From positions 806,001 through 870,000 of the forward strand of contig NZ_FMXT01000001.1 in the NCBI RefSeq assembly GCF_900104335.1: a stretch of DNA of 64,000 nucleotides, read 5' to 3'. Below the pieces are notes generated by a model. The model was given only the letters and a program-made list of their open reading frames with translations, was not told the DNA's origin and did not search any database. Of this stretch, positions 1 through 64,000 are shown piece after piece; position 1 is the stretch's first letter, and each line of letters opens with the position of its first letter. The translations under genes were made by a program, and so were the position numbers. The stretch comes from Pseudobutyrivibrio sp. YE44 (lineage in GTDB: Bacteria; Bacillota; Clostridia; Lachnospirales; Lachnospiraceae).

Positions 1-334
1 TCAAACCTGCAATAATAGGAGAAACTGTCACTGGCAAATCTATGAATGTAGACAGTAGCTTCTTCCCTTTAAATGCGTATTTTGTAATTAGCCAAGCTGC
101 TGAAAGTCCAAACACAGTGTTAATTACAACTGCAAAAATAGTTGCCTCTATTGTTAGAAGTGCTGCCTTAATGGCATATTCATCTGTAACTGAAATTACA
201 TATGTCTCTATTCCAGATTTAAAAGCTGTAATCAAAATGTAAATAAGAGGCAATATCAAAAATATTCCAAGGAATAAATAACTGATAGTTATCAACGTAT
301 ACTTTAATACTCTATTTTCTTTTCTTAGCTCCAT
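1..334 (-). CDS. cysW: Sulfate ABC transporter permease, N-terminal part
   Basis: This is the N-terminal 111 codons of a binding-protein-dependent permease; the rest lies beyond the left edge. It starts MELRKENRVLKYTL after AGGAGGTGTCAAG. A membrane segment (about residues 12-34) is followed by the start of the permease domain with a second segment and a KYAFKGKKLL loop. It follows cysT by 11 bases in the same direction, behind a sulfate-binding protein gene. In known CysUWA systems CysW pairs with CysT as the membrane channel. The order sbp-cysT-cysW makes the call firm although the protein is incomplete. Confidence 0.88.
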   Translation of the reverse strand, partial: MELRKENRVLKYTLITISYLFLGIFLILPLIYILITAFKSGIETYVISVTDEYAIKAALLTIEATIFAVVINTVFGLSAAWLITKYAFKGKKLLSTFIDLPVTVSPIIAGL

Positions 335-345
335 CTTGACACCTC

Positions 346-1179
346 CTAAGCAAGTCCATTAACACGTTTTGATACAACACTTTGAATTATGGCATTTACA
401 GATAAAATCACTACAGCAATTCCAAGCATCACTAACGCGATTGAAGTTGCAGCGGAATAATCATATTCTTGAAGCTGTGCCATAATTAAAAGAGGTGCTA
501 TCTCAGTTTCAAATGGAGTGTTACCTGCGATGAAGACTACACTTCCATACTCGCCAATACTTCTAGCAAAGGCTAAGGTGAATCCAGAAATAATAGAAGG
601 TAATATCTCTGGGAAAATAACCTTCCAAAATGTAGTCTTTGAATCTGCCCCTAAAATAAAAGCGGCTTCCTCATATTGAATATCTATTTTTTCAAGTACC
701 GGTTGAACACTTCTTACAACAAATGGAATACCTATAAAAATAAGTGCAATAGTAATACCTATTCTTGTGTAAGCGATCTCTATTCCGAATAAATTGTAAA
801 ATAAAGAGCCTATCCAACCATTATTTGTTGTAAGGTGTGTTAAGGATATACCTGCTACGGCTGTTGGAAGCGCAAACGGAAGTTCAATGATTCCATCAAT
901 AAATCGCTTTCCTTTGAAATCATATCTAACCAAAACAAATGCAAGGATAAGTCCCATTATCACGTTTATCACAGATGCAATAAAAGCTGTTGAAATACTT
1001 ACATAATATCCAGATAACACCCTGGGTGTCGTCACCGTATTTACGAATTCTGAAAAACTCAACTTTGCAGAAAAGACTACAAGAGAACAAAGTGGAATTA
1101 ACACGACTATGCTAAGTATGGTAATCGTCACTCCTAATGAAATTCCAAATCCGGGTATAACACTTCTTCTTTTTCTCAT
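346..1179 (-). CDS. cysT: Sulfate/thiosulfate ABC transporter permease CysT
   Basis: This 277-residue integral membrane subunit has about six hydrophobic segments. The EAAFILGADSKTTFWKVIFP loop is the permease EAA motif that contacts the ATPase. ELPFALPTAVAGISL and FARSIGEYGSVVFIAGN are typical of CysT/ModB-type channels. I chose the ATG at 1179 because GAGAGGA lies about 8 bases upstream; a longer frame reaching 1221 has no better ribosome site. The gene sits between the binding protein and cysW, so the three form a sulfate import operon. The ATPase (cysA) is not in the window and may lie beyond the left edge. Confidence 0.92.
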   Translation of the reverse strand: MRKRRSVIPGFGISLGVTITILSIVVLIPLCSLVVFSAKLSFSEFVNTVTTPRVLSGYYVSISTAFIASVINVIMGLILAFVLVRYDFKGKRFIDGIIELPFALPTAVAGISLTHLTTNNGWIGSLFYNLFGIEIAYTRIGITIALIFIGIPFVVRSVQPVLEKIDIQYEEAAFILGADSKTTFWKVIFPEILPSIISGFTLAFARSIGEYGSVVFIAGNTPFETEIAPLLIMAQLQEYDYSAATSIALVMLGIAVVILSVNAIIQSVVSKRVNGLA

Positions 1180-1250
1180 CTTATAGTCCTCTCTACAAAA
1201 TTTGGAATGGGTAAAACCCATTCCAATAATATTTTTAACTGGTAAGCTTT

Positions 1251-2342
1251 TTACTGTTGCTCATAAATACTGTCGAAGTTTGCACCATCAGCAAAGTGTG
1301 TAGCTCTAGCCTTTGTCCATCCACCAAAGTGATTAATGTCTGTTAATGTGATATTGTCATTAATCCACTTGCCATCAGCTGGAACCTCTGTGATAGTGTT
1401 TGATTCAGCTGAGAAAAGGTATTTATCATAGATTGCCTTTGTGCTTGGACGATAGAAATTCTGAGCCTCAATCTCCTGTGCCTCGTCAGAATATAAGTAG
1501 CTTAAGTATTCCTTTGACACATCCTCTGTACCATGCTTCTTTGCAACTTCATCAACTACTGCAACAGTAGGCTGGCAAAGGATTGATACTGAAGGAACTA
1601 CGATTTCATACTCACCTGGATATTCCTGAAGTGAAAGGAATGCCTCGTTTTCCCATGCAAGAAGTACATCACCCTGCTTGTTCTCTACGAAGGATGTTGT
1701 AGCCCCTCTTGCACCAGAATCAAGAACAACTACATTCGCATAAAGCTGCTTGATTGAATCAAGAATTTCCGACTCTGACTGTCCCTGCTGCTCGAAGTAA
1801 TACCAAGCCGCAAGATAATTCCACATCGCACCACCAGAAGTCTTAGGATTTGGTGTGATAACTCCAACATCCTTTCTAATTAAGTCGTTCCAATCATAGA
1901 TCTTCTTTGGATTTCCTGAACGAACAAGAAAAACAATTGTTGATGTATATGGTGAGCTATCTAAATCAAACTCTGATGTAAACCCATCATCAATAAGTCC
2001 TGCGTCTGCCACCACCTGAACATCACCTTCAAGTGCAAGTGTAACTACGTCTGCCTCAAGACCGTTTGCAACCTCAAGAGCTTGCTTGCCAGATCCACCA
2101 TGTGACTGTGTTACTTCAACCTTCTGACCGAACTCTTCTTCATAATGCTTTGCAAACAATTCGTTGTATGCTGCATAAAGCTCTCTTGTAGGATCATAAG
2201 AAACATTTGTAAGTTCTATTGTCTCTTTATTTCCACCAGCAGCTGAATCTGCAGCAGCTGCTGAAGAAGTACTTCCACAACCTGTAGTCACCGATGCTGT
2301 AAGCGCTAAAACAAGTCCAAGTGCAATAAATCTTCTTTTCAT
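1251..2342 (-). CDS. sbp: Sulfate/thiosulfate-binding lipoprotein
   Basis: This 363-residue extracytoplasmic receptor for sulfate import has a lipoprotein signal (basic MKRR, hydrophobic stretch, lipobox ending TTGCGS at about residue 22). It has the Sbp/CysP family pattern: VSYDPTRELYAAYNELFAKHY near the mature N-terminus, TQSHGGSGKQA for anion binding, the GDVLLAWENEA segment and NFYRPS near the end. GGAGGTATGGGAGA precedes the ATG. It heads the operon with cysT and cysW, and a CymR-type operator lies just upstream. Sulfate versus thiosulfate cannot be decided from sequence. Confidence 0.93.
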   Translation of the reverse strand: MKRRFIALGLVLALTASVTTGCGSTSSAAAADSAAGGNKETIELTNVSYDPTRELYAAYNELFAKHYEEEFGQKVEVTQSHGGSGKQALEVANGLEADVVTLALEGDVQVVADAGLIDDGFTSEFDLDSSPYTSTIVFLVRSGNPKKIYDWNDLIRKDVGVITPNPKTSGGAMWNYLAAWYYFEQQGQSESEILDSIKQLYANVVVLDSGARGATTSFVENKQGDVLLAWENEAFLSLQEYPGEYEIVVPSVSILCQPTVAVVDEVAKKHGTEDVSKEYLSYLYSDEAQEIEAQNFYRPSTKAIYDKYLFSAESNTITEVPADGKWINDNITLTDINHFGGWTKARATHFADGANFDSIYEQQ

Positions 2343-2371
2343 TCTCCCATACCTCCATTTCTTTTATCTAT

Positions 2372-2394
2372 ATACCTATCGGGTTAGTAGGTAT
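2372..2394. promoter_or_regulatory. CymR/Rrf2-type operator upstream of sbp
   Basis: ATACCTAT, seven bases, GTAGGTAT: an 8-7-8 inverted repeat matching five other sites in this window. It lies about 30 bases before the sbp start, where a promoter would be. Binding by the Rrf2 protein encoded at 61988-62389 is inferred. Confidence 0.75.
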
Positions 2395-2443
2395 GTTAAC
2401 AGATGTTATAATACCCCACAATCCCCTGTGTTCAAAGAAAAAA

Positions 2444-2482
2444 TTAGTGCTAGTTATAGATGAATTCTATAACTAGCACTAA
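2444..2482 (-). terminator. Terminator after hemL
   Basis: A perfect 16-bp stem, TTAGTGCTAGTTATAG with its complement around a 7-base loop, is followed on the minus strand by TTTTTTC. It ends the hemA-hemB-hemL transcript and separates it from the sulfate operon. The plus-strand side is also T-rich. Confidence 0.9.
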
Positions 2483-2519
2483 TCTGTTTTTCTCTATATA
2501 TTAATGAGCTTTTTTTATA

Positions 2520-3773
2520 TTAAAAGCTTTTTATTGCCTCTATTGTCTTCTCTAAATCCGCTTTTGTATGTGCGTCCGATATGAACATCGCCTCAAATTG
2601 ACTTGGAGCCACATATATTCCCATGTCTAACATATGCTTAAAATACTCAGCGAATTTTTCAGTATCACATTTTAAGACATCATCATATCCATTTACGTTT
2701 GCCTCTGTAAAAAACGGCGAAAGTAATGAGCCGACTCTATTAACAGTTATGCCCTTTTCTAAGTACGCTTGTTCAAGCCTTGATGCAAATTCGCTTATAC
2801 GAATATAAATATCTTTATCTGCCTTTAATGCTTTTAGCTGTTCAATGCCTGCTGTAACAGCAATAGGATTTCCAGAAAGAGTTCCAGCCTGATAAACATC
2901 ACCAACAGGTGCAACAACTTCCATTATTTCGTCTGTACCTACATATGCAGCAAGCGGCATTCCACCTCCAACAATCTTTCCAAAGGTAATCATATCTGGC
3001 TGAATGCCAAAATACTCTGAGGCACCACCGTATGCTAATCTAAAACCAGTAATAACCTCATCAAAAATCAACAAAGTTCCGTTGTCTTTAGTGATTCTAC
3101 GAAGAAATTCCAAGAATCCCTCCTTTGGAGGTACAACACCCATATTGGCACTTACAGGTTCTACTATGACTGCTGCTATTTCGCCTTTATTGGCATTAAA
3201 CAAAGCCTCTACTGAAGCCACATCATTGTAGTCTGCAAGAAGCGTTGTTGCAGTATATCCCTTTGGCACTCCGGCAGAATCTGGGTTGGATTCTGTAAGA
3301 AGGCCAGAGCCTGCAGTAACCAGCAAACCATCACTATGTCCATGATAGTTCCCTCTAAATTTTACAATCTTATCCCTTTTTGTGTACCCTCTTGCAACTC
3401 TAATTGCACTCATTACAGCTTCTGTGCCAGAATTTACAAGACGTACCTTTCCCATAAATGGAACCGCTTCAAGAATAAGATTAGCAAGTACTGTTTCCTT
3501 AGATGTAGGAGCTCCATATGATAGACCATTATCACAAGCTGCCTTCACAGCGTCTACTACTGAAGGATATGCATGTCCTAGAATCATCGGACCCCAGGAA
3601 CATACATAATCTACATATTCGTTACCATCCACATCATAAATATGACTTCCCTTAGCATGATCAATAAAAACAGGAGTACGTTTTACAGCACGAAATGCTC
3701 TGACAGGCGAATTTACTCCACCTGGGATACACTGAACTGCATCATTAAATAAAGTTTCTGATTTTGTGCTCAT
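2520..3773 (-). CDS. hemL: Glutamate-1-semialdehyde 2,1-aminomutase
   Basis: This 417-residue PLP enzyme converts glutamate-1-semialdehyde to 5-aminolevulinate in the C5 tetrapyrrole pathway. Diagnostic segments are PGGVNSPVRAF near the N-terminus, VNSGTEAVMSAIRVARGYT, FRGNYHGHSDG, the PLP-binding FDEVITGFR and the Schiff-base lysine in TFGKIVGGGMP. Length is normal for the family. It starts 3 bases after the hemB stop with GAGGA upstream, so translation is probably coupled. It is the third gene of a hemA-hemB-hemL operon that makes porphobilinogen; later steps are not in this window. Confidence 0.96.
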   Translation of the reverse strand: MSTKSETLFNDAVQCIPGGVNSPVRAFRAVKRTPVFIDHAKGSHIYDVDGNEYVDYVCSWGPMILGHAYPSVVDAVKAACDNGLSYGAPTSKETVLANLILEAVPFMGKVRLVNSGTEAVMSAIRVARGYTKRDKIVKFRGNYHGHSDGLLVTAGSGLLTESNPDSAGVPKGYTATTLLADYNDVASVEALFNANKGEIAAVIVEPVSANMGVVPPKEGFLEFLRRITKDNGTLLIFDEVITGFRLAYGGASEYFGIQPDMITFGKIVGGGMPLAAYVGTDEIMEVVAPVGDVYQAGTLSGNPIAVTAGIEQLKALKADKDIYIRISEFASRLEQAYLEKGITVNRVGSLLSPFFTEANVNGYDDVLKCDTEKFAEYFKHMLDMGIYVAPSQFEAMFISDAHTKADLEKTIEAIKSF

Positions 3774-3775
3774 TA

Positions 3776-4747
3776 TTAGTTATCCTCTTCCTGTAAAAAT
3801 CTTGCTACATCTAAAGCGTGATAGGTAATAATCCTGTCTGCACCAGCTCGCTTCATAGCAGTCATATTTTCAAGAACTATACGCTTCTCGTCAATCCAAC
3901 CATTTGCTGCTGCTGCCTTAACCATAGAATATTCCCCGCTAACATTATAGGTGATAAAAGGAACATCAAAGCACTCCCTTGCTTCCTTCATAATATCAAG
4001 ATATGCAAGAGCAGGCTTTACAATAATCATGTCTGCTCCCTCTTCTAAATCATCCTCTATTTCTCGCATTGCTTCTCTGCCATTTGCTGGATCCATTTGG
4101 TAGGACTTTCTATCTCCAAAGTGAGGTGCAGAGCCTGCAGCATCTCTAAATGGGCCGTAATAGCCTGATGCAAACTTGGCACTATAGCTGAGAATTGGTG
4201 TATTGATATATCCAGCAACATCCAGAGCATCTCTTATAGCAGCTACTCGTCCATCCATCATATCTGATGGTGCTACAATATCCGCACCTGCCTTAGCCAT
4301 AGATACAGCCATTTTTGCTAGAAGTGGCAGTGTCTCATCATTTAAAATATGCCCTTCACATACAAGCCCACAGTGTCCATGGGAAGTGTATTCACAAAGA
4401 CATATATCTGCAATAACTATTAGAGATGGATATTTCTCTTTTATATATTTGATACAACGCTGTGTAATTCCCTCGTCATCGTAGGCACCACTGCCCTTTT
4501 CATCCTTATAAGCTGGAATACCAAATAATAGAATTGCAGGTATTTTTGCCGCTACAACTCTATCTAATTCCTCATCAATTGTATCTAACGAATATTGATA
4601 AATGTTTGGCATTGAAGGAACTTCATTCTTAATATTCTGACCTTCAATAACAAACAAAGGATATATCAAGTCCTTAACAGAAACCTCGTGTTCTCTAACA
4701 AAGCTTCTCATTTCTTTTGTCTGTCTTAATCTTCTAAATCTTCTCAT
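3776..4747 (-). CDS. hemB: Delta-aminolevulinic acid dehydratase (porphobilinogen synthase)
   Basis: This 323-residue cytoplasmic enzyme condenses two 5-aminolevulinates to porphobilinogen. The cysteine-rich metal loop DICLCEYTSHGHCG indicates the zinc-dependent type. The two active-site lysines sit in SYSAKFASGYYGPFRDA and IVKPALAYLDI. RRFRRLRQT at the start and the family length are typical. It lies two bases after the hemA stop and three before hemL, a compact operon. With hemA and hemL it supplies the precursor for siroheme, cobalamin or heme; which end product is made cannot be told here. Confidence 0.97.
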   Translation of the reverse strand: MRRFRRLRQTKEMRSFVREHEVSVKDLIYPLFVIEGQNIKNEVPSMPNIYQYSLDTIDEELDRVVAAKIPAILLFGIPAYKDEKGSGAYDDEGITQRCIKYIKEKYPSLIVIADICLCEYTSHGHCGLVCEGHILNDETLPLLAKMAVSMAKAGADIVAPSDMMDGRVAAIRDALDVAGYINTPILSYSAKFASGYYGPFRDAAGSAPHFGDRKSYQMDPANGREAMREIEDDLEEGADMIIVKPALAYLDIMKEARECFDVPFITYNVSGEYSMVKAAAANGWIDEKRIVLENMTAMKRAGADRIITYHALDVARFLQEEDN

Positions 4748-4749
4748 TT

Positions 4750-5859
4750 CTACACTTCCTGCATTTTATTTAAAACGTTCATAAAGCTGTCAAATTCTTC
4801 AGCCGAGGCAATATCTTTAAACTTATAAACAAAATGTTCAAAGTCCTCCTTGCAAGTTGTCTTCATAAGTTCAAATCCCTCTCTATTATTATGAAAGGTC
4901 AAATCCTTTAAAAGGGTATCCAACTCATCCTCTATAATGGACTCACCATTTTCCTTTTCCTTTTTCTTAAGGACATTGTTTTCCTTTGCTATGGCAGAAA
5001 AATCATCGATTGTTATAAGGTCAATCCCCTTAAATTCAACTACATCTTCGTCCACATCTCTTGGTACCGCCAAATCTACGAAAAGTCTCTTTTTATCATC
5101 CAGCTCAATATTCTTAAGCTTACCAGCTGTGATGGTATAATGTGGACTTTTTGTAGCAGATACTATCACATCCATCTGATTAATATAATCGTATATTTCT
5201 GAATATGGAATAGATTCTACATTAGGATTTCCTATATGATGAATATGCTTAGTAGCATATATCTTACAATCGCCATAAGATAGTAAATTAAGTAAAACCT
5301 TATTTCCTGTATCACCAGTGGCCCCCATTATCATAACCTTCTTTTTTCCAGGTTTAAAGCCATGAATCTTTTTAGCCGCAAGGGATGCAATTGATACAGC
5401 TGTCTTTGAAATTTTAGTCTTGGTTTTGATTTTTTTAGAACAGCTAATAGCCGCTTGAAAGATGGTATTCAGCTCATAGTCTGTAAATCCTTTTTCCTTT
5501 GAAAACTGATAGGCATCCTTTATTTGTCTAAGTATTTCATCTTCTCCTAGAACCATGGAATCAAATCCAGCAGCAACATGAAACAGATGATTAACAGCAC
5601 CTTTGCCATCAAAGAATAATAGAGACTCCTTTAATTCATCTATATCAACTCCTGCCATATCTGCCCATACTGATACAACCTTGGAAGATTTTCCTACACT
5701 ATATATTTCACAACGATTACATGTAGAAACATATACAACTTGTGTGTAGCCTTCATCTTTTAATCTATTTAGAAAAGAAATTCTCTTTATTTCATCAAAA
5801 GCCAACTTTTCTCTAAATCCTGCTTCAGAAGTTTTATGATTTAGCGAAATTACAAACAT
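4750..5859 (-). CDS. hemA: Glutamyl-tRNA reductase
   Basis: This 369-residue protein reduces glutamyl-tRNA(Glu) to glutamate-1-semialdehyde, the committed step of the C5 pathway. The catalytic cysteine is in STCNRCEIY (about residue 50). GFDSMVLGEDEILRQIK and the NADPH-binding IMGATGDTGNKVL are present. It is shorter than the roughly 410-450 residues of many HemA proteins, mainly in the C-terminal dimerisation region, which is common in clostridia. The start follows AGGGGATATTGTT. It is the first gene of the hemABL operon, with a near-consensus promoter and a sulfur-type operator upstream, suggesting siroheme supply for sulfite reduction. Confidence 0.93.
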   Translation of the reverse strand: MFVISLNHKTSEAGFREKLAFDEIKRISFLNRLKDEGYTQVVYVSTCNRCEIYSVGKSSKVVSVWADMAGVDIDELKESLLFFDGKGAVNHLFHVAAGFDSMVLGEDEILRQIKDAYQFSKEKGFTDYELNTIFQAAISCSKKIKTKTKISKTAVSIASLAAKKIHGFKPGKKKVMIMGATGDTGNKVLLNLLSYGDCKIYATKHIHHIGNPNVESIPYSEIYDYINQMDVIVSATKSPHYTITAGKLKNIELDDKKRLFVDLAVPRDVDEDVVEFKGIDLITIDDFSAIAKENNVLKKKEKENGESIIEDELDTLLKDLTFHNNREGFELMKTTCKEDFEHFVYKFKDIASAEEFDSFMNVLNKMQEV

Positions 5860-5900
5860 AACAATATCCCCTAGTTATTATTTTTACAAAGTTTGTAACT

Positions 5901-5936
5901 ACTATAAATATATTTACCTATTCAGTCAATAGGTAT
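5901..5936 (-). promoter_or_regulatory. hemA promoter overlapped by CymR-type operator
   Basis: On the minus strand TTGACT (5924-5929) and TATAGT (5901-5906) are separated by 17 bases. The operator TTACCTAT, seven bases, ATAGGTAT spans 5914-5936 and covers the -35 box. Repressor binding would block hemA transcription. It could also influence the divergent aldo/keto reductase gene. Confidence 0.78.
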
Positions 5937-6032
5937 TTCTTCACTATAAAACGACTTTATACTAGCCTTATAAGAATTGGCTATGTTATAGTTATTTTAA
6001 CTGGTAAATTGTTTAGTAAAAGGGGTTTAATT

Positions 6033-7163
6033 ATGGAAGAAAAATATTTTGGAGAACAGACACCAAAGCTAGGTTTTGGGTTAATGCGTTTGCCTAAAGA
6101 AAAGGATAATCCATCAAAGATTGACATTGAACGTACCAAGAAAATGGTTGATATGTTTATGGATGCAGGTCTTACATATTTTGATACTGCTTTTGTTTAT
6201 GATGGTGGTGAATCTGAAAAGGCTGCTAAAGCTGCTCTTGTAGATAGATATCCTAGAGAAAGCTATACCTTGGCTACCAAGCTTGGTTCCTTTGCTGCAC
6301 ACGATGAAGAGAGCGCAAAACTAGAGCTTCTTACTAGCTTAGAGCGCACTGGCGCAGGATACATTGACTATTATCTCCTTCACGCCCTTCAGGATGGCAA
6401 TTATAAAAAATATGAAGAGTGGCATCTTTGGGATTATGTAAAGGAAATGAAAGAAAAAGGGCTTATTAAGCATTACGGCTTTTCTTTCCACTCTACTCCA
6501 GAAAGATTGGACGAGATTTTGACTGCCCATCCTGATGCAGAGTTTGTACAACTTCAAATCAACTATGCTGACTGGAACAACCCTGATGTTCAGTCTAGGG
6601 GCTGCTACGAGGTAGCAAGAAAACACGGCAAATCCATCGTCGTTATGGAGCCAATCAAGGGTGGAACTCTTGCAAACCCTCCTGCTACTGTCAAAAAGCT
6701 ATTGAAAGAAGCTAATCCAGAAATGAGTATTGCATCTTGGGCTATCCGTTTTGTTGCCTCATTGGATGGAATTATCACAGTACTTTCTGGTATGTCTACT
6801 GAGGAACAAATGGCTGATAATCTCTCATACATGAGTGATTTCAAACCATTATCGCCTGAAGAACAAAATGTTATTAAGAAGGCACAGGAAATTCTGGACA
6901 ATATAGATTCCATTCCTTGTACATCATGTCACTATTGCACTGATGGCTGCCCAATGCAGATTCCTATTCCAGAGATTTTCTCTGCTAGAAACAAACAGCT
7001 TATCTGGGAACAGACTGAGACTAGCCAGCAGGATTATGAAAAGGTAACTAAGGACAAAGGTGTTGCCAGCGCCTGTGTTCAGTGCGGACAATGTGAAAGC
7101 GTTTGCCCACAGCACATAAATATCATTGAAAGACTAAAAGACTGCGCCAGCGTGTTTGAATAA
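6033..7163 (+). CDS. Aldo/keto reductase with C-terminal ferredoxin domain
   Basis: This 376-residue cytoplasmic oxidoreductase joins an NADPH-type aldo/keto reductase barrel (about residues 1-280) to a ferredoxin-like C-terminus. The tetrad is visible: Asp and Tyr in YFDTAFVYDG, Lys in TLATKLG, His in YLLHAL. The tail has two [4Fe-4S] motifs, CTSCHYCTDGCP and CVQCGQCESVCP. Such fusions are common in anaerobic Firmicutes; their substrates are mostly unknown. I chose the ATG at 6033 because AAAAGGGG lies 7 bases upstream; the longer frame from 6009 lacks a site. It is divergent from hemA and ends in a shared terminator. Confidence 0.88.
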   Translation: MEEKYFGEQTPKLGFGLMRLPKEKDNPSKIDIERTKKMVDMFMDAGLTYFDTAFVYDGGESEKAAKAALVDRYPRESYTLATKLGSFAAHDEESAKLELLTSLERTGAGYIDYYLLHALQDGNYKKYEEWHLWDYVKEMKEKGLIKHYGFSFHSTPERLDEILTAHPDAEFVQLQINYADWNNPDVQSRGCYEVARKHGKSIVVMEPIKGGTLANPPATVKKLLKEANPEMSIASWAIRFVASLDGIITVLSGMSTEEQMADNLSYMSDFKPLSPEEQNVIKKAQEILDNIDSIPCTSCHYCTDGCPMQIPIPEIFSARNKQLIWEQTETSQQDYEKVTKDKGVASACVQCGQCESVCPQHINIIERLKDCASVFE

Positions 7164-7168
7164 ACAGC

Positions 7169-7200
7169 AAGCCCCATCAGCCAAATGGCTGATGGGGCTT
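7169..7200. terminator. Bidirectional terminator
   Basis: A perfect 14-bp stem (AAGCCCCATCAGCC with its complement around AAAT) lies between the convergent aldo/keto reductase and PPOX-type genes. T-runs are weak, but position and stem strength support termination in both directions. Confidence 0.75.
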
Positions 7201-7204
7201 ACTT

Positions 7205-7639
7205 CTATGCTAGTTGAGCAACATCTATCAATTGAACTTTTTCATCTAACGAAAAATCCAATTTCTTTATCTGCTGAACTCTAATCTTATATATATTATT
7301 TAGTTCTGAATTATACTGAAACTGTGGCCTCCTCTCCTTAATCAATTCAACAGCCTTATCTGCCTTATCTAATTCAAGTAACTCCGCCTGTCCATATACA
7401 GTAATATTTTTTAAACCAGATTGTCCCTCATGCTGAAATATAGCAGCCACATTGGAGTTATTATTAATTTCAGTTGCCTTTGCAGTGTCCTTTTTGGTTT
7501 GAAATACTATATCTGTACCATCTACATTGTAAGCACCAATATGCCTTAGATTAGGTGTGCAATTCTCTGTAACAGTTGCTAAAACAAGGCTCTTATTCTC
7601 AACCAAGTAATCCTGATACTCTTTTAATGTAATTCCCAT
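7205..7639 (-). CDS. Pyridoxamine 5'-phosphate oxidase-family (FMN split-barrel) protein
   Basis: This 144-residue protein has the flavin split-barrel pattern of the PPOX superfamily: a strand ending in LVLATVTENCTPNLR, the YNVDGTDIVFQTKKDTAKA segment and a central NVAAIFQHEG strand. GGGAGGTAGAATAA precedes the ATG. Family members bind FMN or F420 or have lost the cofactor, so activity is not assignable. It is the last gene of the long minus-strand unit carrying the MATE exporter and second radical SAM gene, 22 bases after the MATE stop, so it may be co-transcribed with the nitrogenase-like locus. Confidence 0.75.
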   Translation of the reverse strand: MGITLKEYQDYLVENKSLVLATVTENCTPNLRHIGAYNVDGTDIVFQTKKDTAKATEINNNSNVAAIFQHEGQSGLKNITVYGQAELLELDKADKAVELIKERRPQFQYNSELNNIYKIRVQQIKKLDFSLDEKVQLIDVAQLA

Positions 7640-7661
7640 TTATTCTACCTCCCTATGAAAT

Positions 7662-9002
7662 TCATATAAAGTTCCTAATGTTTGCATCATATATTTTCCT
7701 ATAACAGTAGTATCCAATTAGAAGTCCCACCAGCCAGCCAATAGGCCAGGCAAAAGGAATAAAGTTTAGTCCCCCAAAATAGGCTAATATATATCCTGAT
7801 AAAACTCTACATAACAGATTTAAAGAATAGCTAATCATAAATCCTCTTGAATCCCCAGCACCTCTAATAGCGCCATTATATACTTGAAGGACACCTTGAA
7901 TAATTTGAAATATGCAGATAATGTACAAATATCTCAACCCAAAATTCATTGCCTCATAATTGCCCACATCCTTTATAAATAATGACAAAAGTCTGGTGCC
8001 CGAGGTGAATACTAATATAAGAATTATTATAGAAAATGGAATATCTAGCATGATTGCAGACCAGATTCCCCTTTCAACCCTTTCCTTTTTATGTGCTCCG
8101 TAATTTTGAGCAGTGAAGGTTGCAATCGAATTACCTATATCCATTACTGGTAAAGTTACAAGGGCTGTTATCTTTGTAGCTGCAGCATATCCTGCCATTA
8201 CATTTATCCCATAAGAATTAATTAATGATTGCATAATTGTAACACCAATCGCTATAACGCTTCTTTGTACTATAGCTGGAACACTTGCATTCACAATTCT
8301 TCGTGTTTCTTCCAATTCTATTTTTTTATTCCAGTCTTTTATCTTTAATCTAATTAACGTCCTATAAAGAACAGAGCTAGACCATATACAACAAATGAAT
8401 TCTGCAATTACCGTAGCTAATGCAGCACCTGCTACTCCAAGCCTCATATTCCTGATAAAGATAATATCTAAAACAATATTTACCACTGCACATACTACAA
8501 GTGATTTAAGTGTTGTTTTGGAATCCCCTAAAGCCTGTAGTATGGCAATGCTTATATTAAAAATAAATAAGAATAGAAGACCGCTTAAATAAATCCGTAT
8601 ATAAGCTAATGATTCTGACATCATTTCCTGAGGTGTAAGCATAAATTCAAATACGTAAGGAGCAGCAAAAACTCCTCCTACAGAGAATAATATGCTAATG
8701 ATTAAAGCCAATCTTAAAGCTGAAATAACACCTTTGCTTAATCTTGAATAATCATTCCCTCCGAAATGAGCTGCCAGAATAACATTGGTTCCCATATTAA
8801 GTCCTACTGCTATATTTATGAGAAGTGAAACTGTATTTGTTGCACTTCCAATTGCCGCCATGGATTTCACTCCTGCATACTGACCTACTATTACGGCATC
8901 CACAAGACTATATAGCTGCTGGAGCATATTCCCAGCAGCTATAGGTATAGCAAATCTGAAAAGGATTTTTGAAATATTCCCTTTCGTCATATCTAAAATC
9001 AT
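7662..9002 (-). CDS. MATE-family efflux transporter
   Basis: This 446-residue protein has 12 predicted membrane segments in two homologous halves, as in MATE (NorM/DinF-like) exporters, which use a Na+ or H+ gradient. RFAIPIAAGNMLQQLYSLVDAVIVGQY at the start and RGAGDSRGFMISY in the second half are typical. It follows the second radical SAM gene by 15 bases and precedes the PPOX-type gene by 22, so it belongs to the same transcript. This suggests export of a product or toxic intermediate of that locus, but MATE substrates cannot be read from sequence. Confidence 0.9.
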   Translation of the reverse strand: MILDMTKGNISKILFRFAIPIAAGNMLQQLYSLVDAVIVGQYAGVKSMAAIGSATNTVSLLINIAVGLNMGTNVILAAHFGGNDYSRLSKGVISALRLALIISILFSVGGVFAAPYVFEFMLTPQEMMSESLAYIRIYLSGLLFLFIFNISIAILQALGDSKTTLKSLVVCAVVNIVLDIIFIRNMRLGVAGAALATVIAEFICCIWSSSVLYRTLIRLKIKDWNKKIELEETRRIVNASVPAIVQRSVIAIGVTIMQSLINSYGINVMAGYAAATKITALVTLPVMDIGNSIATFTAQNYGAHKKERVERGIWSAIMLDIPFSIIILILVFTSGTRLLSLFIKDVGNYEAMNFGLRYLYIICIFQIIQGVLQVYNGAIRGAGDSRGFMISYSLNLLCRVLSGYILAYFGGLNFIPFAWPIGWLVGLLIGYYCYRKIYDANIRNFI

Positions 9003-9017
9003 AGTTTTTGATTCCTT

Positions 9018-10265
9018 TTAGCTAGCATCTGCAATAAGTGTCTTTGGAGATGTAATGACTGGAGAAGGTGTTATAACCTCTGAGGTTGGAATACCTTCGT
9101 AGAGTCTAAACAGATCATGAGCAACACTGTCACTACCTGCTGTAGCATCTGCAAACTGTTGCCATGTCAATCCGTTTTTACGATATATCGCCACAGCTTT
9201 TTCAAATACATCCCAATGCCACTCTGCATTTGGTGTTCTGTGTCCTTCAAGAGCTGATCCGCAATTTGGATTCCACTGGCTAGGCAACGCAACAACACCA
9301 TGCTCAACCAGATACTCAAGTCCTTCTATTGTATACTGCTTTGGTTCAATACCTGATACCATTGTTGATCTAACATTGAACTTGCCAAATACATCCACCT
9401 CATATTCCAAGGCTTTCAGCCAGTTATCTCTACCTCCACAATACTCTGTTTTACCTGGGCAAATAACATCAAAAATCTTAGGATTCCAAATCTCAATATT
9501 GCTAGCAATAGTTCTAAAGCCAGCCTCTTTATAATTCTCAAATACTGAAAAGTCCTTAGTTGCTCCAACACAAGCAGTTCCATTAAAGTCATCTAATCCG
9601 GTAGCCTCTTGAATTGCCTCTGCCACATCAATGTAGTATTCAACTTCTCTACGTTCAGGAATGAAACCTCCGCTTACTGTCATCTTATTAAAGCCTTCTT
9701 TGTAACCAGCAGCTATTGTCTCTGCTATCTGCTGTGGCGTCTTCCAGGAAACCTTATCTCTCTCTCCATATAATGCTTTAGTAGCATTTATATTGCAGAA
9801 CAGACAATCTAAACCTTTATCCTTTAAGAAGCATTCATTACTATAGGATACAAACATATGACCATAGCCATAATCTACAGCAACAGTTCTCATATCTGTT
9901 CCATCTGAGGTTTTAAGATTGTAGTAATTTGCTCGTTTAGCAAACTGAACATTATCTAATACTATCTGATTCTTATGCTCAATAAAGTATCTACCATCCT
10001 CATATTTGAGGGTATAATCACTACTCTTATCCCATACTACCCGTACCTGATATCCTCCCTTTGGTGTAATCAGGCATACTGGGAAATTGTATGCCACATG
10101 AGCATGTCTATCACTTGAAAAAAGTACATTCACCTGTTCCTTGTACTTTGTACCAAGCTCCAAATCCTTAAAGATTTCTGGATCAAAATTTAATCCGTCT
10201 ACCTGAAGCTCATTTTTTAATCTAATCTCCGCCAACAATTCCTGATCCAATTTTGTCTCTGCCAT
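9018..10265 (-). CDS. Radical SAM protein, nitrogenase-like locus, copy 2
   Basis: This 415-residue protein has an unusual cluster motif: Cys145, Cys154 and Cys157 in SNECFLKDKGLDCLFCNIN (C-x8-C-x2-C instead of C-x3-C-x2-C). VSGGFIPERREVEYY follows, consistent with a radical SAM barrel. Further conserved blocks are GTACVGA, CPGKTEYCGGRDNW and GSALEGHRTPNAEWHW. It is a clear paralogue of the protein at 18255-19439 over nearly the full length. AAAAAGGAGATTGAT precedes the ATG. Within its operon it follows a binding protein and permease. It presumably cleaves SAM to 5'-deoxyadenosyl radical; substrate unknown. I do not recognise a named family. Confidence 0.82.
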   Translation of the reverse strand: MAETKLDQELLAEIRLKNELQVDGLNFDPEIFKDLELGTKYKEQVNVLFSSDRHAHVAYNFPVCLITPKGGYQVRVVWDKSSDYTLKYEDGRYFIEHKNQIVLDNVQFAKRANYYNLKTSDGTDMRTVAVDYGYGHMFVSYSNECFLKDKGLDCLFCNINATKALYGERDKVSWKTPQQIAETIAAGYKEGFNKMTVSGGFIPERREVEYYIDVAEAIQEATGLDDFNGTACVGATKDFSVFENYKEAGFRTIASNIEIWNPKIFDVICPGKTEYCGGRDNWLKALEYEVDVFGKFNVRSTMVSGIEPKQYTIEGLEYLVEHGVVALPSQWNPNCGSALEGHRTPNAEWHWDVFEKAVAIYRKNGLTWQQFADATAGSDSVAHDLFRLYEGIPTSEVITPSPVITSPKTLIADAS

Positions 10266-10283
10266 ATCAATCTCCTTTTTTAA

Positions 10284-11066
10284 TTATTTGTTACTAGGTG
10301 CCCAAAACAATGCTCGCTTTTGAATATTTATCATTAATAATTCGATAAGTAATCCAAAAATACCCATAGATATAATTCCAATGAAAAGTGTTGCAGGTTG
10401 GGCCATCTCTCTACCATAGGATATTAAAAATCCTATTCCTGCAGATGCAGCAATCATCTCAGCTGCAACAACACAAGTCCATGAACTACTCACTCCCAGT
10501 CTCAAGCCAGTAAAAATATATGGAGTAGCTCCAGGAATTATTATTGAAAATAGTACCTGCTTTTTATTCTTCTCAAACATTTTTCCAACCTCTATAAATT
10601 TGGCATCTATGGACTTTAAACCTGAGATAGTATTAATCAATGTAGGCCAAAAGCTTCCTAAAGCAATTACAGCAACCTTTGATTCCTCCCCAATTCCCAT
10701 AGATAAAATCATAAGGGGAATCAGTGCAATAGCAGGGATTGGTCTAAGCATTCCAATCAATGCAATAGTTGATTTATTTGCAAAATCATAAAGACCAATT
10801 ACTATACCAAGAGCCAACCCTAAAATACTTCCTATAAAGAAACCTTTAATGACTCTAGAAAAACTAGCTACAACATGTTTCAAATATTTCCCATCAAAAA
10901 CCATCTCTTTCCATGTTGAAAATAACTTACCTGGAGTTGGAAAAACTGAATTATTCAACACTTCTGATTCTGTTCCTATATACCAAAACATCACAATCAG
11001 TATTGGAATCCAAATCGCAATAAATACTGGACTAATATATTTTTTAATAGAATTAATTTTTACCAT
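10284..11066 (-). CDS. NitT/TauT-type ABC transporter permease, copy 2
   Basis: This 260-residue membrane subunit resembles SsuC/TauC permeases, with about six membrane segments. The EAA-type loop is around IDAKFIEVGKMFEKNKKQVLFSIIIPGATPYIF, and SSWTCVVAAEMI is family-typical. GAGGACACGCCT precedes the ATG. It lies 10 bases after the binding-protein gene and 18 before the second radical SAM gene. No ATPase is encoded in this half of the locus; the SsuB-like ATPase at 16675-17463 may serve both permeases. SsuC-type systems import sulfonates, nitrate, cyanate or thiamine precursors; here an organosulfur compound is inferred from context. Confidence 0.87.
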   Translation of the reverse strand: MVKINSIKKYISPVFIAIWIPILIVMFWYIGTESEVLNNSVFPTPGKLFSTWKEMVFDGKYLKHVVASFSRVIKGFFIGSILGLALGIVIGLYDFANKSTIALIGMLRPIPAIALIPLMILSMGIGEESKVAVIALGSFWPTLINTISGLKSIDAKFIEVGKMFEKNKKQVLFSIIIPGATPYIFTGLRLGVSSSWTCVVAAEMIAASAGIGFLISYGREMAQPATLFIGIISMGIFGLLIELLMINIQKRALFWAPSNK

Positions 11067-11076
11067 AGGCGTGTCC

Positions 11077-12078
11077 TCACTTTATATTTGCAAGTTCTAA
11101 GTAGTCAGTATTGATATACTCAGTAATATCAAAATCCTTTTCGATTAATCCATAGGTAAAGGACTGCTGTTCTCCTTCTACTAGGGCATTAATATTGTTG
11201 CTATCTATTCCTACACTTATTTCAGAATCAATTATTGTCTTATATGTTGTATCAACATCAACATCATCAATATCCTTTATAATTTGAGCTGCTTCTTCCG
11301 GATTCTCAACTGACCATTTTGCAGCTTTATCAAGTGCCTTTAAGTACTTAGCCACCAAGTCTGGATGCTCTTTTCCAAATTCTGCTCTGTCTACTGTAAT
11401 TGATACATACTGTTTATAGCCTTCCGCATTTGCAACAACATGAATGCTGTCCTCTTTTTCAGCAACTGCTCTAAAATGAGGTTCCCACACAATAGCAGCA
11501 TCAATATCACCAGCCAATAAACTTGTAACTCCATCAGCCACACCCAAATTTAAGATTTCAACATCATCTTCTGTTAAACCAACGGAATCAAGATAAATGT
11601 ATAACAGTGGCTGTGCATTAGAACCAAATGGAACTGACACTTTCTTTCCCTTTAAATCAGCGAGAGTTTCTATTCCAGAATCATTTCTAGCCAATAGTCC
11701 ATGAAGTTTATCTGATGCTCTAGTCTTTGAAATAATTTCAATATCTACGCCATTTGATATAGCTGAGAAAGCTGGTTGATCTCCCATAAATCCAATGTCT
11801 AAATCCCCAGCAGTAAGTGCCTCTATAATAGGTGGTCCATAACTGAAAACCTGTGTATCTATAGTCAAACCCTCCTCCTCAAAATAACCATTATGTTCAG
11901 CTATGTTCGCTAATAAATCGCCAGGCTGTCTTCCAACTCTTATTACTGTATCATCCTTTAAATCACTACCTACTTCGATTTTTTCGTTTGCTTCTACGGT
12001 TGATGATGATGTGGTGCCACACCCAACAACACCTATTGACACTACTGCCGAAAGTAATAACATTGCTAATTTCTTCAT
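11077..12078 (-). CDS. NitT/TauT-type ABC transporter substrate-binding lipoprotein, copy 2
   Basis: This 333-residue lipoprotein has signal MKKLAMLLLSAVVSIGVVGC with the lipobox Cys near residue 20. The mature part carries the SsuA/NMT1-like pattern: RVGRQPGDLLANIAEHNGYFEEEGL, QVFSYGPPIIEALTAGDLDIGFMGDQPA, LKGKKVSVPFGSNAQPLL and AGDIDAAIVWEPH. I start at 12078, where AAGGAGGAAAAAGAA precedes ATG; the frame is open to 12114 without a site. It is 20 bases after the nucleosidase stop and 10 before the permease. The ligand is unknown; aliphatic sulfonate-like or other small organosulfur compounds are likely from family and operon. Confidence 0.87.
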   Translation of the reverse strand: MKKLAMLLLSAVVSIGVVGCGTTSSSTVEANEKIEVGSDLKDDTVIRVGRQPGDLLANIAEHNGYFEEEGLTIDTQVFSYGPPIIEALTAGDLDIGFMGDQPAFSAISNGVDIEIISKTRASDKLHGLLARNDSGIETLADLKGKKVSVPFGSNAQPLLYIYLDSVGLTEDDVEILNLGVADGVTSLLAGDIDAAIVWEPHFRAVAEKEDSIHVVANAEGYKQYVSITVDRAEFGKEHPDLVAKYLKALDKAAKWSVENPEEAAQIIKDIDDVDVDTTYKTIIDSEISVGIDSNNINALVEGEQQSFTYGLIEKDFDITEYINTDYLELANIK

Positions 12079-12097
12079 TTCTTTTTCCTCCTTTTTT

Positions 12098-12799
12098 CTA
12101 TGAAATCTTTTCAATATAATCCACTATGATTTCCCCTGGAATTCCGAAAACCTTTTCCTTGAGTTTTTGTTTCTTTTCGTCGTTTTCCAAAGACAAGCTA
12201 AGTTTTTTTATGGTCTTTCTATTTGCCATATCAGAAAATGACCTAATCCCCACAAAATCAATATCTTTAGCCGTGGCGACCTGGGCTATGGCAGCTGTTT
12301 CCATATCAAAAGATAATGGTTTAAATTGCTTCTTTATCTGTCTACGTTTTCTCCCCTCAAATAAAACAAAATCACCTGTTGCAAGTCTTCCTGTTTTATA
12401 ATTAACTCCCTTTTCCTCAGCTATCTTACTAAGCTCAGTTATCAGTTCCGCTGGAGTACCATTAATAGTTGGGAAATTTTCTGGAAGTAAGGTTTTCAAA
12501 TCAACCTGCACATATTCCTTACCAATGACAACTGAGCCAACCTTAAGGTCATCATCCAATCCACCAGCTACTCCTATATTTACGATTAAATCTGGGGAAA
12601 AATAATTAATGGCATCTGCCGTCTGAAATGCTGCATTTACCTTTCCAACTCCTAGTACCTTCACATAAACTTCAATACTATTGTTGTCATTGATATATTG
12701 GTTTTCACCTATCTTTCTCCAAATATCTTTTTTCAAAATGTACTTCTCGAGATTTTCTACTTCCTTGTCTAAAGCACTGACTATTAATACTTTTTTCAT
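12098..12799 (-). CDS. mtnN: 5'-methylthioadenosine/S-adenosylhomocysteine nucleosidase
   Basis: This 233-residue enzyme removes adenine from methylthioadenosine, S-adenosylhomocysteine and 5'-deoxyadenosine. Visible motifs are VSALDKEVE near the start, LGVGKVNAA, NIGVAGGL, ATGDFVLF, the ribose-binding Glu in FDMETAAIAQVA and the catalytic Asp in VGIRSFSDMA. AAAGGAG precedes the ATG. It is the first gene of the second half of the nitrogenase-like locus, after a tandem leader and terminator. With two radical SAM proteins nearby, it could clear 5'-deoxyadenosine or recycle a SAM-derived product. Confidence 0.93.
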   Translation of the reverse strand: MKKVLIVSALDKEVENLEKYILKKDIWRKIGENQYINDNNSIEVYVKVLGVGKVNAAFQTADAINYFSPDLIVNIGVAGGLDDDLKVGSVVIGKEYVQVDLKTLLPENFPTINGTPAELITELSKIAEEKGVNYKTGRLATGDFVLFEGRKRRQIKKQFKPLSFDMETAAIAQVATAKDIDFVGIRSFSDMANRKTIKKLSLSLENDEKKQKLKEKVFGIPGEIIVDYIEKIS

Positions 12800-12821
12800 A
12801 TGCCGTATTTCTCCTTTGAAT

Positions 12822-12929
12822 AAAAAAAGAGGCCCAAAACCACTAAATGTTTAAGTGATTTTGAACCTCTAGTTGTCTGGTCAGTTCTTGATAAACTTAT
12901 GATCGAACCTCTAGTTGTCTGGTCAGTTC
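12822..12929 (-). promoter_or_regulatory. Tandem leader element with intrinsic terminator before mtnN
   Basis: On the minus strand a 25-base element occurs twice: 12905-12929 and 12863-12887. Each reads GAACTGACCAGACAA followed directly by CTAGAGGTTC. GAAC can pair with GTTC, with a small inner stem. The second copy runs into a 17-bp stem with three G-U pairs (12828-12870) followed by TTTTTTT, so the AGAGGTTC end can be part of either the element or the terminator. A third copy precedes metK. This is the architecture of a transcription-attenuating riboswitch or protein-bound antiterminator. I do not recognise it as a known class. Confidence 0.8.
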
Positions 12930-12934
12930 GCTAT

Positions 12935-14362
12935 TTAGTTGTATAATTGTTTTCTTCTTGAAGCAGATAAATCCTTAGAAACTATACCTCTTTGAGATAT
13001 ATCAATCCATTTATCTTCTGCCTTCAGAGATTTAAAGCTTGATATAAGCGAAGTCTTTTCGGCATCCTCATACTTCTCAATTCGAGATTCATAGTTTTCT
13101 ACAAATGCTAAAACACCTCTAGTTCCAACACTTGCTCTGTTTAAAATAAAACTATGATATATTGGATATGATACTTCCAGTAAAGGAATATTTAGCTTTT
13201 CCTCCAAGCCTTTTTCAAGAGAACTTCCCAATATCAATTCCGCATTACTTGATTTTATTATCCCTTCGATTTCCTTTTTATCCTGTGAATAATAAACCTT
13301 TTCTGCCAGATCATTAAGAATATCAGAATTATTTCTCTCGTGAAGCTCATCCTTTGCCTTTGCATCCACTATAACAATGCTGGCAACCTCTGCAGCGAAA
13401 TAATCGTTAAGAATCTTAGCATATCTATATGACTGTTCTTCATCACCAATTATAACCACTCGTTTTGACAAATCATTTTTATTTCTAGCTGCAACAACCT
13501 GTGAAATGAAACTATTTTGATAATCCCTTTCCTGTTCAATAAAAGCATCGACATCCTCTTCACTGACTTCAGCGTATTGACTTACCGAACGAAGTAGTTT
13601 TTCCTCTTCATCCACATTTACTGGAAGAGTATCTACATTTAATACAGGAATATTAGCCTTATCATTTAGAAACTTTGCAGGTGCTTCTCCCCATCGTGAA
13701 AATACGATACTGGCTGATGCTTTATATGCATCCACCAAATCCTGTACACCGCCAAATGTTCCAAAGAATAAATTTACCTTTAAGCCAACAGCTTCAAAGA
13801 TTCTTTTAATCTCCTCAAGATTTCCCTGCCAATAAACATCCTTATAAGGTACTATTCCAAAAATATTGATAAGCTTTGTATCTTTCTCTTCCTCTACATT
13901 TTTTATACCTGGAATTCCTTTTAAAATATCAACCAACACATTTTCATAACCCTGATATGCATTTCCATTGAAACCAGCTCCTAGAGTATCAACTACAGGC
14001 TCTCCCTGTTCCACGATTTCTCTAGTCATGGCATCAACATCATCTCCAACCATTGCAGATTCACAGCTATTTAGGATAACGAATAATTCGCCATTTATTA
14101 TTTTTGCTGTATTTTTTATCTGTTCGCGAAGACGTGACGCTCCTCCGAAAATTACATGACGTTCCTGTGCTACTGTTCCTGGGATTCCAACACCAGACAC
14201 ACCACTGGCAACACTTGTACTTTTGCTATCAACTAGCTGATTAATTACTCCACAGCCTGCATTAGCATGAACAACTGGGATAGCCCCCTTTATCTCCTGC
14301 ACCGTTTGAAGTGCACCGTGAAGCACGCAGCCACTTCTTGGATTTTCTATAACCTTTGACAT
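12935..14362 (-). CDS. Nitrogenase-like reductase subunit, three-cysteine (NifK/BchY-like)
   Basis: This 475-residue protein belongs to the NifD/NifK/BchN/BchY oxidoreductase superfamily. Its only cysteines are Cys12, Cys37 and Cys100, in RSGCVLHGALQ, HANAGCGV and ILNSCESAMVGDDV. Both sequence and spacing match the cluster ligands of this superfamily. No other Cys exists to bind a FeMo-type cofactor. It starts one base after the previous gene's stop, with AGGAGGTAAGCTAAT. It is the last gene of the H-D-K set; a leader and terminator follow. It presumably forms a heterotetramer with its neighbour that receives electrons from the NifH-like protein. Substrate unknown. Confidence 0.85.
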   Translation of the reverse strand: MSKVIENPRSGCVLHGALQTVQEIKGAIPVVHANAGCGVINQLVDSKSTSVASGVSGVGIPGTVAQERHVIFGGASRLREQIKNTAKIINGELFVILNSCESAMVGDDVDAMTREIVEQGEPVVDTLGAGFNGNAYQGYENVLVDILKGIPGIKNVEEEKDTKLINIFGIVPYKDVYWQGNLEEIKRIFEAVGLKVNLFFGTFGGVQDLVDAYKASASIVFSRWGEAPAKFLNDKANIPVLNVDTLPVNVDEEEKLLRSVSQYAEVSEEDVDAFIEQERDYQNSFISQVVAARNKNDLSKRVVIIGDEEQSYRYAKILNDYFAAEVASIVIVDAKAKDELHERNNSDILNDLAEKVYYSQDKKEIEGIIKSSNAELILGSSLEKGLEEKLNIPLLEVSYPIYHSFILNRASVGTRGVLAFVENYESRIEKYEDAEKTSLISSFKSLKAEDKWIDISQRGIVSKDLSASRRKQLYN

Positions 14363-14363
14363 A

Positions 14364-15767
14364 TTAGCTTACCTCCTGCTTCACATACCAATTACCACTT
14401 CTCTTTTTCCATGATGGTTTGTAAATACTTTCCTTCTGGATCTTTTTATCATTTTCCAAAACTCGTATCGCCTTGGTAAAGGCCTTACTCAATTTATCTA
14501 CTCCCGCAAAACCATAGCTTGTCTGTTTTCTAAGATTAACAATGACAACACCTTCATGGCCTAAATCTTCATATCCCTCAAAATCCGTCACAAAAATATC
14601 CACCTGGTCTTTTGAAATTTCATTAGCCTTCTCAAATAGCTGTCCATTACCAATTATTGTTGAGACACTGTTCTTAAGAAAATCCAACCTTTTCAGCTGT
14701 TTTCTGTTTTCCAAATCAACAAATGGTGAGCCAAATCCAACAACTTCTCCACCAAGATTGGTAATATATCTTGTTAATGCTGGTATTTTACTCAGAGGAG
14801 CATCAACAAAAATCTTTTTGTCTGTTAGCAAATCATTATTAAAGTTTGCTGTCAATTCATTTTCAATCTCATCGATATAAGCAATCGCATCATCTTCAAT
14901 TCTCAAGAAGTTTGCCAGCTTAAGAATAAAGTTTTTCGTTCCTCTGAAGCCTATAGGAGCCTCCGATGAAATATATGGAACTCCAAATACCTCTTCTAAT
15001 TCTTTAGCTAAATATTCACCCTCCTCTGGATTTAAAACCACAGATGCTCTTGCCAAAGATGCTTTCTTTATTTCTTCAATTGAAGAAAAACGTGGGATAA
15101 CTTGAAATTTAATATTTAAAGCTTTAAATATCTTTGAAATCTCCACCACATCCTGAAGACCTTCTGAAAAAGAAATGATATTTATAAAATCATCTCTATC
15201 TGTCACTTCTTTTTTTACCACATACTTAAGAAGGCTATGAGTTACAATATCATATCCAGTAACAGGCGTTTTAGACTTGAAGCCATCTGTATATATACTA
15301 ATAATCGATACTCCCAGCTCATCCTCCAGCTCAAGAATAACTGAATTAATATCATCATTATTGATTGCCACAACAGGGGTTCCAATAATAAAAATCACCT
15401 TTGGATGATGTTCCTCATAGGCTCTTTCCACTGCCTCTCTCAGTTTGTCATCACCACCTAATATGGTATCCCTTTCATTAAGATCAGTAGCAATCCAGTT
15501 GAAGGATTTATCATCATCAACAGCTAGTCCTAAGCTTCCACAACCTATAGCACCGTTTATAATAATAAAAGCATCTTCAATCTTTGAAAGAACATCAAAG
15601 GCTGCTATAGTTTCATCTCTATGAATCTGTGTAAAGGTTCTTATTCTCTGCTTGATTTCTGTTCCAGAGGTTTCATCAATTAAGCCCTCTAGATTTCCAT
15701 TAAAATGGCTTAATGACATAAGTCTCTTTTCTCTTGTGAGAGCTTTTCTCTCTTCTAAAAAACTCAT
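14364..15767 (-). CDS. Nitrogenase-like reductase subunit, one-cysteine (NifD/BchZ-like)
   Basis: This 467-residue protein is in the same superfamily as its downstream partner. It contains a single cysteine, Cys76, in NGAIGCGSLGLAVDDD, at the second P-cluster-like ligand position. The first position falls in a region reading RTFTQIHRDETIAAF and the third in FIIGTPVVAINNDDI, both without Cys. This gives a 3+1 ligand set with the partner, as known for chlorophyllide oxidoreductase BchY/BchZ, and is unlike nitrogenase or a two-P-cluster enzyme. GACTGGAGGTAATTT precedes the ATG. It lies 19 bases after the NifH-like gene. It is not recognisable as any characterised member. Confidence 0.83.
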   Translation of the reverse strand: MSFLEERKALTREKRLMSLSHFNGNLEGLIDETSGTEIKQRIRTFTQIHRDETIAAFDVLSKIEDAFIIINGAIGCGSLGLAVDDDKSFNWIATDLNERDTILGGDDKLREAVERAYEEHHPKVIFIIGTPVVAINNDDINSVILELEDELGVSIISIYTDGFKSKTPVTGYDIVTHSLLKYVVKKEVTDRDDFINIISFSEGLQDVVEISKIFKALNIKFQVIPRFSSIEEIKKASLARASVVLNPEEGEYLAKELEEVFGVPYISSEAPIGFRGTKNFILKLANFLRIEDDAIAYIDEIENELTANFNNDLLTDKKIFVDAPLSKIPALTRYITNLGGEVVGFGSPFVDLENRKQLKRLDFLKNSVSTIIGNGQLFEKANEISKDQVDIFVTDFEGYEDLGHEGVVIVNLRKQTSYGFAGVDKLSKAFTKAIRVLENDKKIQKESIYKPSWKKRSGNWYVKQEVS

Positions 15768-15786
15768 AAATTACCTCCAGTCAATT

Positions 15787-16665
15787 TTAGATAGCTTCAG
15801 CAACGCCACCTACAACACCATTTTCAATATCATATATACGGTCTCCCCAGGTTCTTGCCCAATCTCTAAGTTCGGTAGAACCAAGTGGATTTGGAACCAC
15901 AAGATCTTCATTTTCAGCAATATGTTTAGCAAGATTTCTATAAATGTCAGCCTGAGCGCTGTTTGGCTTTGCCTCAATAACAGTCTTTCCATATAATTCA
16001 CTCTGCTGTACATCCAAAGAACGATTTACATAACCTGCAATGCTTGTTCCCGTCTTTGCAACGAAATCATCAACAATCTCTCTGTGATAACCTGGCTTCA
16101 TACTATTTGCAATTACACCACCAAGCTTTGCGCCACCTGTTGGAGCATATTTGTTGATAGCCTTGAATAAGTTATTAGCTGCATATAAAGCCATGAAATC
16201 AGATGAGCTTACAACATAGGCTCTATCTGTAATGCCATCTCGAATAGGAACTGCAAAGCCGCCGCAAACTACATCGCCAAGTACATCATATAAAACGTAA
16301 TCTGGCTTAAATTCTTCAAAGAGATTAAGCTCCTGCAGAAGATTTACCGCTGCGTTGATTCCACGTCCTGCACAGCCTACACCAGGAACAGGACCACCTG
16401 ATTCGATGCAAAGAACTCCACCAAATCCTTTAACTGAAATATCATCCAAATGAATTTTGTTACCCTCTCTTAAACTATCAAGTACTGTTGGAAGATAGTT
16501 ATTTCCTCGAAGAGTATTTGTAGAATCACTTTTAGGATCACATCCAATCTGAATTACTCTATATCCTGCTTCAGCCAACGCTGCACTAATGTTTGATGTG
16601 GTTGTTGATTTTCCAATGCCACCCTTTCCATATATAGCTATATGCTTTCCAATTTTCTCCGCCAT
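15787..16665 (-). CDS. NifH-like ATP-dependent iron-sulfur reductase
   Basis: This 292-residue homodimeric electron donor is close to NifH/BchL/BchX. It has the P-loop GKGGIGKST (residues 13-21) and [10 protein letters not shown]. The [4Fe-4S]-bridging cysteines are Cys98 in GVGCAGRG and Cys134 in [15 protein letters not shown] hydrolysis would drive low-potential electrons into the two following subunits. TTAGGAGGCAGAT precedes the ATG. It is 9 bases after the ABC ATPase gene, so transport and reduction genes share one transcript. No nifB, nifE, nifN or dinitrogenase homologues lie in the window, so nitrogen fixation is unlikely. Confidence 0.95.
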
Positions 16666-16674
16666 ATCTGCCTC

Positions 16675-17463
16675 CTAAATTACATAATCTTCTTCGATTT
16701 CTTTTTCCTCAAAGAAATAATTGAATATCTTTTTCTTTTTAAGAACAAAGTATTGATCATTTCTATGTCTTGGTCTTGAAATATCAATATCAATAATGTC
16801 TTTAATCTGACCTGGTCTATTTGAAAGAACAACAACTCTGTCCGCCAAATATACCGCCTCTTCTATATCATGGGTAACCATAACCATTGTGGTTCCCTCC
16901 TGCTCCTGGATAGCTAAAAGCTCATCCTGAAGCTGAATTTTTGTAAAAGCATCAAGGGCACCAAAAGGTTCATCCAATAATAATACTGGAGGATTATCCA
17001 CCAAAGCTCTCGCGATATTTGCTCTTTGAGCCATTCCACCGGATAACTCCTTAGGATAGGATTTAGCAAAATCTGAAAGATGAACAAGCTCTAATATCTC
17101 CTTTGCTCTTCTCTTCTTTTCAGCCTTTGGAACCCCGTCTAAAGCAAATTCAACATTTTGCTGTACAGTCATCCATGGAAATAATCTAGCCTCCTGGAAT
17201 ACCAGTCCTCTTGTTTTGGATGGACCATTTATGTCTTTTCCAGACACTGCTACATTTCCTTCAAATTCCAAATCCAGGCCTGCAATTGTTCTAAGCAACG
17301 TGCTTTTTCCACAACCACTTCCGCCAACAATACAAATAAATTCTCCCTTTTTTACCGATAGATTTATATCATTTAAAACTGTCAGCTCATTTGAATTTTC
17401 AAGTGTAAACTTCTTATGAAGATGGGTAATATCTATTATTTTCTCTGAATCCTGTAATGCCAT
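16675..17463 (-). CDS. NitT/TauT-type ABC transporter ATPase
   Basis: This 262-residue ATPase resembles SsuB/TauB/NrtD. It has Walker A GGSGCGKST, signature LSGGMAQRANIARAL, Walker B VLLLDEPFGALDAF and the switch His in MVTHDIEEAVYLA. RGLVFQEARLFPWMTV is a family-typical Q-loop. It lies 19 bases after its permease and 9 before the NifH-like gene. It is the only ATPase for two permease/binding-protein sets in this locus, so it may energise both. Import of a small anionic or organosulfur compound is inferred from the family. Confidence 0.93.
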   Translation of the reverse strand: MALQDSEKIIDITHLHKKFTLENSNELTVLNDINLSVKKGEFICIVGGSGCGKSTLLRTIAGLDLEFEGNVAVSGKDINGPSKTRGLVFQEARLFPWMTVQQNVEFALDGVPKAEKKRRAKEILELVHLSDFAKSYPKELSGGMAQRANIARALVDNPPVLLLDEPFGALDAFTKIQLQDELLAIQEQEGTTMVMVTHDIEEAVYLADRVVVLSNRPGQIKDIIDIDISRPRHRNDQYFVLKKKKIFNYFFEEKEIEEDYVI

Positions 17464-17482
17464 TTTTAGTCACCTCTATTCT

Positions 17483-18271
17483 TTAAGATATATTCCATGC
17501 CAGTACTTTACTCTCGATCCACTTAAGGAATACATCCATGAGTTTTCCTACTACACCAATTGCAAGCATTCCTACAATTACTGTATCCATCTGACCATAA
17601 TTTCTTGCATTTGAAATCATGTATCCAATTCCACTTGTTGAAGCCACAAGCTCTGCTGCTACTACACAGCTCCAGCAGCTTCCAAGAGAAACTCTAAGTC
17701 CTGTGAAAATGCTAGGTAAAGCTGCTGGAATGATTACCTGTGTAATAACCTTCCATTTAGGAGTTTCAAGAACCCTAGCTACCTCTAATATCTTTGAATC
17801 AGTATATAAAATTCCTTCACTTACATTAATTAAATTAGTGAAAAAGCCACCTAAAAATATAAGAAATATTTTTGAGCTTTCACCAATTCCCATCCACAAA
17901 ATTACAAGAGGAATCCATGCAATAGGTGGAATAGGTCTTAATACTTGTATAACTATATCTGTAAGTTTCTGCATATTTTTTGAAAGGCCAACAAGTATAC
18001 CTAAACCTATTCCAAAGAAAGCTGAAAGAAAATATCCCTCCAACACTCGTACAATGCTAACTCCCAACTCAGCTAAAAGAGAACCATTAACTATTTTGGT
18101 TGATAATGTATTCAGGACCATATTAGGTGTTGGTAAAACTACAGTGTTTACAGTCCCCTTATTCACCACATAAATCCAAAGAGTAAATAAGAATATAATT
18201 GGTATAAATCCCTCAAATGTAGAGCCAATTACTGTATCGTTCCATTGTTTTCTTCTACTCAACAATCTCAA
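17483..18271 (-). CDS. NitT/TauT-type ABC transporter permease, copy 1
   Basis: This SsuC/TauC-like permease of about 260 residues has the EAA-type loop ILEVARVLETPKWKVITQVIIPAALPSIFTG and SCWSCVVAAELVASTSGIGYM. It overlaps the end of the radical SAM gene by up to 17 bases. The start codon is uncertain: the frame opens with TTG at 18271 and further TTG codons follow at 18265 and 18262. GAAGGGA places one of these later TTGs at better spacing. No ATG start is available near the N-terminus, which is unusual for this window. It pairs with the binding protein at 20163 and the ATPase that follows. Confidence 0.87.
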   Translation of the reverse strand: MRLLSRRKQWNDTVIGSTFEGFIPIIFLFTLWIYVVNKGTVNTVVLPTPNMVLNTLSTKIVNGSLLAELGVSIVRVLEGYFLSAFFGIGLGILVGLSKNMQKLTDIVIQVLRPIPPIAWIPLVILWMGIGESSKIFLIFLGGFFTNLINVSEGILYTDSKILEVARVLETPKWKVITQVIIPAALPSIFTGLRVSLGSCWSCVVAAELVASTSGIGYMISNARNYGQMDTVIVGMLAIGVVGKLMDVFLKWIESKVLAWNIS

Positions 18272-19439
18272 TCCCTTCTTCCAATCTAATCAAATCATGA
18301 ATAACTGTGTCTGGATCTGCTGTAGCATTTCTTAGAAGCTCCCAGGTTAATCCATTTCTAAGGTAAATAGCCTTAGTTTTTTCAAACACATCCCAATGCC
18401 AATCTGGGTCTGGTGTTCTATGTCCTTCAAGGGCAGAACCAACATTTACATACCACTGGCTAGGAAGTGCAACTATTCCCTTAGATACTAAAGTGTCGAT
18501 TCCTTCAATCAGCGAATCCTTTGGCTCTATGCCAGATACCAGTGTTGAACGTACATGGAACTTTCCAAATATATCTACCTCAGCATTTAAGGTATCAATC
18601 CAGTTCTTTCTTCCACCACAAAGCTGAGATTTTCCTGGACAAATTACCTCAAACATTTTCTCATCCCAAATTTCAATGTTAGTTGCAATTGAGCTAAATC
18701 CTGCTTCCTTATACTTTTCAATTACCTCAAAATTATCTGGGGCACCTACACAGGCTGTACCATTGAAATCCTCGGTTCCAAGCTTATCCTGAATTGCCTC
18801 TGCAATATCGGCATAATAATCAACCTCACGTCTTTCAGGAACAAAGCCACCGCTTACTGTTAAATGATCAAATCCATTTGCATAACATTCTTCAACTGTT
18901 TCAGCAATCTGATTTGCATTCTTCCAATTAATATTCTGATCCTCACCATACAAATCCTTTGTTGCATTGATGTTACAGAATAAGCAATCCTGACCTTTAT
19001 CCTTCAAGCAGCACTCGTTACTATAAACAATGAAAATATTTCCATAGCCAGCATCCTGAGCAATTGTTCTCATATCAGCTCCATCAGAAGTTTTCTTTGC
19101 ATAATATGGAGCTCGTTTAGCAAATGAAATGTTTTCAACTACAAGCTTTCCATCTCTTTTGATATTAAATACACCATTCTCATTTACAAGTACAAAAGGA
19201 CTTCCTAGATTCCATCTGATATGTACTCGATAATTTCCAACTGGAAGATAAAAAACACTTGGAAACTCAATTTTCTTGTGGGCATGTCTATCGCATGTAA
19301 ACAAGGCATTTACACGTTCTGCATACTTATCACCAATGCTTGCTGCATCAAAAATATGTGGATCAAATCTTAATCCTTCAACCTGGATTTGATTCTTAAG
19401 TTTAATAGACTCTAACAATTGCTCATATGTGTAGCTCAT
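18255..19439 (-). CDS. Radical SAM protein, nitrogenase-like locus, copy 1
   Basis: This 394-residue paralogue of the protein at 9018-10265 has cluster cysteines Cys143, Cys152 and Cys155 in a C-x8-C-x2-C motif, with an extra Cys144. Shared blocks are DRHAHKK, TSDGADMRT, GYGNIFIVYSNEC, CNINATK, VSGGFVPERREVDYY, GTACVGAP, CPGKSQLCGG and GSALEGHRTPDPDWHW. I start at 19439 because AAAAGGAGAATAGTT precedes that ATG; the frame extends to 19475, inside the SDR gene. It probably acts on the transported substrate or matures the reductase, but the reaction is unknown. Confidence 0.82.
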   Translation of the reverse strand: MSYTYEQLLESIKLKNQIQVEGLRFDPHIFDAASIGDKYAERVNALFTCDRHAHKKIEFPSVFYLPVGNYRVHIRWNLGSPFVLVNENGVFNIKRDGKLVVENISFAKRAPYYAKKTSDGADMRTIAQDAGYGNIFIVYSNECCLKDKGQDCLFCNINATKDLYGEDQNINWKNANQIAETVEECYANGFDHLTVSGGFVPERREVDYYADIAEAIQDKLGTEDFNGTACVGAPDNFEVIEKYKEAGFSSIATNIEIWDEKMFEVICPGKSQLCGGRKNWIDTLNAEVDIFGKFHVRSTLVSGIEPKDSLIEGIDTLVSKGIVALPSQWYVNVGSALEGHRTPDPDWHWDVFEKTKAIYLRNGLTWELLRNATADPDTVIHDLIRLEEGIEIVE

Positions 19440-19452
19440 AACTATTCTCCTT

Positions 19453-20148
19453 TTACTTAATTCTTTGGGCACCATTGTTTACATCAATTGTCTCACCATT
19501 AATGTATTCAGGCGCATCTGTTGCCAGCCAGATTATCGCATCCGCTACTTCTTCTGGTTTTGCAATCCTTCCAAGTATTGTTCGATTTTTCAGTTTCTCA
19601 TATCTATCGCTAAATCTTGAATTTTCAATCATTGTTGTTTCTACTGGTCCAGGAGCTACTGCATTAATCTGCAATCCTTCAGGTCCAAGCAAACCAGCAA
19701 AGCTCTTTGTGGCATTTACAAGTCCGGCCTTTGTAATTCCGTACCAAACATCTCTGTGACCTATTTCCGCAGCCTGAGATGCTACATTAACAACCTTTCC
19801 GTTGTTCTTAACTAGGGTTGGTGCGAATAAAGTGATTAATTCCACTGGTGTCTTAAGATTTACATTGATAATCTTCTCAATATTCTCCTTAGGATAATCA
19901 TCATAGTTTTTCTGGCTACCGATTCCCGCATTGTTTACTAATACATCGATATCTCCAACCTCTTCAACCAATGATGGTAGTTCATCTATATTGGATAGAT
20001 CAAAGGATATGGTCTTAACCCCCTCTACTTTAAAGTTTGAGAAATCACGTCCTACAACAGTGACATCAAATCCTAATTCCTTTAGCTTAATTGTTGTAGA
20101 AAGACCAATTCCCTTTGTTCCACCTGTAACTAATGCCTTTTTTGCCAT
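19453..20148 (-). CDS. Short-chain dehydrogenase/reductase
   Basis: This 231-residue SDR has cofactor motif TGGTKGIG, NNAG, catalytic Ser in VASQAAEIG, the YxxxK pair in WYGITKAG and PGPVETTM after it, all at classical positions. VVGRD at the end of strand 2 suggests NADP(H) preference, with Arg after the glycine. GAGGAGAAATAGTT precedes the ATG. It is 14 bases after the binding protein gene and 13 before the radical SAM gene, so it is an integral member of the locus and could oxidise or reduce an alcohol or carbonyl intermediate. Substrate unknown. Confidence 0.9.
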   Translation of the reverse strand: MAKKALVTGGTKGIGLSTTIKLKELGFDVTVVGRDFSNFKVEGVKTISFDLSNIDELPSLVEEVGDIDVLVNNAGIGSQKNYDDYPKENIEKIINVNLKTPVELITLFAPTLVKNNGKVVNVASQAAEIGHRDVWYGITKAGLVNATKSFAGLLGPEGLQINAVAPGPVETTMIENSRFSDRYEKLKNRTILGRIAKPEEVADAIIWLATDAPEYINGETIDVNNGAQRIK

Positions 20149-20162
20149 AACTATTTCTCCTC

Positions 20163-21239
20163 TTATTTCTCACCATTCAAGTAAGCCTTAACTGTCTCGT
20201 CATTAACAAATGTGTCGTTAACAAAATCCTTGATTGTAACCTGGGTAGATGCCTTACCTGTTTCATACAAGAAATCAGCGGTTCCCTGTAAGTCATCGAT
20301 ATCATCCTGCTCAATAACAATTGGGAAATTGGCATCCTCAAGAGCTGCATACAACAAATCAGTAGTTAAACCATATTTTTCTGCATACTGCTCAGAATAT
20401 TTCTCCTTATTGTTTGCAAGCTCATAGGCTGCTCTTGCATACTGCTGAATAAAAATTTGTACAATTTCAGGATTCTGCTCTACATACTCTCTGTTTCCGA
20501 AGATTGTATTTTCAGCCTTGAAAAGTCCATTCTCACCATCAATAAGTCGACGATTGCTTCCATCTGCAGTAAGCTTTGCAACTGTTGGCTGCCAGGTCGC
20601 AACTGCGTCTACCTGTCCAGCTGCAAGAGCTGCCTGCTGTTCACTAGTTGCCAGGTTAACGAGCTCTACATCATCAAGAGTTAATCCTTCTGTCTTAAGT
20701 ACGTTATAAACTAAGTTCTCGCAAATAGAACCAACAACTAAGCCAATCTTCTTACCTTTCAAATCTGCAACATTCTTTATATCAGAAGCTTCAGGAACAA
20801 TGATAACCTCTGTCTTTTCACCATTTTCAGAGATGCCCAGATAAACTCTATCCTGTCCAGAGGCCTTTCCTAATATAGAAGGAACATTTCCCATTACACC
20901 AATATCCTGCTGTCCTGCTGCAAAGGATTCATTTTCTGGTGGTCCTGACTCAAATTCTGTATAGGTAACTTCAACATCACCATAACCTGCCTCAGCAAGA
21001 GCTTCTTCTACCCAACCGTTGTCCCAGGCAATCTGAATTGGTAAGTATCCTGGTGCAGGCTGTGTAGCAATATTAAGTCTTTTAGCCGTATTTAATTCAA
21101 CCGGACTACCAGCCTCAATATCTGTAGTATTGTCAGCACTGTCTGTATTTGATGAGCTTCCACAACCAATAAATCCTACTGTTGATAATGCTCCGATTAA
21201 TGCTAATGAAATTATTCTATTTATAAATTTGTTCTTCAT
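20163..21239 (-). CDS. NitT/TauT-type ABC transporter substrate-binding lipoprotein, copy 1
   Basis: This 358-residue lipoprotein has the lipobox Cys near residue 26 (GFIGCGSSS). Mature features are LNIATQPAPGYLPIQIAWDNGWVEEAL, FESGPPENESFAAGQQDIGVMGNVPSIL, LKGKKIGLVVGSICENL and AAGQVDAVATWQPT. This is the SsuA/TauA-type fold. It is related to copy 2 at 11077 but clearly divergent, so the two may bind different members of one compound class. AAAAGGGGAAATATA precedes the ATG. It lies 26 bases after metK. Confidence 0.87.
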   Translation of the reverse strand: MKNKFINRIISLALIGALSTVGFIGCGSSSNTDSADNTTDIEAGSPVELNTAKRLNIATQPAPGYLPIQIAWDNGWVEEALAEAGYGDVEVTYTEFESGPPENESFAAGQQDIGVMGNVPSILGKASGQDRVYLGISENGEKTEVIIVPEASDIKNVADLKGKKIGLVVGSICENLVYNVLKTEGLTLDDVELVNLATSEQQAALAAGQVDAVATWQPTVAKLTADGSNRRLIDGENGLFKAENTIFGNREYVEQNPEIVQIFIQQYARAAYELANNKEKYSEQYAEKYGLTTDLLYAALEDANFPIVIEQDDIDDLQGTADFLYETGKASTQVTIKDFVNDTFVNDETVKAYLNGEK

Positions 21240-21265
21240 TATATTTCCCCTTTTTTATTTATTTT

Positions 21266-22510
21266 TTATACAATGGCCTTTTCCACTGCTTCAGCCACTA
21301 CCTCTAAAAAAATCTTGAATTCTGGACTATCCAACTGCTTCTTAATCGCCTCAACCTTATCTAAATGCTCCCAAGGAAGGTCCACATCTGTTCTGCCGAA
21401 GTGTCCATAAGCTGCAGTCTGCTTGTAGATTGGCCTACGTAAATCAAGGGCATCGATAATTGCTGCTGGTCTAAGATCAAAAACTCTTTCAATAATTTCA
21501 ACAATCTTTTCATCCTCAATCACTCCTGTTCCAAATGTTTCAACTGCGATTGAAACTGGCTTTGCAACACCAATAGCGTATGCAAGTTCAACCTCAACTC
21601 TCTTAGCAACACCTGCTGCTACAAGATTTTTTGCCACCCATCTAGCTGCATAGGCTGCAGAACGATCGACCTTTGTTGGATCCTTTCCTGAAAAAGCTCC
21701 GCCGCCATGGCGACCAGTTCCACCATAGGTATCCACGATTATCTTTCGTCCTGTCAGTCCTGCATCTCCCTGTGGACCACCGATAACAAATCTTCCAGTT
21801 GGATTTACATAATAAATTGTGTCTTCATCTAGGAGTTCTTCTGGAATTACCGGCTTGATAACATACTTGATGATATCTTCTCTAATCTGCTCAAGAGTTA
21901 CATCCTCTGCATGCTGTGTTGAAATAACAATGGTATGTACTCTCTTTACAGTGTGTCCATCTTCAGCGAATTCAACTGTTACCTGAGATTTTCCATCTGG
22001 TCTAAGGTATGGAAGTGTTCCATCCTTTCGAACCTTTGTAAGCTGTCTAGTAAGACGATGAGCAAATGAAATAGCTGGTGGAAGAAACTCTGGTGTTTCG
22101 TCTGTTGCATATCCAAAAATGATTCCCTGATCTCCTGCTCCTGTACCAAAATCCTTTGTCTCTCCTTCCTGCTTTGATTCGTATGCTTTATCAACACCAA
22201 GTGCGATATCTGCTGACTGCTCATCTATTGATGTAAGCACTGCTATTGAATCTGCGTTGTAACCATCTACATTGTTTACATATCCAATCTCTCTGATTGT
22301 TTCCTTTGCTATCTTTGCAATATCTACATAAGCCTTTGTTGTGATTTCACCAACCACAAGTGCCAGTCCAGTTGCAACTGTTGTCTCAGCTGCTACTCTT
22401 GAATAAGGATCCTGAGCTAATAACTCATCGAGAATTGCATCTGAAATTTGATCTGCAATTTTGTCTGGATGTCCCTCTGTTACTGATTCTGATGTGAATA
22501 ACTTTCCCAT
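21266..22510 (-). CDS. metK: S-adenosylmethionine synthetase
   Basis: This 414-residue enzyme makes SAM from methionine and ATP. Family motifs are [32 protein letters not shown] and [20 protein letters not shown] start at 22510 because AAAAGGAGAAAAAAT precedes MGKLFTSES; the frame is open to 22576 but that part overlaps the leader terminator. A 26-base leader element and terminator precede it, the same element as before mtnN, so it is probably controlled by attenuation. It is followed directly by the transport and reductase genes, tying them to SAM metabolism. Whether this is the only metK of the genome is unknown. Confidence 0.96.
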
Positions 22511-22555
22511 ATTTTTTCTCCTTTTCCTTTTCATTTTTTCTAATTGGGGTTGTTT

Positions 22556-22645
22556 TTTATAAAAAAAGAGGCTCAAGATAACAACTCATCTGCTAATTAG
22601 CAAATGATGCTTTTATCTTGAACCTCTAGTTTGTCTAGTCAGTTC
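22556..22645 (-). promoter_or_regulatory. metK leader: conserved element plus intrinsic terminator
   Basis: On the minus strand GAACTGACTAGACAAA followed directly by CTAGAGGTTC occupies 22620-22645. Its 3' end is the start of a 15-bp terminator stem (22567-22627, with one G-U pair and an inner palindrome TGCTAATTAGCA) followed by TTTTTTT. The CTAG/CTAG inner stem is perfect here, versus one mismatch in the mtnN copies. The shared element in front of a SAM-making and a SAM-product-cleaving gene suggests sensing of SAM, SAH, MTA or a related signal. No S-box consensus is present. Confidence 0.8.
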
Positions 22646-22658
22646 TATGAACTCTTCC

Positions 22659-22802
22659 CTATAATCTTATTTTTTCACTTTTGTCTATCTGGATGATTTT
22701 TCCATCCTGAATAACAATGTTTACGGAGCCAAATTTTATCGACTCGATGTAATCTTTAATTTGTGCCAGTTGTCTTTCGGTAACCTCTTTTACTTCAGCC
22801 AT
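22659..22802 (-). CDS. YezD/DUF2292-like small protein
   Basis: This 47-residue protein reads MAEVKEVTERQLAQIKDY, then a KFGSVNIVIQDGKIIQIDKSEK core of strand-turn-strand type. It matches the DUF2292 (B. subtilis YezD) family, which often sits in sulfur-controlled operons of Firmicutes. AAAGGAGAGGAA precedes the ATG. It lies between the tRNA-like gene and the metK leader, all in one direction. Molecular function is unknown; the context suggests a role in sulfur or methionine metabolism. Confidence 0.8.
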   Translation of the reverse strand: MAEVKEVTERQLAQIKDYIESIKFGSVNIVIQDGKIIQIDKSEKIRL

Positions 22803-22838
22803 TTCCTCTCCTTTTACTTTGTTATTTTTAACTTACAC

Positions 22839-22908
22839 TGGTGCTAGTTGGATTCGAACCAACAACTTCAGCTTTGCGAGCCTATGCCATTCCAGCGGCT
22901 ATAGCACC
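22839..22908 (-). tRNA. Divergent tRNA-Cys-type gene (anticodon GCA), non-canonical
   Basis: A 70-base cloverleaf can be drawn. The acceptor is GGTGCTA/TAGCACC and the D arm GCC...GGC has a short loop containing TGG. The anticodon stem has one mismatch and the loop is TCGCAAA. The T arm GTTGG/CCAAC has loop TTCGAAT. The anticodon reads GCA (Cys). Three oddities stand out: position 33 is C rather than the near-universal U, the discriminator is A instead of the U73 preferred by CysRS, and no CCA is encoded. It follows the attenuator of the poly-Cys ORF. It may be a tRNA with a non-ribosomal or regulatory role, or a decayed gene. Confidence 0.7.
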
Positions 22909-22945
22909 AAAAAAGCCACTGCCTAGTCTCCCAAGCAGTGGCTTT
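22909..22945 (-). terminator. Attenuator-type terminator after poly-cysteine ORF
   Basis: An 11-bp stem, AAAGCCACTGC (22935-22945) with its complement (22912-22922) around a 12-base loop, is followed on the minus strand by TTTTTTGG. It sits 22 bases after the peptide stop codon and directly before the tRNA-like gene, so it can set read-through into the downstream genes. Confidence 0.8.
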
Positions 22946-22966
22946 CGATTATTTCGTATTTACGAA

Positions 22967-23086
22967 TTAATCTCTTTCAGGAGCAAGACAAGAAGCCATG
23001 CACCCTAAAGCTTTTTGCCCTTGGGAGTATAGCGATTCGCACATACACATACAACAACAGATTTCAGTATTAAAATATGGTCTCAT
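22967..23086 (-). CDS. Poly-cysteine leader peptide (39 aa)
   Basis: This ORF reads MRPYFNTEICCCMCMC, then a tail with GCMASC and ending APERD. It has 7 Cys and 4 Met in 39 residues, with five Cys codons in a span of seven (codons 10-16). AAAGGAGCAAGACA precedes the ATG. The ribosome site and start are within a 13-base segment exactly complementary to the 3' end of the ORF. A terminator follows, then tRNA-like, DUF2292-like and metK genes. Poly-Cys ORFs acting as cysteine-sensing attenuators are known from mycobacteria; a similar role is inferred here. A metal-binding or modified peptide is an alternative. Confidence 0.72.
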   Translation of the reverse strand: MRPYFNTEICCCMCMCESLYSQGQKALGCMASCLAPERD

Positions 23087-23098
23087 TGTCTTGCTCCT
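22979..23098 (-). repeat. Inverted repeat sequestering the poly-Cys ORF ribosome site
   Basis: On the minus strand AGGAGCAAGACAA (23086-23098, containing the Shine-Dalgarno bases and ending at the A of the ATG) is perfectly complementary to TTGTCTTGCTCCT (22979-22991, in the last codons of the ORF). Thirteen contiguous base pairs enclose about 94 bases. The structure would hide the ribosome site in mRNA unless a ribosome occupies the ORF. Confidence 0.82.
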
Positions 23099-23102
23099 TT
23101 CT

Positions 23103-23157
23103 CTCATTAAAGCTTCCCTTTGAGGGGAAGCTGTCAGCTTCAGCTGACTGATGAGGT
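23103..23157. repeat. REP-like palindromic element
   Basis: Two adjacent hairpins, AGCTTCCC/GGGAAGCT and GTCAGCT/AGCTGAC, are followed by TGATGAGG. This looks like the small interspersed palindromic repeats frequent in Lachnospiraceae and other clostridia. It lies in the 5' leader of the poly-Cys ORF. Only one copy is obvious in this window. Confidence 0.6.
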
Positions 23158-23186
23158 GTTATTTCTGATTCATTTAACTTGCTGAT

Positions 23187-23222
23187 AATATAACTTTAAA
23201 AACCTATCAAGTCAATAGGTTT
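23187..23222 (-). promoter_or_regulatory. Promoter and CymR-type operator of the nitrogenase-like locus
   Basis: TTGACT (23210-23215) and TATATT (23187-23192) on the minus strand are 17 bases apart. The perfect operator AAACCTAT, seven bases, ATAGGTTT (23200-23222) overlaps the -35 box. Transcription would run through the poly-Cys ORF into metK and the reductase genes when sulfur is limiting. Confidence 0.82.
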
Positions 23223-23241
23223 AATAATTGGTAAAAATAAT

Positions 23242-23272
23242 AGCCAGTCATAAAATGAATTAATAACTGGCT
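23242..23272. terminator. Terminator after 2H phosphoesterase gene
   Basis: AGCCAGT with its complement ACTGGCT encloses a 17-base AT-rich loop, followed on the minus strand by ATTATTTTT. The other side is CTTTTATTT, so it could work both ways. Confidence 0.65.
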
Positions 23273-23286
23273 TTTATTTCTAACTA

Positions 23287-23811
23287 TTATTGTAATTTAA
23301 CCCGTACTATATCCCTATGGGGATTAGTCTTAGCAATTCCAAGCTCTTCTATCCTTGCCTCCATTGGTACAAAGGATTTTTGCAAATATGAAAATGCCTC
23401 CCTCATCTGCTCTGGTTCAAGAGTCTTCCCCAAAGTAATATGTGGCATCCAAGAATAAGGCTGATAGTACTTGCTGAAGGATACTCCTTCTATATCCTTC
23501 AACGCATCATATAGCGTTGCCTGCATTCCCATCAGATATTCATTAATTACAGGAGCTGCATAGATTACGCCAGGTAATATCTGCCCTAAAGTAGGAACAT
23601 AAATATCTCCTACAGATAGTGCTTTCATTATAGTCTCAGCATTCTCTACTACCATATCCTCATCCCTAACCTCTATGCTAAGTATGGTTATATGTGGTGG
23701 CACATTATTATCAAGCATAAAACTATTCCCACAAGCTTTTGCAACCCCATCTATATATCCTGCCATACTCTTGTTTGTTTTTATATCAAAGTACGCTGAT
23801 ACAAGAATCAT
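23287..23811 (-). CDS. 2H phosphoesterase (LigT/2'-5' RNA ligase-like)
   Basis: This 174-residue protein has the two HxT motifs of the 2H superfamily, PPHITIL (about residues 38-44) and MPHITLGK (about 122-129). It ends NPHRDIVRVKL. Members act as RNA 2',3'-cyclic phosphodiesterases or 2'-5' ligases on tRNA ends or small cyclic nucleotides; the substrate here is unknown. It starts 10 bases after the copA stop and may be the third gene of the copper operon by read-through. A terminator follows at 23242. Confidence 0.83.
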   Translation of the reverse strand: MILVSAYFDIKTNKSMAGYIDGVAKACGNSFMLDNNVPPHITILSIEVRDEDMVVENAETIMKALSVGDIYVPTLGQILPGVIYAAPVINEYLMGMQATLYDALKDIEGVSFSKYYQPYSWMPHITLGKTLEPEQMREAFSYLQKSFVPMEARIEELGIAKTNPHRDIVRVKLQ

Positions 23812-23821
23812 ATCTTGCTCC

Positions 23822-24025
23822 TTATTTTATCCCAACATACTCATATCCAGCTTCTTCAACAGCAGCCTTAATAAGAGCTTCATCTACATCCTTTGATGTT
23901 TCAAGAGTTACTAAATTCTCCTCGTGAGATGCAACTGCACTTTCGATACCATCGATTGCCTCAAGGGCTTTCTTTACATGAGCCTCACAATGCTGACACA
24001 TCATTCCATTAACTGTAATTTTCAT
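23822..24025 (-). CDS. Possible in-frame CopZ-like copper chaperone inside copA
   Basis: The last 67 codons of copA begin [16 protein letters not shown] and form a complete HMA domain (MxCxxC). The bases just before this ATG read AAAGGAAGGTAGAAAA, a good ribosome site with about 6-7 bases spacing. Independent translation would give a soluble CopZ-type chaperone from the copA message, comparable in outcome to the CopA(Z) product reported for E. coli by frameshifting. No experimental sign is available from sequence. Confidence 0.45.
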
Positions 24026-26392
24026 TTTTCTACCTTCCTTTCCTGATTCATCTACCGAAGAATCATTTGTTACTGATTTAATTATATTGCCTGTAATGGC
24101 ATTTTTTATCCTTTTGTCTTTACTGCTATCCTGGACTTTTATCCAGTTTAATCTCAGTGCATTCGATACCACACAAAAACTTGATAATCCCATAGCTGCT
24201 GCACCAAACATTGGATTAAGAGTCCATCCAAAAGCAGCCACATAACATCCTGCTGCAAGAGGTATGCCAATTACATTATAAAAGAATGCCCAGAAAAGAT
24301 TCTCATGAATATTTCTGATGGTTGCCCTAGAAATTCTAATGGCTGCTGCAACATCTAAAATGCTTCCCTTCATCAAGACCACATCTGCCGCATCAATAGC
24401 TATATCAGTTCCTGCACCAATGGCTATACCAATATCTGCTCGTGTAAGAGCAGGAGCATCGTTAATACCATCACCTACCATTGCAACCTTACCATAAGTC
24501 ATCAGCTCTTTTATGATAGCTTCCTTTCCATCAGGAAGAACTCCTGCTACCACCTCATCCACACCAGCCTGGTCAGCAATGGCCTTTGCTGTGATTTCAT
24601 TGTCACCGGTTAGGAGCACCACGTGGATTCCCATATTCTTAAGCTGTGTAATAGCCTCTGCCGAATCTTCCTTAATGGTATCTGCAACTGCAATCATTCC
24701 AATAACAGAGGTCTCTCTTACAAATAAAACTGGGGTCTTTCCCTGTGCTGAAAGCTTTGTCATTTTAGTCTTGTGAGCTTCATCAATAGCACCAGTAATT
24801 CCAATTATAAACTTTTCATTTCCACCAGCAATTGTCTTACCTTCAAGAACAGCCTTCAAGCCGTTTCCTGATAAAGCTTCAAACTGCTCTGTCTCTGCTA
24901 ATGCTATTCCATCTTCCAAAGCCTTCTCTACAATTGCCTTTGAAATAGGATGCTCGCTTTTTACTTCAAGAGCATAGGCCGTTCTAAGCAACTCTTCTTT
25001 GCTGATACACTCTGCAGGTATAACATCTGTCACCTTCATTACACCAGTGGTAACTGTTCCTGTCTTATCAAGGGCAACTATCTGAGTTTTTCCAACCATT
25101 TCCTGCGAGGCTGCTGTTTTATATAGAATTCCTGACTTTGCTCCTACACCATTTCCAACCATAATGGCAACAGGTGTAGCAAGACCAAGGGCACAAGGGC
25201 AACTAATAACCAGCACCGAAACGGCTCTTGCAATAGCGTAGCCTACTGTCTGTCCTGCTATCAACCAAGCCACAAATGTAATGATAGCTATACCTATAAC
25301 AACAGGCACAAACACGCCTGAAACTCTATCTGCAATCTTTGCTATAGGGGCTTTTGTGGCTGCTGCATCGCTAACCATTCGAATGATTCCAGCAAGGGTT
25401 GTATCCTCGCCAACTCTTGTGGCCTCACAAATCATATAACCAGATGTATTAATGGTAGCTGCTGATACCTTATCTCCCACCTGCTTTTCAACAGGGACGC
25501 TTTCTCCTGTGAGAGCAGATTCATTAACAGAGCTTTCTCCACTAATTACCTTTCCATCCACCGGAATTGATTCCCCTGGTCGAACCACGAATCTATCACC
25601 GACCTTGACCTCTTCAATGGGAACTGTCTTTTCCACATCCCCTTCTATAATAACTGCTGTCTTAGGAGCCATCTTCATAAGAGACTTAAGAGCATCAGTG
25701 GTCTTTCCCTTTGACTTAGCTTCTAAAGTCTTTCCTACAGTAATAAGAGTAAGGATGGTTGCGGCAGATTCAAAGTAAAACTGATCCATGAAATACATTA
25801 TCTGTGTTTCATCTCCAGCAACCACTGCACCACTCATAGCAAATAAAGCATACACGCTATATCCAAAGGAGGCTGTGGCGCCAAGAGCAACTAGTGTATC
25901 CATATTTGGAGATCTATGAATCAGCCCCTTAAAACCGCTTATGAAAAACTTCTGATTTATTACCATAATAAATCCAGAAATCAAAAGTTCATACAAGCCC
26001 ATTGCCACATGATTGCCATCCATAAAAGCTGGAAGAGGCCAGTTCCATAACATATGGCCCATAGATACATACATCAGAGGGATTAAAAGAATCACTGAGG
26101 CTATCAATCGCTTTTTCAGCTTTGGTGTTTCTGTATCTTTAAGAGAATCCTCATAAGAGTTCGAAGCACCACCTGCTGTCCTTCCACTTGAGGAGCCCTT
26201 AAGGCTTGCTCCATAACCTGCAGCTTCAACTGCCTTTATTATTTCCTCTGAGGATGCGCTGCCCTCCACTCCCATAGAGTTTGTAAGAAGGCTAACAGCA
26301 CAACTATCAACACCTTCTAAGGCATTTACAGCTTTTTCAACTCTGGCCTGACAGGCAGCACAGCTCATTCCTGTTACATTGTATTGTTCCAT
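23822..26392 (-). CDS. copA: Copper-exporting P-type ATPase with N- and C-terminal metal-binding domains
   Basis: This 856-residue P1B-type pump exports Cu(I). It has an N-terminal HMA domain (GMSCAACQ), membrane segments, the metal-site CPC in [13 protein letters not shown], the phosphorylation motif DKTGTVTTG and [11 protein letters not shown]. An unusual second HMA domain ([11 protein letters not shown]) forms the last 67 residues behind a charged linker. That linker encodes an internal ribosome site and ATG, so a free CopZ-like chaperone could also be made. It is 8 bases after csoR and is surely controlled by it. Confidence 0.96.
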
Positions 26393-26400
26393 AACTCCAC

Positions 26401-26739
26401 CTATTTCATAAGCTTCTGTAAAGTAACCACAAGCTCATCTATAATCTCATCATTACCTTCACGAATATTATCTGCTACACAGGTGCGCATATGATTTGCT
26501 AGAAGCACCTTGTTGAAACTATTAAGTGCACTTGTGATTGCTGATACCTGAATCAAGATATCTGTACAGTATGCATCATTTTCAAGCATGCCTTCTACAC
26601 CTCTCACCTGACCTTCGATTCGTTTGAGACGATTCATTAAATCCTTAAACTCTTTTTCGTCTCTATCTTTTGTTTTGCCTGAACAACAGCAACATTCTGC
26701 TGTTTCTTCTATATCATGATTATGTTTTGACTCTGCCAT
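26401..26739 (-). CDS. csoR: CsoR-family copper-sensing repressor
   Basis: This 112-residue DUF156/CsoR protein has core [18 protein letters not shown] and the Cu(I) ligand triad: Cys in DAYCTDIL, His and Cys in [10 protein letters not shown]. The N-terminal extension [16 protein letters not shown] is His- and Cys-rich, which is uncommon and may bind additional metal. It precedes copA and lies behind two copies of the CsoR operator, giving autoregulated copper efflux. Confidence 0.94.
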
Positions 26740-26759
26740 ATAAACCTCCTAAATAATAC

Positions 26760-26819
26760 ATACCCCCTCAGGGTATCTATATCTAACCCCAATATATACC
26801 CCCGCAGGGTATTTGTCAA
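26760..26819 (-). promoter_or_regulatory. csoR-copA promoter with two CsoR operators
   Basis: Two pseudo-palindromes, ATACCCCCTCAGGGTAT (26760-26776) and ATACCCCCGCAGGGTAT (26796-26812), match the CsoR box. A promoter, TTGACA (26814-26819) and TATATT 17 bases downstream, has the second box in its spacer. Copper-free CsoR would block it. Confidence 0.9.
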
Positions 26820-26945
26820 TATATTATCCTAAGAACTTCCTCTCCTAATGTATTACCTCCTACTACAGCACAATTCACCAAATGATAATATATTTCATAT
26901 ATGATATGATTTAGGTGACTATAAACAAATAAAAAGGTGAACAAT

Positions 26946-28667
26946 ATGACATACAAATATACTCATATACTAAGTACAATCCTATTAGTTGTTGGTGTTG
27001 CTCTATGCCTTTGGGCTGGAGTAAAAGTACTAAACACTATAGATATTCGACAAGGTATCGATAACTCCGTTGATAGTGGCTACAGCTTTGATATTAATGA
27101 TTTCCATGTGGAGCTTGACGTTGATGAGCACAAGTCTGTCCAGGTACAGGAAAAGATTGATGTTAATTTCCATTATGATTATAACCATGGCATTTATAGA
27201 TTTATCCCTGAATGGCTAATCTACACCGCAAAGGATGGAAAGGCCACTTCTCATAGGTATAAAATTTCAGACTTAAAATGCTCTGGTGAGAAATACGAAG
27301 TAGACACCATTAAGGGAAAACAACGCATTAAAATTGGTGACCCTAACATCTATTTGGATGCAGGCCCTCATACCTACAACATTAGTTATACATACGATAT
27401 GGGTACTGATCCTTATGATGGCTTCGATGAATTTATCTTCCACGCCTATGGAGATTACTGGGGACCATCAATTGACCACAGTTCCATAACCATCAACTTT
27501 CCAAAAGAGCTTCCTGAAGATACTAAGGTTCATTTCTTCACGGACAAAACCAGACACTGGGACGATACCGATAAAGTAACCTATCAAATTAATGGCTCGA
27601 CTCTTACAGCTAGCTATAACGACGTCTTATATCGCTCCCTTACTGTAGATGTAGAATTACCTGAGGGCTACTTTGAAGAAGGCAGCAACAATTATGGTTA
27701 CGTCGCTCTTATAATATGTATACTATGTCTTGTTGCAGGAATTGTCTTTTTCATTTTATGGGTTTTAAATGGACGAGATTTCAAAGAGTATGCAGAAGAG
27801 ATTGTTTTTAATGCTCATGATAATTTAGATGCTGCAGAAATTGGTTATGCCTACAAGAAGGCCACTGGAAGAAAATTAACAATCGCACTTATCATTTCAT
27901 TAGCTGCCAAAGGCTACATCACAATCCGTACATCAGCAGATGCAAAAAGCATTAAGGTTGAACGAGAAAAGGGCGCTGACACTTTCCTTTCTGCTAATGA
28001 GCTTTTGGTTTACAGACAGCTGTTTTCTTCAGGAAGCTCTACCGACTTAGCTACCAACAAAACCTTCTATCAGGTATTTAATCAAGTTGACAAATGTGTT
28101 GTCTCCTCTTTGGAGGAAAAAATCCATGATATGAAGTCGGCAAAACTAAAACTATACTCAGGTCTATGTCTTGTAATTAATGTAATTCTTCTTAAGTTGG
28201 CCTATTGTAATATAGAAGATTTAAATCCAAAGCTTAATTATTTATACCTGCTTGCAGCCATCGGATTAGCACTTCATATTTTTGCTACCATTGTTATGGA
28301 GCGAAAGACTCAGTACGGAGAGGATCTATTCAATCGAATCAAAGCCTTTAGGAATTACTTGATTGAAGTTGATAAGAATCAAATTAACAACTACACCGAA
28401 AACAATCCTAATTATATATACGAGCTTATGGCCTATGCCTACGTATTAGATGTTTCAAAAATTTGGATTAACAAATTTGATATTCCTAATGATCCTGCCT
28501 TTGACTACATCTATAATATGGATAATTATTACAACTATGTTTACACTCCAGCTAGATCATCATCTTCCTCTTCTTCATCCTCTTCTAGTGGATGTTCAAG
28601 CTGTGGCGGTGGCTGCTCAAGCTGTGGTGGCGGATGTTCCTCTTGTGGAGGTGGCGGCTCTTGGTAG
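26946..28667 (+). CDS. DUF2207 membrane protein with Cys-Gly repeat tail
   Basis: This protein of about 573 residues has an N-terminal membrane segment and an extracellular DUF2207 beta-rich domain. A membrane segment near residues 247-272 and two more near 400-440 follow. The end is striking: about ten serines, then CSSCGGG three times, and GSW. Related DUF2207 proteins often end in Gly-Ser tails, but tandem cysteines are unusual. AAAAAGGTGAACAAT precedes the ATG at 26946. A radical SAM/SPASM gene starts 12 bases after the stop, suggesting the tail is modified after translation. Function unknown. Confidence 0.82.
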   Translation: MTYKYTHILSTILLVVGVALCLWAGVKVLNTIDIRQGIDNSVDSGYSFDINDFHVELDVDEHKSVQVQEKIDVNFHYDYNHGIYRFIPEWLIYTAKDGKATSHRYKISDLKCSGEKYEVDTIKGKQRIKIGDPNIYLDAGPHTYNISYTYDMGTDPYDGFDEFIFHAYGDYWGPSIDHSSITINFPKELPEDTKVHFFTDKTRHWDDTDKVTYQINGSTLTASYNDVLYRSLTVDVELPEGYFEEGSNNYGYVALIICILCLVAGIVFFILWVLNGRDFKEYAEEIVFNAHDNLDAAEIGYAYKKATGRKLTIALIISLAAKGYITIRTSADAKSIKVEREKGADTFLSANELLVYRQLFSSGSSTDLATNKTFYQVFNQVDKCVVSSLEEKIHDMKSAKLKLYSGLCLVINVILLKLAYCNIEDLNPKLNYLYLLAAIGLALHIFATIVMERKTQYGEDLFNRIKAFRNYLIEVDKNQINNYTENNPNYIYELMAYAYVLDVSKIWINKFDIPNDPAFDYIYNMDNYYNYVYTPARSSSSSSSSSSSGCSSCGGGCSSCGGGCSSCGGGGSW

Positions 28668-28678
28668 GAGAATTTGTA

Positions 28679-29662
28679 ATGCAATGGCATATCGGTGAAG
28701 CCTGTAATTTAAAATGCCTTCACTGCTATCAGGAAAGTCATACGCCTATACAATTAGAATATGATCAGCTTTTATCTATCCTCAATCAGTATAGACAGCT
28801 TCTTAAAAAGCTTGATGTAAAAGGACATATAAATCTTACTGGAGGAGAGCCCCTTTGCTCTCCTCACTTTTATAAACTGTTGGAGGAATTTAAAAAGGAT
28901 AGTGATTTGTACAGCTTTTCTATTCTGACTAATGGTACCCTTATTACCCCTGAGGTAGCAGAAAAAATAAGTAGCTACAATCCTGAATATGTTCAGGTGA
29001 GCCTTGAAGGTGGAAAGCGTACCAATGACTATATTCGAGGCAAAGGCGTATACAAAAAGGTTGGTAAAGCAATTGACTCCCTAAAAAAATTCGGAATCTT
29101 TGTTTCCATATCCTTCACCGCCACAAAGATAAATTGCAAAGAATTTCCTAAGGTGGTTAAGTTTGCCAAGAAGCATAAGGTTGATAATGTATGGTCTGAT
29201 AGATTTATCCCCCTTGGAGATGAAAAAGATGTAGAGCTTATAATGGATAGCAAAGAAACTGCAGCGTATCTTAAGCTGATGCAAGCTGAACGCTTTAAGC
29301 TTATGCAAAAGCATAGCAAAACCAGGATTTCCATGTATCGTGCACTGCAATTCATCTTCACCAACGACTATCCATACCAGTGTACCGCAGGAGATAGTCT
29401 CCTGACTGTTATGGAAAACGGTGACCTGGTACCTTGTCGTCGTATGCCTATTGTAGTAGGTAATCTTCTTTCTGAGGATATGTACGAGCTATACATGAAT
29501 AGCCCAACCTTGAAGATGTTAAGAGAAGATACTACTCCTGAGGATTGTAAGGGCTGCGAGCATGAAACCTTCTGCAAGGGCGGCTTGAAATGCTTAACCT
29601 ATGCTCTCTATAAAGATTTAAACCATAAGGATGTTGGTTGCACTGACGCTTTATACGAATAG
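28679..29662 (+). CDS. Radical SAM/SPASM protein, putative maturase of the DUF2207 tail
   Basis: This 327-residue protein has the canonical cluster Cys9-x3-Cys13-x2-Cys16 in GEACNLKCLHCYQES, followed by LTGGEPL and ILTNGTLIT. Its C-terminal SPASM-like region has cysteines in YQCTAGDS, LVPCRRMP and DCKGCEHETFCKGGLKC, enough for auxiliary [4Fe-4S] clusters. I start at 28679 because TAGGAG sits before that ATG; the longer frame runs back through the repeats of the preceding gene. SPASM enzymes mature peptides and enzymes by modifying Cys, Tyr or other side chains. The adjacent Cys-repeat tail is the obvious candidate substrate. Confidence 0.88.
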   Translation: MQWHIGEACNLKCLHCYQESHTPIQLEYDQLLSILNQYRQLLKKLDVKGHINLTGGEPLCSPHFYKLLEEFKKDSDLYSFSILTNGTLITPEVAEKISSYNPEYVQVSLEGGKRTNDYIRGKGVYKKVGKAIDSLKKFGIFVSISFTATKINCKEFPKVVKFAKKHKVDNVWSDRFIPLGDEKDVELIMDSKETAAYLKLMQAERFKLMQKHSKTRISMYRALQFIFTNDYPYQCTAGDSLLTVMENGDLVPCRRMPIVVGNLLSEDMYELYMNSPTLKMLREDTTPEDCKGCEHETFCKGGLKCLTYALYKDLNHKDVGCTDALYE

Positions 29663-29680
29663 AAGAATAAGATATTAAAA

Positions 29681-29708
29681 TGCCCCAAGGCTTTAAAGCC
29701 CTGGGGTA
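29681..29708. terminator. Bidirectional terminator
   Basis: A near-perfect 14-bp stem (TGCCCCAAGGCTTT with its complement, one mismatch) is followed by TTTTTT on the plus strand. On the minus strand it overlaps the last codons of the convergent TPR gene and is followed by TTTTAAT. Confidence 0.82.
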
Positions 29709-30313
29709 TTTTTTACAAGATTGTTTACTGCACTTCTATCCAATTCTGCATAAACATTCTGTCCAACCGCTGTAAAATAATCAGCTCGACAATTCAATGC
29801 CCTAATAAGCTCATTATTGTCACCAGCAGTTTTGAAATTATTGATGGCACTGTCTATGCTACTTCTAGCCTTGGAGTTCTTTTTTGCATCCATATAATAG
29901 GAATAAAGCATAAGCTGAATCTTTCCACAAGCTCGTCTATCCTTATTTTTCTTCAGTTCTTTCAATAGAATATTTTCTGCTTCAGACACTTGATTCATCT
30001 TATACAGACAGTTTGAGCGAAACATCTGTAGATTTGCACTATCCTCATCGCAACGCTGAATGGTCTTTAGCTTTTCAGCCTCATCAATATAATGTAACGC
30101 TTCACTATATGCTTCCATTGCCATATAGATATTTGCAATGTTAAGCAGGGTATGTCCGCTAAACTGTTCCAGCTTAAGCTGTTGCTGTGCCTTCAATATT
30201 TCATGGTAAATATTTAATGCATCATCAAGTCTACATTCGTTTAAAGCCATAGCTGCTCTCATATCCATCTCATGGAGAATATCAGCAATTTGCTTTACCT
30301 CACTTCGGCCCAT
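29693..30313 (-). CDS. TPR-like protein, last gene of the DUF2589 cluster
   Basis: This 206-residue, mostly helical protein has repeated tetratricopeptide-like pairs such as LLNIANIYMAMEAYSEALHYIDEA, which suggest a scaffold for protein contacts. No signal peptide or membrane segment. It starts 4 bases after the stop of another helical gene and its end lies inside a terminator, so it closes the cluster that begins at 35053. No specific function recognised. Confidence 0.7.
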   Translation of the reverse strand: MGRSEVKQIADILHEMDMRAAMALNECRLDDALNIYHEILKAQQQLKLEQFSGHTLLNIANIYMAMEAYSEALHYIDEAEKLKTIQRCDEDSANLQMFRSNCLYKMNQVSEAENILLKELKKNKDRRACGKIQLMLYSYYMDAKKNSKARSSIDSAINNFKTAGDNNELIRALNCRADYFTAVGQNVYAELDRSAVNNLVKNTPGL

Positions 30314-30317
30314 AACA

Positions 30318-30968
30318 TTAAACCTCCAGCTTTTTTATCTCTTCACTTATTAGTTCAGCTCTCTTGTCATTTAAATAAGGCATAACCGCTCTAAAAAGTT
30401 TAAGGGCTGCTTCTTTATCACCATTTCTCTCATATCTAAGTCCCTGTCTCATAATCTCAAGAGAAATTTGTTTTAAAATAGTAGAAACAAAAACTTTATC
30501 ATCCTCAGTCCTGATCTGCTTTTTAGCATTATAGGAATTATCTAATGCAAAACAGAAATCCTCAGGCTTTAAGAAATCCTCCACTTCCTCTATTTCCACT
30601 ATTCCATTCATTCTCTCTGGTGCCACCAATATTAATTCGAAAATACGATATGCCATAGAATGGAGATTTTCCTCTGCAGTTAATCTACCCTCAACAGCTA
30701 CGCTTTTACGTACTGCCTCTTCAGCATAATATAGGGCTTTATCAAAAAGTTCCCTACAATAAGCTACCTTTGAAAAGTTAACAAGCTGCTCAACAATTAC
30801 ATCATTACAATTGTAAAAGGACAACACGGTCATAGCCTCCTGAAAAACTTCCTCAGCCTGCTTAAACTCCTTATCCTCGTCAACCGCTATGGATATAGCA
30901 AGATTGATTCGTTCCTTCAATTGATTTCCTACTGCCTTTACCTGTTCCTCAAATGCTAAATCTGCCAT
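30318..30968 (-). CDS. Helical-repeat (TPR-like) protein of the DUF2589 cluster
   Basis: This 216-residue protein is predicted all-helical, with TPR-like stretches FDKALYYAEEAVRKS and GDKEAALKLFRAVMPYL. I start at 30968, where GGGGGG lies 9 bases before ATG; the frame opens further upstream to 31022 without a ribosome site. It overlaps the end of the preceding Lys-rich gene by 20 bases, indicating translational coupling. No membrane or signal segment. Not recognised as a named family. Confidence 0.7.
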   Translation of the reverse strand: MADLAFEEQVKAVGNQLKERINLAISIAVDEDKEFKQAEEVFQEAMTVLSFYNCNDVIVEQLVNFSKVAYCRELFDKALYYAEEAVRKSVAVEGRLTAEENLHSMAYRIFELILVAPERMNGIVEIEEVEDFLKPEDFCFALDNSYNAKKQIRTEDDKVFVSTILKQISLEIMRQGLRYERNGDKEAALKLFRAVMPYLNDKRAELISEEIKKLEV

Positions 30969-31851
30969 TGTCAAGTGCCCCCCTTCTTTTACTTGTGTTA
31001 TCAGTATCCATACTAAAGACATTAGATTGTTTGTGCCTAGATGTGGAATCTAATGACATAAAACTCGTTTTAGCCTTTCCATTATCAAACATTTTTCGTT
31101 GATTACTTACTGGCTTTACATTAAAGCTCATATTATTTTTCCGAACTGACGGTTTAGATGTTTTTTTCTTAACAGGTTTAATAATTGGATCGTCTTTAAC
31201 TTTTTTTTCAGTAAGTTTCTTATTATCTTTTTTGTTAGTAGATATTTCTAGATTCTTACGAGTCTTTACTCTCTCTACTTCTACTTTTTTCTTTTTAGGC
31301 TTTGTTTCCGCTTTTTTTATTTCTTGGGATTTTGTTTTCTTAGTAACCTCAAGTGTTTTCGGTGCCTTTGTCGGCTTTGTAGCTTTTGAAACTCTAGATG
31401 ATTTTGAAGCCTTTACCGTTTTTGAAATATACGTCTTTTTCTTAGGCTTCTTTATTTCCCCCATTTTCTTCTTAAGATTATCAAAATCATCAGCACTTAA
31501 TTGGCCAAAGCCTTTCTTTTTAGGCTCAGATCTAACAACTTTTATCCATTCTCTTGGTGTAGCCGGCTTATAATCAAGACTAAAGGTGAAATCATCGAAT
31601 ACATCTGGCTCATCTTTATCTAGACTATCCAGCTGAAACGCAGAATCCACCTCATCAGAAGAACCATCTCCTAAAGCCCCTTCCTTCTCGGATTGTCCCT
31701 CTGATGAAGCTTCTGATGCAGACTCGTTAAAAACAAAGATTTCTTCATTTTCCCAAGGTAAATCTTCCCCTTCGTCCTCACATTCCTCTGAAAAAAGAAG
31801 CTGCTCTAATTCGTCTAATTCAGTTGTCCCCTTCATCTCATAGCTTTCCAT
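30949..31851 (-). CDS. Disordered Lys-rich protein with acidic N-terminus
   Basis: This protein of about 300 residues has a strongly acidic first third (ELEQLLFSEECEDEGEDLPWENEE) and a strongly basic middle rich in Lys, Thr and Ser. It ends with MFDNGKAKTSF and SKRRGALDNGRFSI-type motifs. It is low complexity and probably disordered; KKP and KKT repeats resemble DNA-, RNA- or polymer-binding tails. I place the start at 31851, with GAGGA 11 bases upstream; another ATG lies five codons later. It lies within the DUF2589 cluster, after a hairpin. Function unknown. Confidence 0.65.
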   Translation of the reverse strand: MESYEMKGTTELDELEQLLFSEECEDEGEDLPWENEEIFVFNESASEASSEGQSEKEGALGDGSSDEVDSAFQLDSLDKDEPDVFDDFTFSLDYKPATPREWIKVVRSEPKKKGFGQLSADDFDNLKKKMGEIKKPKKKTYISKTVKASKSSRVSKATKPTKAPKTLEVTKKTKSQEIKKAETKPKKKKVEVERVKTRKNLEISTNKKDNKKLTEKKVKDDPIIKPVKKKTSKPSVRKNNMSFNVKPVSNQRKMFDNGKAKTSFMSLDSTSRHKQSNVFSMDTDNTSKRRGALDNGRFSI

Positions 31852-31874
31852 TTGACATCCAATCCTCAAAATAG

Positions 31875-31915
31875 GAGCATCTCACCGAATCCAGCTTGAG
31901 CACAATGAGATGCTC
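31875..31915 (-). terminator. Intra-cluster hairpin
   Basis: A perfect 10-bp stem, GAGCATCTCA with its complement around a 21-base loop, lies between two genes of the DUF2589 cluster and is followed on the minus strand by CTATTTTG. It could act as a partial terminator or processing site that lowers expression of the last three genes. Confidence 0.55.
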
Positions 31916-31930
31916 TTATCCCTTTAACTG

Positions 31931-32599
31931 CTAAGTGTTCTCATTAACTAATGCAACAATTTCCTTTTGATTCTTTTCTAAAGCTGCAGTTGCATCATCC
32001 AGACTCTTTTGACATTTAGCAATTTCGATTTCGAAATACTTTTCCATCACCTTGTTTCTCATGTCTATAAGCTGAGAAATTGTCTGGTTTGGTGGAACAG
32101 GCACCAATCTGGTTCTAAGCAAGCTAGAACCCTCAGCGCTGTAATTGTACTTGTTTGAGTAAGTAGCATCCACCGTTGTAGACCTGGTAACAGGACGCTT
32201 TTTCTCTGTCTTATCCTCGACATCTCTCTTAGAATTTCTATTTCTGGTGTACTCACGCTCTCTAGAAATTTTAATTGCAATCTTGACTTCAATAATAGTC
32301 TCAGCAAATTGGTAGAAAGTTGGTTGAAAGCCTGCACCAATCATAGAAGTTAGCATTGGTGCATCGTTAATGCTAAATGGATTGTTAGAATTCTCTTCAT
32401 CACCTAGTTTATTAGGATCATATGAGCTGTTATATGATACTGATACGAATGGTAATGAAACGGTTCCATCAACTCCCATCTCTTTTAATAGAGTAATAGA
32501 GTTTTGATCCAACGCGTATTGAGCATTAGCAATGGCTTCACCCAAGCTTGTGACCATATCTGCAAATGGCACATCCAAAAGCTGTGTTCCAATACTCAT
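31931..32599 (-). CDS. DUF2589-like protein A
   Basis: This 222-residue protein opens SIGTQLLDVPFADMVTSLGEAIANAQYALDQNS and resembles the DUF2589 family. A beta-rich core contains MIGAGFQPTFYQF, ETIIEVKIAIKIS and EGSSLLRTRLVPVPPN. A helical C-terminus follows. It shares these blocks with the next upstream gene, so the two are tandem paralogues. No signal peptide or membrane segment. DUF2589 has no established function that I know; homo- or hetero-oligomeric assembly is plausible because several relatives are encoded together. Confidence 0.7.
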   Translation of the reverse strand: MSIGTQLLDVPFADMVTSLGEAIANAQYALDQNSITLLKEMGVDGTVSLPFVSVSYNSSYDPNKLGDEENSNNPFSINDAPMLTSMIGAGFQPTFYQFAETIIEVKIAIKISREREYTRNRNSKRDVEDKTEKKRPVTRSTTVDATYSNKYNYSAEGSSLLRTRLVPVPPNQTISQLIDMRNKVMEKYFEIEIAKCQKSLDDATAALEKNQKEIVALVNENT

Positions 32600-32654
32600 A
32601 ATTTAATCTCCTTAACATTTTGATTTCTACGAGACTTCACTAGGACATAATTTT

Positions 32655-33263
32655 TTATTTTTTGTTACCATCGTCCTTATTTTTATCCTTGTCAGAATCC
32701 TTTTTTGAATTCTTGTCAGTATCCTCGCTAGAACCACCTTCTCCTTCCTTATTCTCTTCTTCGTTCTCGCCAGCAGCTTCTTCCAAATCACCTATAAGCT
32801 TCTCATACTTTTTCTGTTCCACTTTAAGCTTTAATTCCAATAGCTTCTGTAAAAACTCATTAGGTGGAACCGGTGTAATCTTGGTTCGAATTAAGCTAGA
32901 ACCTTCAACAGAGTAAGAGTACTTTGATGAATAAGATGCATTTACTGAAGCGCAGAAACATTTTACTTTGGCAGATACAGATGCCTCTGTGGACTTGCTC
33001 ATAGTAATTGAAATCTTTACTTCAATAATCGTATCAGTGAATTGATAAAAGGTAGGCTGAAAGCCTGCACCAATCATTGATACTTTTTCTGAACCATCTG
33101 CTGTTGGAATTACAACAGGTGCTTTATCAACATCACCCATCATAGCAGCAATTTCGCAGCTGGCCTTGTCCATCTTGTATTGGCCTTCGGCTATAGCTAG
33201 TGCTAACTGCATGACCATATCACCAAATGGTACATTTAAAAGTTCTTGACCTATTGATGCCAT
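32655..33263 (-). CDS. DUF2589-like protein B with charged tail
   Basis: This 202-residue paralogue of protein A has GQELLNVPFGDMVMQLALAIAEGQYKMDKAS, then MIGAGFQPTFYQF, DTIIEVKISITMS and EGSSLIRTKITPVPPN. The last 40 residues are a Lys/Asp/Glu/Ser-rich disordered tail (SKKDSDKDKNKDDGNKK). KVKCFCASVNASYSSKYSY carries two cysteines not found in A. AAAGGAGGAGC precedes the ATG. Function unknown; most likely a partner of A in a complex. Confidence 0.7.
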   Translation of the reverse strand: MASIGQELLNVPFGDMVMQLALAIAEGQYKMDKASCEIAAMMGDVDKAPVVIPTADGSEKVSMIGAGFQPTFYQFTDTIIEVKISITMSKSTEASVSAKVKCFCASVNASYSSKYSYSVEGSSLIRTKITPVPPNEFLQKLLELKLKVEQKKYEKLIGDLEEAAGENEEENKEGEGGSSEDTDKNSKKDSDKDKNKDDGNKK

Positions 33264-33305
33264 ATAGCTCCTCCTTTCTTGGTCAATATTCTAAACATCG
33301 CAAAA

Positions 33306-33893
33306 TTACTTAGGGACTGCCTGGATTGATATCTTGATACTGCTCAAACTGTCCTCAGAGGTTTCTGCAATGCTAGGTGCAATAAGCTTCAAAACCTTCT
33401 TCGTATTATCCTCCGCATCTTTTGTCTCTTCCCCAAATACTCTCACCTTAAGATCAACTTCCATGTTGTTTATCACATAGGTAGCTATATTACTGTCAGA
33501 AGCATTACTATCATTAAAATCTTTAATTACCTGATTTAGATAATCTGAAATGTCCTCTGTATTAAAAGCACTTACTCTCTTCTCATCCTCCACTTGTTTC
33601 TGTAAAAGCTGTTTATTTAAAACATCATTCTGCTGTTTAAAATATTCTATTTCCGTATTAGCTCTAATCTCAGCGGCCTCTGCTTCAGCTTCTGCCTCTG
33701 CAAGCCTAGTAGCCTGCTCTGCAAGCTTATCCTGCATTGCCTCTAATTCCTTCTGTTTTTGCTCACATGCTGCTGCTTCAGCTTCCAACTTGTTAAAAGC
33801 ATCTACCGCCTTTTTAGATGCATTACGTCTCATTGCTGAACGAGCCAATTGAGCTGCTCCAATTGATGTAAGTGCAGTAGTTTTACTTGCCAT
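33306..33893 (-). CDS. Coiled-coil protein with DUF2589-like C-terminus
   Basis: This 195-residue protein begins with a long Ala/Glu/Lys coiled coil (about residues 20-105). It ends in a beta segment NNMEVDLKVRVFGEE and SSIKISIQAVPK that echoes the beta core of the DUF2589-like neighbours. Its ATG overlaps the stop of the preceding gene as TAATG, so translation is coupled. No signal peptide. It is probably a structural linker in the same complex; no named family recognised. Confidence 0.65.
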   Translation of the reverse strand: MASKTTALTSIGAAQLARSAMRRNASKKAVDAFNKLEAEAAACEQKQKELEAMQDKLAEQATRLAEAEAEAEAAEIRANTEIEYFKQQNDVLNKQLLQKQVEDEKRVSAFNTEDISDYLNQVIKDFNDSNASDSNIATYVINNMEVDLKVRVFGEETKDAEDNTKKVLKLIAPSIAETSEDSLSSIKISIQAVPK

Positions 33894-35053
33894 TACTCAA
33901 CCTCCCCTTTCTCTACTTTCTTATCTGAATCCTCAGTATCTTTAGCTATCTCACCTGCCAAAACTTCCTCTAATGAAGGCACCGGTACCTTGCCATGATC
34001 TATATCAAGCAAGATCGGTTTTGTTGAAACAGTTTTCATTTTTTGCTTTTCAACCGTCACCACAGGAATCTCTGAATCAAGAAGCATCAAAGTATGTGGC
34101 TCAGGACTTTGATCAACAACTTTGATTGTTTCGTCTCTGTATTTATCAGTCCCTTCTGGAGAAATAATATAGTTTTCTATTCCGCACTGTTCCATAGCAT
34201 CCTCAATCTCCTCCACAGAAGTAAATGAGCTAAAATCTGGCATAAAGATTCTTTTTGTTTTCTTGTCCTCAGCCGGAATAGGAACAAATCTAAGCTTGAG
34301 GGTACTCTCCTCACGTTTTTCAGTTTTAAAAATATTGTTGAAGGTGGCGTTGCTTGGCACAGCACTTATAGAACTGGTCAATGTCTGTCCTGTAGTGTCC
34401 CTCATTTCTGAGACTGCATAATCCATCTTCAAGGTAAACTCTGCCTCTGGCATAACATACCAGGTAGCCTGGAGTCCCATATTATATAAAAGATCATCCT
34501 GGAGAATTCTATTTTGAATATCAATTGAGCTTTGATCCAAAGCTAACTGAGCCTCTGCAATTCCCTTTCCAAGATTTGAAATCATATCGCTCAAATCACT
34601 ATAGATAGTTGGAGCAGTTATAGAATTTTCTTCATCCACCAAATGCTTTCTGATAGATTCATCCTCAAAGGCTTTTGCTGAACGAACACTGCTCTTCAGA
34701 ATCTTATCAATTTTGTCCTCAGTAATTGTTGAATATACATCCTTGCTTTTTACCAGCTCAAAAACCTCTTTTGTGGTCATTGATTTCAGCTGTTTAACAG
34801 AGTATATTCCAGCATTCATCATATCCAAAGCAAGGTCTGGATAGATGGCATCCACTCTTAAGAGTTCTGCCTGAACAGCCCAGTTTGTAATTGTAGCCAC
34901 ATTAAACTTGGTCTTTTCAGCCAACTCCATTCTTTGTTCAATTGTTCTTGTCGCATCATAGAACTGCTTGAAGGTCCTAATCTTAGCCTTCTTATCCATG
35001 ATACTTACCACCTGACTATCAACCCCAATAATACTTACGAGCTTAGTTGTCAT
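33893..35053 (-). CDS. DUF4332/HhH N-terminal protein with DUF2589-like middle
   Basis: This 386-residue protein has first about 110 residues (IRTFKQFYDATRTIEQRMELAEKTK, VDAIYPDLALDMMNAGIYSVKQL) resembling the helix-hairpin-helix DUF4332 fold. The middle has SDMISNLGKGIAEAQLALDQSSIDIQ and YVMPEAEFTLKMDYAVSEM, matching the DUF2589-like pattern. The tail carries two VPVP/PVVTV strands and acidic residues. I start at 35053, after AAAAGGAGAAGTGAGT. It is the first gene of the seven-gene cluster, with a terminator about 190 bases upstream. Function unknown. Confidence 0.7.
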   Translation of the reverse strand: MTTKLVSIIGVDSQVVSIMDKKAKIRTFKQFYDATRTIEQRMELAEKTKFNVATITNWAVQAELLRVDAIYPDLALDMMNAGIYSVKQLKSMTTKEVFELVKSKDVYSTITEDKIDKILKSSVRSAKAFEDESIRKHLVDEENSITAPTIYSDLSDMISNLGKGIAEAQLALDQSSIDIQNRILQDDLLYNMGLQATWYVMPEAEFTLKMDYAVSEMRDTTGQTLTSSISAVPSNATFNNIFKTEKREESTLKLRFVPIPAEDKKTKRIFMPDFSSFTSVEEIEDAMEQCGIENYIISPEGTDKYRDETIKVVDQSPEPHTLMLLDSEIPVVTVEKQKMKTVSTKPILLDIDHGKVPVPSLEEVLAGEIAKDTEDSDKKVEKGEVE

Positions 35054-35246
35054 ACTCACTTCTCCTTTTATTTTTTCCAACCCCATTTTTACAACTAAAC
35101 TTTATTCGCTCCTTCCTAAAGAGTGAATAACATCTTCGTTTATAACATACAAATATGTCCAAGCTGTGCTCATTTTGTGAATTGTGTCGCTTATACCTCC
35201 GGTGAATAGTATTACTCTAATGAGGTCATTTTTTCCCATAAATAAA

Positions 35247-35279
35247 GGGATTCTATAACCTTTAAAGTCATAGAATCCC
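35247..35279 (-). terminator. Terminator after the ABC permease
   Basis: GGGATTCTATGAC pairs with GTTATAGAATCCC (one G-U) around TTTAAAG, followed on the minus strand by TTTATTTATG. It ends the MacB-type operon and overlaps a short open frame (35102-35308) that I do not accept as a gene. The rest of 35086-35246 shows no clear gene; it should hold the promoter of the DUF2589 cluster. Confidence 0.75.
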
Positions 35280-35297
35280 ATCGTAAAAATTAAATTT

Positions 35298-37634
35298 TTA
35301 TTCAACATTTTTTAGAGCCTCTGTAAGAGGTATCCTTTTAATTCTTCTCATATCAAGAAGCACTACTATCAAGTAAGCAACTATAACCATAACGACCATT
35401 TTCACATAGTCTTTTGGTGATGCATAGAATGTGAACCAACCATTTAATCCGTACATAATTGTTTCCCACATGGTATTAAGAACAATATCACTAAGCTTTG
35501 TTGAAATTATGGCAAATATAATAACCATGATAGTTGTAAGTCTTATGAACACACTGTTTACTTCACCATTTGTATAACCTAGAACCTTTAGCATAGATAT
35601 AGAAACAGTGTTTTTCTCAATGATAATCTTGGTCAAAAGCAAAATCAAAAGAACTGCTAAGGCCATACATCCATATCCGAAATAATCCATGTATGCTCCC
35701 ATAGAATGATCAAGCTGCTTAACCATTTTGAGAATATCCTCCTGTGTAACAACAGAAAGTATGTACTCATCATCTATATCTGTTATTTCTTCGGTAGATA
35801 AATATCCAGTGAAATGGTCATCATCGTAATCGAAGATATCATTAAAGTTTTCATTTGGCATGAAAATCGCCATGATACCAGGCTGATTATAGATTCCCTT
35901 AATTGTGAAATCATAGGTATCACTGGTGTAGTGTTCCTTCAAAGTAATCTTCTGTCCTTCCTCCAATGAAAATTTTTCGGCAAAGGATTCTGATACCCAA
36001 ATATCATTCTTATTAGCCTCATCTGGAAGAGCTATATATTTGCTGTTCTTGTTGTAGCCATAGGCTGTAATCTCCTCATCCACATGAACACCATCAATAG
36101 TAAGAAGCACTCTAGAGCTATACTTTTCCGCACCTTTTTCACCAGTTGATATTTCATTTCCATCATTATCAACAGTTTTCTTTAAAATATACTGATAATC
36201 AGTAATCATAAATTCTGAAGCATGACTCTTATAATTCTCAAGTGTAGCTGGAAGACCAACTGCAAAGTTTAGAAGAACCAATACCAGGAAAATACCAAGG
36301 AATAAAGTGAAATATCCAGTTACATTCTGCATGAGAACTCTTAATCTGAATCTATTTAAAAAGCTCCACTTTGGAAGTCGTACCGCTTTCTGTCTCTTTG
36401 ATTTACTCAAATCTCTTCTCAAGAACTGAAGTGGTGAAAACTGTAACTTACTTGAAATAACAAGGAAATTTATGGCAATTACAAGTAATACCGGATATAC
36501 AGTAGTTTTTACAAAGGCATCGGAATTCCATAAAGTCTCGTAAGTAGGAAGACTGTAAGAATTGTAATACATTGTAACTACCACATTTTTGAAAAATGTA
36601 TAACCTAATATATTTCCCACAACAGCAGCCAGTAATGTTACAAGAATTGGAACTGTAACATAGTGTCTAAGCAATTCGCCCTTTCTATATCCTGATGCTC
36701 TAAGGGTGCCTATAACAGAGGCCTCATTCAAAATGGTATTACTGATTGCTATGGCAAAAATAAAAGCAATAACACCAATTAAAACAATGAGGAGAACCTC
36801 GCCCATTACCTTATCTTTTCCAATATCCTCTTGAGCAAAGTGAGTTGCCTGATTCAAATACTCTGGAAGATATCCTGTCACTTCATTCAAATGCTCAAAA
36901 TTTGGATTATCAACATCTCCTCCTGTGGCAGCAAGCTTGTAAAGCTCCTCCACAAAATCATCTGACTTTTTCTTCTGTTGCTCGGTATCCTTTGGTTCTT
37001 TGTCATAAGTAAATGCGTATTGATAAACCGTAGCTCCCTTAATACTGTCAAAACCTTCCTGTGTTACTACAGCCACATCAAAGGTGATAGCGTTAAACAT
37101 AATCTCGCTATTATCTTCATAAAGAGTGCTATAGTCACTGAGAGCTACAAAGCCTGTAACCTTCATGTTATATCCATCGACCCTGATAAAATCACCAATT
37201 TTTATTCCCACATTGTCGGCATGCATTCTATCAATAGCAATCTCATCCTTAGCCTTAGGATACTCGCCTTCCATAAGACAAGTTCCGTTAACCTTATCCC
37301 TCATAACAAAGACTCTGACCTTGGATTTTTCAGCATCCTTCTTATCTGGAATTCGTTCACTTACCTGCTTATAAAACTGCTTGTAGGTAACAACACCTTC
37401 ATCTTCAATTGCATCTAAAAGCTTGTCAGTGGCCTCTTCCTTTAATTCAAAGTGACCATCTTCAACATTGTATTTATCATAGGCTTCCTCACCTGCAGTG
37501 TTCATACTATCATTGGCAACAAACATGCCTGAGACAAAACCTATTGTAATTACCATAATTGCAAATAAAGCAATATATTTCTTCCAGTCAGCCAAGAGCT
37601 CACGGAAGATTCGCTTCCTCAAAGGGTTTCTCAT
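35298..37634 (-). CDS. MacB/FtsX-type ABC transporter permease
   Basis: This 778-residue membrane protein has ten or so hydrophobic segments and two FtsX-like domains. One lies near residues 280-395 (VLLIVLIGVIAFIFAIAIS, GTLRASGYRKGELLRHY) and one in the C-terminal 130 residues (SISMLKVLGYTNGEVNSV). Two large extracellular domains lie between. This layout fits the four-plus-six segment permeases that act in lipoprotein, peptide or antibiotic handling. The start at 37634 has TTGGAG upstream; a TTG-opened frame extends to 37649. It follows its ATPase after a GC-rich structured spacer. Substrate unknown. Confidence 0.87.
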   Translation of the reverse strand: MRNPLRKRIFRELLADWKKYIALFAIMVITIGFVSGMFVANDSMNTAGEEAYDKYNVEDGHFELKEEATDKLLDAIEDEGVVTYKQFYKQVSERIPDKKDAEKSKVRVFVMRDKVNGTCLMEGEYPKAKDEIAIDRMHADNVGIKIGDFIRVDGYNMKVTGFVALSDYSTLYEDNSEIMFNAITFDVAVVTQEGFDSIKGATVYQYAFTYDKEPKDTEQQKKKSDDFVEELYKLAATGGDVDNPNFEHLNEVTGYLPEYLNQATHFAQEDIGKDKVMGEVLLIVLIGVIAFIFAIAISNTILNEASVIGTLRASGYRKGELLRHYVTVPILVTLLAAVVGNILGYTFFKNVVVTMYYNSYSLPTYETLWNSDAFVKTTVYPVLLVIAINFLVISSKLQFSPLQFLRRDLSKSKRQKAVRLPKWSFLNRFRLRVLMQNVTGYFTLFLGIFLVLVLLNFAVGLPATLENYKSHASEFMITDYQYILKKTVDNDGNEISTGEKGAEKYSSRVLLTIDGVHVDEEITAYGYNKNSKYIALPDEANKNDIWVSESFAEKFSLEEGQKITLKEHYTSDTYDFTIKGIYNQPGIMAIFMPNENFNDIFDYDDDHFTGYLSTEEITDIDDEYILSVVTQEDILKMVKQLDHSMGAYMDYFGYGCMALAVLLILLLTKIIIEKNTVSISMLKVLGYTNGEVNSVFIRLTTIMVIIFAIISTKLSDIVLNTMWETIMYGLNGWFTFYASPKDYVKMVVMVIVAYLIVVLLDMRRIKRIPLTEALKNVE

Positions 37635-37659
37635 AATACTCATCTCCAATCTTTAATCC

Positions 37660-37792
37660 GCCTAGGTCTTCAAGTTTAACATGCTCCCGGAGGCCACCTT
37701 CCATACTCAAGCAAGGGAACCTCCCACAGGGTCCCTCCTTCCTTGGCATGGAGCCTTCCTCCTCGCGCTTGCCAAGGTTATGCGACCTAGGC
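37660..37792 (-). ncRNA. GC-rich structured spacer between ABC ATPase and permease
   Basis: This 133-base spacer is much richer in G and C than its neighbours. It is closed by a perfect 9-bp stem, GCCTAGGTC (37784-37792) with GACCTAGGC (37660-37668) on the minus strand. Inside, CCTTGGCA (37770-37777) pairs with TGCCAAGG (37741-37748), and GGGACC pairs with GGTTCCC (37715-37735). A multi-branched RNA fold is likely. It has no long ORF. It could be an unclassified structured RNA, a processing site, or a small mobile palindromic element inserted in the operon. Confidence 0.6.
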
Positions 37793-37800
37793 TCACTTAA

Positions 37801-38508
37801 CTACCATTCGAGCTCTGCTGCTGATAGTTTGTTATCGTTGATTATATTCTTACGTACGACGCCGTCGCGGAGCTTGATGGTATGATCTGCCATGTGTGAA
37901 ATTGCCTCATTATGAGTAACCATAATTATCGTATTTCCGTAGCGCTGATTTACATTTTCAATAAGACTAAGAATCTCCTTTGATGTGTTGTAATCAAGAG
38001 CTCCTGTTGGTTCGTCGCAAAGTAAAATGTTTGGATTCTTTACGATAGCACGTCCTATTGAGGTACGCTGCTGCTGTCCTCCTGAAAGCTGATTAGGAAG
38101 CTTATAGCGGTGCTCAAAAAGACCTAGTGTATTAAGTAAATCATCAATATCAAGTGGATTATCAGAAAGATATGCACCAACCTCAATGTTTTCCTTTACA
38201 TTAAGATTTGGTATTAGATTATAGAGCTGAAAAACATATCCAAGATGTTTTCTACGATAATTTGTGAGAGCTTTTTCGTTCATATCCTTCAGCTTCTCAC
38301 CATCAATTGAAATGTAACCTGAATCGGCATTATCAATTCCACCGATTATGTTTAGTAAAGTAGATTTTCCTGAACCTGATGGACCAAGTAAAACACAGAA
38401 CTCTCCTTTGGCAACACTAAAGTCTGTTCCTCTAAGAACCTCTTGTCGGCTGTCGCCTGTACCGTAAGCCTTATATATGTCCTTTACTTCCAAAAATTTC
38501 TCTGACAT
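37801..38508 (-). CDS. MacB/LolD-type ABC transporter ATPase
   Basis: This 235-residue ATPase has Walker A GPSGSGKST, LGYVFQLYNLIP, signature LSGGQQQRTSIGRAI and Walker B ILLCDEPTGALDYNT, with the His of MVTHNEAI. This is the LolD/MacB subfamily that partners with FtsX-like permeases such as the one that follows. GGGAGGTATTGAT precedes the ATG. Upstream lies a large palindrome that may be a regulator's operator. The substrate is unknown; in Firmicutes such pairs often act in peptide antibiotic resistance or cell-envelope stress. Confidence 0.92.
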   Translation of the reverse strand: MSEKFLEVKDIYKAYGTGDSRQEVLRGTDFSVAKGEFCVLLGPSGSGKSTLLNIIGGIDNADSGYISIDGEKLKDMNEKALTNYRRKHLGYVFQLYNLIPNLNVKENIEVGAYLSDNPLDIDDLLNTLGLFEHRYKLPNQLSGGQQQRTSIGRAIVKNPNILLCDEPTGALDYNTSKEILSLIENVNQRYGNTIIMVTHNEAISHMADHTIKLRDGVVRKNIINDNKLSAAELEW

Positions 38509-38554
38509 ATCAATACCTCCCGTCTAGCTATAATAGTTAGCCTTAACTAATCTT

Positions 38555-38584
38555 TGAACATATGATAATATATTCATATGTTCA
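38555..38584. promoter_or_regulatory. Palindromic operator upstream of the MacB-type operon
   Basis: TGAACATATGA, eight AT bases, TCATATGTTCA: a perfect 11-bp inverted repeat about 50-75 bases before the ATPase start. The size suits a MarR-, PadR- or TetR-family dimer. No such regulator gene adjoins it. Confidence 0.6.
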
Positions 38585-38615
38585 TTTCAAGTATCTTTAC
38601 AAAAATTTCACAAAA

Positions 38616-38645
38616 ATACCCCAAGGTCAATAAACCTTGAGGTAT
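38616..38645 (-). terminator. Terminator after ldh
   Basis: ATACCTCAAGGT pairs with ACCTTGGGGTAT (one G-U) around TTATTG, followed on the minus strand by TTTTTG. It lies 20 bases after the ldh stop. Confidence 0.85.
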
Positions 38646-38665
38646 TAATCCTCTAGACTTCATCA

Positions 38666-39613
38666 CTAAAAGGCTTCGTCTAGCACCTTCTTCAATGTAT
38701 TTCCTGATTCCTGAAGTGCAGCTATTTCATCTGCATTTAGTTTGATTGGAACAGAACCTTCTACACCATTTCTACCAACAATAGCCGGCATACTTAGCGC
38801 TACTCCATCTATACCAAAATCACCATGCTGAATGCTAGAAATAGGAAGAATGGATTTTTCATCGCGAATGATAGCCTCGCAAATTCTTCTAACGCTCATT
38901 GCAATGCCATAGTATGTAGCCCCCTTCTTTTCAATAATGCCATAAGCACTATTTTTAACATCATCAGCAATTCTCTTCATGGATTTCTCATGCTCAAAAT
39001 GGCCCCTCATCTCGCAGAAATCATGGATCGGAATACCTGATACATTTGCAGAAGACCATGCTGCTATCTCACTATCACCATGCTCTCCAATAATAAATGC
39101 ATGTACCGAACGACTATCTACATCAAGATGTTCACCCAAAAGATACTTGAATCTTGCAGTATCTAGAACTGTTCCTGAACCAAAAACTCTATTTTCAGGG
39201 AACCCACTAAGCTTTGCTGCAACAGATGTAAGAATATCCACTGGATTTGCAACTATAAGAAGAATTCCATCTTTATTGTACTTTGTAATCTCAGGAATAA
39301 TTGATTTGAAAATTCCCACGTTCTTTTTCACAAGATCAAGTCTGGTCTCACCTGGCTTCTGACCTGCTCCTGCAGTAACTACAACAACCGCTGCGTCTTC
39401 GGCATCCTTGTAATCCCCTGCATATATAGACATAGGCTTTGCAAAAGGTAAACCATGACTAATATCCAAGGCCTCACCTTCGGCCTTATCCTTATTTACA
39501 TCAATGAGAACCATCTCTGAAAATAATCCACTTTCCATAAGTGCAAAAGCCGATGCAGAGCCAACAAATCCACAACCTACAACCGCTACTTTTCTCTCAT
39601 TTAATTTACTCAT
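38666..39613 (-). CDS. ldh: L-lactate dehydrogenase
   Basis: This 315-residue NAD-dependent enzyme converts pyruvate to L-lactate. The dinucleotide motif is VVGCGFVGSASAFAL. The substrate-specificity loop AGAGQKPGETRLDL has the Gln expected for lactate rather than malate dehydrogenase. The catalytic His is in IIGEHGDSEIAAWS. I start at 39613 with AGGAGGTGGCTC upstream; the frame is open to 39718. An 18-base palindrome lies upstream. It neighbours an FNT channel and enolase, consistent with fermentative metabolism. Confidence 0.95.
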   Translation of the reverse strand: MSKLNERKVAVVGCGFVGSASAFALMESGLFSEMVLIDVNKDKAEGEALDISHGLPFAKPMSIYAGDYKDAEDAAVVVVTAGAGQKPGETRLDLVKKNVGIFKSIIPEITKYNKDGILLIVANPVDILTSVAAKLSGFPENRVFGSGTVLDTARFKYLLGEHLDVDSRSVHAFIIGEHGDSEIAAWSSANVSGIPIHDFCEMRGHFEHEKSMKRIADDVKNSAYGIIEKKGATYYGIAMSVRRICEAIIRDEKSILPISSIQHGDFGIDGVALSMPAIVGRNGVEGSVPIKLNADEIAALQESGNTLKKVLDEAF

Positions 39614-39679
39614 GAGCCACCTCCTGCTTTTTTTTACTTCATTGTACAATCTTATTTTATAGTTAATGGCAACCGAATC

Positions 39680-39697
39680 AAGTTGCAATTGCAACTT
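39680..39697. promoter_or_regulatory. Palindrome upstream of ldh
   Basis: AAGTTGCAATTGCAACTT is a perfect 18-base palindrome about 70-85 bases before the ldh start, with flanking GAATCA/TTGATTC. On the minus strand a possible -10 (TATAAA) follows. A redox or carbon regulator site is plausible; it does not match the Rex consensus I know. Confidence 0.5.
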
Positions 39698-39724
39698 TTT
39701 ATTGATTCTATTTCTCATTAACTC

Positions 39725-40342
39725 TTAGCATTTCTTTACAAAATGATTAGCAGCTATACCACCCAAAGCATTCCCTAAAGTTATAAACAATAGACGTTTG
39801 AACATATCAACAGAATAATTGCCTGCCATGTTGTAGTAGAACATATCAGCAACGCAGTGCTCTGAGCAAACTAAAATAAATCCCATTACACTAAGAATTA
39901 TAGCAAGATACTTTCCTAGCACATGTTCGTTTTTCTTATATTCATCTACTCCTATGAAAATAAAGATATTACAAATTATTCCCAGCAAAAACAGGCTGAT
40001 AAAGGAATCCTGATTTTTCACCTGACAAAGTGCACTTGCCTTTTCCATAATGCTGGTTCCTTGTCGCGTGTACTTAATGATGCATGAAAGAATAAAGGAG
40101 CCCACAAAATTTCCGCACCAGATAAGAATGATGTTGATTAGATTCTTTTCAAAATTACCCTCAAATAAATAACACACCTTGCCTGTGAATAGACTAAAAT
40201 GCATAGTCAAAACAAGAAACAGTCCTATGCTAAATAGGGCTGAACCAACTATTTTGTTGTCCACTGATAGGAAAATAAATCCTCCAAGTCCGATAGAAAA
40301 TCCAGCTAGAATTGAAGTTAGAATAGTTTTTCTATAATTCAT
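39725..40342 (-). CDS. Formate/nitrite transporter (FNT)-family channel
   Basis: This 205-residue membrane protein has about six segments. ILAGFSIGLGGFIFL, the SLFTGK turn and CSEHCVADMFYYNMAG with the central His region match FNT pentameric channels for formate, nitrite, hydrosulfide or lactate. It is somewhat shorter than the usual 260-280 residues. It lies between ldh and enolase in the same direction, so lactate or formate release is a reasonable guess. Substrate cannot be read from sequence. Confidence 0.78.
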   Translation of the reverse strand: MNYRKTILTSILAGFSIGLGGFIFLSVDNKIVGSALFSIGLFLVLTMHFSLFTGKVCYLFEGNFEKNLINIILIWCGNFVGSFILSCIIKYTRQGTSIMEKASALCQVKNQDSFISLFLLGIICNIFIFIGVDEYKKNEHVLGKYLAIILSVMGFILVCSEHCVADMFYYNMAGNYSVDMFKRLLFITLGNALGGIAANHFVKKC

Positions 40343-40434
40343 AACAAAATCCCCCTACACTGTCTCCCAACAATATAGGGGTATTGTAACCTTTCTATGT
40401 GAATAAACTATGTTGTTGAAAAAAATCTATATAA

Positions 40435-41757
<1,323 letters not shown>

Positions 41758-41760
41758 TTA

Positions 41761-41865
41761 GAACTCCTTTTCAAGAGGTAGCAACTCTTATAAACGAAAA
41801 GGAGCTCTGCAATGATTTACACTTTAGTTAGAAACCTCTAACCAAAAGTAGCATAGCAGAACTCC
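41761..41865 (-). promoter_or_regulatory. Enolase leader with mutually exclusive hairpins
   Basis: On the minus strand GGAGTTCTGC (41856-41865) can pair with GCAGAGCTCC (41801-41810), enclosing a smaller hairpin GTTAGA/TCTAAC. Alternatively GAGCTCCTTTTC (41796-41807) pairs with GAAAAGGAGTTC (41761-41772). Both use the same GAGCTCC. No T-run follows the second, so control might act on stability or translation. Unclassified. Confidence 0.55.
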
Positions 41866-41918
41866 AATAAATCCACAATATAAAAAGGTTTTTCTTAATG
41901 GTGTAATTTTATCAATAA

Positions 41919-42812
41919 CTAAAATAAATCTAGCATACTATCCAAATAGATTTCCTCTCGAACCTTCAGTTGATATTCTGGCTTTGTCATATAATACAAC
42001 AAGAACTCTAAGACTATTGCACTGCCTAGGCTACGTCCCTCAATTTTATAATTTGAAAAGCCCTTTCTAAGATATACATTTTGGATATCCTCCAAGCCAA
42101 TGAAACCTGGATTTTTCATTGCCTCTGAAAATCTATACCCTACACTTGCATTTGGAGAAACACATTCATGGTCTGGACAGTCATCTCCTAGATTCTTTCT
42201 ACTGACATTCTCATAGCAGCGTTTCCTGTCATAACAATCGTACCAACAGCATTCATTGCACAAGAACTCAACTTTATCTTTCAGACTAGATGATAAAGCT
42301 GTCAACTTTTCAATTTCTTTATTAAGTCTAAAATCTGGAACTACATACTTAAATTCTGGTCGATTTAATTCCTCTTCAAACTGAGCAAAGTCTGTCATAA
42401 CTTTAGTTGTAGAAGAAACAAAATAATAGTTTGGGTAATGCTCCATCAAATAATTCAGCAACAAGTCTGAGTGAACTATTATTCCATTTTGAGTTTTAAA
42501 GCCATTTTCAAATAACGTACAAAGTGCATTACACCTCTTGTCGGCTAAGTGTTCCTGACGAAGTAACGAATTACTAAATGTAAGACGAGCTTCTATGTTA
42601 AACTCCTTCATCAAATCAGCTACATTTTCAGGATGCTCATCCCCAAATCCAACACGACCTCCACCCCAAATGCAATCAGCTGGAGCACCATATATTGAAC
42701 CTATTTCACACCAATCATAAAAGTATTCAGGATGGTTTTTATACAGCGGTAAAAACACTTTATACAATTCATAAAACTCAAATAACCCAGGAAGGTGATA
42801 GTATGCTTTCAT
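41919..42812 (-). CDS. Uncharacterised Cys-rich protein (TIM-barrel-like)
   Basis: This 297-residue cytoplasmic protein carries a cluster of cysteines in LCNECCWYDCYDRKRCYENV and DDCPDHECVSPN, about residues 185-218, which could bind an Fe-S cluster or zinc. It opens HLPGLFEFYELYKVFLPLYK and has an alternating strand/helix pattern (GRVGFGDEHPENVADLM, NGIIVHSDLLLNYLM, YYFVSSTTKVM) that suggests a barrel loosely like peptidase U32-type proteins. It lies 12 bases after the Nudix gene. I do not recognise the family with certainty. Confidence 0.65.
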   Translation of the reverse strand: MKAYYHLPGLFEFYELYKVFLPLYKNHPEYFYDWCEIGSIYGAPADCIWGGGRVGFGDEHPENVADLMKEFNIEARLTFSNSLLRQEHLADKRCNALCTLFENGFKTQNGIIVHSDLLLNYLMEHYPNYYFVSSTTKVMTDFAQFEEELNRPEFKYVVPDFRLNKEIEKLTALSSSLKDKVEFLCNECCWYDCYDRKRCYENVSRKNLGDDCPDHECVSPNASVGYRFSEAMKNPGFIGLEDIQNVYLRKGFSNYKIEGRSLGSAIVLEFLLYYMTKPEYQLKVREEIYLDSMLDLF

Positions 42813-42823
42813 CTATCTTGCTC

Positions 42824-43297
42824 CTATTTCACAATACAATTATTGTCGCCACTTGCCCAATCAAGTATTGGTCTTGCATCTGGCTCAAACAACATTTCCC
42901 TTGGCGGAATCTCATCCTTTGAAAAGAATCTATGCTCTAATACTTCTGAATCCTCATCGGAAATAGTGCCTTCATACTTTGTTGCTTTAAAGATAACAGC
43001 AAGTGAATATACAATATCCCCATTAGGATACTGAATCACACGATCATCACCAGAGTATAAACCAAAGAGTTCAGGATCAAGAAGCTTGATTCCTACCTCT
43101 TCAAACACTTCTCTTTTAACGGCCTCAACATAAGTTTCCTCAAGCTCTAAAGCCCCACCTGGTACACACCAAAGACCATTATCACTTCTCTTCTGTAAAA
43201 GAACCTCTCCCTTTTCATTTTCCAACAAACATCCGCATCCAACAGTCATAAGCATTTCATGACCGACTTTTTCTCTTAAATCCTTAAGGTAGTTCAT
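42824..43297 (-). CDS. Nudix hydrolase
   Basis: This 157-residue protein has the Nudix box GGALELEETYVEAVKREVFEEVG (Gx5Ex7REVxEEVG). The N-terminal VGCGCLLENEKGEVLLQKRSDNGLW is typical of MutT/ADP-ribose-type enzymes. Such proteins hydrolyse nucleoside diphosphates linked to another group; the substrate is not predictable. A terminator separates it from metE-like upstream. It probably shares a transcript with the Cys-rich protein after it. Confidence 0.9.
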   Translation of the reverse strand: MNYLKDLREKVGHEMLMTVGCGCLLENEKGEVLLQKRSDNGLWCVPGGALELEETYVEAVKREVFEEVGIKLLDPELFGLYSGDDRVIQYPNGDIVYSLAVIFKATKYEGTISDEDSEVLEHRFFSKDEIPPREMLFEPDARPILDWASGDNNCIVK

Positions 43298-43322
43298 AGC
43301 CTAAATATCCTCCAATCTAAAA

Positions 43323-43351
43323 CAAGTATAACGGTTTACCCGTTATACTTG
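43323..43351 (-). terminator. Terminator after metE-like gene
   Basis: CAAGTATAACGG and its complement CCGTTATACTTG form a 12-bp stem around a 5-base loop, followed on the minus strand by TTTTAG. It lies 15 bases after the stop. Confidence 0.8.
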
Positions 43352-43366
43352 CAAATAGATTAAATA

Positions 43367-44482
43367 CTATCCCCATACCTCTTCAGCAATTTCTTTTACA
43401 AGCTTAAGTTTAGCCCATTGCTCTTCTTCTGTAAGCTTGTTTCCAATTTCGCAGGATGCAAATCCGCACTGTGGACTAAGATAAAGTCTGTCCAGTGGAA
43501 CATATTTAGCAGCCTGATTAATTCTCTTTATTATTGTTTCCTTATCCTCAAGCTTAGGTGATTTTGTAGTGATAAGTCCAAGTACCACCTTCTTATCCTC
43601 TGATACTTTAGCAAGCGGAGCAAATCCTCCCGAACGCTCATCATCATATTCAAGGAATAACGCGTCTACATTCTCCTTCGCAAATACGTAATCTGCCACA
43701 GAATCGTATGGACCGCTAGTAAAGAAAGTAGAATGATAATTACCTCGACAAATATGTGATGTGATTACCATATCCTCTGGCTTTCCCTCCAAAGCCTTGT
43801 TATTTACACTTAATAGCTGTTTTTTCACGTCCTCAATATCAATACCAAGTGAAGCATATCTCTGTTTTGCCGCATCCCCTACAATTGCTCCCCATGTACA
43901 ATCATCAAACTGAAGATTACGGCAACCAGCCTCGTAAAACTGCTTTATAACATCCTGATACGCATTTGCGATATCATTAATTAACTCCTCATTATTAGCG
44001 TAATACTTTTTAGTATTCTCATAGTTTTGAGGTACAATCATCTGCTGGAAAGTCTGTGCTGGTGCAGGAATGGTGTACTTTGCAACTGTGTTTTTATCCT
44101 CAAACTGCTTTAAAAACTTGAAATACTCTACAAATGGATGTGCCTTTGCTTTAATCTTTCCTACCAAATATGTGTCATCAAGTACAGCAAGCTCTCCATT
44201 GAAGGCCACACCATTACCTGTGGCCTTGTGCTCCACACCATCAAAGCCCCACATAAAATCAAGATGCCAAAAGGTTCTTCTGAATTCTCCATCTGTAATA
44301 ACATGGTATCCAAGTTCCTTCTGCTTATTTACTACCTTAGTAATTTCTTCATTAACAATTGCGTCAAACTCTGCTTGGTTTATCTTTCCATCAGCAAAAT
44401 CTGCCTTTGCATCCTTAAGTCTTTGTGGTCGCAGGAAGCTTCCTACAAAATCATATCTGTATGGGGTTGTTATTTTACTCAT
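43367..44482 (-). CDS. MetE-like cobalamin-independent methyltransferase (YxjG/YxjH type)
   Basis: This 371-residue protein has the C-terminal catalytic half of MetE only. Zinc ligands are His and Cys in TSHICRGNYH and Cys in SPQCGFASC. FDFVGSFLRP-type N-terminus, ITDGEFRRTFWHLDF and QFDDCTWG match YxjG/YxjH. Such core enzymes methylate homocysteine from a donor other than the triglutamate folate of full MetE, in some cases unknown. AGGAGGAGAATAGAAAA precedes the ATG. A CymR-type operator and promoter lie upstream, placing methionine synthesis in the sulfur regulon. Confidence 0.9.
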   Translation of the reverse strand: MSKITTPYRYDFVGSFLRPQRLKDAKADFADGKINQAEFDAIVNEEITKVVNKQKELGYHVITDGEFRRTFWHLDFMWGFDGVEHKATGNGVAFNGELAVLDDTYLVGKIKAKAHPFVEYFKFLKQFEDKNTVAKYTIPAPAQTFQQMIVPQNYENTKKYYANNEELINDIANAYQDVIKQFYEAGCRNLQFDDCTWGAIVGDAAKQRYASLGIDIEDVKKQLLSVNNKALEGKPEDMVITSHICRGNYHSTFFTSGPYDSVADYVFAKENVDALFLEYDDERSGGFAPLAKVSEDKKVVLGLITTKSPKLEDKETIIKRINQAAKYVPLDRLYLSPQCGFASCEIGNKLTEEEQWAKLKLVKEIAEEVWG

Positions 44483-44517
44483 TTTTCTATTCTCCTCCTG
44501 TGCTATTAATTGATTGA

Positions 44518-44545
44518 ATTATAGACCTACTTAGTTGATAGGCAA
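44518..44545 (-). promoter_or_regulatory. metE-like promoter with CymR-type operator
   Basis: TTGCCT (44540-44545) and TATAAT (44518-44523) on the minus strand are 16 bases apart. A degenerate operator AGACCTAC, seven bases, ATAGGCAA (44523-44545) fills the space. It also lies about 90 bases upstream of the divergent LysR gene. Confidence 0.65.
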
Positions 44546-44634
44546 AATATATAAAATGCGCACTTTTCCATAGATAAAATCTATGGATTTGTGATATAGT
44601 ATTTTCAATTCTATTATTATGGGAGGATATGGTA

Positions 44635-45531
44635 ATGACTTTAAAACAACTTCAATATGCGGTAACCGTTGCAGAAACAGGAAATATCACTGAGGCTGCT
44701 GGGAAGCTTTTCATTGCGCAGCCTAGTCTTACCTCTGCAATTCATGAACTAGAAAAAGAATATGATATAACTCTATTTTCTCGTTCTAACAAAGGAATAG
44801 AAATAACTCCAGATGGAGATGAATTCTTAGGGTATGCACGTCAGGTTTTAGAACAAGCTGCTCTTATTAACGAACGCTATACCGGCAAAGAAATTGGAAA
44901 GCAACGATTTTCTGTCTCCTCTCAACATTATTCTTTTGTAGTGGAAGCCTTTGTAAAGCTTTTAAAAGAATATGGAAAAGATAAGTATGAATTTCATATG
45001 AGAGAAACTCAAACCTTCGATATTATTGATGATGTTGCACATCTTAGAAGTGAAATTGGAATTCTCTATCTCAATAACTTCAATGAAACTGTAATAAAAA
45101 AGACTTTGCGTGATAACGGCCTAACTTTCGAGCCATTATTCACAGCAAAGCCTCATGTTTTTATTGGAAAAAATAGTCCTCTTGCAAAGAAGAAATCACT
45201 AACACCTGATGACCTAAAGCCTTATCCACGTCTTTCTTATGAACAAGGCAGCCACAATTCCTTCTACTTTTCAGAAGAAATACTAAGCACCCTAGATAGT
45301 GACAAGGAACTTATAGTCTGTGACCGTGCCACTCTCTTTAACATGCTCATAGGCCTTAACGGATATACAATTTGTAGTGGCGTCATAAGCGAAGAATTAA
45401 ACGGCCCCAATATAATCGCAAAACCATTAGACGTTGATGATTACATGGAGATTGGCTATATTCTACCAACTGCAATACGACCTTCACAGCTTACGCTACA
45501 CTATATTGAGATGATTAAGACCTTAGTATAA
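44635..45531 (+). CDS. LysR-family regulator, copy 1
   Basis: This 298-residue regulator has N-terminal HTH (QLQYAVTVAETGNITEAAGKLFIAQPSLTSAIHELEKE) and a periplasmic-binding-type effector domain. It is a close relative of the LysR protein at 62438. I start at 44635, where GGGAGG is 8 bases upstream; an ATG at 44629 is too close. It is divergent from the metE-like gene, so it probably regulates that gene, perhaps in response to a methionine precursor such as homocysteine or O-acetylserine. Effector unknown. Confidence 0.9.
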   Translation: MTLKQLQYAVTVAETGNITEAAGKLFIAQPSLTSAIHELEKEYDITLFSRSNKGIEITPDGDEFLGYARQVLEQAALINERYTGKEIGKQRFSVSSQHYSFVVEAFVKLLKEYGKDKYEFHMRETQTFDIIDDVAHLRSEIGILYLNNFNETVIKKTLRDNGLTFEPLFTAKPHVFIGKNSPLAKKKSLTPDDLKPYPRLSYEQGSHNSFYFSEEILSTLDSDKELIVCDRATLFNMLIGLNGYTICSGVISEELNGPNIIAKPLDVDDYMEIGYILPTAIRPSQLTLHYIEMIKTLV

Positions 45532-45549
45532 TCATTAACGCACCTAGGC

Positions 45550-46839
45550 TTATTTTTTCCTGCAAATATAAAGCAAATGATTTGTATGCCCTAAAAGCTC
45601 TCGCCTTTCAGAAAAGGCAAGGTACCAGTTTTTAAAGCTTTCAAAATCTTCCTCTGGAATTGAGAAATCTAGTCTATGCTCTACTGGTTCAAGCAATCCA
45701 TCTACACCTGCTGTGGTAATCCATTCCACTGGTTTAGTTTTAAAGAGCTGTTCAAACTCTACCACATCATAGCCAGTAAAGAGCTGTTCTTTAAAATGTC
45801 TGGTTTTATAGTCTGATGTGAAATTCATCTTCTCTCCAGATTTCCAGTTTCCTTGGAAGAAGTTTGAATACATGATTGCAAATACAGATATAAAGGCAAA
45901 AATGATTGTACCGCCAGTTTTTGTAACTCTTATAGCTTCATCAATAGCCTTTTGCACATCTTCCTCCTCGTAAAGATGATACATTGGACCCAATACCAAG
46001 GTTACATCAAAAGTATCATTCTCAAATTTGCTTAAATCTGTGGCATCTCCTTGTAAGGCTTTGATATTCGAAATTCCCTTACTCTTATCCTTGAGAATAG
46101 TAAGATTCTTTTCAACAAGCTCCAATGACGTTAAATCATATCCCTCCTTTGCAAGGGCTATTGAATATCGTCCAGTACCTGCTCCCACCTCAAGAACCTT
46201 AGAATCCTGCTTCAAATATTTATGAACATATTCCATGGTGATAGCATATTCTAGCTGACCATGTCTTGTTCTATCCAATCTTGTATCTTCATCATAATCA
46301 GTATAAAAATCACTTACAATTTCCTGTCTTGATCCATTTTCATCAATGGCATTTATTCTAGTATAATATTTTGTATCATCCTCATGATGAATGTATGCAC
46401 CATTTTTAAGCTGAACCTTAAGGCTAGCTGGATTATCCTTATTTACAGAAAGATATGCTTCATGAATACTCATAGCACGAGCTTTTTCAAGAGTAAGTCT
46501 AAGTCCTTCTGATGCATAACCTTTACCACGATATTTTGGTGATATGCCATATCCAATATGACCAGCACCTTCTCTTAAGAAATCATTCAGACAATGTCTA
46601 AGATTAAAAACACCCACATAGTTATCATCATCTGATAAAACAAAGGTTGTATCTGGCACAAAACCTTCTGGAAGCTCTTTACCTTCAGACCAGTTTCTCT
46701 TTTTCTCTACCCACTCCAAGAACTGATCATAATCGTATCCATAGGCACAATTTATGAATCCATTTTCATCCTGTGGAAAGGTCATAAATAGCTCATATGC
46801 CTTTTGAAAATCACTATCCTGTACTCTTACTAGTTCCAT
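45550..46839 (-). CDS. GNAT acetyltransferase-SAM methyltransferase fusion
   Basis: This 429-residue two-domain protein has residues about 1-160 as a GNAT domain (FVLSDDDNYVGVFNLRH, GISPKYRGKGYASEGLRLTLEKA). Residues about 190-429 are a class I methyltransferase (KVLEVGAGTGRYSIALAKEGY, LQGDATDLS, VLGPMYHL). I start at 46839, where AGGAGG lies 8 bases upstream. Both domains look intact. A promoter, a structured leader and a terminator lie upstream, so expression is probably controlled by attenuation. Such fusions may modify an antibiotic, peptide or small metabolite; substrate unknown. Confidence 0.85.
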   Translation of the reverse strand: MELVRVQDSDFQKAYELFMTFPQDENGFINCAYGYDYDQFLEWVEKKRNWSEGKELPEGFVPDTTFVLSDDDNYVGVFNLRHCLNDFLREGAGHIGYGISPKYRGKGYASEGLRLTLEKARAMSIHEAYLSVNKDNPASLKVQLKNGAYIHHEDDTKYYTRINAIDENGSRQEIVSDFYTDYDEDTRLDRTRHGQLEYAITMEYVHKYLKQDSKVLEVGAGTGRYSIALAKEGYDLTSLELVEKNLTILKDKSKGISNIKALQGDATDLSKFENDTFDVTLVLGPMYHLYEEEDVQKAIDEAIRVTKTGGTIIFAFISVFAIMYSNFFQGNWKSGEKMNFTSDYKTRHFKEQLFTGYDVVEFEQLFKTKPVEWITTAGVDGLLEPVEHRLDFSIPEEDFESFKNWYLAFSERRELLGHTNHLLYICRKK

Positions 46840-46880
46840 TAGCATATCCTCCTGATGTCTCATATTTTTATAATATAAAA

Positions 46881-46913
46881 AGCCCCATCAAACTATAAAT
46901 GTTTGATGAGGCT
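46881..46913 (-). terminator. Leader terminator before the GNAT-methyltransferase gene
   Basis: AGCCTCATCAAAC pairs with GTTTGATGGGGCT (one G-U) around ATTTATA, followed on the minus strand by TTTTTATATT. It lies 42 bases before the start codon, after a long leader with its own promoter, so it may be conditional. Confidence 0.8.
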
Positions 46914-46919
46914 AATAAA

Positions 46920-47117
46920 CTCAAGTAAAGTGTATGATACTAATTTATACACTTATAAACACACTCACCAAACATAGCAAAATAAAACCCCGGGTTCACT
47001 GAACCGGCGCCATTATTAGGGGCTATGAAATTATTAGCGAATGTATAGGTTTTCATGTACAAATATATCCTTCTGTATATTTTTTGACAGTATAAGCTTT
47101 TGTAATCATCTTGTCAA
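46920..47117 (-). ncRNA. Structured leader or small RNA with own promoter
   Basis: On the minus strand a promoter TTGACA (47112-47117), 17 bases, TATACT (47089-47094) starts a leader of about 170 bases with no ORF. It contains CATAGC/GCTATG closing a GC-rich hairpin around GGTTC-AGT-GAACC, and an 8-bp stem AAGTGTAT/ATACACTT, and runs into the terminator at 46881. It could be a riboswitch for the GNAT-methyltransferase gene or a stand-alone small RNA. It does not match a class I recognise. Confidence 0.6.
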
Positions 47118-47129
47118 ACATAATATAAA

Positions 47130-47158
47130 ATAGGACCTCAATTTTATGAGGTCCCTAA
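47130..47158 (-). terminator. Terminator after small membrane proteins
   Basis: GGGACCTCAT and ATGAGGTCC-type arms (AGGACCTCA / TGAGGTCCT) flank a short AT loop just after the stop of the gene ending at 47168, and the minus strand continues ATTTTATATT. Confidence 0.65.
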
Positions 47159-47167
47159 ATACTAACC

Positions 47168-47476
47168 CTATTTTGCTGTAATTGACCTTCTCACAGTTCC
47201 CTTTGGATCCTTAATCAAAAGATATACAAGCCAAATCACAAAGGCTAATGCAATAACTGAAAGTCCAAGGAATGAATCGTTTATCATATCCTCAACTGCT
47301 GGTGCAAAATAATCTGCACCAAGCTCTGCATATTCAAAAATAGCATCCACAAACCACATAATTGATGCTCCCCAAAACATATACATAAGTACACCAAGCT
47401 TCATTTCATCATTCTTGCGGTTGTACCATACAATTGTTGTAATAACTGCTGCGAATACTGTAAGTAATAAAGTCAT
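47168..47476 (-). CDS. Small membrane protein
   Basis: This 102-residue protein has an N-terminal membrane segment (LLLTVFAAVITTIVWY), a second near MYMFWGASIMWFVDAIF and a third (LGLSVIALAFVIWLVYLLI). The frame is open to 47530, but GGGAGGAAAAGTC marks the ATG at 47476. It follows another small membrane protein by 16 bases, so they probably form a pair. No family recognised; the sequence before it holds a short T-rich hairpin (AGGACCTCA / TGAGGTCCT) acting as terminator. Confidence 0.75.
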   Translation of the reverse strand: MTLLLTVFAAVITTIVWYNRKNDEMKLGVLMYMFWGASIMWFVDAIFEYAELGADYFAPAVEDMINDSFLGLSVIALAFVIWLVYLLIKDPKGTVRRSITAK

Positions 47477-47492
47477 GACTTTTCCTCCCTTA

Positions 47493-47873
47493 TTAGACCT
47501 GCTTTGATGTAGAAAGAGGTCTCTTAACAATAATATCTGCTGTTACGCACATACCAATCCAGATTACTGTGATAAGCACTGCCATTGAAACACCAACTGT
47601 TGACATTTCATGAAGCATCTCACCCTTATCTGTTGGATCTGACATTGCAGTTAAAAATGGGAAGAAAGGTACAACCTCTCCATGCCATACATGCTCAAAT
47701 GCAAGAAGCACTGAGCCACCCCAAAGAAGCTTTGAAAGCCATCCAAGCTTTTTACTAAGTGGAACTGCTACTTCAGTCTTTTTATTATCTCCATTTAATT
47801 CCTTTTTTGCCTCTACCTTTTTAACAATTTCTGTTACCACACCTTCACCAGCTGGTACTAAAAAACATGCCAT
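47493..47873 (-). CDS. Membrane protein, partner of the following gene
   Basis: This 126-residue protein begins MACFLVPAGEGVVTEIVKKVE. It has hydrophobic segments LGWLSKLLWGGSVLLAFEHVWHG and STVGVSMAVLITVIWIGMCVTA. A histidine (EHVWHGEVVPFFPF) lies at the membrane boundary. GAGGAGGAGAATAGAT precedes the ATG, with a TATAAT-like -10 further upstream. I have no functional assignment; two-gene arrangement with the next gene suggests a small membrane complex. Confidence 0.75.
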   Translation of the reverse strand: MACFLVPAGEGVVTEIVKKVEAKKELNGDNKKTEVAVPLSKKLGWLSKLLWGGSVLLAFEHVWHGEVVPFFPFLTAMSDPTDKGEMLHEMSTVGVSMAVLITVIWIGMCVTADIIVKRPLSTSKQV

Positions 47874-47923
47874 ATCTATTCTCCTCCTCTATAACACTAG
47901 ATTTCAGCAAATAGAATTATAAC

Positions 47924-47960
47924 AAAAAAAGCCCTGAAACTTCACAATTCCAAGGCTTTT
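47924..47960 (-). terminator. Terminator after ZIP transporter gene
   Basis: AAAAGCCTTGGAA pairs with TTTCAGGGCTTTT with small mismatches, followed on the minus strand by TTTTTTTG. It ends the ABC-ABC-ZIP operon. Confidence 0.75.
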
Positions 47961-48010
47961 CGCTCATTCATATTGATATCCAATATATTCCAGAATGGAA
48001 TATCATTCAA

Positions 48011-48778
48011 TCATCCTAACCCCACATCCAGCGACATCATTAGAATAAACCCCACCGCAAAACAAATAGTAGCAATATTGGAATGTGGCCCCTCTGACAT
48101 TTCTGGTATAAGCTCTTCTACTACTACGTAAATCATTGCTCCTGCAGCAAAGCTTAAAAGATATGGCATTGTAGGAATCAACAGTGCTGATGCCGCTATA
48201 ACAAGTAATGCTCCTATCGGTTCTACTATTCCAGATAATACTCCATATAAGAAAGTTCTTCCTTTTGGTACACCTTCACCTAAAAGTGGAACTGAAACTA
48301 TAGCTCCTTCAGGAAAGTTTTGAATGGCGATACCAAGTGAAAGCGCCAATGCTCCCGTAAAGGTAATAGAGGCATTTCCGTACATCCATCCTGCGCAAAC
48401 AATACCAACAGCCATACCCTCTGGTAGGTTATGAAGAGTAACTGCAAGCACAAGCTTAGTGGTTCTTTTTAATCCGCTTCTAGGTCCCTCTTCACAATTA
48501 TTAAAATGCATATGAGGAGTTACCATATCTAGGACAAGCAAAAATAACATTCCAATTGCAAACCCAATAGAAACAGGAATAAATTTTAATTTCCCCATTT
48601 CATCAGCCTGTTCTAAAGCGGGCACAATAAGACTAAAAAAGGAAGCTGCCACCATTACACCAGAGGCAAATCCAGTAAGAGCTCTTTGAAGTTTTTCACT
48701 CATTCGTGTTTTAAACAGAAAAACACTTGCTGCTCCAAGGCTTGTACCTATAAATGGAATTAAAATTATTTGCCACAT
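48011..48778 (-). CDS. ZIP-family metal transporter
   Basis: This 255-residue protein has eight predicted membrane segments. It carries the ZIP metal-site signatures TLHNLPEGMAVGIV in segment IV and IQNFPEGAIVSVPL in segment V. These proteins take up Zn, Fe, Mn or other divalent ions. It starts 10 bases after the heterodimeric ABC pair and is probably co-transcribed. The combination suggests a metal or metallophore import operon. Metal specificity cannot be read from sequence. Confidence 0.92.
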   Translation of the reverse strand: MWQIILIPFIGTSLGAASVFLFKTRMSEKLQRALTGFASGVMVAASFFSLIVPALEQADEMGKLKFIPVSIGFAIGMLFLLVLDMVTPHMHFNNCEEGPRSGLKRTTKLVLAVTLHNLPEGMAVGIVCAGWMYGNASITFTGALALSLGIAIQNFPEGAIVSVPLLGEGVPKGRTFLYGVLSGIVEPIGALLVIAASALLIPTMPYLLSFAAGAMIYVVVEELIPEMSEGPHSNIATICFAVGFILMMSLDVGLG

Positions 48779-48788
48779 AAAAATACCT

Positions 48789-50528
48789 CTAAGCCATCCT
48801 CCAAGTATCAGATTCCATCTGCATATTAATCATGTGAGAATAGATTCCCTTCACACCATGTAGTTCAGATGGCACACCCTGTTCGGCTACAATTCCATCC
48901 TTAAGAACTACAATCTTATCTGCTCCATCAACTGTACGCATGCGATGTGCAATAATAAGAACAGTCTTATTCTTAATCAAGTCTGAGATAGCTTCCTGAA
49001 TGAGGGACTCATTGTCCACATCAAGGGATGCTGTAGCTTCATCCATTAGAATTATTGGTGCGTCCTTAAGGAAGGCCCTTGCAATAGAAATACGTTGACG
49101 CTCACCTCCTGAAAGCTCAGAACCATTCTCTCCTATCATTGTGTTATATCCCTCTGGAAGACTCTGAACAAAATCATCGCAACGAGCAAGCTTTGCCGCT
49201 GCAATAACCTCCTCATCTGTAGCATCTTTTTTTCCAATTCTAATATTTTCCATTATAGAGTTGTTAAATAAGGTCACATCCTGGAACACAATAGAATACA
49301 TAGAAAGCAATGTTTCAGGATCAACCTTACTTACATCCATTCCACCAACAGTAACCAGTCCAGAATCAATATCCCAGAATCTTGCAGCCAGTCTTGATAC
49401 TGTAGTTTTACCTCCGCCTGATGGTCCAATAAGAGCTGTGACCTCTCCTTGCTTTGCAGTAAAACTTACTCCATTAAGAACTGCCTCTCCATCCTCATAT
49501 GAGAACTTTACATCCTTAAACTCAATGTCATATCCATTGTTAGAAAGCTGTTCCACTCCGGTCTGTTCTGGATGTGAAAGAATAACATCCATTCGCTCAC
49601 ACTGAGTATCTGTTGCAATCATTGCAGAGAAATTCTGTAATGAAATCTGAAGTGGTTCATACATTCTAGAAACTACAAGTAGATACATAAAAAATGTAAT
49701 TACGTTAATGTCACCTTTCACTAAAAGAGCTGAACCAACAACAGCAACAGTACCTATTCCTAGCTTAAGAATCATTTGCGCACTACCAACAAAAGCAGCA
49801 TTTAAAAACTCGCTGGCAATAGTGTGACTTTCAACAGCCTTGATTTTCTTCTTAAGTCCTACCATGTACTCATCCTGAGCGTTATAAGCCTTTAAATCTC
49901 TAACAGTCTCAAGAGCTTCCTGAATTCCATCTAAACAAGCAATTTTATACTTATTGCCTTTTCGATTCATCTTATGCATAAAAGGTCTAGAGAAAAATAC
50001 AATAATAAATGCAACAGGCAGTACCCACATTGCTGCCAGCGCCATTCTCCAGTCAAAGAAGAACAATGAAATAACCACTATGGTTGTAGAAATCATAGCT
50101 CCCACAAGCTCTGGCAACCAATGAGAGGATGCTGTTTCTAGCATTGCGCAGTCTGCCATAATAGTGTTTGTTAAGTCTGCTAAATCTTTTTTTCCAAAGA
50201 AGGATAACGGAATCCTTCTAAGCTTTTCAGCAAGTGAACGTCTACGCACACCACTTTCCACATATGTGGAATAAAAAGTAGCATTATATTGTATATACTG
50301 GGTAACTGCTATTAATATCAGACAAATAATAGTTCCCATAATATAGAAGGACATATTATCTCTTAAATTGTTTCCCTCTAACAAATCTGTTGAAAACTTG
50401 TATAACACACCTACAGGAAACATCATGGAAATGTTCGAAAGTGTGCAGGCACCAAAAGCCTTTATAATATCCTTCGCACCTTTCTCAGAAAGGGCGTATT
50501 TATGTTGTAATTTTTCTACTATACTCAT
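48789..50528 (-). CDS. ABC transporter permease/ATPase, second half-transporter
   Basis: This 579-residue protein has an N-terminal six-segment membrane domain and a C-terminal ATPase: Walker A GPSGGGKTT, signature LSGGERQRISIARAF, Walker B IILMDEATASLD. It overlaps the other half by 4 bases (ATGA), so the two form a heterodimer. The type is close to IrtAB/YbtPQ-like transporters (exporter fold), some of which import metal-siderophore complexes. A ZIP gene follows. The function, import or export, is undecided. Confidence 0.9.
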   Translation of the reverse strand: MSIVEKLQHKYALSEKGAKDIIKAFGACTLSNISMMFPVGVLYKFSTDLLEGNNLRDNMSFYIMGTIICLILIAVTQYIQYNATFYSTYVESGVRRRSLAEKLRRIPLSFFGKKDLADLTNTIMADCAMLETASSHWLPELVGAMISTTIVVISLFFFDWRMALAAMWVLPVAFIIVFFSRPFMHKMNRKGNKYKIACLDGIQEALETVRDLKAYNAQDEYMVGLKKKIKAVESHTIASEFLNAAFVGSAQMILKLGIGTVAVVGSALLVKGDINVITFFMYLLVVSRMYEPLQISLQNFSAMIATDTQCERMDVILSHPEQTGVEQLSNNGYDIEFKDVKFSYEDGEAVLNGVSFTAKQGEVTALIGPSGGGKTTVSRLAARFWDIDSGLVTVGGMDVSKVDPETLLSMYSIVFQDVTLFNNSIMENIRIGKKDATDEEVIAAAKLARCDDFVQSLPEGYNTMIGENGSELSGGERQRISIARAFLKDAPIILMDEATASLDVDNESLIQEAISDLIKNKTVLIIAHRMRTVDGADKIVVLKDGIVAEQGVPSELHGVKGIYSHMINMQMESDTWRMA

Positions 50529-52303
50529 GCTCCCTTACCTACCTTCCAATTTACTGACTTGTTATACTCAGTCCACATATGTTTATACATACCATCAGTC
50601 TTTACAAGCTCATCATGTTTTCCCGACTCTATAATCTTTCCACCAGAAAGAACACATATCTTGTCAGCATCCACAACGGTTGACAGGCGATGTGCAATCA
50701 TAATTACAGTCTTATCTTTTGATAGATTAGCAAAAGCCTGCTGCACCTTCGCCTCATTATCAGGGTCAGCAAAAGCAGTAGCCTCATCTAAAATAAGAAT
50801 TGGAGCATTCTTAAGGAAGGCTCTGGCTATTGAAATACGCTGTGCTTCACCACCTGAAACATATACTCCCTCTGTTCCAATAACTGTGTGAACCCCTTCT
50901 GGAAATTTCTCTATAATATCCATACACTGGGCATCCTTAAGTGCCTGCATTACCTGGGCATCACTAGCCTCAGGATTTCCAAGTCTAACATTTTCAAGAA
51001 TAGACATCTTAAGAAGCTTACTATCCTGAAATACATAAGAAACATTTTTCATAAGCTCAGCGCTGGCAATATCCTTTACATCTACTCCACCAATTTTTAT
51101 ACTTCCCAAATTCACATCCCAAAATCTTGCAACCAAGGATGCAAGTGTGGTCTTTCCTCCACCTGATGGTCCCACAAGAGCTACATGCTCCCCTGGATTA
51201 ATGCTAAGACTAATTGAGTCCACCGCATTACACTTTGAATCCGAATATGCGAAGTTTACATTCTCAAGAACTATTCCCGAATCAATAGGATGTTTAGGAT
51301 TATCAGATTCCTTTAGAGGCTCTACTCCAAGTATAGAATCCATTCTATTTAGAGAATCCATAACTATCATTTCACTTTCTCCCGCATATGCGACCTTCAT
51401 CAAAGTCACTGTGAGAATTGGAGTAATGATAATGTAGAACAATATGTTAAACAAAAATTCATTCTCAACTCCCGCCTTCGTAAATACGAAGCCACAAGCA
51501 ACCAGTGCAGCAAAAATTCCGTTACATAAAGTTACAAAGCCTACCATCGGAATTTGAAGACTCACGGTATAGTTAATAACCCATTGCTCATATTTATCGA
51601 TTGCTTCCTTAAATCGTTTAAATGAAAAAATAGACTGACCAAAGGTCTTTACTACAGGAACGCCACGTACATACTCCACAGCCTCAGAACTCATTTCATC
51701 CAAGGCATTCTGATATTCAGTCATAGCTACCTGCATCTCTTTTCCCATCATTTTGCCCATGCAAAGGAATGCAAGAAGGGCTGGAATCATACAGATTAAC
51801 CCTATTCTCCAATCAAAGTATAAAAGCATTCCAATAATACCAATAGGAGTCACATAGCTTACAGCCTTGTCAGGAAGACTATGTGCAATAAAAGTCTCTG
51901 TAGCTGCTGTAGAATCTGCAACAATCTTTCTAATCTTTCCACTTCCCTCTGCCTCAATATGTCCCATTGGAAGCTTCATAATGTGTTCCATCAAAGCAAC
52001 ACGCATATTCACTTGAACTCTAAAGGCTGCCAAGTGAGAGCACATTAATCCACCTAAATAAATCAGCATAGAAAGCAACGCCACTCCAACAGCATGCCAT
52101 CCATATGAGGTGATATTCACTGCCTCTTCATAATTTGGTCTAACCTCAACCACCTCTCGGATAATGCACCAAATATAATAAAAAGGTGCCAGCGCTAAAA
52201 GCGCACTAATTCCCGCAAGTATCCAAGAAGCAATCATGAGATACTTGTGCTTCCCAGCATAATTAAATAGCTGAGGTAAAACACTTTTCTTCTTCTCTTC
52301 CAT
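50525..52303 (-). CDS. ABC transporter permease/ATPase, first half-transporter
   Basis: This 592-residue half-transporter has a membrane domain with LPMGHIEAEGSGKIRKIVAD and ETFIAHSLPDKAVSYVTP, a pattern I associate with IrtAB/YbtPQ-like siderophore transporters. Its ATPase has Walker A GPSGGGKTT, VSGGEAQRISIARAF and LILDEATAFADPDN. GGAAGGGAATAAATC precedes the ATG. It heads the ABC-ABC-ZIP operon. A TetR gene lies just upstream, with its own terminator between. Confidence 0.9.
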   Translation of the reverse strand: MEEKKKSVLPQLFNYAGKHKYLMIASWILAGISALLALAPFYYIWCIIREVVEVRPNYEEAVNITSYGWHAVGVALLSMLIYLGGLMCSHLAAFRVQVNMRVALMEHIMKLPMGHIEAEGSGKIRKIVADSTAATETFIAHSLPDKAVSYVTPIGIIGMLLYFDWRIGLICMIPALLAFLCMGKMMGKEMQVAMTEYQNALDEMSSEAVEYVRGVPVVKTFGQSIFSFKRFKEAIDKYEQWVINYTVSLQIPMVGFVTLCNGIFAALVACGFVFTKAGVENEFLFNILFYIIITPILTVTLMKVAYAGESEMIVMDSLNRMDSILGVEPLKESDNPKHPIDSGIVLENVNFAYSDSKCNAVDSISLSINPGEHVALVGPSGGGKTTLASLVARFWDVNLGSIKIGGVDVKDIASAELMKNVSYVFQDSKLLKMSILENVRLGNPEASDAQVMQALKDAQCMDIIEKFPEGVHTVIGTEGVYVSGGEAQRISIARAFLKNAPILILDEATAFADPDNEAKVQQAFANLSKDKTVIMIAHRLSTVVDADKICVLSGGKIIESGKHDELVKTDGMYKHMWTEYNKSVNWKVGKGA

Positions 52304-52339
52304 GATTTATTCCCTTCCTCCCTTTTCTTGAAAAATTTT

Positions 52340-52364
52340 TAGTTATCACTAACAGCATTTTGAT
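52340..52364. promoter_or_regulatory. Putative operator upstream of the ABC operon
   Basis: AGTTATCACTAACAG, followed by a second GATAACTAA. The core GTTATC-N-CTAAC recurs upstream of TetR (about 53043) and upstream of DUF3793/flavodoxin (about 57924). Either the TetR protein or a Fur-type regulator may bind. Confidence 0.45.
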
Positions 52365-52379
52365 AACTAACCAAAGAAA

Positions 52380-52399
52380 AAAGAGCCTTACGGCTCTTT
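52380..52399 (-). terminator. Terminator after tetR
   Basis: AAAGAGCC pairs with GGCTCTTT around GTAA, followed on the minus strand by TTTC. The stop codon of tetR lies at its edge. Confidence 0.8.
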
Positions 52400-53021
52400 A
52401 ACTTAATCCCATTATTTTAATCCAACCTGGCATGAAAAAATCTTGCAAAGTGGTAAGGTATTTTTTAATTTTATCATCATCATAATTGTGTATGATTGGC
52501 TCAAAACATGCAGTTGTATATGCTGATAACAACATGTGTAATTCCTCCTGACTTAACTCTACCACTGGGTAACCAGATTTTTTCATGAGTTGAATTGCAT
52601 AAAGAAAATCATCTTGATTTTGAATAACAAAGTCATGAATAAAATTCTCGTATTTTGTTCCCTTAGAGCAATTTATTAGCATTTGAAACTCCGCTTTCTT
52701 TGGGAGAATAATATCCTCTATCAAATCAAAAAAGCTTTCTCCAAAAACCTCATCTTTAACAGATGGTCCTTCTGATTCAATTAAAGAATATTTTTTATTC
52801 TTATGGGAAGATATCCATGCTTTTATATCTTTTACAAGTGGTTCCACCATTGCATCAAACATAGCAGCTTTGTCAGCATAATGTCTGTAAAGCCCTGCCG
52901 AGGTCATTCCTGCCCGCTCTCCAATACTCCTTATGGAAGCACCTTCATATCCTTTTGCCAAGAATTCTTCTCTTATTGCTCTATTAACTTTTTCATGACT
53001 AAATGATTTGTCTCTAGGCAT
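52398..53021 (-). CDS. TetR-family transcriptional regulator
   Basis: This 207-residue protein has an N-terminal HTH (NRAIREEFLAKGYEGASIRSIGERAGMTSAGLYRHYADKAAMF) and a helical ligand-binding domain. AAGGAAAGAATA precedes the ATG. It is directly upstream of the ABC-ABC-ZIP operon in the same direction and is the likely local regulator. Its ligand is unknown. Confidence 0.9.
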   Translation of the reverse strand: MPRDKSFSHEKVNRAIREEFLAKGYEGASIRSIGERAGMTSAGLYRHYADKAAMFDAMVEPLVKDIKAWISSHKNKKYSLIESEGPSVKDEVFGESFFDLIEDIILPKKAEFQMLINCSKGTKYENFIHDFVIQNQDDFLYAIQLMKKSGYPVVELSQEELHMLLSAYTTACFEPIIHNYDDDKIKKYLTTLQDFFMPGWIKIMGLS

Positions 53022-53035
53022 TATTCTTTCCTTGA

Positions 53036-53066
53036 ATAATATAAGTTATCACTGTTAGCTATCATA
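53036..53066. promoter_or_regulatory. Putative operator upstream of tetR
   Basis: AAGTTATCACTGTTAGCTATC shares the GTTATCAC word with the site upstream of the ABC operon. It lies 15-45 bases before tetR, as expected for autoregulation. Confidence 0.4.
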
Positions 53067-53125
53067 TAGTAACATTTATAGTTCGTTATATCAAACTCTA
53101 TTTAGTCATTTCTTACTAGTATAAT

Positions 53126-53151
53126 AAAGGCAGCGGATTTCCGTTGCCTTT
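53126..53151 (-). terminator. Terminator after the zinc operon
   Basis: AAAGGCAACGG pairs with CCGCTGCCTTT (one mismatch) around AAAT, followed on the minus strand by ATTATAC. It lies right after the lipoprotein gene. Confidence 0.75.
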
Positions 53152-53153
53152 CG

Positions 53154-53690
53154 TTATTGCATTACAGCATTTTTCATAGTTAAATAGGTTCCACCATTCT
53201 CTTCATAAGTTGAAAACTCACCTGTTATAGTAACTTCATCACCTTCATTAGGATAGTCTGCTTCACTGTACTGATTCTCATCTAAGACAAATTCCAATCC
53301 TTGGGAACAACATTGTGTGGCGTCCTGAACTATACAAGCATAGTATTTTTTACCAGTCTGCTCATCCACGTAGATTCCACAGTTACCTTCCATTTTTACC
53401 GTCTTTCCAACATAAGCCAATGGTTCCATCATCATATTATAAACTTCGGAATAGATAAAGGTTGAAGACATGGCTGTTAAATCAATATCCACGGTAGGGT
53501 CCGCAGTGGATTCTGCTTCAGAATCTGGCTGTGGATCACCAGAATTCTGAGAATCTGACATAGGCTCCTCCTGCCCCTCTATAGAATCTGTATTTACCAT
53601 ATCTTTTTCAGCATTCTCTACATTGTCACCACATCCTGCAAACGAAAACGCTATCATACTTGACATCAATAAAACTAAAAACCTTTTCAT
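53154..53690 (-). CDS. Lipoprotein of the zinc uptake operon
   Basis: This 178-residue protein has signal MKRFLVLLMSSMIAFSFAGCG, a disordered acidic linker and a folded C-terminal part (YVGKTVKMEGNCGIYVDEQ, DEVTITGEFSTYEENGGTYLTMK). The latter looks like an OB-fold/bacterial 'DUF' of the tRNA_anti-like type. Two adjacent cysteines (ATQCCSQG) could bind metal. It lies 4 bases after the permease gene of the zinc transporter, so a role in zinc capture is likely. Function not established. Confidence 0.75.
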   Translation of the reverse strand: MKRFLVLLMSSMIAFSFAGCGDNVENAEKDMVNTDSIEGQEEPMSDSQNSGDPQPDSEAESTADPTVDIDLTAMSSTFIYSEVYNMMMEPLAYVGKTVKMEGNCGIYVDEQTGKKYYACIVQDATQCCSQGLEFVLDENQYSEADYPNEGDEVTITGEFSTYEENGGTYLTMKNAVMQ

Positions 53691-53693
53691 TTC

Positions 53694-54527
53694 CTAACCT
53701 CTAATCTTTCCCAGTAAATAACATATAAAAAACAAAAAAACATCAGCAGTAACTATTGTGGAACCAACAGGTGTACCTGCCAAAATAGAAACTATTATTC
53801 CAATAAATGCACATATCACAGAACTAACAGCAGAAAAGACGGTCACAGCTCTAAAGCTTTTGAATACACTCATAGCCGAAAGGGCCGGGAAGATAACTAA
53901 TGCTGATATTAACAATGAACCTACAAGATTCATTGCAAGCACAATAATCACAGCAATTACAGTTGCGATTAGAAGATTATAAAAGCCTACCTTTGTTCCG
54001 ACAGCTTTTGCAAAATTCTCATCAAAAGTCACCGAAAAAATTCTGTTATAAAATAGTATAAATATCACTAGTACGGCTATTGAAAGAACAACGCTTAACC
54101 AAACTTCTGAAACTGTCAATGTAAGGATTGATGTTGAACCAAACAATGTAGAGCAAACATCACCTGATATATTTGAAGAGGTCGGAAAAAGATTCATCAG
54201 CATATAACCGAAGGCTAATGCTCCTACAGACAGCATAGCTATAGCAGCATCCCCCTTTACCTTTGCACTTTGTCCTCTTCTAAGTAGCATAATGGCAGCA
54301 AAAACAGTAATTGGAAGTACAATTATCATCTTGTTTGTAAGATTAGCCACTGAAGCTATAGCAAGAGCACCAAATGCAACATGTGATAAACCGTCACCTA
54401 TATAGGAATATCTCTTAAGTACAAGAGTCACCCCTAAAAGGGATGAACACAGTGCTATAAGTACTCCTACAATAACTGCATATCGAACAAACGGAAAGGC
54501 GAAATACATCATTAACTTTTCTAACAT
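53694..54527 (-). CDS. znuB: Zinc/manganese ABC transporter permease
   Basis: This 277-residue membrane protein of the ABC-3 family (ZnuB/MntB) has about eight segments. FVRYAVIVGVLIALCSSLLGVTLVLKRYSYIGDGLSHVAFGALA is the family signature near the N-terminus, and AKAVGTKVGFYN follows. It overlaps the ATPase gene by 7 bases. The substrate, zinc rather than manganese, is inferred from the operon, including a His/Asp/Glu-rich binding protein. Confidence 0.92.
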   Translation of the reverse strand: MLEKLMMYFAFPFVRYAVIVGVLIALCSSLLGVTLVLKRYSYIGDGLSHVAFGALAIASVANLTNKMIIVLPITVFAAIMLLRRGQSAKVKGDAAIAMLSVGALAFGYMLMNLFPTSSNISGDVCSTLFGSTSILTLTVSEVWLSVVLSIAVLVIFILFYNRIFSVTFDENFAKAVGTKVGFYNLLIATVIAVIIVLAMNLVGSLLISALVIFPALSAMSVFKSFRAVTVFSAVSSVICAFIGIIVSILAGTPVGSTIVTADVFLFFICYLLGKIRG

Positions 54528-55192
54528 AATGATTCACCTCCTAACACAGCAGACCCTGCTGGCGATATCTTGTTAACATCAAATACTTTTGTAGCGTATG
54601 TCTGAACGTTTGCAATATCATGACTAATCATTATGATAGTAAGCCCCTCGTCATTAAGCTGTTTTATCAGTTCATACATTTCCTCTGTAACCTGAGGGTC
54701 CAATCCCGCCACAGGTTCATCTAAAAGCAAAATTCTTTTAGTGGCACACAAAGCTCTCGCCAGAAGAACACGCTGCTGCTGTCCTCCCGAAAGCTCTCTA
54801 TAACACCTTTTTTTTAGTTTTGCTATACCAAGCTTTTTTATATTTTCCTCTGCTATTGCCTTGTGCTCCTTTGTGTAAAAGAATCTGCGTCCAAGTCTGC
54901 TTTGACAGCCAGATAAAACAATTTCAAAAACCGATGCTGGGAAATCTCTTTGTACATCTGATTGCTGTGGTAAGTATCCAATTTCAGTCTGAGCAAGCCC
55001 ATCTGAAAACTCTATTTTCCCCGATATTGGTGCCTGTAACCCCAGTATTGTCTTCATTAGAGTAGATTTACCGGAACCATTTTCCCCAACAATACAAAGA
55101 TAATCTCCTGCTTCAATTTTTAAATTGATATCTGATAGTACTGGCTGTCCTTCATAGCCTACTTTTAGATTAGTGATATTTATTAATGACAT
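54521..55192 (-). CDS. znuC: Zinc/manganese ABC transporter ATPase
   Basis: This 223-residue ATPase has Walker A GENGSGKST, signature LSGGQQQRVLLARAL, Walker B ILLLDEPVAGLDP and switch MISHDIANV. YLPQQSDVQRDFP is typical of the ZnuC/MntA type. Its ATG overlaps the stop of the binding protein gene (TAATG), so translation is coupled. Confidence 0.93.
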   Translation of the reverse strand: MSLINITNLKVGYEGQPVLSDINLKIEAGDYLCIVGENGSGKSTLMKTILGLQAPISGKIEFSDGLAQTEIGYLPQQSDVQRDFPASVFEIVLSGCQSRLGRRFFYTKEHKAIAEENIKKLGIAKLKKRCYRELSGGQQQRVLLARALCATKRILLLDEPVAGLDPQVTEEMYELIKQLNDEGLTIIMISHDIANVQTYATKVFDVNKISPAGSAVLGGESLC

Positions 55193-56262
55193 TAATTAAT
55201 TCCTTCTTTTAATACTTCAAGATTGTTTTCCATGATTGATAAATATGTAGCGCCCTTTTCCACATCATCACTTGTTGTTGACTGCATTGAATCGATTGTA
55301 AGAATCTTTGCATCCTTAGACGAGCTGGTTTCTACGATTGTCTGTGCAATCTTCTGGTCTGAGTTTTCAATCGTAAATACGGATTTAAGACCAAGCTCAT
55401 CTACCTTGTCTGCAAGGAATTTTACTGTCTCAAAGCTTGCCTCTGTCTCTGCTGAGCAACCAACAAATGCTGCATAATAATCAAGGCCATAATCATCTAC
55501 CATATATCTAAATGGGAATCTGTCGCCAAATAGAATTGTCTTTGTAGCCGCACTTGAAACTGTATCCTCATACTTCTTATCCAGCTCTGCAAGCTTATTA
55601 TTATATGCATCTGCGTTAGCCTTGTAAGAATCAGCATTAGTTGAATCAACTGCTGCAAGTGAATCTGCAAGAGCACTTACAAGCACCTGGCTATTCTTAA
55701 GAGAAAGCCATACATGCTCGTCATACTCTGGGCCTTCCTCTTCGCCTTCTTCACCCTCTTCTTCCTCTTCCTCAGCTTCCATACCTTCTACAACTTCTTC
55801 TTCCTTTACAGAGTCTCCAAGAACCTCTAAAAGATTTACAACCTGCATGTTTTCATTAACAGCTTCACTAAGAGCGTCCTCTACCCAGTCATCAGATTCT
55901 CCACCTACATAGACAAAAACATCACAAGTAGAAATCTTCATAATGTCCTCAGCTGTTGGCTGATAGCTGTGAAGATCCACTCCGTTATCCAGAAGCATAG
56001 TGATATCCACATTACCGTTATCACCTACAATCTCCTTTACCCAATCGTACTCTGGGAAAATTGTTGTAACGACTGAGATGTTCTTAGCATCAGACATAGC
56101 TACTGCTTCATCATCTATCTTCTGACTAGCAGATGATGAATTTCCGCACCCAGAAAAAGCACCTGCAGAAATAGCAGCCACAACAGCAAGGGACAACATT
56201 CGACGATTTCTGATAAGAAGTCTTCGAGTAAACACCTTCGATATTAAATTTTTCATTTTCAT
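55192..56262 (-). CDS. znuA: Zinc-binding lipoprotein (ZnuA-like)
   Basis: This 356-residue cluster A-I binding protein has a long N-terminus before the lipobox (AISAGAFSGCG). Metal ligands are visible in VDLHSYQPT, in YDEHVWLSLKNSQ and near DSMQST. Between the first two lies a Glu-rich loop (EEEEEEGEEGEEEGPEYDEH), where many ZnuA proteins have a His-rich loop. It precedes the ATPase and permease. Metal specificity is probably zinc. The basic stretch RRLLIRNRRM before the hydrophobic core is longer than usual. Confidence 0.9.
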   Translation of the reverse strand: MKMKNLISKVFTRRLLIRNRRMLSLAVVAAISAGAFSGCGNSSSASQKIDDEAVAMSDAKNISVVTTIFPEYDWVKEIVGDNGNVDITMLLDNGVDLHSYQPTAEDIMKISTCDVFVYVGGESDDWVEDALSEAVNENMQVVNLLEVLGDSVKEEEVVEGMEAEEEEEEGEEGEEEGPEYDEHVWLSLKNSQVLVSALADSLAAVDSTNADSYKANADAYNNKLAELDKKYEDTVSSAATKTILFGDRFPFRYMVDDYGLDYYAAFVGCSAETEASFETVKFLADKVDELGLKSVFTIENSDQKIAQTIVETSSSKDAKILTIDSMQSTTSDDVEKGATYLSIMENNLEVLKEGIN

Positions 56263-56314
56263 TTCGTTTTATAATCCTTTCATGTGTGCAAAATTATTAA
56301 GTTATGCACGCATT

Positions 56315-56623
56315 TTAAGAATCTAAACGAACCTTTTGGGAAACAAGTGTAGTCTGAATAGACTGATAATCAAAATTAGAAGCCTCTACAAGAACAGCGG
56401 CAACAACAAATAACGCCACAACTACTAATGAAAGACCTGAACTTAGTGTCTTAAGGTTAGACTGACACTGAACAAGCATTGTACAAACAGGACATGAATC
56501 TGAATCATTGCAATGATGATTAGCATGCTCTGAAATATACAAATCAGAAAAATGCATAAGAAAAACAGTAGCTAAAATAGCTACTAGAGCAATTATTCTA
56601 TTAAAACTCTTATTCTTGCTCAT
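56315..56623 (-). CDS. Small membrane protein of the zinc operon
   Basis: This 102-residue protein has a hydrophobic N-terminus, an extracellular HANHHCNDSDSCPVCTM loop with His and Cys residues suited to bind a metal, and a second membrane segment (LSLVVVALFVVAAVLVEA). The frame is open to 56695, but AATTAGGAGAAATTTA places the ATG at 56623. It is the first gene of the zinc operon. The role may be metal capture or regulation; no family name is known to me. Confidence 0.75.
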   Translation of the reverse strand: MSKNKSFNRIIALVAILATVFLMHFSDLYISEHANHHCNDSDSCPVCTMLVQCQSNLKTLSSGLSLVVVALFVVAAVLVEASNFDYQSIQTTLVSQKVRLDS

Positions 56624-56666
56624 TAAATTTCTCCTAATTAATTTTACCAAGCATTTTTCAACTGCA

Positions 56667-56695
56667 ATCATAATGTTAATCCAGCACAATGTCAA
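56667..56695 (-). promoter_or_regulatory. Promoter of the zinc operon
   Basis: TTGACA (56690-56695), 17 bases, TATGAT (56667-56672) on the minus strand, 43 bases before the ATG. I see no clear Zur box. Confidence 0.75.
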
Positions 56696-56719
56696 CCGAA
56701 TTTATCCTAACAAAAGAAA

Positions 56720-56799
56720 GTCCCTCAGGCACTGGCATACCTGAGGGCTGTAAAAGGAGTCTAATAACTTCCCAAGAAACCCGGTTAGAAACTTGGGAA
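56720..56799 (-). terminator. Two hairpins after flavodoxin
   Basis: Nearest the gene, TTCCCAAG pairs with CTTGGGAA (56768-56799). Further on, CCCTCAGG pairs with CCTGAGGG (56722-56750) and is followed on the minus strand by ACTTTCTTTTG. The second looks like the terminator. Confidence 0.7.
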
Positions 56800-56823
56800 T
56801 AAGAAATAACCAAAATTTAATTA

Positions 56824-57255
56824 TTATACTGCAGCAAGGGCTCTTCCAAGATCTTTGCACGCTTCTTCAGCTGCACCATCAGGAGCTTCCTGACAGATAA
56901 CACCTTCACCACCTACTACAGTTGCGCCTGCGGCTGTCATTCGATCAACCCAGTCACGCATCCACTGGCCATCGCCCCATCCATAGGAACCGAAAAGACC
57001 AATAGTCTTACCTGAAACAAAACCCTCTAAATCTGTAACAAAAGGCTCCATTTCACCTTCTTCTAAAACCTCAGCGCCCATTGCTGGACAACCAAGAGCA
57101 AAGGCTTTTGCATTCTTTAATTCATCTAAAGAAGCATCACCAACATAAACAACATTTGCATCGCCACCAGCAGCTTTTACACCTTCGCCAACAGCATTTG
57201 CCATAGCTTCAGTGTTTCCTGACTGAGACCAAAAAACAACATTCACTTTGCTCAT
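56824..57255 (-). CDS. Flavodoxin
   Basis: This 143-residue FMN protein carries electrons at low potential, often in place of ferredoxin. The phosphate loop is WSQSGNTEAMA, followed by GCPAMGAEVLEEGEMEPF and FGSYGWGDGQWMRDW. I start at 57255, after AAGGAGAGAGTAAAA; the frame is open to 57294. A DUF3793 gene precedes it. The pair is common in clostridia, possibly induced by iron limitation. It could also serve the NifH-like protein or radical SAM enzymes as donor. Confidence 0.94.
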   Translation of the reverse strand: MSKVNVVFWSQSGNTEAMANAVGEGVKAAGGDANVVYVGDASLDELKNAKAFALGCPAMGAEVLEEGEMEPFVTDLEGFVSGKTIGLFGSYGWGDGQWMRDWVDRMTAAGATVVGGEGVICQEAPDGAAEEACKDLGRALAAV

Positions 57256-57290
57256 TTTTACTCTCTCCTTGTTTTCTTTGAAACTGTTTG

Positions 57291-57899
57291 TCATCCAACC
57301 TTCAAAAGAGTGTTTTGACTTCTAATAATCTCGTGCAGGGAATTTCCTTCTGAAAGCATGCAAACCATTTCATCTTTCGCATCATCAAATTTTTCAAATA
57401 ACTTCAAGGTGTTTTCGGTATCCCCGTATACCTTCCAATAACCTGATGCCCTGTAATTCTCTCCCCCTTTAGAGATAAAACCTTTAACATCGCAGAGTGG
57501 ATAGCCAAGAAAAACTCCGGCTTCATGAGGAAAGTCTTCTCTCGACTCTACAAACTTTGAATATCTCTCTTGGAAAAATCTTAAGGAATAACCAAAAGCT
57601 TTGTCCGAATATCCATAGTTTTTAAGGAATCTTTTAACATCCTCGCGAGATAAGTATTCTAAAAGTTTCTGCTTGTTAAAAACCAAAAAGATGACTCGAT
57701 TTCCATCATACACCAATCTATAGCTAAATAAGCCTGTGTATCTCATTACCATTCTAACTTGTTCTTCCTGTTCTTTTGGAACAATAAGAAAATTAGATGT
57801 TTTAAGACCAGCAATCGTTGGTGCACACTGTAAAACAATCTGTAGTTCAATTCTTTTTCTGTCCATAGTCTGTAACAAGTAAAATACTTCTTCGCTCAT
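57291..57899 (-). CDS. DUF3793 family protein
   Basis: This 202-residue cytoplasmic protein resembles DUF3793, which is regularly encoded next to flavodoxin or iron-uptake genes in Clostridia. Features are LQCAPTIAGLKTSNFLIVP, SYRLVYDGNRVIFLVFNKQ, FPHEAGVFLGYPLCDVKGFI and YWKVYGD. The function is unknown. It is 35 bases before flavodoxin. A near-palindromic AGTTATCTCTAACT lies about 20-35 bases before the start. Confidence 0.85.
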   Translation of the reverse strand: MSEEVFYLLQTMDRKRIELQIVLQCAPTIAGLKTSNFLIVPKEQEEQVRMVMRYTGLFSYRLVYDGNRVIFLVFNKQKLLEYLSREDVKRFLKNYGYSDKAFGYSLRFFQERYSKFVESREDFPHEAGVFLGYPLCDVKGFISKGGENYRASGYWKVYGDTENTLKLFEKFDDAKDEMVCMLSEGNSLHEIIRSQNTLLKVG

Positions 57900-57917
57900 C
57901 CCCGTATGCCCTCTTTT

Positions 57918-57940
57918 GTATTAGTTATCTCTAACTGTGG
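57918..57940. promoter_or_regulatory. Putative operator upstream of DUF3793-flavodoxin
   Basis: TTAGTTATCTCTAACTG contains an imperfect inverted repeat, AGTTA/TAACT, and the word GTTATC-N-CTAAC that also occurs at 52341 upstream of the ABC/ZIP operon. Iron-type (Fur) control is the likely reason, but the consensus is not certain. Confidence 0.45.
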
Positions 57941-58032
57941 TTATATTATACTAATATCAGTTCTACGTCAACACCTTTTTCACACTTTTTTCACTTTTGA
58001 TAAATGCTCTCAATAAACAAGTGAATTCTGTT

Positions 58033-58066
58033 TTTATAAAAAAGGCCAATCCACCTATAAAGGTGA
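58033..58066 (-). terminator. Terminator after amino acid ABC operon
   Basis: GGTCAGTTCACC pairs with GGTGGATTGGCC (G-U tolerated) around TTTATA, followed on the minus strand by TTTTTTAT. Confidence 0.82.
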
Positions 58067-58092
58067 ACTGACCAACTTAAGTTCTTTATATA

Positions 58093-58833
58093 TTATTCAT
58101 ATGCAAAGGTTTTCAAGAATTTCTGTGCCCTCTCAGTTTTTGGTTTAATAAAGAAATCCTTTACATCGCTGGTTTCTTCAACTATATCTCCTTTATCAAG
58201 GAAGATAATTCTATCTGCCACTGCCTCAGCAAATGCCATCTCGTGTGTGACGATAAGCATTGTAGATCCGCTCTTAGCAAGATCTAACATGGTTTCCAAA
58301 ACCTCATGAACCATTTCAGGATCTAAAGCCGCTGTAACCTCATCAAAGAGAATCACATCAGGATGCATAAGAAGTGCTCTTACAATTGCCACTCTCTGCT
58401 TCTGACCACCTGAAAGCTGGCGAGGATAATAATCCTTTTTGTCTACCAATCCAACCTTATCAAGTAATTCAAGAGCTTCTCTTGTGGCATCTTCCTTTGT
58501 TCTCTTCTGAACCTTTGTTGGTGCCAATATAATATTTTCTAAAACAGTTTTATGTGGAAATAATTCATAGGACTGGAACACCATTCCAATTTTCTGTCGA
58601 AGCTTGGTAATATCACGCTTTCCTGCTTCCACAGGAAGTCCATCCACTGTAATTACTCCACTTTGAATTTCCTCTAATCCGTTCAAACATCGGAGGAAGG
58701 TACTTTTTCCACATCCGGAAGGACCAATGATTACAACTACTTCTCCTTTTTTTACCGACAAATTAATGTCCTTTAAAACTACATTCGGTCCAAACTCTTT
58801 ATGTAAATGTGTAACCTTTAATAATTCGCTCAT
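58093..58833 (-). CDS. Polar amino acid ABC transporter ATPase
   Basis: This 246-residue ATPase has Walker A GPSGCGKST, GMVFQSYELFPHKTV, signature LSGGQKQRVAIVRAL, Walker B VILFDEVTAALDPE and IVTHEMAFA. This is the GlnQ/TcyN family. It directly follows its permease with one base between. The operon's operator suggests cystine or another sulfur amino acid as substrate. Confidence 0.93.
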   Translation of the reverse strand: MSELLKVTHLHKEFGPNVVLKDINLSVKKGEVVVIIGPSGCGKSTFLRCLNGLEEIQSGVITVDGLPVEAGKRDITKLRQKIGMVFQSYELFPHKTVLENIILAPTKVQKRTKEDATREALELLDKVGLVDKKDYYPRQLSGGQKQRVAIVRALLMHPDVILFDEVTAALDPEMVHEVLETMLDLAKSGSTMLIVTHEMAFAEAVADRIIFLDKGDIVEETSDVKDFFIKPKTERAQKFLKTFAYE

Positions 58834-59508
58834 CTAAGCCCACCTTTTCTCTAAATATGTTGCAAGCCTGCTGATTGGCCAGCAAACAATAAAATAAAGT
58901 AAAAACACCACCAAAAATATTCCAAATGCAGCATTAGGAGAAGTTTTTCTATTTGCTTCTATAATCTGCTGCGCCACCTTCAAAACCTCTACAATACCAA
59001 TCATCATAACAAGAGATGTGGTTTTAATCATTCTTGTAATAAGATTTATAGAAAGTGGAATAAGACGTCTTACTGTCTGTGGAAGGATAATATAAAAATA
59101 AGTCTGAACCTTATCCATTCCAAGGGCTGCTGCAGATTCAAACTGGATAGTAGGAATACTTTTTATTGATCCTCTAACCAAATCACCCATTTCTGCCGTT
59201 CCCCAAAATGTAAATACGAATATAGCTGATGATTCAGCTGACATATCCCAGCCAAAAACTCTTGTGGTTCCAAAGTAAACTATAAATAATAGTACCATCT
59301 GAGGCATGATTCTTACGGTTTCAAGATACACCTTAAGTATGGCATGTAAGACTTTATTATTTACTGTCATCAGAACTCCTACTAATAGACCTAATAGGAT
59401 GCTTAATACTACTGAAATCAAGCTAATTTCAATGGATACCCAAAGTCCCTGAAGAAGTCTTAGGAAATTTGTTCCTTTAAATAAAACATCAATCCCCAAA
59501 CTGGCCAT
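58834..59508 (-). CDS. Polar amino acid ABC transporter permease 2
   Basis: This 224-residue HisM/GlnP-type permease has WVSIEISLISVVLSILLGLLVGV at the start and the loop ESAAALGMDKVQTYFYIILPQTVRRLIPLSINL, typical of the family. It overlaps the first permease gene by 20 bases. The pair forms the membrane channel. Confidence 0.9.
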   Translation of the reverse strand: MASLGIDVLFKGTNFLRLLQGLWVSIEISLISVVLSILLGLLVGVLMTVNNKVLHAILKVYLETVRIMPQMVLLFIVYFGTTRVFGWDMSAESSAIFVFTFWGTAEMGDLVRGSIKSIPTIQFESAAALGMDKVQTYFYIILPQTVRRLIPLSINLITRMIKTTSLVMMIGIVEVLKVAQQIIEANRKTSPNAAFGIFLVVFLLYFIVCWPISRLATYLEKRWA

Positions 59509-60148
59509 AACGCATCCTCCTTTCTACTAGTGCTCCTAAGATAGAAATAGGAAGAAGCATTATTAAATAGAACACTACCAATAGGAAAAGGCATTCTATT
59601 GTTTTTGCATACATTCCAATCAAATCCTTTGCTGTAAACATTAAGTCCATAAGGCTGATTGTGGAAAATACAGAAGTTTCCTTCAAAAGAAAAATAACAT
59701 TTGCAAGTAGTCCTGGTACGCTTATGGTAATTGCCTGTGGCAATATTACATGCCATAAAACCTGAAAATTATTCATACCAAGGCTTTCCGCACTTTCTGT
59801 TTGAATGACTGGGATTGCCTCCAAGCCACTACGGAAAGTTTCAATCATATATGCTCCGCCCAAAAGGCCTAAGCCAAGTACACCACAGGCTTCTGCGGTA
59901 ACTTGTATTCCCACCTTTGGTAAAGCAAAATAAATAAAAAATAACTGCACCAAAAGAGGTGTGTTTCTGAAAATTTCAATATATACTCCCACAATTGATT
60001 TAAGCACAGCTACTTTGAAATGTAAGATGGCAGAGCCAATAAGTCCAATCACAAAAGCGAGAATTATGCCCTGCCATCCAATTTTTAGTGTTAATAAAAG
60101 TGCTTCCTTGTATAGTGGGAGATATTCAATAAGAATATCCTTATCCAT
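59489..60148 (-). CDS. Polar amino acid ABC transporter permease 1
   Basis: This 219-residue permease has EIFRNTPLLVQLFFIYFALP and ESAESLGMNNFQVLWHVILPQAITISVPGLLANV, the HisQ/GlnP signature. It follows the binding protein by 44 bases, a gap that holds the palindrome ATCGTA-AA-TACGAT (60175-60188). Confidence 0.9.
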   Translation of the reverse strand: MDKDILIEYLPLYKEALLLTLKIGWQGIILAFVIGLIGSAILHFKVAVLKSIVGVYIEIFRNTPLLVQLFFIYFALPKVGIQVTAEACGVLGLGLLGGAYMIETFRSGLEAIPVIQTESAESLGMNNFQVLWHVILPQAITISVPGLLANVIFLLKETSVFSTISLMDLMFTAKDLIGMYAKTIECLFLLVVFYLIMLLPISILGALVERRMRYGQFGD

Positions 60149-60192
60149 TACTTCAGGTTAACTGTTCCTTTCATATCGTAAATACGATTTTT

Positions 60193-61086
60193 TTACTTAC
60201 CACCCTCTAATACAAGAGTCTCCTCGTATTCAGCACCATAAGTATCAAGAAGTGTCTCTTCATAGTCAGCATGGAAGAAGTTCTCTGTTCCAAGAGTCTC
60301 AATTTCCTCGTTAAGCCAGTTGAGAAGTGTCTCATTTCCCTTTGTTACAGCTGGTGCAATTGTATCCTGGTCACCAAGTGATGGAATACCTACTGTGTAA
60401 CCCTCATTCTCCAATGAGAACGCTATAACCTCAGTGTTATCGTTCGCCCATGCTACACCATTACCATTTTCAAAAGCTGTCTTGGCCTCTGCGTATGCAT
60501 CATACTTCTGAAGCTTGATATCTGGGTAATTCTTTGTAAGATATGTCTCTGCTGTTGTACCAGAGATTACAATAATCTGATCATCTGCTCCAAGATCATC
60601 AAGGCTTTCTACAACTGCATCCTCAGGTGAAACAACACCAAGAGCTACATTCATATATGGAAGTGCGAAATCAACCTCCTGAGCGCGTTCCTCTGTAACT
60701 GTAAAGTTTGCAAGGATAATATCAACCTTTCCTGTCTGAAGGTATTCAATTCTGTTTGCGGCCTCTGTAGAAACATAATTGATTTCTACACCAAGATCCT
60801 CACCGATGCGCTCTGCAAAATAAACATCGTAACCAGCATACTCACCGTTCTCGTCTACATAACCAAATGGGCTCTTATCTGAGAAAACACCAATGTTGAT
60901 TGTGCCGCTTTTCTTAATCTCATCTAAAGTTCTAAAACCTGCATTTGAACCAGCCTCTACTGTGTCTTCTCCTGTTGCTGCCACATCACTAGATGATGAG
61001 CTAGAACCGCAACCTGTAAGTGATGCTCCAACAAGTCCAGCCACTAAAAGTCCACCTGTTAATCTCTTTACTAATTTCTTATTCAT
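60193..61086 (-). CDS. Amino acid ABC transporter binding lipoprotein (family 3)
   Basis: This 297-residue lipoprotein has the lipobox Cys near residue 26 (SLTGCGSSSS). TINIGVFSDKSPFGYVDENGEYAGYDVYFAERIGEDLG and NFTVTEERAQEVDFALPYMNVALGV are typical of the SBP_bac_3 family. AAGAGGAAGAAAAGA precedes the ATG. It follows an SGNH hydrolase gene and a sulfur-type operator. Cystine or another thiol amino acid is the likely ligand by regulation, but glutamine-type ligands are not excluded. Confidence 0.9.
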   Translation of the reverse strand: MNKKLVKRLTGGLLVAGLVGASLTGCGSSSSSSDVAATGEDTVEAGSNAGFRTLDEIKKSGTINIGVFSDKSPFGYVDENGEYAGYDVYFAERIGEDLGVEINYVSTEAANRIEYLQTGKVDIILANFTVTEERAQEVDFALPYMNVALGVVSPEDAVVESLDDLGADDQIIVISGTTAETYLTKNYPDIKLQKYDAYAEAKTAFENGNGVAWANDNTEVIAFSLENEGYTVGIPSLGDQDTIAPAVTKGNETLLNWLNEEIETLGTENFFHADYEETLLDTYGAEYEETLVLEGGK

Positions 61087-61122
61087 TCTTTTCTTCCTCT
61101 TTTCTACTTTTTATTATGATTA

Positions 61123-61743
61123 TTATGCTGCTATCAATTTTTTATATACAGCTTCTGCAAGGAACTTGTGGCTATCAACGTCCATATGTTCCTGATCTGT
61201 TTCTGAAGGCTTCGCCACATCAGATGCTGCCAAAAACATACAGTCAAATTCCTCTGCAAGCTTTGCAAACACTGCCTTAAGCTCCTTGGAAGTAACCACT
61301 GATTTCTCGTCGAACTCTGGGTCATACTCACTCTTCCATACCTGCTCTCCCAAATAAATTGGAGACAAAAGCAATATCTTTGCCTTATTATTATTTGCCT
61401 TTATCTGTTTAAGAAGAATTTCTGTGCCCCTAGCAATAAGTGCAGGTGATGCATTATAAACTGTTTTGCAATCATTTGTGCCAAGCATCAACACCACTGT
61501 ATCAACAGGACCATGACTTTCTAACAATACTGGAAGAAGCTTTGAACCGTTACGACCGATTCTTGTGCTATCTTCGAAAACTGTAGTTCTACCAACAAGC
61601 CCTTCCTCTATTACTTCGTAATCACTATGACCAAGCATCTCTGAAAGAATACCTGTCCATCTTTCATTCTTATCATATCTTCCGCTACCATCTGGCTTTA
61701 ATCCATATGTATTAGAATCTCCAAAACAAAGTACACTTTTCAT
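61123..61743 (-). CDS. SGNH/GDSL-family hydrolase
   Basis: This 206-residue esterase-type enzyme has block I FGDSNTYGL, Gly block ERWTG and VEEGLVGRTT, Asn block LMLGTNDCK and the catalytic Asp-His in DVDSHKFLAEAV. I start at 61743, after AAAGGAGGCCAGC; the frame is open to 61779. It shares a transcript with the amino acid transporter, so it may deacetylate or hydrolyse a transported conjugate (for example an O- or S-acyl compound). Substrate unknown. Confidence 0.88.
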   Translation of the reverse strand: MKSVLCFGDSNTYGLKPDGSGRYDKNERWTGILSEMLGHSDYEVIEEGLVGRTTVFEDSTRIGRNGSKLLPVLLESHGPVDTVVLMLGTNDCKTVYNASPALIARGTEILLKQIKANNNKAKILLLSPIYLGEQVWKSEYDPEFDEKSVVTSKELKAVFAKLAEEFDCMFLAASDVAKPSETDQEHMDVDSHKFLAEAVYKKLIAA

Positions 61744-61796
61744 GCTGGCCTCCTTTCTAGCAAGTCTTTTTTGTCTCATCTGCTTTACATGTTGGT

Positions 61797-61832
61797 ATGT
61801 TAAACCTATTTGCCTACTGAGTCAATAGGTTT
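61797..61832 (-). promoter_or_regulatory. Promoter and CymR-type operator of the SGNH/amino acid transport operon
   Basis: TTGACT (61820-61825), 17 bases, TAACAT (61797-61802) on the minus strand. The operator TTGCCTAC, seven bases, ATAGGTTT spans 61810-61832, with an extra AAACCTAT half just outside. It is about 155 bases upstream of the divergent rrf2 gene. Confidence 0.75.
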
Positions 61833-61987
61833 AATAATCGTCAAAATCTATAGCCCGCTATCAAATCAATTTATAACTAGCGTACAGTGCGTATCTTGAT
61901 TCGCCTACTAACCTATCGTATAATAGTGTAAATAATTAGATGCGTCTGTAACTAACGAGTGTAACAGACATACATGGAGGTTGTTAT

Positions 61988-62389
61988 ATGTTTAGTACAA
62001 AAGGAAGATATGCACTACGTGTTATGATAGATTTGTCACAGCAGAATCCTGAGGAATACATTCCATTAAAGGATATTGCTGAACGTCAGGATATTTCAAA
62101 GAAGTATCTAGAGATTATTGTAAAGGAGCTTGTACACGGCGGCTTTGTAAAAGGTGTCAGTGGAAAAGGCGGTGGCTATCAGCTCACCAGAAAGCCTGAT
62201 GAATATTCCGTAGGTGAAATCATAGAGCTAATGGAAGGTAGCCTTTCTCCTGTAGCTTGCTTAGCAGACGAAAATATGCAATGTCCAAGAGAATCGGTTT
62301 GCAAGACACTTCCAATGTGGACAGAGTTCTATATGCTAGAACGAGACTTCTTCTATGGAAAGAAGCTCAGTGATTTAGTTAATTCATAA
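61988..62389 (+). CDS. Rrf2-family transcriptional regulator (CymR/IscR type)
   Basis: This 133-residue regulator has winged helix MFSTKGRYALRVMIDLS, AERQDISKKYLEIIVKELVHGGFVKGVSGKGGGYQLTRKP. Three cysteines, Cys91, Cys99 and Cys105, lie in the position where IscR binds an iron-sulfur cluster. CymR proteins usually lack these. ACATGGAGGTTGTTAT precedes the ATG. It is divergent from an operator-controlled sulfur uptake operon, so it is the best candidate for the protein that binds the six operators in the window. Confidence 0.88.
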   Translation: MFSTKGRYALRVMIDLSQQNPEEYIPLKDIAERQDISKKYLEIIVKELVHGGFVKGVSGKGGGYQLTRKPDEYSVGEIIELMEGSLSPVACLADENMQCPRESVCKTLPMWTEFYMLERDFFYGKKLSDLVNS

Positions 62390-62397
62390 AAAAATAA

Positions 62398-62432
62398 AAC
62401 TCAGGAATTTCGTATTTACGAATCCTGAGTTT
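62398..62432. terminator. Bidirectional terminator between rrf2 and lysR
   Basis: ACTCAGGA and TCCTGAGT form the stem around a loop that contains the palindrome TTCGTATTTACGAA (62409-62422). TTTTTATTTT follows on the plus strand and TTTTATTTTTT on the minus strand. Confidence 0.85.
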
Positions 62433-62437
62433 TTATT

Positions 62438-63382
62438 TTAATCCTCTTCATAGATAACAGATTTATCAATCTGATCTAAGGCATTGTTTACTTCTTCTAA
62501 AAACTGCTGCCCCATCTTAGACATAACAGTATTTTTCTTTGTAATATATCCAATATCCATTATTCTGTTAGGATTTTCTTCATCACCACGGAAAGGAACA
62601 ACTATATATCCATCTCCATTAAGGTCTCCCCATATAATTCCAGAACAAAGAGTGTATCCATTAAGAGCACGTACCAGATTAAGCATTGTAGAACGATCTG
62701 TTACACGAAGCATCTTTGGATAGAAGTTTTCACTAAGAATTTCCTCTGCAAGATACTCACTGTTATCTCCCTGCTCAAAGAACATACATGGATATTCCTC
62801 CAAATCCTCTATACCAATGGATTCCATCTTTGCAAGTGGATGTTCATGCCACAAATACACAAAGGCTTTACATTTAATAAGAGAATGGAACTCTAAGCTA
62901 TGCTCTGTAAAAAGACGATTAAGTCCCTTACGATTAAGCTCGTTGATATAAAGGATACCAATTTCACTTTTGAGAGAGCTTACATCCTTTATGATATCCA
63001 TAGTGGTGGTTTCTCGAAGGGCAAAGTCGAATTCATTCATATCATACTGCTTTGCCATATCAACAAAGGCACGAACAGCAAAGGTGTAATGCTGAGTTGA
63101 AACACCAAACTTTCTTTTGTAAGTGCCCTCTCCACTATACTTTTGCATTACCATATCGTATTGACGATAAAAGCCTCTAATATCGTTAAGGAATTCCTCT
63201 CCCTCTGGTGTAACTATGACACCCTTGTTGGTACGCATAAAGATGGTAATTCCCACCTCATTTTCAAGTTCCTGAATGGCACTTGTAAGAGTAGGCTGAA
63301 CAATGTAAAGCTTTTCTGCAGCCTTGTTCATTGAACCATATTCCTGAATTGTAAGTGCGTATAATACCTGCTGAAGTGTCAT
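62438..63382 (-). CDS. LysR-family regulator, copy 2
   Basis: This 314-residue regulator has HTH QQVLYALTIQEYGSMNKAAEKLYIVQPTLTSAIQELENE. The effector domain shares STQHYTFAVRAFVDM, RETTTMDI, SEIGILYIN and NGYTLCSGII with the LysR protein at 44635, so the two are paralogues. AGCAGGTAAATT precedes the ATG. A promoter and CymR-type operator lie upstream. It probably controls sulfur amino acid genes elsewhere. Confidence 0.9.
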   Translation of the reverse strand: MTLQQVLYALTIQEYGSMNKAAEKLYIVQPTLTSAIQELENEVGITIFMRTNKGVIVTPEGEEFLNDIRGFYRQYDMVMQKYSGEGTYKRKFGVSTQHYTFAVRAFVDMAKQYDMNEFDFALRETTTMDIIKDVSSLKSEIGILYINELNRKGLNRLFTEHSLEFHSLIKCKAFVYLWHEHPLAKMESIGIEDLEEYPCMFFEQGDNSEYLAEEILSENFYPKMLRVTDRSTMLNLVRALNGYTLCSGIIWGDLNGDGYIVVPFRGDEENPNRIMDIGYITKKNTVMSKMGQQFLEEVNNALDQIDKSVIYEED

Positions 63383-63399
63383 AATTTACCTGCTCCTAT

Positions 63400-63452
63400 T
63401 CTCCTACTGGTCAACTAGGTAATATTGTATTAAGCCCTAAAGAATTTGTCAA
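63400..63452 (-). promoter_or_regulatory. Promoter and CymR-type operator of lysR copy 2
   Basis: TTGACA (63447-63452), 17 bases, TACAAT (63424-63429) on the minus strand. The operator TCTCCTAC, seven bases, CTAGGTAA (63400-63422) lies immediately downstream of the -10, where a repressor would block initiation. Confidence 0.65.
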
Positions 63453-63460
63453 CGAATATG

Positions 63461-64000
63461 CTAGATTTCATCGTAAGAATCAAGAAAATGATGACGAACT
63501 CCATCTTGCTTATAGGCAATAACTGTAGCAAGGTTTACATTTTCAACACTGCGGAAAATATTAGATTCCACATATGGATTTACCTTCTTAAGCTCAGCTA
63601 TAAGATTTCTTGTTTCAAGACGCTTTGATGCACTGGTTCCATCCACAGAGCAACTATCACAGGTTTCAGTAAAATGACAAGCACACTGCAAGAAACGAAG
63701 ACCATTGTATCGTTGCCAAGCAATAATATCGTCCTGTCTCACAAGGTAAAGCGGACGAATCAACTCCATACCTTCAAAGTTTGTTGAATGAAGCTTTGGC
63801 ATCATAGTCTGAATCTGAGCCCCATAAAGCATACCCATAAGAATTGTCTCAATAACATCATCATAATGATGTCCAAGGGCAATCTTGTTGCAGCCAAGTT
63901 CCTTCGCTTTTGCATAAAGGTGACCTCGACGCATTCTAGCACACAGGTAGCATGGATTTTTATCTACTGTGTCTACTGCATCAAAAATGTCAGATTCATA
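63461..64000 (-). CDS. TtcA-like PP-loop ATPase, partial
   Basis: The C-terminal 179 codons lie in the window; the N-terminus is beyond the right edge. The frame reads YESDIFDAVDTVDKNPCYLC, then ARMRRGHLYAKAKELG, IALGHHYDDVIETILMGML. The CxxC and HHYDDVIET match TtcA/TilS-type tRNA-modifying ATPases that transfer sulfur. HFTETCDSCSVDG adds further cysteines. Because the start is outside, the exact subfamily (2-thiocytidine synthesis) is likely but not proven. Confidence 0.8.
   Translation of the reverse strand, partial: YESDIFDAVDTVDKNPCYLCARMRRGHLYAKAKELGCNKIALGHHYDDVIETILMGMLYGAQIQTMMPKLHSTNFEGMELIRPLYLVRQDDIIAWQRYNGLRFLQCACHFTETCDSCSVDGTSASKRLETRNLIAELKKVNPYVESNIFRSVENVNLATVIAYKQDGVRHHFLDSYDEI

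Follow-up and report, generated by a model that had tools for sequence, protein, structure and literature searches.

We found that a minus-strand gene block of Pseudobutyrivibrio sp. YE44 probably constitutes an Isr-type sulfonate scavenging operon with two substrate modules and a leader responding to cysteine status (probability of roughly 0.7). By analogy with the isethionate reductase IsrBHDK, a nitrogenase-like enzyme comprising NifH-, D- and K-type subunits (HDK) probably strips sulfur from imported sulfonates. In the window, that is, the whole stretch of 64,000 nucleotides analyzed, all genes named in the initial annotation were present at positions 7205–22510, namely those for HDK, the SAM synthetase MetK, an MTA/SAH nucleosidase (MTAN), binding proteins (SBPs), permeases, an ATPase, two radical SAM proteins (rSAMs), an SDR and a MATE exporter (Table 1); the single ATPase is apparently common to both permeases. 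The leader at positions 22555–23220, which that annotation had missed, contained a Cys-rich ORF, two terminator-like hairpins, a tRNA-like RNA (TLS) and an OscA-like ORF. The same window also carries sulfate transporter, MetE-like and CymR-like genes, and D and K were the only two PF00148 matches in the genome. The source organism is a relative of rumen bacteria.

We surveyed the neighborhoods of 39 loci in which D is flanked on each side by 9 kb or more (full-flank loci) and counted matches on the D strand. H and K were each matched in 39 loci (in locus L140, the K match possibly stems from a second K-type gene some distance away), rSAM in 36, SBP in 32, metK in 26 and MTAN in 15. Given this recurrence, the gene block is more than a chance arrangement. 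Both SBPs of the window exceeded the SsuA-family cutoff, which supports the reading of sulfonate import.

Table 1. Features of the operon and its leader, in order of window position
Feature	Position	Strand	Basis
PPOX-fold (pyridoxamine oxidase-like) small protein	7205..7639	-	No profile model reached its cutoff; recurs in 12/39 full-flank loci
MATE exporter	7662..9002	-	TIGR00797, 1.7e-58
rSAM2, variant radical SAM protein, module 2	9018..10265	-	NF045502, 6.5e-136; motif C-x8-C-x2-C
ABC permease, module 2	10284..11066	-	PF00528
SBP2, SsuA-family binding lipoprotein, module 2	11077..12114	-	TIGR01728, 2.6e-59, above cutoff
MTA/SAH nucleosidase-like protein (MTAN)	12098..12799	-	TIGR01704, 86.1 bits (cutoff 73.8)
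IsrK-type subunit (K)	12935..14362	-	PF00148, 3.2e-60; Cys 12, 37 and 100 are the only Cys
IsrD-type subunit (D)	14364..15767	-	PF00148, 3.9e-59; Cys 76 is the only Cys
NifH-type reductase (H)	15787..16665	-	TIGR01287, 4e-112, just below cutoff; P-loop; four Cys, including Cys 98 and Cys 134
ABC ATPase	16675..17463	-	Translation; match in 30/39 full-flank loci
ABC permease, module 1	17483..18271	-	PF00528
rSAM1, variant radical SAM protein, module 1	18255..19475	-	NF045502, 4.9e-130; AlphaFold2 model, pLDDT 92.4
SDR oxidoreductase, module 1	19453..20148	-	None of the best 25 models listed reached its cutoff
SBP1, SsuA-family binding lipoprotein, module 1	20163..21239	-	TIGR01728, 2.8e-58, above cutoff
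metK, SAM synthetase	21266..22510 (about)	-	Translation; 92% identical to the gene preceding HDK in genome G153
T2, second terminator-like hairpin, between OscA-like ORF and metK	22555..22645	-	z -6.8, 0/200 shuffles
OscA/YezD-like small protein, 47 aa	22659..22802	-	NF033785 (sulfur starvation protein OscA), 1.7e-7, 31 bits, below cutoff of 85
TLS, 70 nt: acceptor, D and T arms as in a tRNA; anticodon arm shortened, containing GCA; position 73 is A	22839..22908	-	Rfam tRNA, ARAGORN, covariation
T1, terminator-like hairpin, U-run abutting the TLS	22905..22950	-	z -7.7, 0/200 shuffles
Leader peptide ORF, 39 codons, 7 Cys (CCCMCMC)	22967..23086	-	ORF reading and context comparison
Promoter-like TTGACT-17-TATATT, dyad ACCTA-N9-TAGGT over the -35 box	23187..23220	-	Pattern search

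By sequence, D and K belong to the isethionate reductase (IsrBHDK) clade, apart from Mar. In the trees, they grouped with the rSAM-H-D-K set of Rhodovulum strictum (supports of 1.0 and 0.989) outside MarDK, and these supports were unchanged after the addition of 16 sequences. This set served as a proxy for Rhodobacter capsulatus, for which the published residue positions were otherwise used; among 295 genomes of the Rhodovulum family, Rhodovulum alone matched at 1e-80. However, D is only 27% identical to Rhodovulum D, and this large divergence counts against the Isr assignment, as does one locus in which HDK lies beside oligopeptide-type transporter genes (recognized by eye). No relative was found in viral contigs searched with K. 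According to the available text of PMC11423573, IsrDK has one cluster Cys in D, three in K and no FeMo-type Cys ligand, with Cys at positions 12/37/99 of K, 74 of D and 99/135 of H; the corresponding positions in the window are 12/37/100, 76 and 98/134, respectively. Among the 33 aligned D rows (L127 is present twice, again as L194), the Cys88-type ligand was retained in 32, the Cys154 position was Pro or Ser in all 33 and the Cys275 position was Cys in none; K carried CCC in 32 of 33 rows. The Cys62 column, where the alignment is uncertain, was mostly Asp (27/33), as compared with the Arg given for IsrD in the available text of PMC11423573. A nitrogenase reading was dropped, as only four of the six P-cluster Cys are present in D/K and the FeMo-co ligand Cys275 is missing. 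The rSAMs are probably partners of the IsrB type: NF045502 was matched by both window rSAMs, the Rhodovulum rSAM and Rhodopseudomonas.

The initial annotation knew of no nitrogenase-like enzyme with such a gene set, a view now outdated, since IsrBHDK combines homologous HDK with a radical SAM protein and Ssu transport (PMC11423573, available text). Its proposals that an organosulfur compound is imported, that C-S bonds are cleaved reductively at the expense of ATP and that the setting is one of sulfur metabolism gain support from this homology, whereas its proposal that a methylthio group is returned to methionine lacks support. Such a Mar-like methylthio-alkane reductase feeding methionine salvage would fit the presence of metK and MTAN within the operon, and among solved structures, the nearest chains belong to 9FMG, a Mar entry, and to 9d9u, its twin in sequence (K, 2.4e-49; D, 2.9e-34). 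However, D and K fall in a separate clade, D has Asn in place of the cluster ligand Cys270 of MarD and lacks two of its three P-cluster Cys, the operon rSAMs are not NifB-like, and no NifB-type radical SAM protein was found in the genome, the only match, of 28 bits, falling on the NifX-like end of the model. We therefore regard the Mar reading as very improbable. NifB is present in five other Isr-bearing genomes, which counts against the Isr reading. A reductase acting on tetrapyrroles (DPOR, COR or CfbD-like) is hardly credible, even though hemL, hemB and hemA adjoin the operon and heme genes, recognized by eye, also flank locus L054 of genome G240. An AKR-like gene on the opposite strand (6009–7163) parts the hem genes from the operon, which itself contains SsuA-type importers; the siroheme demand of sulfite reduction would account for the hem neighbors; and D and K are separated in the tree from phototroph sequences that we presume, from genome and position only, to be Bch. 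The absence of a FeMo-type Cys ligand, which the available text of PMC11423573 states for DPOR as well, speaks for the tetrapyrrole reading. The CfbD/DPOR and Mar readings were dropped after the tree, ligand and NifB checks.

At least two rSAMs accompanied HDK in 16 of the 39 full-flank loci, and up to four paralogues accompanied one HDK set. The divergence of rSAMs was correlated with that of SBPs given D (partial r = 0.74; 0/1000 permutations), as compared with a partial r of 0.06 for D given SBP (80/1000 permutations). When the set was thinned to 46 of 62 units, the values were 0.71 and 0.15, respectively, and a small rSAM–D signal persisted (4/1000 permutations for Pearson and 169/1000 for rank). 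This tendency of rSAM divergence to track the neighboring SBP, and not D, favors a substrate-specific enzyme over a maturase; joint movement of rSAM and SBP may explain part of it. However, the two rSAMs had the same nearest SBP in 6 of 16 within-locus pairs, two rSAMs 76% alike adjoined SBPs just 30% alike in locus L106, and the full-flank loci included three in which rSAM was not detected and seven with no SBP on the D strand.

We also considered the possibility that, within the Isr family, the rSAMs are maturases or activators of HDK and not substrate enzymes. This is rather improbable given the number of rSAMs per HDK, the SBP-linked divergence and the operon-borne metK and MTAN, which suggest steady SAM use. 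The closest folds (LipA, MqnE, HydE and BioB, with NifB only at rank 45) point in the same direction, although HydE is itself a maturase. The shared SBPs noted above favor maturation, and according to the available text of PMC11423573, IsrB is essential in R. capsulatus without an assigned role, and NifB and glycyl-radical activases are offered as comparisons. The occurrence of several radical SAM paralogues per HDK with SBP-linked divergence is new in this analysis. Among the papers listed in our literature searches, largely outside subscription journals, we found no account of several IsrB paralogues per HDK or of a tRNA-like leader, and the available text of PMC12330013, PMC11659671 and PMC13067680, which cite Isr, adds nothing on either subject.

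In the leader, the Cys-codon ORF followed by a terminator matches the layout of a ribosome-mediated cysteine attenuator, a candidate mode of regulation. Such an ORF was observed upstream of 10 of 15 OscA genes, as compared with 8 of 319 control genes, and was not found upstream of the other five OscA genes. Three further sites with the Cys-Cys-Cys-Met codon pattern in the genome were taken as chance, each lying, by inspection, out of frame in an apparent larger gene. No T-box riboswitch was matched in the window, where the Rfam gathering search gave the tRNA model as its sole match. The 'sulfur-type operator' of the initial annotation stands in part: the dyad over the –35 box (23202–23220) recurs shortly upstream of metK in 6 of 18 relatives. 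However, it also occurs far from metK in 3 of 18, indicating that the pattern arises by chance too. Promoter-like sites in the region numbered 3, against 3.0 expected from shuffles.

The TLS was conserved in 21 sequences, with pairing in all 386 cells and compensatory changes in 51 cells; the count of doubly changed pairs was reached by 13 of 500 shuffles and the covariation score by none of 500. Its single-sequence folding energy was not unusual (z = –1.3), so that covariation and context carry the argument. It stood out in 13 of 299 family genomes, beside sulfur-acquisition-type genes (one by similarity only), and in nine of the 13 it leads into nitrogenase-like clusters of NifB type, Mar-related by tree placement in 6 of 7; this designation replaced our 'Mar/Nfa-like' label after the tree. 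A class-level search of 287 genomes (E up to 1e-14), nine or more of them from further members of the family, found it in the source genome only. Model R1 detected no TLS in L073, L075, L076 (whose sequence begins just upstream of metK), L078, L081, L082, L084 and L085, and no high-score TLS in the Isr loci outside this group among 71 sources; in L086, the TLS sits behind the operon.

Alternatively, the TLS might be a second tRNA-Cys gene, ordinary or specialized, or a decaying relic with no regulatory function. The Rfam tRNA model exceeded its threshold in the window and 5 of 6 relatives, and ARAGORN called tRNA-Cys(gca) in the window and 11 regions of other genomes. The anticodon arm is 13–14 nt, and 12 of 21 sequences (the window included) allow a 7-base loop with GCA in place to be drawn, although on a stem of 3 bp as compared with 5 bp in a translating tRNA-Cys, which raises the odds of a tRNA and lowers those of a new element. 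However, such a loop cannot be drawn in eight sequences with a GGCA loop or in L086, and ARAGORN called no tRNA in nine Pseudobutyrivibrio loci, where this 4-base loop replaces the anticodon loop. Moreover, position 73 was A in 16 and G in 5 of 21 sequences and never T, in contrast to the T of the genuine tRNA-Cys elsewhere in the genome; the pairing argues against decay, and the sulfur-type neighbors against a tRNA gene. We consider a tRNA gene or relic unlikely, but of appreciable weight. The joint proposal that the TLS represents a new class of cis-acting tRNA-Cys mimic in sulfur-scavenging leaders, and that rSAM paralogues are interchangeable modules, is tentative, at somewhat worse than even odds. 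Such a mimic would retain the tRNA elbow, acceptor stem and GCA triplet, whereas its anticodon arm is reduced and U73 is lacking; it would be built into Lachnospiraceae leaders of two nitrogenase-like kinds (Isr, and NifB-dependent and Mar-related). With the Cys-rich peptide, it would report cysteine or cysteinyl-tRNA status, and might hold CysRS, imitate uncharged tRNA-Cys or mark an RNase P/Z cut after terminator read-through.

In the proposed scheme, two SsuA-type importers would take up small sulfonates, each paired with its own rSAM, which would act on that substrate and spend SAM. HDK, putatively H2 + D2K2 with one 4-Cys [4Fe-4S] site per DK and no FeMo-type cluster, would be common to both modules, which would thus plug into one nitrogenase-like electron source; in the order that we infer, it would then use ATP to deliver low-potential electrons, with which sulfite would be released reductively; this sulfite could enter cysteine synthesis. 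MetK and MTAN appear better explained as replenishing SAM and disposing of 5'-deoxyadenosine. Cysteine status would set operon expression through the Cys-rich peptide, the terminators and the TLS.

These results would place a nitrogenase-like enzyme of the gut and rumen in sulfur scavenging, and provide comparative evidence on the role of the Isr radical SAM protein, favoring a substrate-specific catalyst over a maturase. If the reading is true, a nitrogenase-like reductase can have exchangeable substrate modules. The conserved tRNA-Cys-like RNA common to two kinds of nitrogenase-like operon is directly testable.

The closest known system is IsrBHDK with SsuCAB of R. capsulatus (Morimoto et al. 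2024, PMC11423573). As far as its available text describes, the two share the HDK clade (by proxy), the 1 + 3 Cys pattern, the lack of a FeMo-co Cys ligand, a radical SAM partner, an SsuA-type transporter and a sulfur setting; unlike IsrBHDK, the present operon has two radical SAM paralogues (elsewhere up to four), many with their own transporter genes, and adds metK, MTAN, SDR, MATE and the Cys-peptide/tRNA-like leader. MarBHDK (PMC12552129, available text) is similar in its nitrogenase-like HDK, C-S cleavage (predicted here) and sulfur scavenging, but differs in clade and radical SAM family; here, the [Fe8S9C] Cys ligand is lacking and a NifB-type radical SAM protein was not found in the genome. 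The Bacillus cereus pseudo-tRNA tRNAOther is likewise a tRNA-like element within a larger regulatory RNA and outside translation, although it has a Trp anticodon and lies beside a pathogenicity island, with no sulfur-operon leader mentioned in the available text (PMC3399842). Finally, although uORFC-8-2, the cysS cysteine leader of Rhodobacterales, has two tandem Cys codons, belongs to alphaproteobacteria and has no tRNA-like element reported in the available text (PMC8632094), it resembles the present leader in placing a Cys-codon leader peptide before a terminator.

Translation and profile searches located the minus-strand gene block where the initial annotation had placed it, and the only two matches to the nitrogenase-component profile PF00148 in the genome of Pseudobutyrivibrio sp. 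YE44 were the D- and K-like genes of this block. The solved structures closest to the window D and K proteins were those of methylthio-alkane reductase (Mar; 9FMG is listed as a Mar structure entry in PMC12552129). As advised in the initial annotation, we looked for clustering with MarDK in a superfamily tree built from 144 selected D and K proteins (hand-picked loci; ORFs shorter than 405 or longer than 720 aa were left out). The window D (clade support 1.0) and K (0.989) each grouped with proteins of Rhodovulum strictum (locus L143), of Rhodopseudomonas and of numerous Clostridia and spirochaetes; MarD and MarK fell outside these clades. Rhodovulum strictum, which stood in for the isethionate reductase (Isr) of R. 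capsulatus in the tree, has the gene order rSAM-H-D-K (rSAM, radical SAM gene), which matches isrBHDK of R. capsulatus as given in the accessible part of PMC11423573.

We counted cysteine columns in the 33 D rows of the Isr clade, in which one locus (L127) was entered twice. The Cys88-type ligand of D was kept in 32/33 rows, the Cys154 position was occupied by Pro (30) or Ser (3), and Cys was found at the Cys275 position in none of the 33; all three ligand Cys of K were kept in 32/33. The D pattern CCC occurred in four D proteins of the Mar clade, four further sister D and five other nitrogenase-like D. In the window, Cys12, 37 and 100 are the only cysteines of K and Cys76 is the only one of D, and H has four, among them Cys98 and 134. 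For Isr, the accessible part of PMC11423573 gives Cys12, 37 and 99 in IsrK, Cys74 with Pro or Ser at the Cys154 position in IsrD, and Cys99 and 135 in IsrH, and describes the FeMo-co ligand as absent. The same source gives Arg at the Cys62 position of IsrD; in the column matched to it, where the alignment is uncertain, 27 of the 33 clade rows have Asp. The sole exception to both the D and the K counts was the locus of Pectinatus haikarae (L109), possibly a degenerate or repurposed Isr. In its alignment columns, Thr and Ser replace the Cys and Pro of the clade in D, and two of the three ligand Cys of K are gone.

No NifB radical SAM domain was detected in five Isr-bearing genomes of the family, including that of YE44; three of these, YE44 among them, gave only weak matches of 28–35 bits, located towards the model's NifX-like end, and the other two gave none. 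NifB was present in five other Isr-bearing genomes of the family. Taken together, the tree clade, the cysteine pattern and the lack of a NifB-domain match assign the window enzyme, on sequence grounds, to the Isr family, and we infer that it has one four-Cys iron–sulfur site and no FeMo-type cluster. The enzyme, initially thought to be like none known, thus belongs with reductases already described in 2024.

Genes of sulfur metabolism are gathered in the window. Both binding proteins of the block (SBP1 and SBP2) scored above the SsuA-family cutoff, and the window also encodes a sulfate-binding protein with CysT, hemL-hemB-hemA, a MetE-type protein, an ABC importer whose binding protein shows weak similarity to those for cystine, and a regulator of the Rrf2 type that matches CymR below the cutoff. 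A small ORF before metK resembles the sulfur-starvation protein OscA, below the model cutoff.

The predicted structure of the first radical SAM paralogue (rSAM1; pLDDT 92.4, pTM 0.91, 48 sequences) was closest, among solved folds, to lipoyl synthase, MqnE, HydE and biotin synthase (TM about 0.4–0.6), with NifB at rank 45; the cluster motif C-x8-C-x2-C was found in 47/48 rSAM sequences. When the named genomes were searched with the D alignment, 78 loci were recovered, in 74 of which D was found by ORF survey, and 39 of which had more than 9 kb on either side of D. Each of these 39 loci contained one H gene, and the number of rSAM genes was zero in 3, one in 20, two in 14, three in 1 and four in 1; metK was found in 26 and the MTA/SAH nucleosidase (MTAN) gene in 15. 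The first module of the window (SBP1, SDR, rSAM1, permease 1 and ATPase) also occurs in L082, L093 and L101, and the second in L068, L069, L081 and L082, there with its own ATPase.

We compared divergences for 62 rSAMs, including the two of the window, that had an SBP on the same strand within 4.5 kb; all other rSAMs were left out. The divergence of rSAM was correlated with that of SBP (r = 0.77; 0.74 given D; 0/1000 permutations), versus r = 0.34 with D (0.06 given SBP; 80/1000). After thinning to 46 units, the values were 0.71 (0/1000) for SBP versus 0.15 (4/1000) for D, or 0.40 (0/1000) versus 0.08 (169/1000) by rank. MTAN-type nucleosidases clear 5'-deoxyadenosine. Because the operon joins plural transporter-matched rSAMs to genes for SAM synthesis and for a nucleosidase, the rSAM would fit a substrate-specific enzyme that consumes SAM. 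Evidence against a simple rule comes from 6 of 16 within-locus pairs, in which both rSAMs had the same nearest SBP, by L106, where rSAMs 76% alike lie beside SBPs 30% alike, and by genome G330, whose HDK genes adjoin oligopeptide-type transporter genes as judged by eye. At the G330 loci (L052 and L053), HDK and metK have these ABC transporter genes and a divergent variant rSAM at their flanks, which suggests another substrate, perhaps peptide-like, for the G330 enzyme.

Upstream of metK, the window contains, in order, a promoter-like site, a Cys-rich ORF (39 codons, seven Cys), a strong terminator-like hairpin (T1, z = –7.7), a tRNA-Cys-like RNA (TLS), the OscA-like ORF and another hairpin of terminator type (T2, z = –6.8). 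Small ORFs with at least five Cys were found within 450 bases upstream of 10/15 OscA genes, including that of the window, versus 8/319 other genes of the same loci; two of these eight were rSAM genes and one was a 575-aa ORF behind HDK in L085. Cys-rich small ORFs also precede second rSAM genes in L069, L079 and L080, as though every rSAM module might have a leader of its own. The hairpin behind OscA/YezD is a possible second attenuator.

Coordinates of leader elements and accompanying genes in the window and in loci of other genomes (L numbers)
Feature	Location	Position	Strand	Remark
TLS	window	22839-22908	-	operon leader
Motif of about ACTGACTGGAAAACCAGAGGTT	window	22555-22645		by eye; with terminator-like hairpin behind OscA/YezD, before metK or NifB-like gene; also L081, L239, L240, L243, L244, L246, L247
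Palindrome TTCGTAWATACGAA	window	22953-22966		by eye; near leader-peptide stop, ahead of terminator; also L073, L074, L079, L080; shorter form in L070-L072
Cys-rich small ORF	L079	14052-14174		before second rSAM gene
Cys-rich small ORF	L080	17599-17700		before second rSAM gene
Cys-rich small ORF	L069	20428-20544		before second rSAM gene
Sulfate transporter, hemL/B/A, MetE-like, ABC importer (weak cystine-type similarity) and CymR-like genes	window	346-5859, 43367-44482, 58093-62389		
Sulfate transporter, AprA-like and CysD-like genes	L050 (G153)	3205-10001		by eye; behind second rSAM module

ARAGORN called a tRNA-Cys at the window TLS and no tRNA at the TLS of nine relatives (L068-L072, L074, L077, L079 and L080), in which it precedes OscA or metK. 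In L083 the TLS likewise precedes OscA; in L086, where ARAGORN labels it tRNA-SeC, it follows the operon. Pairing was kept in 199/199 cells of 10 aligned sequences, with two-sided changes at 7/20 pairs, and in 386/386 cells of 21 sequences, with 51 double-change cells. GCA was conserved in 20 of these 21, and position 73 was A in 16 and G in 5. U73 is a main identity element of CysRS, and the ordinary tRNA-Cys elsewhere in the genome (G000:C7) has T at position 73 and a loop of 7 bases. The anticodon arm of the TLS is 13–14 nt long. In eight sequences, a GGCA tetraloop on a stem replaces the anticodon loop, and decoding is therefore likely to have been lost in that kind. The window TLS and 11 from other genomes can be drawn with either a 4-bp stem and 5-base loop or a 3-bp stem and 7-base loop, the latter placing GCA at the anticodon position.

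A search of 299 genomes of the family with the TLS model gave scores of at least 77 bits in 13, the next match being at ordinary-tRNA level (48 bits). These 13 were the genome of YE44, G153 (its nearest relative in the genome search, of the same genus) and 11 with new regions. Nine of the latter (L239-L244, L246, L247 and L249) run into a NifB-type nitrogenase-like cluster of NifB-like, NifX-like, H, mostly CysK-like, D and K genes, with H visible in eight stretches and D and K in seven. NCBIfam assignment covered L243, whose NifB-like protein matched the NifB model at 1.1e-79, below the cutoff. All eight D/K pairs of the seven stretches (two in L243) fell outside the Isr clade, with CCC in D; in six stretches, the D beside the TLS was closest to the Mar-sister group, and that of L244 was closest to a different nitrogenase-like group. 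In L245, the TLS precedes metK, an Ssu-type transporter and a variant rSAM, with no HDK within 12 kb, and in L248 an amidohydrolase and an ABC importer resembling, by similarity only, that of the window. Among 287 class-level genomes, a TLS search matched only that of YE44. From this distribution, the TLS seems to be confined to the family and linked to sulfur acquisition and, since it also precedes NifB-type clusters, it is, as far as sequence can tell, a leader element common to two kinds of nitrogenase-like operon, Isr and NifB-type.

Among the papers listed in our literature search, none described the TLS leader RNA or several IsrB paralogues with one HDK. Precedents, as far as the accessible parts of these sources go, are tRNAOther for the TLS (PMC3399842) and uORFC-8-2 for the Cys leader (PMC8632094). 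The transporter-matched rSAM modules on one HDK bear on the role of the radical SAM partner of Isr. Relative to the known Isr kind, several such modules per HDK are a variant, and the tRNA-Cys-like leader is the most novel feature of the locus.
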